A stretch of 64,000 nucleotides of DNA from Diprion similis. Its lineage: Eukaryota; Arthropoda; Insecta; Hymenoptera; Diprionidae. The notes below the pieces were generated by a model, which was not told where the DNA came from, ran no database searches, and was given only the letters and a program-made list of their open reading frames with translations. The stretch is taken from NCBI RefSeq assembly GCF_021155765.1, contig NC_060106.1:20424031-20488030 (forward strand), in the 5' to 3' direction. A program made the position numbers and the translations under genes. This document shows positions 1 through 64,000 of this stretch, piece by piece. Every line of letters starts with the position of its first letter. Position 1 is the stretch's first letter.

Positions 1-2336
1 AACTTTCGATGTGTATTGTATTGTCGTAACTATGACACATCTTGCTGCAAAACTCTTTTGACCTTTCGCTGGAGTATTGTCATAGGATAAAAATTTATCC
101 ACTTTATACACGCAGGTGAATTACATAATTGGCTATGAATATTAATAAGCTGAGAATAAGAAGAAGATCTCAGAACGCACAATCTTTATATACCTACGCA
201 TACATATACTTAGTCGAACGGATGAGCACAATTAACCATCGCGCTAATACCTAATCGGTAACGTTTATACGTTACCTATCAGACAATGATGAGGATAAGT
301 ATTTGAAACCGCATAAACTGCAACTAAACGTCAAACAAGTGTCCAATGAGATCTAAATGACTTGGGGGATCAGAATGAAAGAAGGTTATCACAGCTGTGC
401 ACTACTTCTTTCGTCGTGAAAACGCCTCGTGGCACTGACAATCAGCGAAATGGTGACAAGCTATTGTTGCGGAAAAATGATACAGAAGTTGAAACTGAGA
501 TTTGAAAACTTCCTTGAAAGTCACGCCGTTTATCTGCATGACTTCGACGAGGCAAGACAAGTAAAATGATCAATTTCAATTTTCGAAAATACTGACTTTA
601 TGTGCCGCCATGTCACTTTTCGAGGTACAAAAAATGCCGCGGCTGTTATAACACACGTGTACAACAAACAACTACTGCACTCGGAGTCAGAGCTGTAATA
701 TATTACGCAATGTCAGCCTACGCACTCATTTATCTCCGCCCATGATGCTCCACTTCATACTTACCTTCGTCTTATTCTTCTTCTTTTTCTTCTTCTTCTT
801 CTTCTTCTTCCGGGGATCGGCGAGTGCAAGGTACGGAAAAAGATTTAGATGACACGACGTAACACGCGAAGCAGATTACAGCTTTTGTAATCGACTAACA
901 AAATTGCTTGTCTGATAAACGCGCCTGGAAATACATAAATAAGAAGTCAATAAATACGATAAATAAATCGCCATATTTTTAAAGTAATTGTTTCAAAGAA
1001 TCGGAAGAAGGAGATTCGTAAAAATGATCAAACAGAAACGACCAGCCTTTTACTTGGAAATCAAGTATAGAATTTCAATTCATTCACACAATTGATTCTG
1101 GATGATGTTCAGCGATTTTCTGATCAAGCACTCGATCACTGAAAAAAATGACGACAAATCGTTTAAAATTAATGAACATCACACAATTCAAAACACTTGT
1201 CTTCAAGTGATTCGAACTAACATCCGCGTATAATATTTTCAATTATTTCGCTGTATCCCTCGCGATCCGACTTCAACAAGTTGAACATTTATCCGAACAC
1301 CATCTCGGAGAAGTAAAAAATCACTGGACCAGCAAAAGTCATTGTTAAATTAAGTCACAGCAAGAATTTCAGCTGTCGAGACAAAAATTTTTACTTCAAC
1401 TACAATTTTCGATATGTTAGAATCGTTGATTAAAACTCTTAGAAATTTTATTTATTTTTTCATATACCCTTTTCGAATAGTGCAAATGCAGGATTACTCG
1501 GTCACAGAGTCAGTGGGTCCGAGGGATGATGGGGTCCGCACCCCTGGCGCGTCCAGGCTACAGAGCACAGGGGTGAGGCTACCTGGGCCTGAAAAGGGCC
1601 TTAACACCAGACGCGGATTCCCGGGTCTGCGTCAGTGCGCGTCTATGGATCAGCGGCGTCGCCGCAGCTAGTCGACGGTTTTTTTTTATTTTCGTCGACT
1701 ATCCTACCTGCAGCCCGTGTACGTAGTCCATGGACACACACACACTCAGAATACAGGTACATAGGTACAAGGTACCTACCTCGAGCATACGTCTAACGAA
1801 ATCCCGGGGGATCAACGGACCTGCAGCATCAGGATCCCCTGCGCGGTCTTCCAGTCACGCGGTGTTGATCCGGTGCGGAGTCGAAACGACGTAAATGTGC
1901 GCCTTCCCATTGAAATTCTTCGTCAATACCCGTGCGTGGGGTGGGCTGCAGTTAGGGTGGAAAATCACCTGTCGAAATTGGACGGTGCAGACAACGGCTC
2001 CGAAATCCACCCCCGCAACCCTCGGCTCAGCGTTGTTATTATACCTATATCACGGTGTATATACCTTCTTCTCTCCTTCTTCTCTCCTCTTCTTCTAACC
2101 TACCTGCATAACGCTGTTGCACCAGCCGAAATAGATCTCGTCTAATGTAAAGACGGCATGACACCCTCCGCTGCAGTGCATCGGTGCGGCTATATGTATA
2201 GGTACGTCGAAAAGCCAACGTCTGATCTCCTCGAAACCGAGGTCTTTTATGCCCCTCCCCCCCAGCCGCATTATATATATTATACATAACCTTACACACC
2301 TTCCCATAATGCAGCCTGTTCAACGCTCTATAGAAA

Positions 2337-2369
<33 letters not shown>
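2337..2369. repeat. (ACAG)n microsatellite
   Basis: About eight consecutive ACAG units are visible. It is an ordinary simple repeat with no coding context. Confidence 0.9.
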
Positions 2370-2817
2370 GAGTCGGACGAACCGAATTGGGATGGATGGA
2401 TGTACCTAGTAGGCGAAGAGGAAAAGAGATATCGCCATTATATCGGCTTAGCTTGTATTGTCCAGGTTGGCGTTTGAATTCTCAATTCAGCGGAGCGGCG
2501 CCTCACTTTTTCCTTCTTCGGTTCCCTGCTTTTCGTCTTTTTTTACACTCTGGGTTATGTATTTTCTTTACCTTTTTTTTTGTTTTTTCGCCTCAATTTC
2601 CGAACCGATCACCGTTGCGCAATTTCGTGTATTATGTATACCGCGGTATGTGGTATACGCGTATGTATACATATATATGTATAGGTACATATGTATGTAG
2701 AAAGGCGCCAAACCGGTTAGCGTTTGCTCCAAATCCTGCAAAGCCTCATCCATGCTCGCATGCGGCTGTTAATGCTTCGGCTCTTTGCACCAGACCGTTT
2801 TTTTTTTTGGTACACTT

Positions 2818-2854
2818 CTAACCTAACCTAACCTAACTTAACCTAACCTAAACC
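2818..2854. repeat. interstitial CCTAA (insect telomere-type) repeat
   Basis: About seven near-perfect CTAAC units run in a row, one altered to TTAAC. TTAGG/CCTAA is the canonical telomere repeat of many insects, including many Hymenoptera. The tract is short and sits inside unique sequence, so it is an interstitial copy rather than a chromosome end. Confidence 0.8.
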
Positions 2855-4602
2855 ACTCGAGCTTCAAGCGGTTTGGCCTTGACCCATCGACTTGTCGATG
2901 CTGCGTATACATGGGGTTTGCTATTAGGGTGTGCCTAAAAAAAAAGAATTTCTCTTTCACAATCGGAAGGTGTTTGAATTTTTTTGTTTTCTTGTAAACG
3001 GGTGGACTTACAAACTAGCTAAATACAGTTTCTTGGGAGATATTTCAGGCTCTATGAAAAAAATACTGCGATAGAATTTTCGTAACTTTAACTGATTGAG
3101 AGATATTCAAAATGACTTAACATTTATGGGTAGATATGGGGTAGTCCATCCCATTTCAACCTGCATCCGACCTTTCATCTCTCAGATTTGACCGGCGATT
3201 TTTTATGTGATTGTTCTCACATTAAAAAGCAATAATTTTTTTTTTTTTTTTTTTTTAGATTTTTCCGCACCTAGTTTGAATTTTCGACAATTTTTTTAAC
3301 ATTGTTTTATTTAGCGAACCGATTTCAAAATCTGAACAAATTCTCAAAAATCGGGAGTCAGATGTCAAAATTTTTAAGCCTACGGCCGAAGTGGGAAGAT
3401 TTTTCCTTCTTACTGTTTTTAAGGTTTTTCCGAATATACAACCTATTGCATTCTTCTAAATAGATCCTTAAAATTTTCCAAAAATTGAATTTACTTACCG
3501 ATTTTCATCGCAGGTTCTTCCTGAAAATCTTTTTCATCTATACATACTGTTTGTATTATTGCAAAATGTTATACAGCTTAAAAATTGAATCAACAATTCC
3601 GTATAGAAACGCTTTGAGTTTCACTTCGCTGACTCGCATCCGGATCGTTAATGGCGTCTCTTGATCTGAGAAATATATATAATATAGTGTAAACTGTAAT
3701 CACAATTTGAGTTGGCATAAAAACCGAGTTCAGTGAATCGTGATTTCAGTATACACATTTGTACTAGAATTTAACAAATATCTGCCTATATTTCACAAGT
3801 CTATGATTAGGATATAATGATCTGGTAATTGAGCCACAGATTTTTTTTTCAATCTCAGTGCACCTTCTACTACCTACCAGTAATCGATGAACGAATGTTT
3901 CATTTTTTACCGAAACCTTGTCGAGCTTTATGTAACTCTGATATTCATTGGTTGGATGAACGTAACTACTTACAAGTTAATTTCTCACACCAATTTCCAC
4001 GACATTATCGGAACGGTGTAGAAAATACACGTTTACACATTCATGTTATGTATATAATATATATGTATATTGTATATATATACCTAGCTGATTCTGAAGC
4101 GTGCATCTGACATTACAGAGGAAGACTTTACACGCAGGTAGAACTTAAGGATGATACTTTATACATAAATAGTGGCCATATGTATAGGTGAAATGTATAA
4201 CATCTTCAAGATATAAACTTGTACGAAAGTTCCGGACACGGCTGTAATAAGTATCCGCTAATAGTTGCCTCCGGTGAAACTGTATAGTATAATGATGAAG
4301 GTATGGCATATATATTGCATACATGCAGCATCTTGCGTGTGTAATAATTTGTATATATATATATATACATGTATATATGCAGAAAAGCGTGATAATAGAC
4401 TTTGGAATCTGTCTATGTAATATATAATTGTTGATCTTCTGTGGGTAGCGTTATGACAACGCGTCTTCTTAACTGCACACCGTAAAAAAATTGCGTTATA
4501 CACGATTGTAATATCGAAAGCAGTACGGTAAATAAATTTATCAATTTGTATATCGTTGAGGATTATATGTATATTAAAATTATCGCAGAGGTATTAAAAG
4601 TA

Positions 4603-4643
<41 letters not shown>

Positions 4644-5180
4644 AGAAAGAAGAAAGAAAAAAAAAGAAGGTAAAAAATTGGTGAAAAAAATAAAAGTGTG
4701 AAATATTTTATGTTAGCCCCTGGGTGTAAAAGTTTAATATTACACGTTATAAACGCGTGACTATAAATCAATTTATGTAGATTTGCAAATGTACCTGAGC
4801 AATAAGCGGCCGTTACGTAACAATGATAATTTCATATTATTCTATGAAGAATCGACACGGCTGAAATTATAATAATTATACACCAACGGTATCAATGGTG
4901 GAAAACATGAATAGAAATTCCAACGACAGAATTTTTCAGAAAACGTATGCATCTAATGGATGATATCGTGAGAATATGATTACGTAAATTCAAGTACACA
5001 TGCAACTGTTTATACTATTAAAAATAAAAAAATCATTCTCACTTTCAATGGCGGGAAAATAATCCAAGTGTACATATCAGCGCATCAAAAAAAGCAAAAT
5101 ACTTCGAGGCCTACAAGCTGAACTTCTATAATCCTTGCCAAACTTTGTTCCAAATCTTATTCATACATACAGAGTGATTA

Positions 5181-5422
5181 TATAACGACCGAATAGTCCA
5201 TCGTCTCCTCCAATGTAATGCGCATGCGCTAAACGTCGAGAGCAGTTGTTTTGTCAGGCTGACCAACCGCCGCGATGTCGGTATTGAGAACAACTGCCAG
5301 CGACAAGCGTAAAATTTTTTAGGTTACGTCCGTGACGGTTGGTCGCCCTGGTAAACAACTGATCTCGAATTTCAACGCATGCGCATTAGATTTTAGCAGA
5401 CGACAGACCATTCTCCGTTATC
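5181..5422. mobile_element. short inverted-repeat element (MITE-like)
   Basis: Two imperfect inverted arms of roughly 90-100 bp each face one another. The left arm runs from TAACGACCGAATAG through AATGCGCATGCG to GACCAACC. The reverse complement of the right arm gives the same order with substitutions. There is no coding capacity, and a clear target-site duplication could not be assigned. The size and structure fit a non-autonomous DNA transposon; the family is not recognised. Confidence 0.6.
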
Positions 5423-8262
5423 ACTAACATATAATCGGAACCGAATACGAAATAAACTGAGCGTACACGTAATTATATGCGAAAATATTTGCGGTTCTGC
5501 GTAATCGTATGTTATCAGTCAGCATATCTCCAGATCTGCAAGCTCTAATCTCGTGTTCCGCGATGCGTAAAGCCTATGCGTAAATATATAATATTTTAAT
5601 TCCCGGTAAAATACACGCGCTCTCACGCCGCACGATCGACTTGTTGGAGTTATTAATCGGCGTTAATTACGATATACATCCAGGTATGGGTGGAGGTGTA
5701 TTCATGGACGTTACGAGGCGTCGTCGTGCGGCTTGCGGGAGCTCGGCGACACCTAAATGGCTCATTCGACTCACCGTCGAGAACGGCGAGGAGTTGGGAC
5801 CAATCCGATTTCGCATAAATCATAACCAACCTCGCCCAGCTCCACCCCGATGCAGAGTGCAGAGACACGAAGCCTGCACGCTCTGGAAATCCAACAACGA
5901 CGACGTTCACGTTCACTGGTGTTAATTATTCACAGCTGCTTTTCGAATCGAATTTTAACAAGCAACTCGAGCATATCGTTATACGGAAAAGTAGCTAAAG
6001 TGCGGTAAAGTATATCAAATCGTTTGGTATTTTTATTTAACTTATTCAGGTACGGTGGTCTGACTTTGTTTGAATATTAATCTTGCATGCAAGGAAAATT
6101 ATTTTTCCTTATCCAGGCGTAAGAAGATGTTCGCTTTCGACAGGAAAATTTTTGTTCGAATCGAATAAATTTCATTCGGATAACTTTACAAAGTCAAAGA
6201 AAAAGATCACTTATTGTGTTATTTTTTCACACGGAATAATTATTTTTCATATTTATTCGGTAAGAAAGAGAAACAGATTTTTGAGAAAAATTATTGAACA
6301 ACGATTTCTATGAATGCATGAACGAAAAATCGTATCACACATTTACTTGAAATGAAATTATGTGTTTGTAGGTAATAGTTTTCATAACAATTTCAAAAAA
6401 TTACAACAAAACTGAATTAGCACTACCTGGTTCATTATTTGAAACATAAAATTTTATCATATTACACCTTGCAAACAAACATTCACTTCCCGTAAAAAAA
6501 GTTTTTCATAATAATGAGTTTTAAACACGATTTAAATCATTATTTGTATCATCAAGTAATTCAAAAGTGTATTTATTAAGCCTAACAAAGCCTATATCAA
6601 TATTTACAGTAAAAGCGTATTAAAAAAATTCTTGAATAAACCTTATATTTGCTCGTCAGTTGGCTTATAGCCCCCTTAAATCCTTCGTTTTCATCCCGCG
6701 AATAATATTTCCTCGTAGGTATGCAATCGTGCATACAAATCAAGAGACTCGGTGAAGTCTGGCGTATAATGCAAGTGCATTGCACTTTGCGATACGTACT
6801 CGTCATTATTTACGCCCGTATCGCTCGTGTAAATCAAAGGTTCCGCAAAAAGGATGAAGGGTTTTAATACCTATATGTGTATACATATATAATCCCGTGA
6901 GACGTTGTTTAGAAGGACTCGCGGCTTGTTTAGAGCCCGCAAGTGCGAATTGTATGTACCTAAGATGGCAAAGTTCCCGCCCTGGAATTTGAACCGCGTG
7001 TGCATATCGCTGCAAAACTACTTGCTCCAGGCGATTGCTGGCTATTCTGTCGTTATCTAGGCAGGCACATTATTCCCGGATAGAAGGTCTTCCGCCTTCC
7101 AATAACTTGTCACGTGTAGATTCGTCAAACCGAAGTTATTTTGAGTGGCTTTATCGTAGCCAAAATTAAATTTTTTTACATAGATTTCATGTGAATTTCT
7201 TTCGATAGAATTTGCGCAGCTGATCGATCTCCGAATTTGATCTAGAAGATAAAGACACGCTGTTTTATACACACAAACCTATAAGTTCGCAAAATTGAAT
7301 TTTGGTTTTTAGTGACGTGAAAAATGTAAATGTTTAATCCACGCAACGATTTATTCAAATGGTAGGTATTAAATTACAGGCATACCGTTGTATGAATGTC
7401 CAGAAAAGAATTTCGCGGGTATATAAGAAGATCATCAGTGGGAAAAAAATATCAACTCTTAATTCGCACGAATTCTGGGAAGAATATTTTTTAAACCGTC
7501 AGAAGAAACAATACTTAAAGGAAAAAACGAAGAAACGTCGTCGGTCGGGCAGAAAAACTTACTGCGTAGGTATTTTTCCCTGGATATGAGAGCGGCAATT
7601 TATTATTCATAATCCAGCAGCAGCTTGAAATCTACAGGATATTCGAGTACTTCGGAATGTTTATTCCGAAAGGAATGGCGAGGCCATATATATATACATA
7701 TATGCACGCCTTGGACGATCAGGGGGCGAAAACTGCAGTGGATCGCATTTATCGCACGGCGGAGGATCGCGAAAGCTGCACTCGGTCGCAGGACTTGGAA
7801 AAAAGGATCAACGAGATAAGCCAGAGGTCGGATTGACCAGGGGCCGCGTTGCGTCGTCATCGTTGGGATATTTTTAGGATCTTAAGGATACTTCGACAGG
7901 ATTCACCTCGCCGGCTCGATTTTAATAAAACAAAAGAAACCGAAAAAAGTATACCTACATGTATAGTATAATAAAGAGGAAAAGATACAAGATGATAAAA
8001 AGAACAGAAAAATCCTGATCGCGTCCAGTGAAAAAGCAAATAATATAAAACTATGCGCACGACGCGACGCCTCCAAGAATTCGCATGAAAACAATCGATT
8101 GTAGCTCTCAAACTGTAAAGATGACGAATTTGAATATTCATAAAAAAATAAAAACAGGATTAACAATCAGATCTAAAAGGCTATGATCGGTAAGTCTGAT
8201 TACCTAAAACGAACAAATACTTTTTAAGCAACATATTTAAACCACGTTGTCATTTTTTTCTG

Positions 8263-8452
8263 AAATTTCAACCGATTTCAGACGATTTCAATTTCCAAGA
8301 CATTCGATTACATCGAGCAACTAATTCCGTCGCGATTTTAAACGATTTCAAGTAACTTTGACAGGCGATTCAAACGATTTCCGAATAAATTATAAATGAT
8401 CTACAGGATTTCGAACGATTTCCCTAATTTTTCAACCGATTTCTCTAAAATC
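8263..8452. repeat. degenerate short-motif repeat (ACGATTTC-like)
   Basis: A motif close to A(A/C)CGATTTC recurs about nine times in 190 bp with irregular spacing (for example near 8268, 8281, 8340, 8378, 8412 and 8434). This is more than expected by chance, but the spacing is not regular enough for a simple tandem satellite. No function is assigned. Confidence 0.45.
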
Positions 8453-8749
8453 GCTTTACAACATGAAGTGTTGTGCAAAATTTCCCAAAATACATGAACA
8501 GCTTTTCGACTAGAATCAAAGAACAATGTTCAAAAGTGCAGATTCTTCAGATATCACAAAACCAGTCAACATTAATTAACGTGTATATACAACGAAAGAA
8601 TGCGAATACCGATTATGAAGGATAAACTAGTTGATGCAAGTGGCGTCTGCGGTTTGAAATATCGGCTAATTACGACGCCCTATCGCTCCCGGTTGGCTAA
8701 GAAAAAAGAAAAAAAAGGCCAATCAAATTACGATACAAGTTAGATAACA

Positions 8750-9124
8750 GATCTTCGAGCCGGTCTGAGAGCTCGCTTAACTCAGAGTTCTCACAGGAAT
8801 CGCAAGGCTCGCGTCGCAGCTTAAGGGCGGACCTGTCACCCCGTCGATGTTTCGGTGTTTCGGTGTTTCAGTGTTTCGGTAGCCCCGAAAGTGGCCGGTC
8901 AGAACGGGTCCGAGGTGCGACAACAATGAGGACGATAATGATAATGAGACAGGGAGGTAGCAGCCGGACCGAGTGACCGACAGATCCGGTTTGGCCAGTT
9001 TCCGGATTCCGGGGTCATCCTGAGGAGACCAGCGGTTGAGCGGTCAACCCTTCCGCAGCCCCTCGCAGGCCGCGAAATCCGGTTTTTCCCCGCAGTGAGA
9101 AGAAGGACGCCGGACTGTCCGAGG
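8750..9124 (+). promoter_or_regulatory. possible GC-rich promoter or first exon (plus strand)
   Basis: Base composition changes sharply from AT-rich to GC- and CpG-rich at about 8.75 kb and stays so to about 9.56 kb. The island includes four tandem copies of a GTTTCGGT octamer (about 8846-8880). A good splice-donor context (CCGAG then GTAGGT) sits near 9122. A short ATG reading frame at 8926 ends after 17 codons. This would fit an untranslated first exon of a plus-strand gene whose coding exons are outside the window or unrecognised. No protein evidence supports it, so this is only a candidate. Confidence 0.25.
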
Positions 9125-9747
9125 TAGGTCCGAAACGACGTCGTGTGAACGTCGCGACTTCCACAGGCTTTCCGTATCCTCTCCCTCCCGCAGGGGATGA
9201 TCGCGACCGCGCACCGGCCGTTGTCCAGGCGTTTTCCGCCCCTTCCTTCGTCCGCATTGTGTTAGTTACAAGAGCGTCTCCTCGGCGGCGGTGGGAACGA
9301 AAACCTGATCGAGGAATCCTCGGACCTCGACTCTGATCCTAATTGTGTTCGTCGCGATGTCCGTCGGTCGCCACCCCTGTAACTTTGAGTGTCTGATGTG
9401 CTTACGTAGGTACGTCGACGGCAACCGGTCACTAGGAAAGACGGTTTTTCTACGACGCTAACGCACGTTTTATGTTTATACATGAGCGTCTTCGACGTTG
9501 CGATCCTGTCTGTTGTAGGTACGATTGCATTGTATGATCGAGGATTTATAACGTCCAGTTTCACCTTCGTATAAAGCGCGGTTTTTGGATAGGGGTGCGA
9601 AAAAACCGGAATTCAGATTCGTTGACCAACGGATTTTCGCGCATTTTTTTCATCATCGTCATCTTTCTTCTCTCTTCCGGTACGGTGTGTATAATATAAT
9701 AATGCATAGACTTGGTATAACGGTCGTCTTGATCGTAAAAAATTTGC

Positions 9748-9778
<31 letters not shown>

Positions 9779-10956
9779 CACATGTAATACTACACAATAA
9801 AACTCCTCTCGGCAAACGTATAACGAAACTATTCACTGCACAGTTATTTATACATAACAATATGGACTGATTTATGTTTATTACTTATCTTACAGATAGG
9901 ATGCCTGAGGGTTTTGAAATTTTTGAAAACCAATCGGAATCGAGATTTTAAGAGAAACTTTGAGGATTTACTCTTATATTCCAAAGACGGCACCGCCTAC
10001 GTCAATACACACAAATATTATTAACTACCTGCCGAATCGTCGTGCGTCGCCCACGCGACGATACTTCGCCGTTGAGTAATCCGAGGAATCGAACTTCCGG
10101 TCTTCTTTCGACAGGAAGTAAATACTCGTAGTTATAGGTATACTATCACGCGTACACTCGCGGTTGTTGCATTTTGTGTAAATTTGATAAATAAATATAT
10201 TCTACGATACAACTGGTTTTTATATTTATAACCGTAAATAGTTTTTTTTTTTTTTTTTCCTTTCTTTGACCACCGTACTATGTACTGTATACGTGGAGTT
10301 GATATATACCTACATTATAACACTATACAAACCAGGAATAAATTTAAAACGGTATTAATGATCTTATTATACGTAGATCTGAGATTAAAAAAAAAACGAT
10401 AGTTGACCGGTCACAATATTATTCTGTGACTACAAGGCATTGATCTCTGAGCAATTATATATGATTAACAAAAAATATTAGCGGGATATGGATAAACTTG
10501 AGGAATTTCAACGTACATGTGTATGTACATATATTATCGCAAAAAACGGGGCAAGTTGAAAACCCGCAGGCTTACGATTATCATAATAAACGTTGAATTT
10601 TATCGTTTCTCCAATTTTACTTCAGGAATAAAAAAAAAAGAAAGAAAAAGAAGAACCAAATTGAGAACCAATCAATCAACTAATACGATGGTACCTATAT
10701 TTTTTCATTCAAATTTGCAAAAAGCCTTCACCACTGCAGAGTAATAAACGGCGACCCGAAGATGTGTCGAATCTGAACACGCGTGTAAAATACGACGGTT
10801 TACGCGGTTGCATAGCGCACACAGACATACTCGCGTTAATTTTATATTCACTTACTGTGTGACACGCCTAAATGTTAGCTGTCCAACGAATGTGGGCGAG
10901 ACCTGTGCCATCAACAGTATCCCACGCACTTGCAGGCCTTATATACACCCTCCCTC

Positions 10957-11030
10957 TCTCTCACTCTCTCGCTCTCTCTGGCCCTCCGAGAGTCTTTCGT
11001 CTTTCTCTCTCTCTCTCTCTCTCTCTCTGT
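10957..11030. repeat. (CT)n microsatellite
   Basis: Dense CT dinucleotide repeats with a few interruptions; the surrounding 9.6-12.0 kb shows no recognisable gene. Other simple repeats nearby are a (TA)n tract at about 9752-9776 and a poly-T run at about 10240. Confidence 0.85.
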
Positions 11031-12020
11031 GGCTGTTTCTTCTGTGCAGACGTGCGCACTTCTCTCGGTTCACATTGGACATGTGTTGCATGTAATAGGC
11101 ATATATGCACAATACCAAATTGAACGTAGCTCGTTATTCAAAATGTTGTAACCATTTCGTGCCTGAGCTTTCGAAGTTGACGTCGATGCTTAAAATTTTA
11201 GTGGCATAACGCCAAGACTTATCAGCATTGTAATATCGTCGTGTATCTAGGTTTATACAATTGGTAGAAATAAGTCCATAACCAAATGGTCTAGACATAA
11301 ATTAAACTATGATTGAATATGATTGTTTCTATGCTACCGATGTTTTTATGAATTTAGATGGCTGTGTTGATAGTTTTCATTTAATAATGAAATCACAGAA
11401 TTTGCTTATATTCAACGCAGCTTGTAAAGGTTTTTTTATTTTCATTATTGTTTGCTGATTTGGTTCTATAATATCGGAGATCCGGAAGGCGATTGTTCCG
11501 CCATCGTGCAAATTTATTACCGATCGCAGTTATCGGCACCCCGGAATTTGTAGCAATACGACTTTATTGTATATACTTATGTATAATTGCATACATATCG
11601 TATGTGAAGCACACTACATATGTGAGTGAAATATTTCATTTTAAGCCCTTAACTGCAGGCGTGCACGAAATTGAGACAATTTTTTTTCTTTGTAGCCTTA
11701 AAGATTGTTTTTTCAAATTGTTGAAAAATGCTTCACTTGCGATTGCAGTGACTCTTGGATTTAGCATATATTTCAGATAAAATAACCAAAGAATACCGAC
11801 GATTCTTGAAAAAAAGGCTGCATGAAGAATAAATGACATAAGTACGAATAAATAAATTCAGAGGGTCAGTTTCGACCTCGTAACAGTTGCGGCATTGCAA
11901 ATTAAATATGGGTTGTAAATTGTACCAAGTAATTTTCAAAACACAAAATTTTTCTCTTCATCTTATTTCCAGTACAAGCAAAACTGGATAACAAAATGCC
12001 GCCCTGGTTTTGAGGAACGA

Positions 12021-14387
12021 TCACGAAGGCGTCATTTCAGGAACGCTCAGAATGTCGTTTCTAGGAGCGAGAACGCAAATCATGATAAGGTAGGTAAACA
12101 GCACGATGATAAAAGACAGTCGGTCTAGAATAGTGGCGAGATTTTGCCACACGTTTGACTTCTCGGAGTAGACGTTGTCCGAAAAAACCTTGGCGTCTGC
12201 AGATCCTGCATTGGCCTCCTCCGCTCCAAGTGACCTGGAAGCTTTAGGTCTCAAAATCGTCAGCAGGATCAACTGGCCAGCCCTGCTTTCCAGGATGGTG
12301 GATGTCGTGGTTTCCAACCAGACAGGAGTGCTGGCCGATATTTCTCCAAGCTGGCGCAGGACGACGGTCAATAAGAGGGCGAAGGTGGCTGCGATCATCG
12401 AGCTCTGATGGAAGAAGACTGAAAATTTTCAGCATTGTAACACCATCCATTATTGAAATACGTCTAATTTGACCGAAAATATACGTTAAAGTTATCGATG
12501 CTCACGTATCGAGGGCGTGCTCGAACCGTTGAAAGGCACTTGCCAAATCACGTCCGAGATACAGATTAAATGGCAGATCAGGTTGAGGACTGCCACTATC
12601 AATCGTTCTGGGTAGTTTGGATTCAACCAGAGCACAGTTAAAGTCACAATGATTAGCACTGGAATGAAATTACACATGTGTTATGTAAGATGGATGCACC
12701 GCGTCTGGTCACTGCATCATTTGTGGCCACCTTTCGTAAAGTCCGTATTTATTAATTTGGCTGTCAATCTCTTCAATTAATCGATTATTCGTGATTGAAA
12801 TTCATCTCGGAGTTGGCCAGGTTTTTTTTATTGGATAATCAGTGTTAGCATCGATGAAATTGAACACCTCTGTTACCATTTGTGGCAGATATTACACGGA
12901 ATGAATACAGCCACAACTGGTAGGTACTAACGTCACTCAAACTGGTACGGCTGTACTAGTTAGACCGCATTTTCACACCGCGATAATTCGATTCATACTT
13001 ACGAACTGCTGGTGCGATTATAGTGACCTGCATCAAATTCGAGTGTCGTTCAATGATGACGTTATACATTATCGTTGGAAATGTGTAATTGGATTCCGTG
13101 AGTCCGTCAATTCTAGTGTCAGTGGTAAGTGACAGTAATCTCCACTCAGAACTGGGTACGAAATCGAATAAGATCTTTGCTGGATGCATGTAAATCTGTA
13201 AAAAACCGACGTTTTCTTTTTGTTTTCTTAATACAAACTATAGTTCGATCCTTTGTCAACGTTGCAAAATTACGTCACATGTGCACGCAAGAAATGTACC
13301 TCCTTCTCCATGGTGTGGTAATTTATTTCCTCTTTTTTATGCGTCCAGGAACCGAGAAGAATTGTACAATTGTGCCTGTCAAACGGCCAGTCCTGGTAGT
13401 TCGAAACGCAACTCACCGAATATTGGACCATTGGGACACAGACAACTGCTCCCATAAAATGTACCAAGCAGTTTGTTGTGTGAATTCCGTCGTTGCCCAT
13501 CTCCACGCTACGGAAGTATAAATAAAAGGATTTCGTTAACGTAATCGAAGTTCGTTAAGTTATGTACAGAACGATAGTACAAGTACGTGTTTCACCGATC
13601 GATGGAAAAATTATACGAAATATGACTTACGAGTTGTAGATCGATAATGGCGGCATCCAAATTTCATCACTTCTAACTGGCATGAATTTTAAATCTCCGA
13701 AATCCGCACGTTTCCAACTCAGATAGTCGTCATACCACTCCTGAGAAAAATAAGATTACTTACCATTTTTCATTTATTTTATGCGTGAAAAAGCTTTTGT
13801 TAAATTGCACTAGATGTGAGATTTAGCGACACCGAGAAAAGCCATGAAGTTAAGGATTATTTCCAAACGGAAAGCCAATTCTTTTTTTTCCACATTCTGA
13901 AAAGTGTTGACTCGTTTACTCACCAATGACATCCAAGCGTGAAGCTTCAGGATATTTCCACGATCATACTGCAACGGCAAAGATACTTCACGTGAGTATT
14001 TGGAACGAGATTCGTTAACGGTGCAGAAAATTAATAATCATGCGATAATTTGAAACACCATAAAAACATCTTACGAAGTCGATGGATTGCGGAAAGAGGG
14101 TGACGAGCACCGAGGTTGTCGAGGTGTGATTGTCGGTCGGACGAACGGTTTTGTCGTAATTGCATAACAAACGCCTTCGTAGACGCGCAGTGTCCGAGTC
14201 GTCTGGTGCATCGCTGTTACAGTTGGCCTTTGCCTCAACTGTCACGGATTCCGGACGAAAAAAAAAGGTGTTTGAAATACTGCAATGTACTAGAGAATAC
14301 GTTTGTCGGTGCAGGTAACTCACCCGAGAATTTCGACGTACAAACGACGAGCAAGACCAATCCGAGGGCCGGTAATGGCGGATGCAT
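12021..14387 (-). CDS. divergent nicotinic acetylcholine receptor subunit, type 1 (intact)
   Basis: Subunit of a pentameric Cys-loop ligand-gated ion channel of the insect nAChR family, expected at the plasma membrane. Eight exons read in phase: 14324-14387, 14075-14238, 13924-13968, 13631-13740, 13300-13507, 13003-13195, 12506-12658, 12021-12418, giving 444 residues. Residues 1-21 look like a signal peptide. The Cys-loop runs C161-C175 with WPFDRHNC, including the N-C-T glycosylation sequon. Exon 6 holds the loop-C region, without the YxCC pair of alpha subunits, and the start of M1. Exon 7 holds the end of M1 and M2; exon 8 holds M3, a short loop and M4. The exon 5 donor (GTACAT) is weaker than consensus. 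It is the only intact type 1 copy; the relatives at 19.8 and 28.8 kb are broken. Assignment to non-alpha (beta-like) is by family knowledge; the ligand and partners are unknown. Confidence 0.85.
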
Positions 14388-14495
14388 GGCGGAAGAGACA
14401 CGCAGAGCTCAACTGTGAGAATAGTTTAACAAACTGATCCTGGATGATGAGTGAACGGGGAAACGTGGACGCCCATGAAATACGAAACTTACATA

Positions 14496-14526
14496 CGCCC
14501 CCAGGGCTGACCTCGACGAGCTTATC
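14496..14526 (-). promoter_or_regulatory. shared upstream module: GGGGGCG box plus GATA motif
   Basis: On the minus strand a GGGGGCG box (14496-14502) lies 109 bp upstream of the ATG and a GATAAG motif (14521-14526) lies just upstream of the box. The same pair recurs in front of the other intact receptor genes: 19631-19656, 24482-24524, 33198-33230, 36663-36688 and 39647-39665. The GATA orientation varies between copies. The spacing and persistence suggest a proximal promoter element. Confidence 0.5.
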
Positions 14527-15106
14527 TGTCGCCGTTTGATTCCGCGAGACTGCAGATACGCGGATATCCAGATCTAGCTGAAAATGCTTTGGTGATGGAA
14601 ATCCATTGGTATAACATCCCAGTCTTGAAATGACAGAAATGTATGATGGATGATAGGAGAGACGAATAAATGTATATCATAGACGTGTCACACAATATGA
14701 TCGTTCTATTTTTGGAACTTGTCATTTACCACGCCGACAAGACTGACGTTATACCTGAAACGATCGAAAATTTGGTCTACTGTTTCACTTTTTTTATGAA
14801 CAAAAAGAAAGTATCAGGAATATGAAAGAAATCAATTATCTCGGGATAGTATTTAGTGGTTTGTATCAATCGTATCATGTAGTTGTGATTGGATGATTGA
14901 AAAAATAGACCCATAACTTGTAAAGTGGTGGCTGAATGCCGTGATGAATTGATAGAAGGGTGACAAGGTTCTGCTGTATCGATTCAGATCAATTATTTAT
15001 TATCCATCATTGTAATGTGATTCCCAAAATTACACACGCAGAGAATCATCTGTCTAACTTTCTCGTATATGATTCGATGTAGAAAGTTCTTGTAGGTCTG
15101 TTGTAC

Positions 15107-15396
15107 TAGGACAAATTACGGGATCGTAATGACAGAACAAGTCTTTTTGAAGGCGCAAAGTGATCTGGGCATCATCCGCAATATTTTTACAGTCCAGAGC
15201 TGCGTCAACTGGTAGGGGTTTTAAGCGGAAGAAAAACACACTTGGAATGAATTAGAAACACAGAAGAAATATCCATCACAAAAATAGTGAATTGAGTAAG
15301 CAGTAAGAAAATATTCAACGATCGAAACTCACCAGGTAACTTTGTGGAATGAATGGCAAAGAGGCTGAACCCCAAGACCAGCAATTTTGTCTGCAT
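15107..15396 (-). pseudogene. type 3 nAChR remnant: exons 1 and part of 2 only
   Basis: Exon 1 (15333-15396, signal peptide with normal donor) and the first two thirds of exon 2 (15107-15208) are nearly identical to the type 3 genes at 22.1 and 30.9 kb. At about 15105 the sequence jumps to what, in the intact copy, lies beyond the 3' end of the gene (near 22036). About 2 kb holding exons 3-8 is therefore missing. Reading on would give only some 70 residues: a signal peptide plus the start of the ligand-binding domain. The upstream GGGGGCG box and GATA motif are still present (about 15510-15546), so it might still be transcribed. Confidence 0.85.
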
Positions 15397-16089
15397 GACA
15401 GACCAGCTTGCGCGGGCAACTCGAGTCCAAACAACGACGATGGTTTGATGAACAGAGCGACGCGCAATCGTCAAAATGGTGATGCAGACGTTGCGGTGAA
15501 ATCAGACTCTGGCAAACGCCCCCAAGAACGAATATTGATTGAACTTATCTGTTGCTGATTTGATTCATTGAAACCAGAGACGCAGAAATATCCGTTAATG
15601 AGAGAACATAAAATGCAGTGCTTTGCCGATAACTTTCATCGTAGACATCTATGGGTAACGCTCCTTTTATTGACCTCTAAATGGTTCCTTTTGTCGGTAC
15701 ATGAGATTTTGCGGTCAATATTAATGAGAACAATGTTGTACTTACACATCATAGAAAACACCAATCAGCTTTTATGTCTACGAACCTGAACCTGAGACAC
15801 CATATCACAACTCTTTTCAGAAAACTATAAATAATCATTTCCAAGTGCCACAGTGATTTTCATTGATCACCTTGCACAAGCTGAATCTAATTCTCACTGT
15901 TTCGCAAGAGCTCTTTCAAGGCACGTTATGTGGTGTGTGATATGGAGTGACCCTGTCATTTGGAGATATTGGTAGATTGTATAAAAACAGCTATTACATG
16001 ACTATGTATTCTCCAATTTCCACATTATTACATACTGTGGTCGATGGTCTGTAAATTCTTCTCACATAAATACATCACGAATATCTTAA

Positions 16090-16803
16090 GGGGCCATATA
16101 CACTTTAAACTCATAAATTCGAGGTGATTTTCAGAGGAACACAGTTGATAGGAGAATAAATTTTATTTATTGCAGTTTCACCCTAGTTTAGGGTCATTTT
16201 TGGGGATTATTTCCCTGGTTGAACAATATCCTAACTATATTACGAAGAGCGGTTCAGCCCCGGAGAGATGCCGTCGCGTTTTTGTTTCTACATCACGTTG
16301 TACATGAATGCGATGCCATCTTTCATCTGAAATGATTAGGATTTTGCGTGAATAAAGTGAACAGTTATGCGCATGGATTCCACCAACAATATTCGGAATT
16401 TAACCATTTTTTATCATTTTTTCCAGCCCATATTTAGCGGAGTACTTTTAATCACTGTGTTTTTTGATTGCCGAAAAAAATTCTAAATGAAATTGCTGGG
16501 TAGTGTTGGTGGAATCCATGTGCATAACTGTTTACTTTATTCGTGAAAAATCCCAATCATTACAGATGAAAGATGGCATCACAGTGATACACAACGTGAT
16601 GTAGAAATGAAAACGCGACGGCATCTCTCCAAGGCTGAACCGCTCTTCGTAATATAGTTAGGATATTTGTTTAACCAGGGAAACAATCCCCAAAGATGAC
16701 CCTAAACTAGGGTGAAACTACAATAAGTAAAACTTATTCTTCTATCAACTGTGTTTCTTTAAAAATGACCTCGAATTTATTAGTTTAAGGTGTATATGTC
16801 TCC
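16090..16803. mobile_element. 714-bp palindromic TTAA-flanked element, copy 1
   Basis: Two arms of about 300 bp are inverted copies of each other around a spacer of about 110 bp. Termini are GGGGCCATATACAC and, reverse-complemented, GGAGACATATACAC. TTAA flanks both sides (16086-16089 and 16804-16807). The corresponding place at 33767-33770 in the third block has one TTAA and no insert, which proves insertion with TTAA duplication. There is no coding capacity. A TTAA target is typical of piggyBac-type elements, but the ends start with GGGG, so the family is left open. Confidence 0.8.
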
Positions 16804-17142
16804 TTAAGATTCATTTCCGGTCTCGACGTATTCGTAAGTATCAATTCTTACGGTACAGGAACATTTCTTCCTATATAGGGGTTAGAGTCACGTTTGTTAA
16901 ACGCAAAATGTAAGTGGTGAACAATTTATAAATCTTGGATATTTTATCATTCGTAACATCTGGGTAAACAAATGATCAGAGGGTCAATATTTCGTCGATA
17001 CTCGTTCAAAACATCTTGACATTATGTCGAATAACAATTGTTCGGTGCAAGGTTATGGCCGCAAAACCTTGACCCTGTTTAACTCGTCGCTGTCGGTGTC
17101 CATTTAGCATTGCCTGCAGACCTTATAAAGACAAGTACTCCG

Positions 17143-19509
17143 CTAGAACCGGAAATCGAACGTAGGCACATCGGGTACCTCAAAGACGTCGTTCCTAGGT
17201 GTGAGAACAATTATCATAATGAGATATGTAAGTAAGACAATGGCAAAAGCCAGGCGATCTAGTAGAGCGGCTAAATGCCGCCAAACGTTGGTGCTTCCGG
17301 ACTTGATTTGAATCGAAGAATCACTCGAGGTCGTCAATCCAGCACTTTCTTCGTCTGCTCTGACAGCCGCAGCAGCTTTCGGGTCCAAAGTTGTTAGTAG
17401 GATCAATTGTCCAGCCCTGCTCGCCAGGATTGAGGAGGCAGCCGATGCCAACCAGTCAGGAGCGGAAACCGACAATTTCATCATTTGACGCAGGAGAATC
17501 GTCAGGAGTAGAGCAAGGCTGGCAATAACTATGGAACCCTGATGAAATACCACTGAAAATTGTCGGTATTACATGGTTAATTATAAATTAATTGTTCCGT
17601 CGGAAAAGTGTACTCATAACATCAACTACAATGAAAGAAATAACTATACGATTAATATATAAACATTGTGTCAGTATGAAAAATTCCGGACAACTGGTTG
17701 TGTATCGTAGTCAGGACGACTTGGTCTTTTCCGGTAACGGAAAGTGTCATAAAAATGTAACCATTGCCGTAAATGCGTCAATTTTATGCTGCTGGTCGAA
17801 ACGCAGACGAAACATTTACAATTAGTAGGACGAAATGTACAGTCGATCCTGTTGATAATACAGTGTCAACGCTATGTTCCGACGTTGTTTTTCTCGGACT
17901 ATACATATACCTACGTCGTTATTATTTATGTGTAAAGCTTACATATCGAGGGTGTGGTCGAACCGTTGAAAGGGACCTGCTCGTTCAAGTTCATGACACA
18001 GATTAGATTGCAAATCAAGTTGAGGACTGCCACTACCGATCGCTCAACGGAAATCGGGTCCAACCAGAGCACCGTTAAAGTCAGGACGACTAGCACTATA
18101 GAAATTAGAGACAGTACAGTGTTAGTCATTAGAGAACTCCTGTGATTTAAAACTCACACTGAAATCTAGCGTCATTCAACATGAAATTTGAATATAGAAT
18201 GGCAATAGATTATAATTACTCACGAATTGCAGGCGCTAAAATAACAGTTCGCATGGAGGCTGAGTTCCGTGCAATAGCGACGGTGTATATGATCGTTGGA
18301 AATGTGTAACCCTCAGCGATTCCATCCTCTACCTGAGTATGCTCAAGTGCCAGGAGCTTCCATTGGGCGTTGGGTGTAAAATTGAATACGCTTATACCCG
18401 GAAACATTTCCTTTTCGACAGAAGAAAATGTAGAAATGGACATTCAGTATGTATGTAGGTCGAGACTGAAGCGAATAACCACGAGCACTCTCAACGATTA
18501 CCAAAATGCAATTATGTTACCCAATGATTCATAGCGTGGTAATCTATTTCCTCCGCCTTATAAGCCCAGGAAGCAAGAACTATTGTACACTTGTGTCTGT
18601 CGAAGGGCCAGTTCCGGTAATCTGTGACGCAGTTCGAAACGTACTTTAAGCTTGCTACACAAAGTGTGTGCCCATTAGGGGATATCAAACACTCCGATTT
18701 CGGTATTCCATTAGGGCCCCTACTTTTTCCCGCGCTGCAAAATTACAAAAAGCAGAAGATTTAAATAGATAATGAAATCGGAACAAATCCCAATTCGTAT
18801 GAACCTTGCGTCGTGAGTCTTACGAGTTGTAATGAGCTATAGGTGGGACCCAAATTTCGTCGCTCGCAACGTGAAGTAGGGGTGAGTCTTTATCGGACCA
18901 CCTGAGTCCTCTGATTCGCCACATCTAAAACAGTTAGATTAATATTGTTCTTTTCATCTAGTGGTGGCAGAATTTAGGCACCATTTTAACACATGGAGTA
19001 ATTATTATCACCCAATCGTCATGCATGCATTAACACTTGCCATTGCCAACCAAGCGTGAAATACCATAGTATTTGAGCTTTCGTCCTGCAATAATAGGGA
19101 TTATACATCAGTGACGATGGCCAGGCCTTATCAAACCACAAAAATCTCCTGATGAATCAGCATGACGCCTTTAGTCATTATATCTTACGAAATCGATGAA
19201 TTTCGGGTACAGAGTGAGAAGGACACCCGTTGATTCACCAGGATTTCCGGGAGGAACAGTGGGATCGTAATCGCAAAGCAACCTTTTCTTCAGGCGTGTC
19301 GTGGCCGAAGCACTCGCTACATTACTAGTACAGTAGTCTTGGGCTGCGTCAACTGTCACAAATTACGGGGTGGACAAAGTATTATTTATGTTTCATCTTA
19401 AAAACACACGTTCGGAAAGCTAACGAAACGTAGGTTGGAACTCACCCCAAAATTTCGTGGTGTAAACGGCAAGAAGGTCGAGCACCAAGACTAGAAATTT
19501 CAACTCCAT
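17143..19509 (-). CDS. divergent nicotinic acetylcholine receptor subunit, type 2 (intact, GC donor)
   Basis: Cys-loop channel subunit of the nAChR family. Exons: 19446-19509, 19189-19352, 19041-19085, 18824-18924, 18521-18734, 18224-18410, 17943-18095, 17143-17552; spliced length 445 residues, in frame throughout. The layout is a signal peptide (about 1-21), a ligand-binding domain with Cys-loop C160-C174 (WPFDRHKC, glycosylation sequon lost), M1-M2 across exons 6-7, and M3, short loop and M4 in exon 8. M2 positions are V2', L6', N7', C10', C14' with E at -1' and 20'. There is no YxCC pair. The donor after exon 3 is GC (GCAAGT) where the sister genes have GTAAGT; GC-AG introns are usually spliced, so the gene is probably functional. 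The nearest relatives are the genes at 34.2 kb (intact) and 26.1 kb (broken). Confidence 0.83.
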
Positions 19510-19754
19510 GACAGAGGAGATCGTTGAAGTTGCTTAGAGCAGAATAGTGACCACGCATGAATAAACGAAGCGCCACATATGAGCCTCGAATGGTCAAACG
19601 CAGATGCTTGTGTAATTTGAGGCTAACAAACGCCCCCAGAAGTTGGTCGCGATAAGCTCACCGAATGCGTTATAATTTAAGTTGGTGAAACTGGAGATGC
19701 AAAATTCAATCATGGATCCAGATCCATCAACGACCACGATCATTGCAATCTACA

Positions 19755-21322
19755 TCGTTTTTGCGCGAGTACGCAAATCTTGATGTAGGTGTACAGCGCA
19801 ATGATAAAAGACAGACGAGAGTCTTTTGACGGAGTGGCGAGATGTTGCCATGCGTTTGATCTCCCGGAGTAGACGTTGTCCGCAGAAAACTTTGCGTCCG
19901 CTAATCCGGCAATGGCCTCGTTCGCTCCAAAGTGACCCGAAAACTCTAGGTGAGTTTGGACAGAAGATGGATGCACCGCGTCTGGTCACTGCATCATTTG
20001 TGGCCACCTTTCGTAAAGTCCGTATTTATTAATTTGGCTGTCAATCTCTTCAATTAATCGATTATTCGTGATTGAAATTCATCTCGGAGTTGGCCAGGTT
20101 TGTTATTGGATAATCAGTGTTAGCATCGATGAAATTGAACACCTCTGTTACCATTTATGGCAGATATTACACGGAATTAATACAGCCACAACTGGTAGGT
20201 ACTAACGTCACTCAAACTGGTACGGCTTTTCTAGTTAGACCGCATTTTCACACCGCGATAATTCGATTCATACTTACGAACTGCTGGTGCGATTATAGTG
20301 ACCAGCATCAAATTCGAGTGTCGTTCAATGATGATGTATAAAGTACACTATCAAGAATAGTGTAAATTCAAATTATTAGGTGGATTGAAAAATTAACGAC
20401 GGAGCCAGGATTCGAACCTGGTATCTAGAGATGCTTTGCCGGCGACTTACTCCAGTAGACCACCTAGCCGCCCTGACCCCAGTGTCATTAATTTCTCTTA
20501 TCAACCTATGTATTCGCATTTTTTCGAAATTCAAAAAAAAGTTATACACTATCGTTGGAAATGGGAAATTGGATTCCGTGAGTCCGTCAATTTTTGTGTC
20601 AGTGGTAAGTGACAGCAGTCTCCACTCTGAACTGGGTAGAAAATCGAATGAGGCCTTTGCTGGAGCCGTCCAATTCAAATATTCGTCGTGCCATTCCTGA
20701 AGAAAAGTATTGTTATTCAACATTTTTCCTTTATGGAAAAATATGCGTTGGAGGCAAAATTTACCGACACTGACGAGAGCCATGAAGTTAAGGATTATTT
20801 CCAAGTGGAAAGTCATTTCTTTTTCTCCACATTCTGAAATATGTTCACTCGTTCACTCATCAATGACATCCAACCGTGAACCTTCAAGGTATTTCCTCGA
20901 TCGTACTGCAACGGCAAAGATACTTCACGTGAGTATTCGGAACGAGATTCGTCAACGGCGCAGAAAATTAATAATCATGCGATAATTTCAAACATCATGA
21001 AGACTTATTGCGAAGTCAATGGATTGTGGAAAGAGGGTGACGAGTGGCAATGTGGTCGAGATGTGATTGACGGTCAGACGTACAGTTTTGTCGTAATTGC
21101 ATGACAAACGCCTTCGTAGGTGCAAAGGAATCGAGCTGTATGGCACACCGCTGTTACAGTTGGCAGTTGCCTCACCTGGCACGGATTCCAGAGGAAAACA
21201 ATACGTTAGAAATAGTGCGGTGCACTAGCGAATATATTTGTTGGTAAAGGTAACTCACCCAAGAATTCCGACGTACGAACGACAAGGACAATCATTTCAA
21301 GGATCGGTAATAGCGGATGCAT
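19755..21322 (-). pseudogene. type 1 nAChR pseudogene with insertion
   Basis: Exon 1 (21259-21322), exon 2 (21012-21175) and exon 3 align to the intact type 1 gene at 12.0 kb. Damage: the exon 2 donor is GCAATA and the exon 3 donor is ATGAGT. The start of exon 4 is fused directly to exon 6, so the Cys-loop exon is gone. A 192-bp insertion (20353-20544) splits exon 6. M1-end, M2 and M3 are deleted, leaving only an M4-like remnant (about 19755-19955). The two internal deletions are shared with the pseudogene at 28.8 kb, so they came before the block duplication. The GATA motif upstream is altered to CTTATT. Confidence 0.88.
20353..20544 (-). mobile_element. 192-bp insertion with tRNA-like module
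   Basis: This insertion is absent from the aligned sequences at 13.05 and 29.33 kb. It is flanked by a direct repeat TACACTATC (20344-20352 and 20545-20553). On the minus strand, 20401-20472 looks tRNA-derived: an A-box-like TAGGTGGTCTACTGG, a B-box GGTTCGAATCC and a perfect five-pair T stem, but a poor acceptor stem. An eight-base A run near 20533 is on the wrong end for a standard SINE tail, so SINE is likely but not certain. A functional tRNA gene is unlikely. Confidence 0.65.
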
Positions 21323-22094
21323 GGCGGAAGAGACGCGCGGAGCTCAACTGTGAAAATACTTTGACAGACTGATCCTGGATGATAAGTAAAACAGGTACAC
21401 CTGGACGCCCACGAAATACGAAATTCATATACGCCCCCAAGGCAGGCTGCGACGAGCTTATTCATCGCCGATTTGCTTCTGTGAGACTGCAGATACGCGG
21501 ATATGGAAATCTGCAAATGCTTCGGTGGTAGAAATTCATCGCCATAACATCCCAATTTTGAAGTAACAGAAATGGATGGTGAATGATAGGAGAGACGAAT
21601 AAATGTATATCATAGACGTGTTACACAATACGCTCGTTCTATTTTTGGAACTTGTCATTTACCATGCCGACAAGACTGACGTTGTACCTGAAACGATCGG
21701 AAATTTAGTCTACTGTTTCACTTTTTTTATGAACAAAAAGAAATTATCAGGAATATAAAAGAAATAAATTATTTCGGAATAATATTTAGTGGTTTGTATC
21801 AATCGTATCATGTAGTTGTGATTGTATAATTGAAAAAATAGACCAATAACTTGACAAGTGGTGGCTAAATGCCGTGATAAATTGATAGAAGGGTAACGAT
21901 GTTCTGCTGTATCGATTCAGATCAATTATTTATTATCCAGCATTGTAATGTGATTCCCAAAATTATACACGCACAGAATCATCTGTCTAATTTTCTCGGA
22001 TGTAATTCGATGTAGAAATTTTTCGTAGGTCTGTTGTTTCTGATTAATAATTCCACTTCCAACAACATGATCCTCTCCAAACGGTTGTTTGAAG

Positions 22095-24361
22095 TTACAA
22101 AACTAAATCGTCTTTCCGGTAAGGAAGAGCATCAGGTACCCCGTTAACGTCTTCCTTGGGTACAAGGACATGTATCATGATAATATAGGCTAAAAGCACA
22201 AAGGTGAAAGCTAGTCGATTCAGTAAAGTGGCTAAATGTTGCCACGCGTTGGAGCTTCTGGGATTAATTTTAACCGAAGGGCCATTCGAGCTCGCGACTC
22301 CAACTTCGTCTTCCTCTGCTTGAATTGGTGCAGCAGCTTCCGACTTCAAATTTATCAGTGGGAATGACCGGCCCGCTCTGGTTATTGCAGAAGACGTGGA
22401 TAGCAGCCAATCAGGTGCGGTTACGGAGATTTCCTTCAACTGACGCAAGACGACCGTCAAGAAAAGGGCGAAACTGGCGATAACTATGGAACTGTGATGG
22501 AATACCACTGAAAATCATGTCAGTAATGAACCACCGGACATATAGCGATCAGCGAAATGCAATGTTTCTTTATTCGTACGAGCAGGCAACTGCATCAACT
22601 TCATGCTGTTTCTCTTCGATGCCGATTCTTCTAGTGCATAGTTATACGGACAGATTGATGATTTTCTGCTTACATATCGAGGGAGTCGTCAAACCGTTGC
22701 TGGGCACTTGCCAATTCACGTCCATCACGCAGATCAAATGACAGATCAAGTTGAGGATAGCCAGTACCAACCGTTCAACGGCATCTGGACTTAACCAGAG
22801 CACAGTCAGTGTCATGACGATCAGAACTAGAATAAAATTTCGAATCATGTCCAAATCTCTGCGTCTTCGTAGACCTTTCAGGGTGTGATATACTCACGAA
22901 CTGCCGGGGCGAGGATGGTGGTCTGCATAAAGGTTGAGTGTCGTTCAATTATTACGCTATATATTATCGTTGGAAAAGTGTAATTAACCTCTGGAAACCC
23001 GTCCAATCTACTAGCTCGGTCAATGGACAGCATCTTCCACTCGTTGTTAGGTATGAAATCGAAGAGCATTGATTCCGTCGAGTTGTACTTGTAAAAGGAC
23101 AGGAAACATGATTTCAGAAATACTTTTTACGTTTACGTTTTTACATACGTTTCCACAAAAACGTTGTGTCTGGCACTTTGCAAAGGTGGTTCGTGATCAC
23201 AATAACAAATTCGAATACTTTCACACCACCTCCTATGGGCTCGCGAAATTCTTACCCACTTCACTTCGGGCACACCTGAAAAACTATGGAAGATGTGCAG
23301 TGGTGTTACCTGTGTCGTCATATGTATATAGCGGATGTCCTTCGCTTTGTAGATCCAAGAACCAAGAAATATTGTACAATTATGCCTGTCAAACGGCCAG
23401 TTCCAGTAATCCGAAGCGCAATGTGTGACGAACTTCACCAGCGGTCGACAGAACGTATACCCATACATAAAAAGTAAACACTTCGTTTTTGGTATTCCGG
23501 TCTGTGCGTTGTAGCCAACCTCTGCTCTGTATCAAAATACAGTAGTTATAGGCATGAAAATACAGTTTGAATTCATCCTGGTCTCCATTAATCATTGAAA
23601 ATCAATCTTACGAATTATAGAGAGTTATCGGCGGTGTCCAAATTTCATCGCTAGAAACATACAGTCTGTGCACGCTTCTGGCATATTTTTTCGACATCCA
23701 TTGCAGATACTCATTCTCCCAAGCCTGAAAGACATTGTTTCTAATTTCATCTTATTGTCGTCATAAGCAAAGGTAGATGTACGATCTCTCATCGGCTCTC
23801 AAACTTCAACTTGAAGAATAAACACTTCGAAAACTTACCACTCCCATCCAAGCCTGTAGTGTGAAGGTATTTGTACTGTCATCCTGAAACATGAAAGATT
23901 GATAAAACATTAGACTTCTACAATGTCTGAAAATATACAAGCGCATAATTTCCAACACTTTTATGCACATATAAATCATATTATAATGTATATGAGTATG
24001 ATGTCTTACAAAATCGATGTATTTTGGATGTAAACTGAGTACCACCATGGAATTCCGACCACCATCAATTTTCGGACGAATTACGGGATCGTAATGACAG
24101 AACAAGTCTTTTCGAAGGCGCAAAGTGATCTGGGCGTCATCAGCAATATTTTTACAGTCCAGAGCTGCGTCAACTGGTAGGGGTTTTAAGCGGAAGAAAA
24201 ACACACTTGGAATGAATTAGAAACACAGAAGAAATATCCATCAAAAAAATAGTGAATTTAGTAAGCAGTAAGAAAATATTCAACGATCGAAACTCACCAG
24301 GTAACTTTGTGGAATGAATGGCAAAGAGGCTGAACCCCAAGACCAGCAATTTTGTCTGCAT
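22095..24361 (-). CDS. divergent nicotinic acetylcholine receptor subunit, type 3 (intact, copy 1)
   Basis: nAChR-family Cys-loop channel subunit. Exons: 24298-24361, 24010-24173, 23839-23883, 23612-23724, 23310-23526, 22898-23087, 22674-22826, 22095-22507; 452 residues, all phases consistent with the other intact members. The signal peptide is about 1-21, with extra cysteines in exon 2 and before the Cys-loop. The Cys-loop is C165-C179, where the residue before NWPFD is W instead of the R (or Q) found in sisters; the N-C-T sequon is kept. M2 has L2', L6', N7', C10', C14' and W at 20' instead of acidic. There is no YxCC, so it is beta-like. A candidate AATAAA (minus strand, 21929-21934) lies about 160 bp past the stop. 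It is very close to the gene at 30.9 kb, differing in a few M3-M4 loop residues. Confidence 0.87.
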
Positions 24362-25054
24362 GACAGACCAGCTTGCGCGGGCAACTCCAGTCCAAACAAC
24401 GACGATGGTTTGATGAACAGAGCGACGCGCAATCGTCAAAATGGTGATGCAGACGTTGCGGTGAAATCAGACTCTGGCAAACGCCCCCAAGAACGAATAC
24501 CGATTGAACTTATCTGTTGCTGATTTGATTCATTGAAACCAGAGACGCAGAAATATCCGTTAATGAGAGAACATAAAATGCAGTGCTTTGCCGATAACTT
24601 TCATCGTAGACATCTATGGGTAACGCTCCTTTTATTGACCTCTAAATGGTTCCTTTTGTCGGTACATGAGAGTTTGCGGTCAATATTAATGAGAACAACG
24701 TTGTACTTACACATCATAGAAAACACCAATCAGCTTTTATGTCTACGAACCTGAACCTGAGACACCATATCACAACTCTTTTCAGAAAACTATAAATAAT
24801 CATTTCCAAGTGCCACAGTGATTTTCATTGATCACCTTGCACAAGCTGAATCTAATTCTCACTGTTTCGCAAGAGCTCTTTCAAGGCACGTTATGTGGTG
24901 TGTGATATGGAGTGACCCTGTCATTTGGAGATATTGGTAGATTGTATAAAAACAGCTATTACATGACTATGTATTCTCCAATTTCCACATTATTACATAC
25001 TGTGGTCGATGGTCTGTAAATTCTTCTCACATAAATACATCACGAATATCTTAA

Positions 25055-25748
25055 GGGGCCATATACACTTTAAACTCATAAATTCGAGGTGATTTTCAGA
25101 GGAACACAGTTGATAGGAGAATAAATTTTATTTATTGCAGTTTTACCCTAGTTTAGGGTCATCTTTGGGGATTATTTCCCTGGTTAAACAATATCCTAAC
25201 TATATTACGAAGAGCGGTTCAGCCCCGGAGAGATGCCGTCGCGTTTTTGTTTCTACATCGCCATCTTTCATCTGAAATGATTAGGATTTTGCGTGAATAA
25301 AGTGAACAGTTATGCGCATGGATTACACCAACAATATTCGGAATTTAACCATTTTTTATCATTTTTTCCAGCCCATATTTAGCGGAGTACTTTTAATCAC
25401 TATGTTTATTGATTGCCGAAAAAAATTCTAAATGAAATAGCTGGGTAGTGTTGGTGGAATCCATGTGCATAACTGTTTACTTTATTCGTGAAAAATCCCA
25501 ATCATTACAGATGAAAGATGGCATCACAGTGATACACAACGTGATGTAGAAATTAAAACGCGACGGCATCTCTCCAAGGCTAAGCCCCTCTTCGTAATAT
25601 AGTTAGGATATTTGTTTAACCAGGGAAACAATCCCCAAAGATGACCCTGAACTAGGGTGAAACTACAATAAGTAAAACTTATTCTTCTATCAACTGTGTT
25701 TCTTTAAAAATGACCTCGAATTTATTAGTATAAGGTGTATATGTCTTC
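25055..25748. mobile_element. 694-bp palindromic TTAA-flanked element, copy 2
   Basis: Orthologous duplicate of the element at 16090-16803, at the same site relative to the neighbouring genes, with TTAA on both sides (25051-25054 and 25749-25752). It lacks about 20 bp near 25260 that copy 1 retains. It was carried along by the block duplication rather than inserted anew. Confidence 0.8.
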
Positions 25749-26087
25749 TTAAGATTCATTTCCGGTCTCGACGTATTTGTAAGTATCAATTCTTACGGTA
25801 CAGGAACATTTCTTCCTATATAGGGGTTAGAATCACGTTTGTTAAACGCAAAATGTAAGTGGTGAACAATTTATAAATCTTGGATATTTTATCATTCGTA
25901 ACATCTGGGTAAACAAATGATCAGAGGGTCAATATTTCGTCGATACTCGTTCAAAACATCTTGACATTATGTCGAATAACAATTGTTCGGTGCAAGGTTA
26001 TGGCCGCAAAACCTTGACCCTGTTTAACTCGTCGCTGTCGGTGTCCATTTAGCATTGCCTGCAGACCTTATAAAGACAAGTACTTCG

Positions 26088-28510
26088 CTAGAACCGGAAA
26101 TCAAACGTAGGCACATCGGGTACCTCAAAGACGTCGTTCCTAGGTGTAAGAACAATTATCATAATGAGATATGTAAGTAAGACAGTGGCGAAAGCCAGAC
26201 GATCTAGTAGAGCGGCTAAATGCCGCCAAACGTTGGTGCTTCCGGACTTAATTTTAATCGAAGAATCACTCGAGGTCGTCAATCCAGCACTTTCTTCGTC
26301 TGCTCTGACAGCCGCAGCAGCTTTCGGGTCCAAAGTTGTAAGTAGGATCAATTGTCCAGCCCTGCTCGCCAGGATTGAGGAGGCAGCCGATGCCAACCAG
26401 TCAGGAGCGGAAACCGACAATTTCATCATTTGACGCAGGAGAATCGTCAGGAGTAGAGCAAGGCTGGCAATAACTCTATGGAACCCTGATGAAATACCAC
26501 TGAAAATTGTTGGTGATACATGGTTAATTGTAAGTTAATTGTTTCATCAGGAAAGTATACTCATAACGTCAACTACAGTGAAAGGAATAACTATACGATT
26601 CGTATCTGAACATTGTGTCAGTATGAAGAATTCCGGACAACTGGTTGTGTCACGTAGTCAGGACGACTTGGTCTTTTCCGGTAACGGGAAGTGTCATAAA
26701 AATGTAACCATTGCCGTAAATGCGTCAATTTTATGCTTCTGGTCGAAACGCAGGCGAAACAGTAACAATTAGTAGGACGAAATGTACAGTCGATCCTGTT
26801 GATAATACAGTGTCAACACTGTGTTCCGGCGTTGTTTTTCTCGGACTATACATATACCCACGTCGTTATTATTTATATGTAAAGCTTACATATCGAGGGT
26901 GTGGTCGAACCGTTGAAAGGGACCTGCTCGTTCAAGTTCATGACACAGATTAGATTGCAAATCAAGTTGAGGACTGCCACTACCGATCGCTCAACAGAAA
27001 TCGGGCCCAACCAGAGCACCGTTAAAGTCAGGACGACTAGCACTGTGGAAATTAGAGACAGTACAGTGTTAGTCATTACGAGAACTCGTGTGATTTGAAA
27101 CCCACATCGAAATCTATCGTCATTCGACATGAAATTTGAATACGGAATGGCAATAGATTATAAATTCAAACATGGCAATTGAAAATAAAGACAATATTAT
27201 TATTACTATTATAATTACTCATACACTGCAGGCGCTAAAATGACGGTTCGCATGGAGGCCGAGTTTCGTTCAATAACGATGGTGTATGTGATCGTTGGAA
27301 ATGTATAACTCTCAGCGATTCCGTCCTCTGTCTCAGTATACTTAAATGACAGGAGCTTCCATTGGGCGTTGGGTGTAAAATCGATTACGCCTATATCCGG
27401 AAAGATTCCCTTTTCGAACAAAAGAAAATGTCGAGATAAACATTCAGTATGTACGTAGGTCGAGACTGAAGCAAATACCCACGAGCACTCTCAACGATTA
27501 CCGATATGCGGTTACGTTACCCAATTATTGAAAGCGCTGTAATTTATTTCCTCCGCCTTATAAGCCCAGGAAGCAAGAACTATTGTACACTTGTGTCTGT
27601 CGAAGGGCCAGTTCCGGTAATCCGTGACGCAGTTTGAAACATACTTTAAGCCTGCTACACAAACCGTCAGCTCATCAGAAAACATCAGACACTCCGATTT
27701 CGGTATTCCATTGGGGCCCCTGCTCCCTCCCGCGCTGCAAAAGTACATAAAGCGAAAGGTATAAGAAGAGAATAAATTCGGAATAAATACCAATTCGTAT
27801 CAAACTTGCGACGTGAGTCTTACGAGTTGTAATGAGCTATAGGTGGGACCCAAATTTCGTCGCTCGATACGTGAAGTATGGGTAAGTCTTCATCGGACCA
27901 TTTCAGTCTTGTGTCTTGCCACAACTAAAACAATTAGATTGTTATTGTTCTTATTCTCTATTTGTGGCAAAATTTAAGCACCATTTCAACACATGGATAT
28001 TATTATCACCCAAGCGTCATGCACGCATCAACACTTACCATTCCCAACCAAGCGTGAAATACCATAGTATTTGAGCTTTCGTCCTGCAATAATATATAAG
28101 GATTATACATCAGTCGGGATGGCCGGACTATATCAAACCACAAAAATCTCCTGATGAATTGAGTTGACGACTTTAGTCATTACATCTTACGAAACCGATG
28201 AATTTTGGCTGCAGAGAGAGCTGGACTTCGGTTGTTTCACCAGGATATCCGGGAGGAACAGTGGAATGTAATCGCAAAGCAACCTTTTCTTCAGGCGTAT
28301 CGTGGCCGAAGCACTCTCTACATTACTAGTACAGTAGTCTTGGGCTGCGTCAACTGTCACAAATTACGGGGTGGACAAAGTATTATTCATATTTCATCGT
28401 AAAAACATACGTTCGGAAAGCTAACGATATGTAGGTTGGAACTCACCCCAAAATTTCGTGGTGTAAACGGCAAGAAGGTCGAGCACCAAGACTAGAAATT
28501 TCAGCCCCAT
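26088..28510 (-). pseudogene. type 2 nAChR subunit with three lesions
   Basis: All eight exons are present: 28447-28510, 28191-28353, 28039-28083, 27824-27924, 27521-27734, about 27226-27409, 26890-27042, 26088-26499. Three defects set it apart from the intact type 2 genes. Exon 2 is 163 instead of 164 bp (one base missing near 28264). The exon 6 donor reads ATGAGT instead of GTGAGT. Exon 8 is 412 instead of 410 bp (CT inserted near 26475, in M3). The GATA motif upstream has also been lost (GACGAA in place of GATAAG). Exon 5 is identical in protein to the gene at 34.2 kb. Two indels plus a lost donor make a functional product very unlikely, unless some are assembly errors. Confidence 0.82.
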
Positions 28511-28754
28511 GACAAAGGAGATCGTTGAAGTTGCTTAGAGCAGAATAGTGACCACGCATGAATAAACGAAGCGCCACATATGAGCCTTGAATGGTCAAAC
28601 GCAGATGCTTGTGTAATTTGAGGCTAAAAGACGCCCCCAGAAATTGGTTGCGACGAACTCATCGAATGCGTTATAATTTGAGTTGGTGAAACTGGGGATG
28701 CAAAATTCAATCATGGATCCAGATGCATCAACGACCACGATCATTGCAGTCTAC

Positions 28755-30114
28755 ATCATTTTTGCGCGAGTATGCAAATCTTGATGTAGGTGTACAGAAC
28801 AATGATAAAAGATAAACGGTCTTTTGACGGAGTGGCGAGATGTTGCCATGCGTTTGACCTCCCGGAGTAGACGTTGTCCGCAAAAACTTTGCGTCCGCTG
28901 ATCCGGCATTGGCCTCGTGGCTCCAAGAGTGACCCGAAAACTCTAGGTGAGTTTGGACAGAAGATGGATGCACCGCATCTGATCACTGCATCATTTGTGG
29001 CCACCTTTCGTTAAATCCGTATTTATTAATTTGGCTTCAATCTCTTCAATTAATCGATTATTCGTGATTGAAATTCATCTCGGAGTTGGCCAGTTTATTT
29101 ATTGGAAAATCTGGTGTTAGCATCGATGAAATTGAACACCTCTGTCACCATTTGTGGCAGAGATTACACGGAATGAATACAGTCACAACTGGTAGGTACT
29201 AACGTCACCCAAACTGGTACGGTTATTCTAGTTGGACCACACATTCACACCGCGATAATTCGATTCATACTTACGAACTGCTGGTGCGATTATAGTGACC
29301 TGCATCAAATTCGAGTGTCGTTCAATGATGACGTTATACATTATCGTTGGAAATGTGTAATTGGATTCCGTGAGTCCGTCAATTCTTGTGTCAGTGGAAA
29401 GTGACAGCAATCTCCACTCAGAACTGGGTACGAAATCGAACAAGGCCTTTGCTGGACCCATCCAATTCAGATATTCGTCGTGCCATTCCTGAAAATAAGT
29501 ATTGTTATTCAAAATTTTTCCTTTATGGAAAAATATGCGTTGGAAGCGAAATTTACCGACACTGACCAGAGCCATGAAGTTAAAGATTATTTCCAAGCGG
29601 AGAGTCATTTCTTTTTTTCCACATTCTGAAATATGTTCACTCGTTTACTCGCCAATGACATCTGAGCGTGAAGCTTCAGGGTATTTCCTCGATCGTACTG
29701 CAACGGCAAAGATACTTCACGTGAGTATTCGGAACGAGATTCGTTAACGGTGCAGAAAATTAATAACCATGCGATAATTTTAAACATCCTGAATACTTAT
29801 TACGAAGTCGATGGATAGTGGAAAAAGGGTGACGAGTACCAATGTGGTCGAGATGTGATTGACGGTCAGACGTACGGTTTTGTCGTAATTGCATGACAAA
29901 CGCCTTCGTAGGTGCGAAGGAATCGAGCTGTATGGCACACCGCTGTTACAGTTGGCCTTTGCCTCACCTGGCACAGATTCCACACGAAAGAAATACGTTT
30001 GAAATAGTGCGGTGCACTAGGGAATATATTTGTGGGTAAAGGTAACTTAGCCGAGAATTTCGACGTACGAACGGCAAGGAAGATTATTCCAAGGATCGGT
30101 AATGTCGGATGCAT
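28755..30114 (-). pseudogene. type 1 nAChR pseudogene lacking Cys-loop and pore
   Basis: Exon 1 (30051-30114) has lost its donor (GTGAGT changed to CTAAGT). Exon 2 keeps the LLCNYD-type motif region. Exon 3 has a GCGAGT donor. Exon 4 is joined to exon 6 within a single reading frame (29228-29500 region), removing the rest of exon 4 and the entire Cys-loop exon. Exon 6 itself is uninterrupted here. M1-end, M2 and M3 are deleted; an M4-like remnant is left at about 28755-28960. The deletions match those of the copy at 19.8 kb. It cannot encode a channel subunit; a short secreted fragment is conceivable but unsupported. Confidence 0.87.
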
Positions 30115-30886
30115 GGCGGAAGAGACGCGCGGAGCTCAACTGTCAGAATAGTTTAACAAACTGATCCTGGATGATGAGTGAAACGGGGAAACGTGGACGC
30201 TCATAAAATATGAAATTCATATACGCCCCCAGGGCCGGCTGTGACGAGCTTATTCATCGCCGATTTGCTTCTGTGAGACTGCAGATACGCGAATATTGAG
30301 ATCCGAAAATGATTCGGTGATAGAAATTCATTGTTATAACATCCTAATTTTGAAATGACAGAAATGTATGATGAATGATAGGAGAGACGAATAAATGTAT
30401 ATCATAGACGTGTCACACAATACGCTCGTTCTATTTTTGGAACTTGTCATTTACCACGCTGACAAGACTGACGTTATACAGGAAACGATCGGAAACTTAG
30501 TCTACTGTTTCACTTCTTCTATGAACAAAAAGAAAGTATCAGGAATATGAAAGAAATAAATTATCTCGGGATAGTATTTAGTGATTCGCATCAATCGTAT
30601 CATGTAGTTGTGATGGAATGATCGAAAAAATAGACCCATAACTTGTCAAGTGGTGACTTAATGCCGTGATAAATTGATAGAAGGGTAACGATGTTCTGCT
30701 GTATCGATTCAGATCAATTATTTATTATCCATCATTGTAATGTGATTCCCAAAATTATACGCGCAGAGAATCATCTGTCTAACTTTCTCGGATGTAATTC
30801 GATGTAGAAATTTTTCGTAAGTCTGTTGTTTCTGATTAATAATTCCACTTCCAACAACATGATCCTCTCCAAACGGTTGTTTGAAG

Positions 30887-33077
30887 TTACAAAACTAAAT
30901 CGTCTTTCCGGTAAGGAAGAGCATCAGGTACCCCGTTAACGTCTTCCTTGGGTACAAGGACATGTATCATGATAATATAGGCTAAAAGCACAAAGGTGAA
31001 AGCTAGTCGATTCAGTAAAGTGGCTAAATGTTGCCACGCGTTGGAGCTTCTGGGATTAATTTTAACCGAGGGGCCATTCGAGCTCGCCAATCCAACGTTG
31101 TCTTCCTCTGCTCGAATTGGTGCAGCAGCTTCCGACTTCAAATTTATCAGTGGGAATGACCGGCCCGCTCTGGTTATTGCAGAAGACGTGGATAGCAGCC
31201 AATCAGGTGCGGTTACGGAGATTTCCTTCAACTGACGCAAGACGACCGTCAAGAAAAGGGCGAAACTGGCGATAACTATGGAACTGTGATGGAATACCAC
31301 TGAAAATCATGTCAGTAATGAACCACCGGACATATAGCGATCAGCGAAATGCAATGTTTCTTTATTCGTACGAGCAGGCAACTGCATCAACTTCATGCTG
31401 TTTCTCTTCGATGCCGATTCTTCTAGTGCATAGTTATACGGACAGATTGATGATTTTCTGCTTACATATCGAGGGAGTCGTCAAACCGTTGCTGGGCACT
31501 TGCCAATTCACGTCCATCACGCAAATCAAATGACAGATCAAGTTGAGGATAGCCAGTACCAACCGTTCAACGGCATCTGGACTTAACCAGAGCACAGTCA
31601 GTGTCATGACGATCAGAACTAGAATAAATTTTCGAATCATGTCCAAATCTCTGCGTCTTCGTAGACCTTTCAGGGTGTGATATACTCACGAACTGCCGGG
31701 GCGAGGATGGTGGTCTGCATAAAGGTTGAGTGTCGTTCAATTATTACGCTATATATTATCGTCGGAAAAGTGTAATTAACCTCTGGAAACCCGTCCAATC
31801 TACTAGCTCGGTCAATGGACAGCATCTTCCACTCGTTGTTAGGTATGAAATCGAAGAGCATTGATTCCGTCGAGTTGTACTTGTAAAAGGACAGGAAACA
31901 TGATGTAAGAAATACTTTTTCCACAAAAACGTTGTGTCTGGCACTTTGCAAAGGTGGTTCGTGATCACAATAACAAATTCAAATACTTTCGCACCACCTC
32001 CTATGGGTTCGCGAAATTCTTACCCACTTCACTTCGGGCACACCTGAAAAACTATGGAAGATATGCAGTGGCGTTACCTGTGTGATCATATGTATATAGC
32101 GGATGTCCTTCGCTTTGTAGATCCAAGAACCAAGAAATATTGTACAATTATGCCTGTCAAACGGCCAGTTCCGGTAGTCCGAAGCACAATGTGTGACTAA
32201 CTTCACCAGCGGTTGACAGATCGTATATCCATACATAAAAAGTAAACACTTCGTTTTTGGTATTCCGGTCTGTGTGTTGTAGCCAACCTCTGCACTGTAT
32301 AAAAATAAAGTAGTTATAGGTATAAAAATGCAGTTTGAATTCATCCTGGTCTCCATTAATCATTCAAAATCAGTCTTACGAATTGTAGAGAGTTATCGGC
32401 GGTGTCCAAATTTCATCGCTAGAAACGTACAGTCTAGGCACGTTTTTGGCATATTTTTTCGACTTCCATTGCAGATACTCATTGTACCAAGCCTGAAAGA
32501 CATTGTCTCTAATTTCATCTTATTCTCGTCATAAGCAAAGGTAGATGTGATTTTATCGGTTCTCATACTTCAACTTTATGAATAGGCACTTCGAAAACTT
32601 ACCATTCCCATCCAAGCCTGTAGTGTGAAGGTATTTGTACTGTCATCCTGAAACATGAAAGATTGATAAAACATTAGACTTCTACAATGTCTGAAAATAT
32701 AATGTATATAAGTATGATGTCTTACAAAATCGATGTATTTTGGATATAAACTGAGTGCCACCATCGATTTCCAACCACCATCAAATTTCGGACGAATTAC
32801 GGGATCGTCATGACAGAACAAGTCTTTTCGAAGGCGCAAAGTGATCTGGGCGTCATCAGCAATATTTTTACAGTCCAGAGCCGCGTCAACTAGCAGCGGT
32901 TTTAAGCGGAAGAGAAACGCGTTTGGAATGAATTAGAAACACAGAAGAAATATCCATCACAAAAAAAGTGAATTTAGTAAGCAGTAAGAAAATATTCAAC
33001 GATCGAAACTCACCAGGTAACTTTGTGGAATGAATGGCAAAGAGGCTGAACCCCAAGACCAGCAATTTTGTCTGCAT
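30887..33077 (-). CDS. divergent nicotinic acetylcholine receptor subunit, type 3 (intact, copy 2)
   Basis: nAChR-family Cys-loop channel subunit, 452 residues. Exons: 33014-33077, 32726-32889, 32603-32647, 32380-32492, 32078-32294, 31690-31879, 31466-31618, 30887-31299. The signal peptide is about 1-21. Loop-B GSW, loop-A DEIWTPP and Cys-loop C165-C179 with N-C-T are all visible. M2 matches the 22.1 kb copy. The M3-M4 loop is only about 75 residues, with an acidic EED cluster. The start was chosen from the signal peptide and the conserved phase-1 donor 64 bases downstream, shared by all loci. The exon 5 start (T then GCA GAG) was fixed by comparison with the sister genes, because a second AG five bases downstream would break the frame. 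A candidate AATAAA is at 30721-30726. Confidence 0.87.
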
Positions 33078-33766
33078 GACAGACCAGCTTGCGCGGGCAA
33101 CTCGAGTCCAAACAACGACGATGGTTTGATGAACAGAGCGACGCGCAATCGTCAAAATGGTGATGCAGACGTTGCGGTGAAATCAGACTCTGGCAAACGC
33201 CCCCAAGAACGAATACCGATTGAACTTATCTGTTGCTGATTTGATTCATTGCAACCAGAGACGCAGAAATATCCGTTAATGAGAACCCATAAAATGCAGT
33301 GCTTTGCCGATGACTTTCATCGCACACATCAATGGGTAACGCTCCTTTTATTGACCTCTAAATGGTTCCTTTTGTCGGCAAATGAAAGTTTTTAGTCCAT
33401 GTTAACGAGAATAATGTTATACTCACACATCATAGAAAACACCAATCAGCTTTCATGTCTACGAACCCGAAGCTGGGACACAATATCATAGTTCTTTTCA
33501 GAAAACTAGAAACAATCATTTCCAAGTGCCACAGTAATTTTCATTGATCACCTAGCAGAAGCTGAATCTAATTCTTACTGTTCTGCAAGAGTTTTTTCAA
33601 GGCACGTTGTGTAATGTATGATATGCAGTGACCCTGTCGTTTGGAGATATTGGTAGATTGTATAGAAACAGCTATTACATGTTTATGTATTTTTCATTTT
33701 CCATATTATTACATATTGTGATCGACGGTCTGTCAATTCTTCTCACATAAATTCATCACGATTATC

Positions 33767-33770
33767 TTAA
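33767..33770. other. empty TTAA target site
   Basis: ATCTTAAGATTCATTTCC here corresponds to the sequence split by the palindromic element at 16090-16803 and 25055-25748. It is the pre-insertion state, so the element entered after copy 3 separated but before copies 1 and 2 did, or this copy lost it precisely. Confidence 0.8.
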
Positions 33771-34180
33771 GATTCATTTCCGGTCTCAACGTATTTGCAA
33801 GCATCAATTCGTGCGGTAGAGAAACATCTCCCCTACATGAATTAAAATGACGTTTTTTAGTCCCAAATTGTAGGTGGTGAACGTTTTGTACACTTGACAT
33901 TTGTAAAATGATCTATCGTCGGATGAAAGTCCTTTGCGATTTCTGCAATACGTGTGAAAAATTTGGAAATCTGGAATATTTTATCATCCGTAGAACGTAA
34001 GTAAACGACTGATCAAAGGGTCAACATTCCTTCGATACTCATTCAAAATATCATCAAGTTATGTCGAACGAAAATTTTTCGGTTCAAGGTTATCACCGCA
34101 AAACCTTGATCCTGTTTAACTCGTCGCTGTCGGCGTCCATTTCGCACTGCCTGCAGACCTTATAAAGACAAAGTACTTCG

Positions 34181-36541
34181 CTAGAACCGGAAATCAAACG
34201 AAGGCACATCGGGTACCTCAAAGACGTCGTTCCTAGGTGTGAGAACAATTATCATAATGAGATATGTAAGTAAGACAGTGGCGAAAGCCAGACGATCTAG
34301 TAGAGCGGCTAAATGCCGCCAAACGTTGGTGCTTCCGGACTTAATTTTAATCGAAGAATCACTCGAGGTCGTCAATCCAGCATTTTCTTCGTCTGCTCTG
34401 ACAGCCGCAGCAGCTTTCGGGTCCAAAGTTGTAAGTAGGATCAATTGTCCAGCCCTGCTCGCCAGGATTGAGGAGGCAGCCGATGCCAACCAGTCAGGAG
34501 CGGAAACCGACAATTTCATCATTTGACGCAGGAGAATCGTCAGGAGTAGAGCAAGGCTGGCAATAACTATGGAACCCTGATGAAATACCACTGAAAATTG
34601 TCGGTATTACATGGTTAATTGTAAGTCAATTGTTTCATTGGGAAAGTATACTTATAATGTCAACTACGATGAAAGGAATAACTATACGATTCGTATCTAA
34701 ACATTGTGTCTGTATGAAGCATTCCGGATAACTGGTTGTGCAACGTAGTCAGGATGAGTAGATCTTTTCCGGTAACGGAAAGTGTCATAAAAATGTAGCC
34801 ATTGCCGTAACTGAGTCAATTTTATGCTCCTGGTCGAAAAGCAGGCGAAACATTAACAATTAGTAGGACGAAATGTACAGTCAATCCTGTTGATAATACA
34901 GTGTCAACACTGTGTCCCGGCGTTGTTTTTCTCGGACTATACATATACCCACGTCGTTATTATTTATGTGTAAAGCTTACATATCGAGGGTGTGGTCGAA
35001 CCGTTGAAAGGGACCTGCTCGTTCAAGTTCATGACACAGATTAGATTGCAAATCAAGTTGAGGACTGCCACTACCGATCGCTCAACGGAAATCGGGTCCA
35101 ACCAGAGCACCGTTAAAGTCAGTACGACTAGCACTGTAGAAATTAGAGACAGTAAAGTGTTAGTCATCACGAGAATTCGTGTGATTTAGAACCTACATTG
35201 AAATCTACCGTCATTTGACATAATACGATGGCAACAGGTTATAATTACTCACGAATTGCAGGCGCTAAAATGACGGCTCGCATGGAGTCTGAGTTCCGTT
35301 CAAGAACGACGGTGTATATGATCGTTGGAAATGTGTAACCCTCAGCGATCCCATCTTCTACCTGAGTATGCTCAAGTAACAGGAGCTTCCATTGGGCGTT
35401 GGGTGTAAAACCGAATACGCCTAGTTCCGGAAAGATGCCCTTTTTGAACAGAAGAAAATGTCGAAAAAAACATTCAGTATGTACGTAGGTCGAGACTGAA
35501 GCAAATACCCACGAGCACTCTCAACGATTACCGATATGCGGTTACGTTACCCAATTATTGAAAGCGCTGTAATTTATTTCCTCCGCCTTATAAGCCCAGG
35601 AAGCAAGAACTATTGTACACTTGTGTCTGTCGAAGGGCCAGTTCCGGTAATCCGTGACGCAGTTTGAAACATACTTTAAGCCTGCTACACAAACCGTCAG
35701 CTCATCAGAAAACATCAGACACTCCGATTTCGGTATTCCATTGGGGCCCCTGCTCCCTCCCGCGCTGCAAAAGTACATAAAGCGAAAGGTATAAGAAGAG
35801 AATAAATTCGGAATAAATACCAATTCGTATCAAACTTGCGACGTGAGTCTTACGAGTTGTAATGAGCTATAGGTGGGACCCAAATTTCGTCGCTCGATAC
35901 GTGAAGTATGGGTAAGTCTTCATCGGACCATTTCAGTCTTGTGTCTTGCCACAACTAAAACAATTAGATTGTTATTGTTCTTTTTCTCTATTTGTGGCAA
36001 AATTTAAGCACCATTTCAACACATGGATATTATTATCACCCAAGCGTCATGCACGCATCAACACTTACCATTCCCAACCAAGCGTGAAATACCATAGTAT
36101 TTGAGCTTTCGTCCTGCAATAATATATAAGGATTATACATCAGTCGGGATGGCCGGACTTTATCAAATCGTAAGAATCTCCTGATGAATTAAGTTGACGA
36201 CTTTAGTCATTGTATCTTACGAAATCGATGAATTTTGGCTGCAGAGAGAGCTGGACTTCGGTTGATTCACCAGGATTTCCGGGAGGAACAGTGGGATCGT
36301 AATCGCAAAGCAACCTTTTCTTCAGGCGTGTCGTGGCCGAAGCACTCTCTACATTACTGGTACAGTAGTCTTGGGCTGCGTCAACTGTCACAAATTACAG
36401 GGTGGACAAAGTATTATTCATGTTTCATCGTAAAAACATACGTTCGGAAAGCTAACGATACGTAGGTTGGAACTCACCGCAAAATTTCGTGCTGTAAACG
36501 GCGAGAAGGTCGAGCACCAAGACTAGAAATTTCAACTGCAT
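34181..36541 (-). CDS. divergent nicotinic acetylcholine receptor subunit, type 2 (intact)
   Basis: nAChR-family Cys-loop channel subunit, 445 residues. Exons: 36478-36541, 36221-36384, 36069-36113, 35854-35954, 35551-35764, 35253-35439, 34981-35133, 34181-34590; every junction is GT-AG and in phase. The signal peptide is about 1-21. The Cys-loop is C160-C174 (NWPFDRHKC, sequon lost). Cysteines C140 and C150 flank the loop-E hairpin. M2 starts after VER, with E at -1' (E276), N at 7' (N284), C at 10' and 14' (C287, C291) and E at 20' (E297). M3 and M4 in exon 8 flank a loop of about 70 residues rich in A, S and acidic residues. There is no vicinal cysteine pair in loop C. Upstream box and GATAAG are at 36663-36688. 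Confidence 0.88.
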
Positions 36542-37096
36542 GACAGAGGAAAACGTTGAAGTCGCTTAGAGTAGAATAGTGACAACGCATGAATGAACGA
36601 AGCGCCACATATGAGCCTCGAATGGTCAAACGCAGATGCTTGTGTAATTTGAGGCTAACAAACGCCCCCAGAAGTTGGTTGCGATAAGTTCATCGAATGC
36701 TTTATAATTAGAGTTGGTGAAACTGGAGATGCAAAATTCACTCATGCATCCAGATGCATCAACGACCACGATCATTGCAATCGACATCGCTTTTTGCGGA
36801 ATCATGCTGTTATTGCATCACATATACTTGTCTTGATAATGTTTCACGATCATAAGATGTAATTTTACAATTTTCACCGTATTATCATGAACTCGTTGAA
36901 CTACGATCATGCAATTAATAATAAATGACAAATATAACTTATGCCGATAAAGCCAAGGCTTATTGTTATCAACAAGGTTGTCTGACAAGTCAACGAAAAT
37001 ATCAAAAATCGATCATTTCAACTTGGTACAGTAGTTTGGTTGATTATCGCTGATCTACGCAAAGGGAACAAACCAGATTTACTTTTGACTCCTTTT

Positions 37097-37112
37097 GCCG
37101 CCAGGGGGCACC
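37097..37112. promoter_or_regulatory. CTCF-like motif between receptor genes
   Basis: GCCGCCAGGGGGCACC fits the core of the CTCF recognition sequence (CC-x-C-x-AGGGGGC). It lies between the 3' end of the 37.4 kb gene and the promoter of the 34.2 kb gene, at the edge of the duplicated blocks. No equivalent was noticed between the other copies. One motif match is weak evidence for an insulator. Confidence 0.35.
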
Positions 37113-37349
37113 GAAGGCGAGTAATCTTTCAATTTCAAAATTACAAACACATGTAGATTGACACCCTAATTACTTGACCAAACCATATACTCTCAAATCT
37201 ACGTACCTGTATTCTTTCCTTTTTTTATTGTGCGAATAACAGTCCGCGAAGATTCTGCGGAAGTCTTTCCTCACGATTAGCACTCCAAGTTATATGCACA
37301 TTAAAACTTCAATCAAGTTAGATATAGGTAATACAAATTTCGTGTACAT

Positions 37350-37355
37350 TTTATT
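37350..37355 (-). terminator. candidate polyadenylation signal AATAAA
   Basis: AATAAA on the minus strand, about 75 bp beyond the stop of the 37.4 kb receptor gene; a normal distance for an insect 3' UTR. Position-based inference only. Confidence 0.45.
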
Positions 37356-37428
37356 TTAAAAACTTTCCATAAGATTCTTGTGTTCTTTGTCAAGCAAGAT
37401 ACCTTGCTAGATTAGTTGTTAGAATTTC

Positions 37429-39532
37429 TCAGGATTGTACAGGAAAATCAGGGGCATTGGCATTGATGTCATTCCACGGTGTGAGAACCCATATCATAAC
37501 AATGTAGGTGATAAACACACCGGCAAACGCTAGCCAGTCTATAAAAGTGATCAGGCGTTGCCACGCGTTGGAGCTTCCCGGATCATTTTCAGCTTCCGGA
37601 CCATCCGCATTTACCAATCCGGCGTCATCGTCCTCGGTTTCAAGCGCCACGAATTCCGATGGATCCAAATTCGTCGCCTTATTGTTAGGCAACCGAGAAG
37701 CCCTGCTTTTTGCCAACAATACCAAAGCGGTCTCCGACATTTCTGACATCTGACGGAGCATCACCGTCAGAAAAATTGTAACGCTAGCGATGATCATGGA
37801 ATTTTGATGAAATACCACTGAAATTTATTTGTATTAGAACTGGAATTCGCAGGGAACCTTATTGTTTTTCAATATCTCAGTAGACTCAACAATTTTGGAT
37901 AATACGAATATTATACAGTTGTACTTATCGTCAGCGTGGAAGTGCACGTGGTAGTAAAATATACTTACGTATCGAGGGCAAAGTTGAACCGTTGAAAGGC
38001 ACTTGCTCATTGAGATTGACCATACAAATTAAATGACAGATCAAGTTGAGGGCTGCCAATAACAATCGTTCCACGGACGTTGGACTTAACCAGAGTACCG
38101 CCAGGGTCAAGGTGATTAAGACTGAAATAGAATTGGGCTTTATTTCATGATTGGAGATGAAAAATTTCGAAAGATAACCGCACGTCATTACTCACGAATT
38201 GCAGGGGCGAGGATAGTGGTTTGCATATGGGATGAGTGTCGCTCGATAATGACACTGTACACCACCGAAGGAATCGTTAAATTGCGACTGTAGTACGCCA
38301 TCACATTTTCCATAATGCCAAAGGACACAAGTTTCCACTCAGGGTTCGGGGTGAAGTCTAAAGTCATTAGTCCGCCAAAAACAGTCTGTCAAAAATAAAA
38401 TGACAGTATTTACACACGAATTTTGGTAAGTTTTTTTCTTGCGATTGGAGCTGCGTTTTCCTAGTGTCACTTGACCGAAATGATCAAATTAAAAAATTAA
38501 AAACACGTCGTTCTCACACCTTTTTATCCTTAACGTGATACTTTATTTCATCATGCCTGTGAAACCACGAACCAAGTATAATCGAACAGTTGTGTCTGTC
38601 AAAGGGCCAGTTCCGATAGTCCGAGGCGCAGTGTGACACGTAATTCATCTCCACTACACAATGCAAATCTCCATTGGATAATAGCACACAATCCATTGGT
38701 GGTGTTTCAATATTCTCATAATTATCTTCCGCCCTGTGTTGAGAAACAACGGATAAAGAATTACCGGATGTAAACACATACATACTCGTTAAGTTATCGT
38801 TAAATATAATTGTTACTTGTTAACTTACGAGCTATACATAGTTAGAGGTGGCATCCAAACTTCATCGTTGTTAACGTGAAGTCTGTCGATGCCTTGGTTT
38901 CCACTTGTCCAACTTAAATTAGCGTCAGACCAACTCTGAAAGATTTGAACAGAATTTAACATACTTTTCGTGATGCTTATACTTATATTAAATTCATGTT
39001 GAACTTGAACAACTTACTAGTCTTATCCAAGTGCGGAATACTAGGATATTTTTACGATCCTCCTAGAATGTATAACAAACTATGTGATATCATGACGATG
39101 TGTAACGAGAACTGCGATAAAACTTATAATTATTTCGTATAAAGTAGTTAGCCATAGTGGAAGCTCACGAAATCGATGTGTTTTGGAGTCAAAGACATCG
39201 ACACGACCGTAGTTCCGTTGGTTGAAACTCCTACAGGATGACGCAACGGATCGTAATTACGCATCAGACATCTTTTCAATTGCACAGTAGCCGCAGGACC
39301 CTTTTGAAGAATCCTACAGTCCGAAGAGGCGTCGACTGAGATGCGTGGATTCCGGATGAAATTGAAAGGTGTTCGAAACAAAGGCGATGCCGTCATTGGG
39401 GAATATCACAAACAAGTTATTCAGATATTAGAAAGCAAAATCGTATGATTATCGTTTACGGAACTCACCGGAAACTTGTGCCATGTGTACGGCAAAAATA
39501 ACGACCCCCAAAAACATCTTTTTCGTCAACAT
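37429..39532 (-). CDS. divergent nicotinic acetylcholine receptor subunit, singleton
   Basis: nAChR-family Cys-loop channel subunit, 442 residues, outside the duplicated block and the most different from the rest. Exons: 39469-39532, 39169-39335, 39018-39062, 38829-38935, 38520-38733, 38196-38385, 37969-38121, 37429-37817. The signal peptide is about 1-21. The Cys-loop has NWPFDRHNC followed by S, so the sequon is kept. M2 begins VERLLLAALN and keeps N7', C10' and C14'. M3-M4 loop contains an acidic EDDD cluster. It has no YxCC. The upstream GGGGCG box is at 39647-39652 and a TGATAA motif at 39661-39666. It probably represents the oldest lineage at this end of the array. Confidence 0.87.
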
Positions 39533-42302
39533 GACAGAAAATCTTCAGCAGTAACACGGAGTCGTATAATTAAGAGTGATCGGAGCCAGAGGAAATTATA
39601 AAATGGATTATACACGTGGCCGCCCATGAAATGCGAACCTAATGAACGCCCCTTGACGCATTATCAACTTTGATTTGATTTACTGAGACCCAGGGAAGCA
39701 GGAGTGCAAAGTTCTTCAATATCGAGGTCTTTGAAAAACGTTACGTCCAATATCGTCTGCTATATATTAGTTACAGAAATACATATTTCTGCAGAGTTAA
39801 CGAAAATATTCAGTTTCCTAATAATATGAATCGTTTTTACACTCTTTTGCTTTTCGCAAAAAGGTTTTATAAGATAATAGGAAAAATACTGAGCATCAAT
39901 TATCACCTACACACTACCGTACTTCGCTAAAATATATATTTGGTGAATCGAATAACTACGAATTTTAAAATTGTAATTATAACTGCAGTATCTGGATAAA
40001 TTCTTTGTACTCCAGTATAAAGTTTTTTTTTTTTTTTTTTCTTTGCTTTACAATATCTATAACACTGTTATTTCATTCACGTATTGTTAGCAAGTTTCGT
40101 TCATTTTATAGGATTTTTTGGTATGATGTAAATTTATCAATGATCTTTAATCATACCTCGTTCTAACTTTAGTATGATTTTTCGATATGTATTCGCGTGA
40201 AACTGTAGTATTATTTGGGCGATCTTATCTCAAATTATTAAAAATGACTCGACGAATAAATATTTTACTTTTGTAATTTATCGACACCACAAAATCATCG
40301 AATATTGAATACAAACGTGATAAGATCGAATATTTCAGTTCAGGATAGCTGCATATGGTGGAAAAAAAAATTTCAAAACCACAACCTCGCGAGAAATTTT
40401 CCAGTCTTGTTATCTCAGTTGCAGAAAAAAATCGTCCCACCGTGAGTGTGAAAACGTGAAAACCTCACAACCTCACTGGAAAATGCAACATGCTTCAAGA
40501 AACGCCTCATCCTGGGGCAAAAGGTAATCATTTATCGTTCGCGATCGGGGATGAAGGTCACGTATGTATAAGTTAGATATAACGCACGCGGCTTATAACG
40601 CGTCTCTGCGAAAAACCGGAGGAAAGGGTGACCAAAGCCATCGGAATGAAGGGTTCCGAGTGCCGAAGAGCTCGCGGTTGTCGGATGGAATTGATCCGCA
40701 GTAGATAGAAAAGGTGACTGCAGGCGTGCGTGAGTGTGTGTGTGTGTGTGTGAGTGTAACGTGATGTGCATTGCATTCGGTGACGACGTCGCTGCAGCGA
40801 AATACGCGATCAGCAGCTTGGACCATCCGAAGGCGGCGACAAGAGGCTGAGGAGGCCATTGGCCATCGCGATGACCAATCATCCTTTGACATTCTTCTTT
40901 CACTCCTGGATCTCGACATGCGTATGTCGTCAATGCCTGTACCGAATGCCGAGGTACGTGCGTACGGATCTACGTCACGTCGCGATCGGCTCGCATCTTT
41001 GCTTGCATGGCTCTTTGTGCACATGCATTTGCAGAGACACGCACGCGTTATACCGGAGTCGCATCTTGCGAGCGTCTGCGGATCAATTTGAAAAAAAAAT
41101 GAAAATAATTAAGGCAAGTGTACCGGTTATTGACACGCTTAGACCCCAATTATTATATAGCCCTTTTATTTTACACAATTATAAACTGACGGAACAAATT
41201 GTGAATTTTTTTATGACCAAAACCAATTGCTATATACAGGGTGAGACATCGCAAATTGACAAAAAAAGGTCAATAATTGTGACACTTACCTTATATACTC
41301 CTATTTTAAGTAAATTGTATTAGGAGTAATGAATAGTCAATTTAATGAAAATCAGATGAGCTTTAATGAAGATTGGAGAAAAGTGTTTCTCAAATCATCC
41401 GTAAACGTGATTGTAATTCGGTTTTACGAAATGATTTTTAATTTTAACTGACTCGATCAAGCTTTATTTAACTTGAAAAAAAAAAATTTCTCATTATACT
41501 TCAACAAAGTATAAATATAGTGAATATTTTCATAATCAAATCGAAGCCTGAGTATTAGCAATTTGATGAATTATCACCTCATACAACGATGCCAAAAAAA
41601 AAAAAAAAAAAAACGAGATAAGTCTACAGATACCATTTTACAAAGTTGTTTTATATAATCAATGAAACTTTGACCGACAGCAGGGAGAAATTATTATATT
41701 ATACCGATTTGCATAATTAATCAAACAACTTGATCCTCGAGTCAAATGAAACAAAATCATTTCCTACAACACAATCAAATAATCACGGTAAAGCAATAAA
41801 TTTTGCACAGTGTCAAGGAATGCCCCATATGTATCCGTACATGCACACCATGTGTGGACGGAAGCGTGTATATGTGTAACGTTCGCACATCGCACAATTT
41901 TATTACCCACACTTTCCACGCCCTCTCTTCTCTCTTTCTTCTCTATCGCTTTCTTTACAACAGTGTGCGTGCATGCGGCATTGATATACGCATTACACAT
42001 ACTTGAAAAGATAACGAGAGAGAGAGAGAGAGAGAGAGGAAGGATATATCGACGCTTCCTCGACGCCGGTCAGCGATGAACTGATACAGATTGCTGTCTT
42101 GCCGGGGGGTTGTTGACTCGCGTAACACTCTTAGAAAAACTTCAGAGACAGATTGAAGAGCTACGCCCAGAACTCGTACGTATGTACCTGACATACGTGT
42201 TGGCACATACCTATACCCAACATGTACATATAACTAGACTAACATGCACCGGGTTGGTGAAATTGGTATTGATGAGCGGATTAATTTCAGAACCGCAGTG
42301 TG

Positions 42303-42880
42303 CATTAGGGTATTCTAGAAAAAAATAATTTGCGATTTTCAACCATGGCACCCCTTGAAAAGTTTCTTCAGGTTAAAAGAAAGGTTCTGTGAAAAAATTA
42401 GCGTCCTACGTTATTTTTAATTTATGAACTGTTGTGAGTGAAATATTTTTTATAGCTCACATCGATCATAATATCAATTTACGTCACTGAGAAGTCTCAC
42501 ACTTGTAATATTAAGTCTTCAGTTGATGTTTGAGAAGTATATCTGAGACGAATTTTTCATTATTAATTCAATCTCATAAAGTAGTTATAATTTAATATGA
42601 AATTTTTATTTAAAAGAACAACATTTCCGGATGAGGTATTGTTGTGTCATGGATCGTGATTATTGGGTTGAATATAAATGTCAGGAGAGAAATAGGAATG
42701 ATAGTTCTACAATGTTTATATATTCAATATTCAAAAAAATGTGAAAAACAGGGAAATATCAAATGGACGCGATCTTCCACGTAACTTAGTACGCCCATCT
42801 TTTGACAAAACCATTATTTTAATCTGAACAAACGTTTCACTTCCGTGTATGCAAATTCTTTTTTCTTAAACACCCTAGTA
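42303..42880. mobile_element. TAGGGTG-terminus inverted-repeat element
   Basis: The left end ATTAGGGTATTCTAGAAAAA and the right end, reverse-complemented (ACTAGGGTGTTTAAGAAAAA), form terminal inverted repeats of about 30 bp with A-rich inner parts and a shared AATTTGC. There is no coding capacity and no clear target duplication. Same end type as the element at 45.47 kb. Confidence 0.5.
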
Positions 42881-45473
42881 TACATGTATATACATAGTAT
42901 GTACATCGGTTAAATCCGCCTGCATTTATGCAATTCGGCTGGTTCCTGACACTGCAATACGCCTGTTTACGGCAACTATGATTACATTTCACCGATCGCC
43001 TTTGGTCTAAAATTTTTCAAGATTAGTAAGATGTGCATGAGATGTGCCCTGAATTGCCTAACAATAAGTACATGTTAATTTAAAATAAATAAACTGTTAT
43101 AAACGTCTCATTTTAGCATTATACTATAATAGATTTTTCATGTAATATATTAATATTTTGTGAGAAAATAAAAAGAAACACGTTTAAAGTTAAATATAAT
43201 ATCTACAAATCAAATTACCAGGCAACTGCACAAATAAACGAAATCGTGTTGATAAGTCGGTGATGTCTTTTTTTTGTTTTGTTTTTTAGTTGTTTTTTTT
43301 TTTTTTTTGCAAAGAACAATTTTTTTGACGTGGTGTAAAAATTATTAACTAAGTTAGTACTCGTAATTGTCATGCACGAAGCATGCATACATGCGTATAA
43401 CAACAGGCGTGCATGACCTATACACGATAATTCTGTTGTAATATTTGAAAACCTATATGCAAATACAATGTTATTTAATTTCTTATTCTCGTTAATAACT
43501 TTTCTCGCAGATTCTTCATACATACGAATACGTAACCATAATAGATATAAGATATGCAGATTCCACATATATGCATCTGACAATATGTTATACTCGCATA
43601 TAATATGCATCTTTAAGGTGCATCACACGCATGCAAAGGAAGGGCACCGCCGCTATAAAATTTCTATTTACCTGCGTATATATATGTATAATACGGTATT
43701 ACACACATGGATAGTATTTTGTTTGATTTTTAATTCATGTCGTGGTGTATTGTTATCGATTCTTTCTTACTAAATTAAAGAAAAGAAATTTATGAAATTT
43801 TAATATGAATTTGATAAAAAGTCGCTCGAAAAGATCTAAAGAAACGCACCAAAAACTTGAAAAAAAATAATTATGAGCGACCTTTCAAAATTCAATTTTT
43901 AAACTGAAATTTTCGTAAACTTATTTTTTTTTTTTTGCCTACAAAATTATACCGTAACGAGAAAAAAAAAATTAAACGAAAAAAAAAAATCGATTTTTGA
44001 CGATTTCTGACGTTTTAAAAAATGTGGAGCGACCTCTTGAAAATTTTTTTTTTTCAACTATCCTTTGGAGTGAGCTGTTCAAACATCAAAAACTAACATT
44101 TTGTCACACGAGACTCAAAAAACAAAGAAACAGTCGATTTTTTTGCGCCACCCTAACGTACAGCTATATCTATAGAGTATTCCTAGTTACACGTATATTT
44201 CCGTGCAAGACGATGTCTCGGTCCATCGACGCGCCGACGAATCAACTTGCGATTTTTTAAAAAGCACATATCGCGCGGCGCCCGTATTTATATCACACAC
44301 ACATACAGTGTAAGGTGAAAACGGGTCGCCGTCCCCTTCGACCAGGGTCAGAGAGGCGATTGAGATGAAGAGGGTGTGGAGGAAGCGCAAGGGGAGGGGG
44401 GGAATTAGCTGCCCCCCATTATCCCCCACCCCTCCACCGCACAGCTTCCGAGCGACTGTAAAGTATCTCTTCTCACATATTATATCCCTGCGTGCTTACG
44501 CGTATATTATACGCACACGTTTACACATGCGCATACACGCGTGTCCATGGTGCACGTATGCACGTATACGTACGTATAGAGAGCGCGAAGCGCGAGAGCT
44601 GAGATCCGCATTATATGTATCACATCCAGGGCGACCGCAGGGCGTGGCCGTGATACACCGAGTGGTTTTATTATTCGATCGATTTTTATTTACGACGGTA
44701 TACATATATGTATATATGGATGTGTATATGTATTTCTGATTTTTTTCTTCCCTTATTTTCTTTTATACTTTTCATCTCTGGTCCCGCGCCTCGCATTCCG
44801 CGCGCATTGCATCTTTCTCCGTTTGATATAGTTTCAATATTTTCATAGTTCCTTTTTTACACGTTTTATAGTATCGTTGTTTTTGTTGTTGTTGTTTTTT
44901 TAACGTTACTTTCTTCTTCTTCTTCTTCTTTTTTCTCATCCCTCCTACGGTGCAGTTTCCAATACTCATTACGCAGGCACTTATAAGTGTATGTATATGT
45001 ATATGTATACGGTGGGCTGCAGAGTTTATTACTGTACTCATGCACCGAGTACGACGATCGATGCATCCATCGGCAATCCGATCACGCACCATGCGATGTA
45101 CGTGGGATTGCATACAAGGCCTATAGGTGGATATGTCGATGTGGGTATACGACGATAAGCGCGATCATGGCAACTCGGAGGTGAAGAAATCGGCAAAAAC
45201 TACCCCCTCCTATACCATCGCCCTTCAGAGATCGCGTGTGTCGCCGCAAAACGGACGTATCATACGTATAAGCATCGATCTTGGATTGTCTGGACTATAA
45301 GTGCGGATATATTCGCGACAAAATCTACGACGATATCGACAATTTTCAATTAATTATCTCAATTTCAAGGACATGGGGGTGAACGGATGTTAATTCACAA
45401 ATTTATCGACCTTTCCATGAAGATCTATAAGCACTCGAGGCGATCCTTTTTATGCGTTACATATATATGTCAC

Positions 45474-45816
45474 ATTAGGGTGGTCCTTATTTAGGGTGTT
45501 GACCAATTTTTGCCCCTCCAGCCTCTAAATCAACTTTAAATAATTCAGTTGTAAACAGTAGCACTAATGCCGACTAAAACCTGACGGTTACAATTTTTTT
45601 TTCAACATTATTACTTTTACAATAAACTATATACTAAGAAATAAAGTTTTTCTCACGTTATTTCAATAAAAAAAAACTTCGACCACAAAGCAAACTATCT
45701 TAGAATTGAGGTAAAGATTTGAAAAAATTAGTTAATTGTTTTTTAATTATTTGAAATTGATTTGGGGGATGGGACAACAAAAATTCGTTAACACCCTAAA
45801 TAAGGATCACCCTAGT
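45474..45816. mobile_element. 343-bp TAGGGTG-terminus inverted-repeat element
   Basis: The terminal inverted repeats span about 37 bp: the left end starts ATTAGGGTGGTCCTTATTTA and the right end reads ACTAGGGTGATCCTTATTTA in reverse complement. A direct repeat GTCAC (45469-45473 and 45817-45821) flanks it. It is a non-autonomous DNA element; the superfamily is not assigned. Confidence 0.65.
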
Positions 45817-48800
45817 GTCACTATTGTACATGTGTAGAGGTGTTGAAATTTCACACAAGCATAATGCAATAGGTAAGAAATTCCGTTTACCTATAAGTAC
45901 GTCAACTTGGTGCAGAATTGATATAGTTAGGAAAAAGTTGTTGAATCTTTTATTTCTACAAGACCTGACGACAATTATATGTATACGTATATGTTATATA
46001 TAGTATGTCTCGATTGAGCTTTTACCCGAAAGCCTTGGATCTGCTGTATACGTATAATATCTATATTGTAGGTTTATGTATATATATATGACCCAGCGAT
46101 AATGGGCCGTTGTATAAATGCGCGTTCACATTTTAAATACAATGCAGATCCACCGTATGTTCGTTTTTATCGTTTATATTATAGAATATAAACCACACCA
46201 AGGAAATACCCTCTGTCATATAAATTTTTATCATACAAAGTACTGTACCTATAATGTATTTGTGTGCGCTGCTCGCTACGAAAATCCCAAGTACATATAC
46301 ATATATGCAGATAGTTTATAAATATACGTTTTTACGTACACGTAAATTATATAAATACAGGCGAATGGTTGACCCATACGATTACGAATTGCAGTTCATT
46401 GTTGATAATCAAGTACACACGGTATATCGTTCGTATTCGGCATTATATGTATAGTATGTATGTATAGCTTAAGTACTAGGTAGGGATGCCAATTAACCAA
46501 AACTGTTATACTAATAGGTAAATGGATTTCATATAGTTACATTATAGCTATACATGTAAGATGTACGTTTATATTTATAATGTATAATGTATGTATATAT
46601 ATATTTATTTTTTTCACCAAAAATTGGTGCAAGTTTAATTGAACCAAGTGAGAAAAATAAGTGAGTAATAATCACGTGACTTTGCAAACAAAAATTCTTA
46701 AATAAATATAGTATACATATAATATATAGAATGGAATAATAACAACTTTGTTATTATTAAATGCGTAACGTATATATATATTATAAATAATAATTAGACT
46801 ACAGTATGATAATTCAATTAATAATTATTTATTATATTAATTAATATTATTATTTATATCGTTTAAGGACGCGACTGATTAATCCTCTCAACACACTTGT
46901 AACTCCTGCAACTGCGGCTGTCGAATCTTTATTTCACGTCACTGTAAGCTATAGTCGAGTTTCTTTGGTTTCATCATGTCTCAATTTCGTTTAAAATTTA
47001 TTCATTATATACGTGTATATAGTTTTAATTTTAATTAAATTCAATTTATATCGCATATATATATCTAACCTTCATCCGTATATCTTATATTCTACTTCAC
47101 ATTTTCACGTACTTTTATACCTATATATATATGACTTGACAACTTTTTTATTTTATTCCACTGCGCACTATAATGCGTATATATATATACCCACATGTAT
47201 GTGTGTGTGTGTGTGTGTAGATAAATGGAAAAAAAAAAAAAAAAAATTTATAACCGACGCAATTATACACATTTTACATTTTTCGGCATTGTCTATACAT
47301 ATATTATATAATAATATATTATAAATATATATATATATATATTAATGGATGTCGTTCTTAGGCGTATGATGACACTCTGTGCGCGAAGATGTGTAAATCG
47401 GATTTAACGTGTGAGATATATACTTCTCTTGCCCGCGTCTCATTCTCACATGATTAAAAAAAAAGAAAAAAAAATTTCTTTCAAAAATCGACAGTAATGT
47501 GGATGAAATCGCGCAGATATTAATCCTCGCGTCGTGTTAAGGGATTGTCCATCGTTCTATACAAAAATTTACATATATATTCGGATTGTAGAATTGCAGT
47601 ATACGTATCGATAAGTTATTTTAATATCCACTTGAGACGCGCGGCAAGATCGTCTATTTATTATCACCATATATATATATATATATAACGTGTAATTGTC
47701 GTAATTATAACAATCATTGTAATACATATCTAATGTTGTTAAAATTAATATATTTATTGTGCAGTCTCGTTGTGTGTCACGTAATAATATCGCGCGCACA
47801 AAATGGAGCAGATGATTTTAATTGCATTTATGAAATTACTTGATTTTATTTTATTTTCTATTATACCGTTGTTGTTTTTTTTTATTTTTTTTTTTTTTTT
47901 CTTCATCTTTTCCTCTCAAGTGTTTCGTTGACTATTATAATACATTCGCATACCGCATACTGCGATCATAGTTCGTGTATTATGCAGTATATACATATAT
48001 TTCCGGGATGGAGTATCGTACGTTTTTACATACTGCATGTAATTATTATAACATCCGTAAAATATGGTTCTTGCATCTTTTCGTTTTCTCTTGATCCCGC
48101 TGTCTCTTTTTCATATATACGTATATCGTTACTGAATAGGCGCCACGTAAGTGATCGTACATACTAAGGATTCATTCATGTGAAACCGACTTTGAATATA
48201 ATTTATACGCGAGTGGATTATTATGGATTGATATAAATTATTTCAATGCACCTACTATATACACATATATATATATATATATATATATAGACATGCATCT
48301 ATATATACATATGAATATATGTACGACGTTGTAACTCGATATAAATATATTCTCCCGAATGTTTAAATATCTTTTCCAGTATTTTCGATTCAATTTCTAT
48401 ACCAAAATGCGCGCTGTATACGTATATATATTTATATATTTATATATATAGGCCGAAAATTTGACGTGAAAGTTTTATTACGTATGTATTTATATATATA
48501 TTTTATGTATATCTTTCGTTTTATAATTATACAGAGTAAACCTCAGATACATATTACAGAATTTATGCAAGAGTTTGTGTATATCATATTCGCAATATAC
48601 GATATATGATTAACAATTTTTGGTTCATTATCTTGTAGTTTTATCTCGTATCGTCAAACTCGTATGTATGTGACTTACAGGTATATTTATTATCCTATTC
48701 ATTATTCGAATTCATTTAATTGTCAACTCGGATACATCATTTTACGCAATAGATCCGCTTTGTCAATTCTCTATTCGTCATTGTATCGTGTTAAACGTGT

Positions 48801-50807
48801 ATGTATACATACATATATATGATATAATCTCTTCTAAATTGATCCTATTATTTATAATTTCAGGTAAAACAACAGTGGACCATAAAACAACAAGAAATTA
48901 AAATATCCGTGTTGCACTTGGAAAGTTGTGGAAGAAATTGGGAGCATTGGAAACGTTATATTACTAATTAAACCGATGCCGATATAAAGTTCAACAGGTT
49001 TGTCCTAAATTAGTTGGAAATAGATCGTTCATTGTTTATAACGATTGAAAAGAACTTTAAAATAAACTATGTGGAAGTCAGTTTCGTTCAGGGTTTTCAT
49101 AGCTGGTTATTACTGGAAATATTCAATTCCCAAGCTGTCGAAAAGGCTCGTTGATTCTATTTCTTTCTGTAACAAGCAGCATAACTTTTCGCGTTTAGGA
49201 TTCGCCTTTTTCCCCGTCCGGAACCGAGCCGGAGTTAAAATTTAATCGGTCGACATCCGGGTCGTTTGAATTTTAACATCTCGAGTCCCGTATAGATCCG
49301 ACGGTTGATCGCGCATTCGATATTTGAATACCTACTAGATGGTGCCTCAGAGTTTGACGGAGCAGTTACGATACGATAATTAATTTCTTTGATTATTATT
49401 CTCCTACAACAATTCATTTATTTATTTATTTATTTATTTATTTATCTCTATAATTCATTATTAGACTCGCGTGTTTATGATAAATTATCAAATCATACAT
49501 TATCAACGTTTATCAACTTTTACACCATATGTAGCGTATATTCCACGCAGCCCATACATTCGTCAAAGTTGTGCATTAACAAGGGTCGGTATTATTATTA
49601 TTATTGTTATTATTGTTATTATTTATATTATTATATACCTTTACAGAGGTACTCGCAGAACACTTCCTGACTGCATCGAGTCGATCTTCAAGGACACCTG
49701 CAAGTGTCCCTATAGATCTCGTCGACTTATTTGCATATCAATAACGGTGTAATTATCCCCTACGATACAGCACAGTACCCCCCCCCCCCCTCTCTCTCTC
49801 TCTCTCTTTCTCTCACTATGTACGTTCGCACACTCGATGTTCGAGACATAATAATTACCGGGTGTAATGTGTTCCTGTTCTCTAAACAAATCGCTGAAAA
49901 TATAGTTACTGCATATTATGCATATACTTGACGTTTCCGGTTCAATGTAACTCTACGGATTTTCGTCGGAGTGTTTAAATATTTGATCGCGGTTATACAA
50001 TAATTGGATTCTAAAATAACGGTACACAGATACGTGTTCAGATTATTCTACTAAATGTCAGATTGTTTCGATAAATTGTATGTATAAGAATATATATGTA
50101 GACTTTATAAAATTTATAACTTGATTCATCGGGAATAAACTGTAAATAAAACGTATATACGTAACGATAAACTATATGTTAATGCACATTCAGTAGAATA
50201 ATTTATTACTAGTGTTTAGTCGATGTACCGGTAGACTCGTTTGTTTTTTTCTTTTCTTTTCTTTTCTTTTCTCGCTTTTTTCCTTGTTGTACGGTTGAGG
50301 ATATCACCTGTTACCGAATTAAACATGTAAATTATTGAATAAATCTAACTATAACGTTAATTAAAAATAATAAGTAAAATAGGTATATAATTATTACTCT
50401 ATCTTTGGTTAAATATTTTTCTTCCAGTGTAGTATAACAAACGTATCATCGGTATCAACGTATCGTATAAATAAATAAATAAATGAATAAATATATAAAT
50501 ATATAAATAAATAAATAAATGAATAAATATATAAATAAATAAATAAATAAATCAATAAATAAATAAACAAACTAATAATACGAAATTACCAAATAATCAA
50601 ATAAATAATACCATAAAAAAAAAATATGTCCATATTTTTTCTTTTTTTTTCTTTTTCTTCTCTCTTTACAACTAATATATATGCATCGATTTCTCTTCCA
50701 TTCCTCCTGATTGAATGCGTCATATTTTAACGGTATGTATATATAGAGCGCAATACTGTGCGCATGAGTATATAATATAATATACGTATACATATACACA
50801 TGTATAC

Positions 50808-50814
<7 letters not shown>

Positions 50815-50874
<60 letters not shown>
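50815..50874. repeat. (TA)n microsatellite
   Basis: About 55-60 bp of nearly pure TA dinucleotide, with one TATG interruption at the left side. Confidence 0.9.
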
Positions 50875-50877
<3 letters not shown>

Positions 50878-53021
50878 CGTATGCGTAAGTAACACTATTA
50901 GAAAGAGTCAAACACCAGGCAGGCAGACAAGCAGGTGAGTAGGTAGGTCAACAGGTAAATGTACAGGTCAGGCAAGGTGGGCGGGGATATAAATACGCGT
51001 TTAATTTACTCAATTTTAAATACAGATGAACGACGAAATTTTTCATTTTTTTTTTTTTTTCACGTTTCGTCTTTAGGCCCTCGATAATAGACCACGCGTG
51101 TTCTTCTCCCTTTCCCGTAGAGACTAAAAGGTGTCATGTATATATATATGTATATATGTATATATACACATATATATGTATGTATTATATGCTTATACGA
51201 ATTCTTTAACTTGTTATCATAGAATTAAGTATAAGTATAGGTGCCTGAATGACTGTAGCTTACATCTTAAGCATTATAAAGTACAATCTGTACATTTCGA
51301 AGCTCGACATATCATCTACTGCATAACATGTATATACTCGTATATATATACACACACACACTCACACACATATCTATATGTATATGTATATGCGCATATA
51401 TATATATATATGTATATTCATAAGTGTAAAATACGTCGTATTCGATTTAACATTTATATAGAATACAAGTGTACAAGGTACTGTTACATATTTCTTTGGC
51501 ATATTGTTTCATTTTTAAAAGAAGAAATTCATCCATGTTACCGCCCGAAAATAATTTTCTTTCAATTCAGGTATATTACCAGTCACCTGTATTAATATTT
51601 CATCTTTCGTAACTGATTTCAAATTTTCAATACCTGTTTCGAGTTATACATTGTACATAGGCGGTTCTGTATTTATGGTTGCGTTTGCACATGCAATATG
51701 CATTCCAATTGCTTTTCCGGAAAGAAGAAATTATTTTGCGTCTCTCTCTCTCCCTATCTCTCTCCCTCACTCTCTTTCTTCTTCCTTTCCTTTTTCACAT
51801 CTCGCTCTCACTCATTCTCACTTTCAATCGTATTCTTCACGTAATTATTGTTATAAATACAATGGTTATAATTACAACAATATATTATAATAGTATATAA
51901 TATAATTATTATAGAGTATAATAAAAAATGACAGGTAACGAGTTCGGTATAAGATGTTCCAAGTATGCGTATGTATGTATATAGGGATGTACGTATGTAT
52001 ATATACGTATACGTCTAACGTATTCACGTATCCACATCAAAAAAGTTAATGCAACAGATATACTATACAGTAATTGGATAGGTAATATTGTGACGTTTTG
52101 TTTCTCTACGATTTTCGTTTTTTTCATATTTATCTTTTGGTTTCTCTCAATTTCAATTTTTTCTTATTGTTTGTCTTGTTCTTGTTCTTCCGTCGCAGTT
52201 GTTCAGGAGACGGTCAGAGTAACTATATACCTACATTGATTAACAACTCAACCTCATTTACAGGTACACACACCGGCCATCTGCATCAGTATTGGATAAA
52301 ACAGAAAAATTTGTGCAATCAATCAACGGCTAGCGAAATGTACAGGTGCATTACAATACAACAGACGTACCCGCACATCTAGGTATGCATCACGCTCCTC
52401 AAAGCGGCTTGTATGCATTTTTTTTTCCTCTTTCCCTTCTCCTTATGCTTCGCGGTTTATGCGTTATATATGTATAATTTAACATAGTGTATATACATAC
52501 ATGTATCTATAAATATATATATATATATATATATATAGATTTATACATATAGAATGTAATACAGTAAGTCATGAACTTTGGTTGTGCGTGTAAAGAGTTT
52601 AAATCTTCGTTTACTCGTGTTTCTTTTTGGTATCCTTTTTTGTTTCTGGTTTTTGTTACTTTACATGTATATTATATTATATCCTTGTCCGTTTTTAGAT
52701 ATACATGTATATAATGTATAATATATGTACGTGCATCTGCGTTTCGTAAGGTATATATTATTACTATTAATATTATTTATTATTGGTATTATTATTAGAT
52801 ATCATCATCATTATCGTGATTATCATCATTATTATTATTAATGTTATTATTATAGCATATATCATCATTGATTGATTATTATTGATTGTTGCGCATTTCT
52901 TCGATGGTTATTATATCCAATAATATATATATACCTACTATGTATACCCGTTGATGCAGTCAAGTATATGTATATATCTATGCATATAATTTACGGTAGC
53001 AGCAGCAGTAGCAGTTATAGC

Positions 53022-53061
53022 AGCAGCCCGCCTGCGCCCACCCCCACCCCCACCCCCCGCC
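53022..53061 (-). terminator. G-rich tract downstream of polyA signal
   Basis: On the minus strand the sequence after the AATAAA of the RGS gene has four or more runs of three to six G (GGCGGGGGGTGGGGGTGGGG and onward). Such a run could form a G-quadruplex and pause the polymerase, as at known G-rich pause-type terminators. Role inferred from position. Confidence 0.35.
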
Positions 53062-53064
53062 TAT

Positions 53065-53070
53065 TTTATT
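53065..53070 (-). terminator. candidate polyadenylation signal AATAAA for the RGS gene
   Basis: AATAAA on the minus strand about 340 bp past the TAA at 53407-53409, giving a compact 3' UTR of roughly 350 bp. Confidence 0.5.
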
Positions 53071-53406
53071 AACGTCCCTTTACGTCGCGGCGGCATCCTC
53101 GTCAAGTTTTCGAAACTCATATTCTTCGGCAAGCGGGCTTTCAAGTCCTTCCGTATGGTCCCGTCCCTGGAATGGTGCATCCAACCCTCGACCCTGGGTA
53201 ACGGGACTGCAATATTAAGCGGGCGTCCTGGAGGGTTGGCCAAGAATCAACAGGGAATATCTGACGGCGGCGTGAGGCCAGGTCATGCCGCTATTATCCT
53301 GCAGATACCGTTCTACGGCCGTCATCCCACTCCGTTAGATATTATATTATCGGAATCGTTCTGCGGAGATCGAGTCTTCTGCAGCGTTTAGAGGGGATGG
53401 TCTGCA

Positions 53407-56400
53407 TTACGTCGCCATCGTCAGGGACCGATCCTTGTCCTTGTCTTTGTCCTTCTCTTTCGTCGACCTTGATTTACTCCTTGGCAATCCTTGCTCACCG
53501 CTCGATGGACTCGGCGGTCCACTTCCCAAGCGTGCCACCCTTCTGTAGATGTCGCTGTTGACGAAACGGGGGTACGAATCTCGGTGCATCAGTGTGTAGA
53601 TCTGGAGCTGCGCCTCGTCGAATGTGTTTGGCGTTGGTGCCACCATGTTCCTATTCACGATTTCTCGCACTCGCGAATCCAGGCTCACCTGCAATTCGTC
53701 ATTCGATGTATAAGCGTGATTATTAAGGTAAGACAGCAACGTCGATATCCATCCGATTAATTTTTGGAAATTAGTTCAGTTTCGTGACACTGTATGACAA
53801 TCGATCTAACCCCGGTCGGTAATGCAGCTTCTAAGACAGCTACTGCACCGTTTCTGCATGTTCACTGCACGTTACGAATTTCTCCGTAAGTAATCGAATA
53901 TCTCATGGACGAAAACTCTTTGTCGTAAATAAAACCAGGTTGTAGTAATTTACTGCTATTGGTATACTCCTCGATGCGTCACGTTAGTATACTATACGTT
54001 GAAATTCGAACCTCCCGAATTTGAAAACTTGTTGGAAAGAGAAAGAAAGAAACTGAATACTGAAATAAAGAAGGATACGAGGTCACAGGTATAACTGAAG
54101 TCGCTGAATCAAAGTCACGTGTAGGCAAGGTCAAGAGGCCAAAGACCTTCCATTTTCTGACACGCAGAATTCAAAGTTATAATCGCGGTATATCGCAGTA
54201 TAGTCACAATTCATACGACACACAGCACGCGAAACTATTTCTTCAGTTTTGCGATATATTACAGTGAGATATATATGAAAGAAATAGATTGAAATCTACT
54301 GAAAACCGTGTGAAAACTGTGTCAGAGTTAAATAAATAACTTGAACCTAGTTAAATTCCGGATAATTGTCGATACTTCGTCAAATCTGGATAATTAAGAT
54401 TTGCAATTTTCAATACAGTGAATACAGTAAGAGATGTTCAAAAAGTATCTCAACTCATCCGAGACGATCAATTTATTTCTCAGAATTCAGGATGGAATTT
54501 GATTCCGTATAGGCATATAATGTACACACATTAGGACATGAGTGATGGGACCAAGGATGCTTAAACGAATGAATTTGTGGATGACGAAACTTGCATCGAA
54601 ATTGAATGAGACCATCGGTGTATTTTCATTTCTTTCTCGCCTTCGGATTGACGTCGACAAGTCTACAAGGATAATATTACTTCGCTTGGAATACAAAAAA
54701 ATAAGTACCGCAGACGCTATGACTACATGTTTGAAGAATTTCTTCTTCGCTTAAGCATGATCATTAACAAAAGCTTGACTCATCGGAGACAATATAGGTA
54801 GATCTTTGGGATTGTCGTTTTGTCTCCAGCACTGATACAGAAGTTACAACAATCTCAAGTCCCATATATACCCAGCAGTGAATAGCATATTAAAGCGTTT
54901 TGAGCCGAAAGCCTGGAGTCTACTCACTTCCTTCGGCGAAAGAATGGATATGTAGTCCTCGTAGATGTATCGAGCCTTTTCCTCGATGCGCTCCGGGTTT
55001 CGTTCGAGCTTGAGCTGTTCGCAGGCAAGCCAAAAGGCAATGTTCTCTTCACTATACTCGCTGACGAGGAACTCGCGGAAGAGCTTGCGCCCCGCGGCGC
55101 TGTGCATCAGCCTGTCGAACGAGGAGCCCCACTCTCTGATCTCCTCGAGGCTGCTGCAAGCGACGTCACCGTTTCCGTCGAGGCCGTCGAGGCCATCGCC
55201 CGTGAGGTCACCCCCGGTGCCACCCCCGGGTCCCAGATCCCCTCCGCCTCCGCCTTTCTTCTTTCCCTGGTCCCCGGAGTTACCGGCACCACCCCCTGGG
55301 CCTCCACCGCCGACTGCAGCCAAACTAGGAACAGGGATTATAACCTTTTGTTAGGACGTTGTGAGCTCAATTGGGCATTTTTAAGCGACTAGGCGACTAG
55401 GCGAGAGAGAGAGTGAGGGTGACTCATTAAACATGGTCGAAAACCACATAAGTAAGTCGGTAAATGGAGGGCGCTACAATTATCCTATCGCCAGCACCCA
55501 CCGTGCCCTTGACTTGCTTCAAAAGAATACCCATAGCTGGTTGTCTTTAGCAATCTTCAATCAACCCGTGTTTGAAAAGATATTTTGTAATATTTATTCA
55601 AAACAATCTAAAATACGTGGACCAAATGTATATTATTTGCAACTCTTAGTTATTGCTCCAGTCGTCATTTCGTTTTTGTATAATCAAATCAGGGAATCCC
55701 TAACTCAAATTAGATGTGGCAGCTGCATGATATATCCCATGCGTGCCACTAAGGATATACCTTCTCTAGGGACGATTACTGTACGACATGCATGCGACGA
55801 GTGGGTATATACATAACGATATAATATTTTCCGAACGTCGACCCTAACGTAAAACAGTATTCAACAAATATTGAATAATTATTTTTAGGATATTGATCCG
55901 CAACCTAAATATCTACATACGTAGACTGACAATTACAGCTTAGGGACAATAAATCGCTTGCGAAGTATGGTGGTTAGGAAAAGTAACGCGTGCATCTAGT
56001 CGTAATCCGCTGCAACGGGTATAACTCACTTGCAGACGGGTTCAAAACCCATCGGCAAGGACCCAGAAAAAAGCTAAAACAGAGTCACAGCGATAAAGAC
56101 TCGCGGGAAGCCGCTAATTAGCATTCGTACAAGAACTGGAGAGCCCCCGGTGTGCACATAGGGTGTTTCCATGTAAACATCGCAGTGTGTCGGGTTGCCT
56201 ATCGTTCCGCTTCTCCGATGTCGACAAAACATCTGCAGGTGATAAGGTAGCGAGTACAATGGTAGACGGGGATAAATGACGAGCATTTTTAGCTGGACAT
56301 TTCTCACTAGTGTTTCTGAACTATTAAAGAAAAAGAGGAAAACACATTACGCATCTCTGGGTTGGTAAAATAACAGTAAATATCGAAGTTTGTTCTTCTG

Positions 56401-58221
56401 ATCTTATCGATCTCCACGGGCATCGCCAACACCGGAACATAGGCAACCCAACGTACTGGGGTGTTTGCTCGGAAACACCCTGTATGCATCGTAAACAACC
56501 GTTGGACGATGAGGCTATACGTGTGTGTATGTATGGAGTCGACGTTCGTGGCGCCGACCCGTTCCAGTACGCGAGGTCGATACGGTCGCGCGAATATTGG
56601 CTCGTAACACACGCGTTACGTACCTCGGGTTGCCGCTGGCCAGGCGTAGCCGTTTCGCATCAATGGCAAAGGTTAGAATTCGATCTTTACATTTGCCAGG
56701 GGCAGCCTCCAGGGGCCACGAGGTTGCCAAATACCAAATAACTCGTTATGTTTCCGCACAGCCGACCAAGGCCGCGTTTTTATAGGATGTATAACACGCG
56801 ACAAGGGTTGCAAAAGTATTTTTGGATTGCAACGGCAGCCTTTCGTGCTGGTATAGCATTGTATCGTGGAAATTTATGCGATGTTCGTGCACGACTTACA
56901 ATTAGGTTGATGATTCGATCGCCACGAAACAACAACTTGATTACATGTATTAGGAATTCAAGTGGCAGGTTTTATACCTGTGCAAAGGTGTCAAGAAGCA
57001 AATCGATTTTAAGTGTAGGATAAGTTCTAAATATTAAAAAATATTTTCGATACAGTTTAATAGTGTTATCACGGCCACACAGCATTTGAATGAAGCAGTC
57101 ATAATTGACATTTAGATAAATTTTGTCCAATTTTGTTTGACTTTTCATAGGTAGACCTTTTCGTATTCTTTAATCCAACAAACAACCAAATTTTTGTTCA
57201 ATCCATTCACAAGTCACAAGACAGTAGTGATCGAGGAACCAAAGAAAAAGTTTTTACGCAACTTTGAAAAAGTTCTAATGTGCAAGTGTCTATCATTTTC
57301 TGAAGCTCAAACACCTATGTCGAATTATCTAGAGCCGGAAAGACGGAAATTTAAATCGGAGTGTGGAACGTGCATGATGCGATAGAGTCGACGGAAAAGT
57401 TAGTTATAATGTTGAAATAAAATCAAACGTTCACATCAACAACGCTATCCTTAGCTAACTTGACTTCATTCAACACTATCCTAATATATCGAATAAAGTG
57501 GATAACATCACTTGTCGCCAATTTCATGAACTTTTGGTTCGAGGTTGCACAATGAATAACGAAATAGTATTAATTTTCCGCTTACCATTTGTTCCTGTAC
57601 GCAGCATGAAACAAAAAAATTTCAAAGATGGATTAATGACGAGGATTGATGGATCGGTGAAAAGCACTAAGCATCGGTAATCAACATAGCTATTATATGA
57701 TTGTCTCTGGGACAAGTAAGGATCCTTTAAAATTTGCATCACAACCGAAGACCGTGGCGATAGAAAAGATGCAAATAAGCAAAGTACAACGGGAACAAGC
57801 AGTAAAGAAAAAAAGCAGCCGCGAAACAAGACATAAATATGAGAATACGACATATAGTGATTAGGTAAGAACGCCAATACCACGAGCAACTGCAACAGCA
57901 GCACCAGCACAGGCAACAGTTGTCCTTTTTAGATCGTCCAACAAATGCGTCACGCGTACCAGCGCGCTGCTGCTGCTGCTGTTGCTGTTGTTGTTGTTGT
58001 TGCTGCTGCTGCTGTTGTTGCTGTTGTTGCTGCTGCTGAAGCTGTTGCTGTTGCTGCTGCTGTTGCTGGGTCGACTGTTGCGGATTGCTGTGCTGAACCA
58101 TTGTTCCTGAACTCTGCGACTGGCCCTGGGATTGGGTCTGCGCTCTTAAGCGACAGCCACCCCCTTCCGTTCCATGACTAACACCGATTCCCATCGCAGT
58201 TGCACCGATTCCGCTCGACAT
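53407..58221 (-). CDS. Dhit: RZ-family regulator of G-protein signalling (RGS17/19/20-like)
   Basis: GTPase-activating protein for Galpha subunits of the Gi/o/z class, acting at membranes. Three coding exons: 57881-58221, 54928-55324, 53407-53688; 339 residues, phases 2 and 0. The N-terminus has a polyglutamine tract (about residues 50-85, interrupted once by L). It is followed by the cysteine string CCLCWCCCCSCSC (the last C is made across the first intron), the palmitoylated hallmark of the RZ subfamily. A Gly-rich linker follows. The RGS domain begins at SLEEIREW and includes SEENIAFWLACE, YEDYISILSPKEVSLDSRV and TLMHRDSYPRF; it is split by an intron after SPKE. The C-tail is Ser/Lys-rich, ending in KDKDKDKDR. 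The first donor (GTATTG) is non-optimal, but it restores the expected cysteine string and frame. The symbol follows the Drosophila RZ orthologue. Confidence 0.88.
57962..58078 (-). repeat. CAG/CAA (polyglutamine) tract in RGS exon 1
   Basis: Mixed CAG and CAA codons encode two glutamine runs separated by a leucine. Mixed codons make the tract less prone to slippage than pure CAG. Such tracts vary in length between individuals. Confidence 0.85.
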
Positions 58222-58959
58222 CTGAAATAAATTTCAAGACAAGTTCTTTACTATGAAAAAATATTATGAATTCCGATGCCTTATAGCACTGTTGATGTAG
58301 AATATTTTTTAAATACTATCGCGTGTGTTGGCGGAATTCTTTAATAAACCAATTTTATTTTGCTACCATCTACCATTCGTTTCCTCCACAGTAATAGCCT
58401 CATGGCGGAATCAGTTTACGTGCAAGATGTCGCATTCAAGCAAAGTAAAGACAATCGTTGTTGCAGAATAAATTATTTTACGATCAGTTTTAAAGCATTT
58501 TAATTCGTCATAAGAAAGTCAGGTTTCTGTTTAAGTATACAGACATAAAAATCTCTGATACATTAATTGTGAGTAGAGGGAAAACTCACAGGAAAAGTAA
58601 CTGAAATTATTGTGAAGTTAAATTTGTTTTAAAGTAAAAACAAGCGTGATACAGAAATGTTTGTCTTGCATCAGAAATTTGCTCTGCATGTCTGAAATCG
58701 TTACATAAAATAACGTTTTCGTATATAAATTGAATGGAAGTTCACGCTGATAAATTTATCAACAATTGGGTTAGATTCAGTAGACGGAAAATTATAAAGT
58801 TCATTCAAGTTATCAAAAAAATTAATTTTTCCAATCATATTGTTGAATCAAAACGAAGTGAAAAAAATACTAATACAGGAGTACACGTTATGCACTACAC
58901 ATTGAATTGTGAAATGTTTGAAATTTTCACGCTGAATCATCTTGCACTTCAATGATGTG

Positions 58960-61270
58960 TAAACAATCATGGTCTTCCGCAAGAACAGAAATCAAATCAA
59001 CGTTGCCGTGTATGAGTAATTTGAGAAACTGTTATGAATAACTTTTAAATAGGTCAAGGATAACAGATGTATCATTTTGAGAAACTGACACAGTAGAAGA
59101 GATGCCACGTGATTGCTGATCAGAGTTGTGATCAACATTGACTAGACTAGCTGCGAGAGCCTTTTACGAAATCCTGACCTTATCGTTAGAATGATCTTAC
59201 TTCAAAAGGCGGGCGACCAGCTTTCATAAGAAGTTGTTATAAACAGAGGGGATCGAGAAGAAATTCATTTCAAAGACCCCCTCCCCCCCCCCCCCCCTGC
59301 CGCTAAGATACGTAACTAGCGTGATGTCAACCTTGCCATTGACATTTCACGGTGCGTGAAAATAACATTCTCGACAAATCAATCCCCCCAATTGTTTTCC
59401 CCGGACGCAGACTTGACTAAAGTTGCGTGTGGCTCATTGTCAGGACGTCTAATCGTTGCTCTTTCTCTCTTCCCTCGCTTAAAGATTAGCAGCGGCACGT
59501 TGGCGGCGGTTGAGTGGGCGGCCGAGTGACTGGCATTTGTTTACCGTAGCTTCCAAATTGAATGGACGTTGGTCAAGCGAGGGTTTATCGTGGCCACGGG
59601 AGTGTAACGTACACCATTTTTAACACGCGGCTATTTTTTCCTTTTTTGTCATTTCTACGTCACTCCTTAATTTTCTCCTATAGTTCCTTAATTGTCGCTA
59701 ATTACCCTTTGGGATCTTTGCAGATTTAGAGTACAATTGTGCGACGTGTACGAGAATAAAGGAATATCAGGCTACATAAATTGAAAATTTTGTTTTTTGA
59801 AAAATGGGCAAAATTTTTTTTCCTAATTATAATACCGAATAGACATTTTTTAATAATATTCCACCGTGTAGGCATGACGATAATTACGCCTTCATACCCC
59901 ATCGAAGTGGCGGATGATGAATTGAAACGCTTTTAACTCTCCATCGATCGGTGCTCGTTCGCATATTCCCGCACCTGCAGAGTACCCCTCCCCGTCTTCC
60001 CTAACACCGTTTTGACAGGTAATGGTTTAACCGATGATCGCAGTCGCGGTAACGAAGAGCAACAGCGTGAAAAACGAAACCAACGCCATCTGAGCCAAAC
60101 GTAATGAATCGTATCAAATACAAACGTTAAAGGAGAAAATGAGAAGAAAAAGATTCAGCAAAACATCCACGAAGAAAACAACATACTACTGATTAAAAAC
60201 TTAATCAGCATTATTCTCAAACTTTCAGTCCACAATTAACCATTGTTTCGTTCAAAGACAAACAAACTGAGAAAAACAATAACGATTGGTACTGTCATTG
60301 GTGTCCATTATGCTCACTGGTTGTAATTCAGGGTTTGAGCAAACGCTAAATATGCGACTCTGAGACAATGCAACTGCAAAGAAGTCATTGGTAAAATAAA
60401 TTATAAAAATTCGAATCTCGTTTTAAATAGATAGGTTACCCAAAATCGTAAGTCAAAGGTATTTAAGGCGCATTGTTCGATAAAAATTTAAATTCGATTT
60501 CACACTGCCAACAAATGTTACAAGCGAACTGATACCGAACTATAAATATTGCCGGATACGTCGATTATTTCTGCTTCTTTATTCATTTGCAGGGTGATTG
60601 TCCCTTCGCAATGTTTAATCGTAGTTCTACGGTCTAATTTCGAGTGAAATGCGGAAATTTCATTGAATGAACACAATTCTAAGACATGCAACCTATAAAC
60701 TTACAATGGTACAACGGTTGCAAATCTTTTTTCGTCCATTGACATAATTTCTACAGATTTAAGTCTAATTTCAGTACATAGGAACCACGAAAAAACCATG
60801 AATAAAAGTGCAATATCAGAGTCACTACGGCATCTCGGTAAAGTAAAATTCCATGAATACTACCAGCCACTTCCGGTGTGGTTATAAACTGAAACGTGGT
60901 GCTAATGGATGTTGAATAATCAATTGCAATCTAAATGATATCGTTACGTATACCGCACAGTAGCTTCTCCGTCCATCGATGTAATCTCTGTACGGGACGA
61001 GACCACATCGCACAGTGAGTTTTTCATTGAAAGTAAAAAATGAACCGCTCTTGTCGTCATTACTACGTTGTACCCACTGTACAAGATGTTACAAACGATG
61101 TTATTTATGCAGTTTTTTAACTCCGTTCCTGAACAAATTCCAAGTGATAAATGTCGCAGAAATTTCAAGTTTCAAAATTGATGATGGGAAGTTTTTCTGG
61201 TAAGGAGGTGATAAAAGGGCATCTTGGTAATTGCAGATGCAGACGAGGGTGACGGTGAGATGGAAGGGAC
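58960..61270. other. intronic or upstream DNA of the RGS gene
   Basis: No exon recognised. It contains a poly-C run near 59280-59297 and otherwise mixed-composition sequence. If the 61.3 kb exon candidate is right, this is part of the first intron. Confidence 0.5.
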
Positions 61271-61274
61271 GTAC

Positions 61275-61560
61275 CTCTATCATGTTCCATGCGATTGAAA
61301 GCGAGTCCAGCTCGCCTTCCGCGTAACCAGTTGCTCGGTGTCGAGCAACGTTCCTCGTTGGCGATGAGGTGTCCGTGCGGGTGCGGGTGCGGCGGGTGCG
61401 GGTGACTCGTAGCGATCCTTAGCCTGGTCCTCCGGGGCCACCTCGCCGGGCCTCGCCCGAACCCCGCATGCTTCCCGCACCCCGTCAGCGTTATACCCGA
61501 CTAAAGTCCCGCTACGTATTACACCGTACCACACGTCACTCCTATTCAACACACTTTCGG
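61275..61560 (-). other. candidate non-coding first exon of the RGS gene
   Basis: On the minus strand a GC-rich stretch ends in a consensus donor, GATAGAG then GTACGT (donor at 61269-61274). The frames entering the donor contain in-frame stops (TGA and TAG), so it would be 5' UTR. The location, 3 kb upstream of the ATG exon and on the same strand, fits an RGS leader exon. The upper boundary is unknown. Confidence 0.35.
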
Positions 61561-61729
61561 CACCTGACCACCGAAGCTTTCCACTGTTAGGTGAAGAAAA
61601 TTTTTTTCTTTATTCAACACGTGAACGCACAACTCTCGACGAATATAGATATTATATATACTATGATTATACTAGGGATTTAATCACGAAAATAAGATAT
61701 TATATGTATACCAGCACCACGAAATATAA

Positions 61730-64000
61730 TCCAAGTGTGCACACCGCACGAACTCTCACTGCACCCCCCGCTGAACAATCGCGCACACACGAGTCACCCC
61801 GAATGGAACTTCTTCTTCCTCCTCTTCTTCTTCCTCTTGTTCTTCTTCTTCTTCAGTTTATCCTTTCTTTTTCACTCTTGGCGTGTAATTTCCTCTCGAT
61901 GTTCTTCCGTCGATTAACCCCCCCCAGTAAGTATTTTCACCGTTACTTTCACCCTCTACAGGGCCTGTAACTCCTCCACGTCGTACGGAGCAGCAGCATT
62001 CCTCCCGTATTCCCCGATGGGGAGGTTTCGGTTTGGCGGGATGACGCTAGGAGGGCTTTTAAGCGGCGCTGGGGGGCGGGAGGGCGGGAGGAAGGGATGA
62101 CGGGCGGATTGGGAGGGTGGGAGAGAGGGGAAGGGAGGGAGGGAAGGAGATGGCCCTAGCTCAGCTCCGGGATCGTCCGCGTGCTGCCGAGGCCTCGCGT
62201 CGTCTCCTCGCGATCCATTGATGACGTCCTCGGGTACGGCGCACCTCGCCCGGGGTCCTCTTTGCCCTCGTCCTCCTCCTCCTCCGCCTCCGCGCTTCTC
62301 TCCAGATAACTATTGCTCCTCGTCGCCGTCGTCGTCGAAGCCGCCCGTTCCTCCTCCGTGCCGCACCAGCTTCTCCGCGTTTTCCTCCTACCGAACAGCA
62401 CCGCTGATCTATGACCGGTATAAGACAACGCGTTGCCACTCAGTCACCCGCACTCGCGATCGCACAATAATGTGGGCTTTATCGAGGGTTCGGAAAGAAA
62501 GAGGGGCTGGAGGGGGGCGGGGACGGGGAGGGAGGAAAAAAACGTGTATACAGGTGTATTCGATATATCCCAGTTTCGAACCGCTGCTGCAGTTGTTGCT
62601 GCTGCTGCTGCTGCTGCTGTGGTTGCGGGTGTACTTCGCGAAAGCTTGTTCCCCTCGTTTTGATCTTTTGCTTGCCCTTTTTTTTTTTAAATTTCTTTGA
62701 TTATTTGTTTGCTTGTTTGTTTTTCTCTTTCTTTCTTCCCTTACTTGGTTAGTTAAAATTTATTTTTCAACAAAAGTACTGGTCGCCGCGACCGACGACG
62801 GTTATAACACTTCGGTGCAACACACCCGACGCACACTCCAGCATTACGACGGATAGGTATTATAGGTACGTGTGTTTCTCCGGTTGTTCGGGTATCTTCT
62901 TCTACTGGTATAATCCGAATGGTTGTGGCTCGTTTTTCGGGCTTGATGGTATGTGCGAGTAGAGTAAAAATAGTTTTTCGGCTCTTTCGTTTTCAGGGGT
63001 GTGCTGTGTGGCGGTAGAGACGGTGTGTGTGATGATGATGTTGGCTTCGCGCTCCCGCTCCAGCCCGCTGGTGGCAGGCGCGGTGCTCGCCGGCGAGTCG
63101 GGTCGAGTCGGGTCGAGAGTTCCCACGTATTGATTGGCGAGTGGCTTGGGAGCGCCTTCGCACCGGTCCACCACCACCGACGCGACGCGACGCCGACGAC
63201 CGCGCTGCCGGAGGTACACAACACAACCCGGATAGGATGAATCGAAGGAGGAAGAGGAACCTCCGCGATCCGATCCGATCCGATCCGATTCGATCCGATC
63301 CAATCCGATCAGGCCCGATTTCCTCCGATCCGTAACGCCGGCCGCCCCCGCGGCGGTCTTCCACCCCCGTTTGCTTGCGAGCGTTCACTTCATCCCTCGC
63401 ATATGCGTTTCTCACACGCTTCGCATCACGCACACACATGCAGTTGTATACACACAGTGCATGGATATATAGGACCGACGGAGATCAACGTTGGCACATT
63501 TTCTGTTTTTTTTGTTGTTTTTTTTTTAACCCGTCCTGCGGATTAATTCTCCCATTCACTTAGGTTTTAACCCGTGCTGTACACGTGACCTTTTACGTGT
63601 ACATATTATTATTATACGTGTTGTTCAAAGGGAGGCTATACTCGGGCGAACTCGCTCGCTTGTATCGCATGCGACTCCCAACAGCGAAAAGCCTGGCCTT
63701 CGTGCTAAGCTGACAACTAAACGCCGCGCGATCCTGTCCGTGTGTATGTATAATATACGTACATATATACATACCTTCGAGCGAGATATTTTTACCCTCG
63801 TAATAACAACGAACCTCTCTCTGTTTATTTCGCCCGCGCCACTATATTTCCTCGAGAGTCAGGGCGGGAGGGCGGCTCGGCGTGGGTCGGGGTGAAGGAG
63901 GCGGTGGTGGCGGCGGAGGAGGGGAGGGACACTGCTGCTGCCAGCCGTGAGCCGTTTTCGAACTTCACACAATTATCAGCGTTCTCTATCGCATCTCTTC
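61730..64000. promoter_or_regulatory. GC-rich putative promoter region
   Basis: Base composition rises strongly, with many CpGs, polypurine and polypyrimidine blocks (62040-62150) and triplet repeats (CTG at about 62585-62622; TCC/TCG at about 62265-62340). Open frames here are low-complexity R/P/S-rich and look like chance frames of GC-rich DNA. It is the likely promoter or 5' leader region for the minus-strand RGS gene, possibly shared with a gene beyond 64 kb. Confidence 0.4.
63264..63340. repeat. GATCC pentanucleotide repeat
   Basis: About ten GATCC or near-GATCC units in tandem, with C/T changes toward the right end. Simple repeat in the GC-rich region. Confidence 0.8.

What the first reader, a model, noticed from the sequence alone, without database searches (positions are those of the whole stretch)
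12021..39532. Ten-locus tandem array of divergent nAChR subunits, six apparently functional
Ten related Cys-loop receptor loci on one strand within 27.5 kb, sharing exon number and phases. Most insects have a small nAChR set with only a few divergent subunits, so an array of this size in one place would be a lineage-specific expansion. The intact members split into three types plus a singleton, which suggests diversification after duplication, perhaps for a sensory, gut or detoxification role rather than classical synapses.
Basis: partly seen in the sequence, partly recalled or inferred. Interest (0 to 1): 0.8.

Follow-up and report, generated by a model that had tools for sequence, protein, structure and literature searches.

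The report
Triplicated cluster of odd nicotinic receptors
An insect chromosome carries ten side-by-side copies, about half of them still usable, of an unusual acetylcholine-receptor-like channel gene, made by repeated duplication of a three-gene block and sharing one promoter signature, so they are probably switched on together for a specialised job outside ordinary nerve synapses.

Summary
Ten nAChR-like loci lie on one strand: a singleton S, then a three-gene cassette A-B-C present three times head to tail. "Six functional" is generous. A1, B1, B2 and C3 are intact. A3 is open with one GC donor. S is open only if exon 3 is skipped. A2, B3, C1 and C2 are broken. C1 and C2 were cut by the duplication junction itself.

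All are non-alpha, with transmembrane segments that Pfam's TM model barely sees. The genome also holds an intact 11th relative, D, 2.1 Mb away, one alpha-type divergent gene, N, and nine core nAChR loci. Array + D form one clade (98/98) on the nAChR side of the split from anion-type loci (99/99), but outside N + core.

New: GGGGCGT stands 114-127 nt before all ten start codons and nowhere else in the window.

Best reading: a co-regulated expansion of divergent non-alpha subunits, channel exons constrained, ligand-domain exons changing fast, likely non-synaptic. Tissue, partner and ligand are untested.

The parts
37429..39532 (-). S: singleton divergent nAChR-like gene, 8 exon positions; E3 has no AG acceptor and ends in TAA, open only if E3 is skipped
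   Evidence: Exon models and splice sites; PF02931 E 2e-25 without E3
34181..36541 (-). A1: intact 8-exon gene, 445 aa
   Evidence: All donors GT, all acceptors AG, open frame; PF02931 E 4.7e-30
30887..33077 (-). B1: intact 8-exon gene, 452 aa
   Evidence: All donors GT, all acceptors AG, open frame
28766..30114 (-). C1: pseudogene; E4 runs into E6 with E5 (Cys-loop) lost, E7 and half of E8 lost, 3' end cut at the duplication junction
   Evidence: Exon search, lift-over and unit alignment
26088..28510 (-). A2: pseudogene; frame broken in E2 (1-nt deletion) and E8 (2-nt insertion), E6 donor changed
22095..24361 (-). B2: intact 8-exon gene, 452 aa, 95% identical to B1
19765..21322 (-). C2: pseudogene with the same deletions and the same cut 3' end as C1, plus about 200 nt inserted in E6
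17143..19509 (-). A3: open 8-exon gene, 445 aa, 89% identical to A1; E3 donor is GC (GCAAGT)
15109..15396 (-). B3: 5' remnant (E1, part of E2; promoter box upstream); rest deleted
12021..14387 (-). C3: intact 8-exon gene, 444 aa; only C copy with an intact 3' end
39646..39652 (-). GGGGCGT box of S; first base 120 nt 5' of the ATG
36662..36668 (-). GGGGCGT box of A1 (127 nt)
33197..33203 (-). GGGGCGT box of B1 (126 nt)
30223..30229 (-). GGGGCGT box of C1 (115 nt)
28631..28637 (-). GGGGCGT box of A2 (127 nt)
24481..24487 (-). GGGGCGT box of B2 (126 nt)
21431..21437 (-). GGGGCGT box of C2 (115 nt)
19630..19636 (-). GGGGCGT box of A3 (127 nt)
15516..15522 (-). GGGGCGT box of B3 (126 nt)
14495..14501 (-). 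GGGGCGT box of C3 (114 nt)
28766..36798 (-). Cassette unit U1 (A1-B1-C1); junction with U2 at 28766
   Evidence: Self-alignment and unit alignment
19765..28766 (-). Cassette unit U2 (A2-B2-C2), mosaic of U1-like and U3-like stretches; junction with U3 at 19765
12021..19765 (-). Cassette unit U3 (A3-B3-C3)
25048..25755 (.). Foldback (self-complementary) repeat element in the A-B intergenic stretch of U2
16083..16810 (.). Same foldback element in U3; U1 has the empty site near 33766-33771

Best explanation
SHOWN: the locus is an array of divergent, non-alpha nicotinic-type Cys-loop receptor subunit genes. A three-gene cassette (A-B-C) stands three times head to tail next to a singleton (S). The middle unit is a mosaic of its neighbours, as unequal crossing-over plus gene conversion would leave it. 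The breakpoint lies inside the last exon of C, so C1 and C2 lack the C gene's 3' end and only the outermost copy, C3, is whole. Between the A copies, channel exons (E7-E8) vary little while ligand-domain exons (E4-E6) vary about as fast as introns. Every copy keeps the same GGGGCGT box at nearly the same distance from its ATG. INFERRED: the intact members (A1, B1, B2, C3, probably A3, perhaps S) are expressed together from that shared promoter type. They act as non-alpha subunits, giving the complementary face (loop D Trp kept in A, B and C) and part of the pore wall of heteropentameric channels. Their partner would be an alpha-type subunit, most plausibly the single alpha-type divergent gene N, as honey bee alpha9 and beta2 dominate nAChR expression in one gland. 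The setting is non-synaptic, and the duplications mainly vary ligand response rather than the channel.
For: Identity: PF02931 matches 5 of 5 spliced proteins scanned. The best PDB profile hits are an orphan nAChR-like receptor (4.8e-37) and alpha7 (1.2e-35). In a 24-row within-genome tree array + D form one clade (98/98) on the nAChR side of the split from anion-type loci (99/99) (20-row version 100/97 and 99/100). Origin: shared junctions at 28766 and 19765, U1/U2/U3 mosaic, empty site for the foldback element in U1. Conversion: A1 and A2 are identical over E3, E4, I4 and E5 with 1 change in I3, inside flanks differing by 4-14%. Constraint: E7-E8 dN/dS 0.23, 0.26 and 0.13 (A1/A3, A1/A2, A2/A3) against 0.72, 0.75 and 0.73 for E4-E6. 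Non-synonymous changes are concentrated in E4-E6 (Fisher p 2e-10, A1/A3). Promoter: GGGGCGT 10 times in the window against 2.71 expected, 0 of 100 shuffles reaching 10. It is the only 7-mer shared at matching distance by S, A1, B1 and C3, 0 of 2000 shuffles, although between-type dS is above 1 in 13 of 18 exon-group comparisons. Partner and tissue: N has YYPCC in loop C. Honey bee alpha9/beta2 make up 93% of Nasonov gland nAChR expression (PMC10947401, passages).
Against: No expression data. Four of ten copies are broken and two more have splice-site defects. dN/dS over whole genes is 0.56-0.68, so constraint is weak. Synonymous changes are also more frequent in E4-E6 than in E7-E8 (Fisher p 0.004, A1/A3), so part of the contrast comes from conversion tracts, not selection; two of the three A comparisons include the pseudogene A2. 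B1/B2 do not show the contrast: E7-E8 0.60 against E4-E6 0.42, on few changes. M2 lacks the usual polar 2' and 6' residues, so conduction itself is unproven. In the 24-row tree array + D fall outside N + core (86/84), which does not favour N as their closest relative. Pairing with N rests on analogy. The promoter box may simply be inherited promoter sequence; its binding factor is unknown.
Confidence: 0.6

Rival explanations
1. Decaying duplicates: the cluster expanded by chance through unequal crossing-over and is now drifting to loss; the surviving open frames are recent and not yet broken.
For: 4 of 10 copies broken (A2, B3, C1, C2), S and A3 with splice defects; whole-gene dN/dS 0.56-0.68 between recent copies, E8 of B1/B2 1.01, E1-E3 of A2/A3 1.11.
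Against: Between-type dN is below dS in 18 of 18 exon-group comparisons; E7-E8 dN/dS 0.13-0.26 between A copies; promoter box kept in S, A, B and C; the related gene D, 2.1 Mb away, is intact with all splice sites canonical.
Confidence: 0.25
2. Environmental or gustatory chemoreceptors: like cephalopod chemotactile receptors, these subunits assemble (alone or together) into channels gated by non-cholinergic ligands, and the fast-changing ligand domain with a constant pore is the sign of a receptor repertoire.
For: Tandem array, no vicinal cysteines, ligand-domain exons of A changing at intron-like rates; precedent of chemotactile receptors, with diversifying selection in the ligand pocket (PMC11526382, passages), and of orphan Alpo4, the best PDB profile match, for which no agonist was found among the compounds tested (PMC10338036, passages).
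Against: No exon shows dN/dS clearly above 1; repertoire is small (4-6 usable genes); the only tissue hint from relatives is a gland, not a sense organ.
Confidence: 0.12
3. Auxiliary or silencing subunits: the proteins assemble with core neuronal nAChRs and tune or block them (for example by the altered M2), rather than forming their own receptors.
For: Non-alpha type; 2' and 6' M2 positions hydrophobic in A, B, C3, S and D, which should alter conduction.
Against: Transmembrane segments have drifted far from core subunits (Pfam TM model hardly sees them), which makes co-assembly with core subunits less likely; no data on neuronal expression.
Confidence: 0.1

Closest known systems
Divergent non-alpha insect nAChR subunits (honey bee beta2, Drosophila/house fly beta3, whitefly BTbeta2)
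   Same: nAChR ligand domain and Cys-loop, no vicinal cysteines, outside the core subunit set (PMC2064938, PMC4195910, PMC10906874, passages).
   Different: One or two divergent genes per species in those passages; here a ten-locus array plus D. No sequence comparison with them could be run.
Expanded nAChR families: Nasonia vitripennis (16 subunits; 12 alpha and 4 beta), Blattella (17), Periplaneta (19)
   Same: Large insect nAChR complements (PMC12700902 and PMC5034548, passages; the Nasonia paper itself is not held).
   Different: Nasonia's complement is mostly alpha with four beta in all; here the array and D are all non-alpha and the array is built from a three-gene cassette. Whether Nasonia's extra genes are in tandem was not seen.
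Cephalopod chemotactile receptors
   Same: Divergent nAChR relatives expanded in number that do not bind acetylcholine (PMC11526382, passages).
   Different: Ligand, tissue and function of the present genes unknown; no dN/dS clearly above 1 found.
Tick 'divergent histamine' Cys-loop cluster (His4-His11 tandem copies)
   Same: Arthropod Cys-loop receptor expansion by tandem duplication with long branches (PMC9219234, passages).
   Different: Those group with histamine-gated channels; these fall on the nAChR side.
Alpo4, orphan nAChR-like receptor of Alvinella (PDB 8bx5)
   Same: Best PDB profile match, E 4.8e-37; lacks common agonist motifs.
   Different: Different phylum; Alpo4 keeps the 2'T and -1'E pore rings (PMC10338036, passages), whereas here only -1'E is kept.

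Membership tests
Cys-loop receptor superfamily | Ligand-binding domain with a 13-residue Cys-loop | tested here: met
   C-x13-C with WPFD in A, B, C3, S and D; PF02931 in 5 of 5 spliced proteins scanned. C1 and C2 have lost the exon.
Cys-loop receptor superfamily | Four-helix transmembrane domain (PF02932) | tested here: inconclusive
   M1-M3 align to alpha7 and Alpo4 and M4 matches weakly, but PF02932 matches only 1 of 5 proteins, at E 0.081, and none of its 45 genome matches at E 0.001 lies in the array.
Nicotinic acetylcholine receptor family | Closer to nAChRs than to GABA/Gly/Glu/His-gated anion channels | tested here: met
   116 columns, 24 rows; split from anion-type loci 99/99. One of those loci, L023, was checked and hits GABA-A and glycine receptors; the other six are so labelled by the look of their Cys-loop only. 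PDB hits are led by nAChRs, with 5-HT3A among the next.
Nicotinic acetylcholine receptor family | Nested among other nAChRs | tested here: inconclusive
   Array + D fall outside N + core (86/84); with fewer outgroups N joined array + D with 46/55. Long branches, short alignment.
Nicotinic acetylcholine receptor family | Cation pore: glutamate at -1' of M2 and polar 2'/6' rings | tested here: inconclusive
   Glu at -1' kept in all types (VER/PER/SER), but 2' is Val, Ile or Leu and 6' is Leu (numbering by my own alignment to a core M2; the ring positions are recalled).
nAChR alpha subunits | Vicinal cysteines (YxCC) in loop C | tested here: not met
   Absent in A1, A3, B1, B2, C3, S and D; present in N and found by regex in 7 of 9 core loci.
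Divergent insect non-alpha nAChR subunits (beta2/beta3-like) | Outside the core subunit clade | tested here: met
   Array + D clade 98/98, core clade 94/91.
Divergent insect non-alpha nAChR subunits (beta2/beta3-like) | Orthology to honey bee beta2 or other named gene | not testable with these tools
   No insect nAChR sequences in the libraries used; no relatives of the genome held.
Chemotactile-type chemoreceptors | Expression in a sensory organ and gating by environmental ligands | not testable with these tools
   No RNA or physiology.
Chemotactile-type chemoreceptors | Positive selection in the ligand pocket | tested here: inconclusive
   A comparisons: E4 and E6 dN/dS 0.82-1.04 where computable, E5 0.47; E1-E3 up to 1.11; B1/B2 E4 0.42, E5 0.53, E6 0. 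Nothing clearly above 1.

The most novel reading that the evidence does not exclude
An insect counterpart of the cephalopod chemotactile receptors: a nicotinic receptor clade that left synaptic signalling, lost the acetylcholine signature, fixed a new channel (the invariant LNLIC(N/H)L(I/L)C M2) under one promoter code, and uses cassette duplication and gene conversion to vary mainly the ligand-binding exons, giving a repertoire of non-cholinergic ligand-gated channels in a gland or contact sense organ.
Probability: 0.12. Interest if true: 0.85.

Novelty: new variant of a known kind. Interest (0 to 1): 0.5.

Why it matters
Divergent insect nAChR subunits are reported from many genomes, but their function is little known, and nAChRs are the target of the neonicotinoid insecticides. 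An array with one promoter signature, a constant channel half and a variable ligand half makes the question testable: find the tissue that expresses them, co-express with N, and screen ligands. It is also a clean case of how a tandem-duplication breakpoint decides which copies live: here it cuts gene C, so only the outermost C is whole.

Tried and rejected
Considered and rejected: that the ten loci are false (unmerged haplotype) copies. They differ by up to 15% and more in places, carry different lesions and share junctions, on a contig whose end reads TTAGG; a residual assembly error in the 96-100% U2/U3 stretch cannot be excluded. That the genes are anion-channel relatives: not supported by the trees. 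Alternative acceptors for S exon 3 were read by eye in the sequence and run into stop codons.

Led nowhere: relatives in viral contigs (28 pattern matches, none confirmed) and genome contigs (14, none confirmed); Rfam (0 matches); the Nasonia nAChR paper is not held; the Nasonia re-annotation paper had no 'acetylcholine' or 'ion channel' passage. Paper searches listed no paper that, from its title or start of abstract, describes a tandem array of divergent insect nAChRs; only listings and the passages cited were seen, and no paper was read whole.

Rows dropped from the 24-row tree for having under 50 residues: three Cys-loop loci (C8, C11 near 1.04 Mb, C10 near 19.8 Mb), so these are not assigned.

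Full report
WHAT IS THERE. Exon-by-exon tblastn of one member against the window finds ten loci, all on the minus strand, and no convincing relative elsewhere in the window. Reading the strand in three frames gave gene models with eight coding exons: E1 signal peptide, E2, E3 (45 nt), E4 (101-113 nt), E5 (Cys-loop), E6 (loops F and C), E7 (M1-M2), E8 (M3-M4). Intron phases are 1,0,0,2,0,1,1. Every internal splice site of A1, B1 and C3 is GT/AG, and B2 lifts over intact. A3 is open but its E3 donor is GC. S has no AG before E3 and E3 ends in TAA; leaving E3 out keeps the frame but removes the loop D tryptophan position and the beta1-beta2 loop. A2 has frame breaks in E2 and E8. C1 and C2 share the loss of E5, of E7 and of half of E8. 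B3 is a 5' remnant.

HOW IT AROSE. Self-comparison and a three-way alignment show a cassette A-B-C repeated three times, 7.7 to 9.0 kb per unit. The C1|A2 and C2|A3 junctions are the same: C homology ends 46 nt before the end of its coding sequence and continues straight into sequence 257 nt upstream of the A start codon. So C1 and C2 lack the end of the C gene, and only C3, at the outer edge, is whole. Unit 2 is a mosaic. From the 3' flank of A to B exon 2 it is 96-100% like unit 3 (200-column bins), including a foldback element absent from unit 1. From B exon 6 to B exon 8 it is 97-100% like unit 1 (unit 3 has lost this part). An unequal crossover between unit 3 and unit 1 would give this; other stretches are mixed. 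A1 and A2 are identical over E3, E4, I4 and E5 with one change in I3, inside flanks differing by 4-14%, the mark of gene conversion. The foldback element is a dispersed repeat of this genome: at least 86 matching pieces, counted on both strands.

WHAT THE PROTEINS ARE. PF02931 matches all 5 spliced proteins scanned, while the TM family PF02932 matches 1 of 5 at E 0.081. S was scanned separately and matches PF02931 only. By profile, the best PDB hits are the orphan nAChR-like Alpo4 and alpha7. A1, A3, B1, B2, C3, S and D lack vicinal cysteines. By my alignment (loop positions recalled), loop A Tyr and loop B Trp are kept in all of these, and the loop D Trp in A, B, C3 and D but not in S. Between types the window proteins are 40-53% identical. 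Two extra cysteines in the loop E hairpin are kept in A1, B1, C3 and S and can be read in D; a disulphide there is an inference. The M2 core LNLIC(N/H)L(I/L)C is the same in all types. Glu -1' is kept, but 2' (Val, Ile or Leu) and 6' (Leu) are hydrophobic.

THE REST OF THE GENOME. The window lies at C2:20424031-20488030 of a 269-Mb assembly of 60 contigs; several contig ends read TTAGG. Whole-genome searches found one more close relative, D, 2.1 Mb away: intact, eight exons, all splice sites canonical, 44-50% identical to the array proteins. They also found N, a single divergent gene on another contig with an alpha loop C (YYPCC) and similar E6/E7/E8 breaks, and nine loci that I group as core nAChRs. 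A regex saw the vicinal cysteines in 7 of those 9; L006 and L009 showed none. With A1, S or D as query, every other match at E 0.01 or better lay in N or core loci (such lists are lower bounds).

TREES. A first tree of 20 rows, 116 ligand-domain columns, gave array + D 100/97, three anion-type loci split off 99/100, and N with array + D at only 46/55. Adding eight more fetched stretches gave 24 rows: array + D 98/98, anion-type loci split off 99/99, core 94/91, and N now with the core, 86/84. So array + D are on the nAChR side but branch outside N + core. Three further Cys-loop loci had too few residues and were dropped. L023 was checked and hits GABA-A and glycine receptors; the other anion-type labels rest on the look of the Cys-loop. 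Branching inside the family is unresolved apart from the A and B pairs (bootstrap 24-63, 31-75; 46 and 49 in a family-only tree).

SELECTION. Nei-Gojobori counts give dN/dS for E7-E8 of 0.23 (A1/A3), 0.26 (A1/A2), 0.13 (A2/A3) and 0.60 (B1/B2). For E4-E6 they are 0.72, 0.75, 0.73 and 0.42. Ligand-domain exons of A copies diverge about as fast as neighbouring introns outside the conversion tract, while E7 and E8 do not. The excess of non-synonymous change in E4-E6 of A1/A3 is significant (p 2e-10), but synonymous change is also raised there (p 0.004), so conversion history explains part of it. No exon is clearly above 1 (highest 1.11, E1-E3 of A2/A3). Between types dN is below dS in 18 of 18 exon-group comparisons, and dS is above 1 in 13 of 18.

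SHARED PROMOTER. GGGGCGT occurs ten times in 64 kb, all on the coding strand, once before each of the ten loci. Dinucleotide shuffles give 2.71 on average and at most 6 in 100. From its first base to the ATG it lies at 120 (S), 127 (A), 126 (B) and 114-115 (C) nt. It is the only 7-mer that S, A1, B1 and C3 share at a matching distance, and none of 2000 shuffles has one. D carries TGGGCGT at 136 nt (GGGCGT counted); S, C2, C3 and D have a second GGGCG 26-32 nt further on. The extended form GGGGGCGTWTGYNAG has 7 matches in 269 Mb, 6 of them here, and the reversed control has 24. That pattern was drawn from the A, B and C boxes, so its six array hits are by construction (A2, C1, C2 and S do not match it); it shows only that the extended box is rare elsewhere. 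Recent duplicates count as one event each, so the independent support is the agreement of S, A, B and C (and D in shorter form). The binding factor is unknown; a resemblance to Sp/KLF-type GC boxes is recalled, not tested.

MEANING. The identity, the cassette structure and the promoter signature are shown. That the intact genes are expressed together, assemble with an alpha partner such as N, and act outside synapses is inferred. It rests on the lack of alpha features, on the altered pore, and on the report that honey bee alpha9 and beta2 make up 93% of Nasonov gland nAChR expression (PMC10947401, passages). Larger insect nAChR families are on record (Nasonia 16, cockroaches 17 and 19; PMC12700902, passages), so size alone is not new. 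The cassette structure, the all-non-alpha expansion, the unusual TM domain and the shared box are the unusual points.

Noticed in passing
window 53407-58233 (minus): Gene with an RGS domain split over two exons (PF00615) and, upstream, a glutamine run followed by a cysteine string; looks like an RGS17/19/20-type gene (name recalled, not tested).
   Followed up: partly
window 16083-16810 and 25048-25755: A 0.7-kb foldback element, nearly palindromic, with many copies in the genome (at least 86 matching pieces counted on both strands); present in units 2 and 3, absent from unit 1, so it helps to order the units.
   Followed up: yes
L001 2872-8757 (G000 C2:22608871-22614756, minus): D, an intact 11th family member 2.1 Mb from the array and about 170 kb from the contig end.
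   Followed up: yes
L002 about 3200-6760: N, a single divergent alpha-type nAChR gene with YYPCC in loop C and similar E6/E7/E8 breaks; candidate partner.
   Followed up: partly
L006 and L019 (G000 C10 about 15.98-16.02 Mb): A core nAChR locus with no vicinal cysteines found and an alpha one lie close together on opposite strands, possibly the alpha7/beta1 neighbourhood reported in other insects (PMC2064938, passage).
   Followed up: no
G000 C2:13088530-13088544 (L005): The only match of the extended promoter box outside the array; no convincing nAChR exon in the 9 kb around it.
   Followed up: partly
upstream of S, C2, C3 and D: A second GGGCG box 26-32 nt after the first; S, C3 and D also share ATTTCATGGGCG; A and B lack it.
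   Followed up: partly
window 29228-29644 (C1): E4 runs in frame into E6 through a deletion, so a ligand-domain frame without the Cys-loop stays open in this pseudogene; C2 has the same join with E6 interrupted.
   Followed up: no
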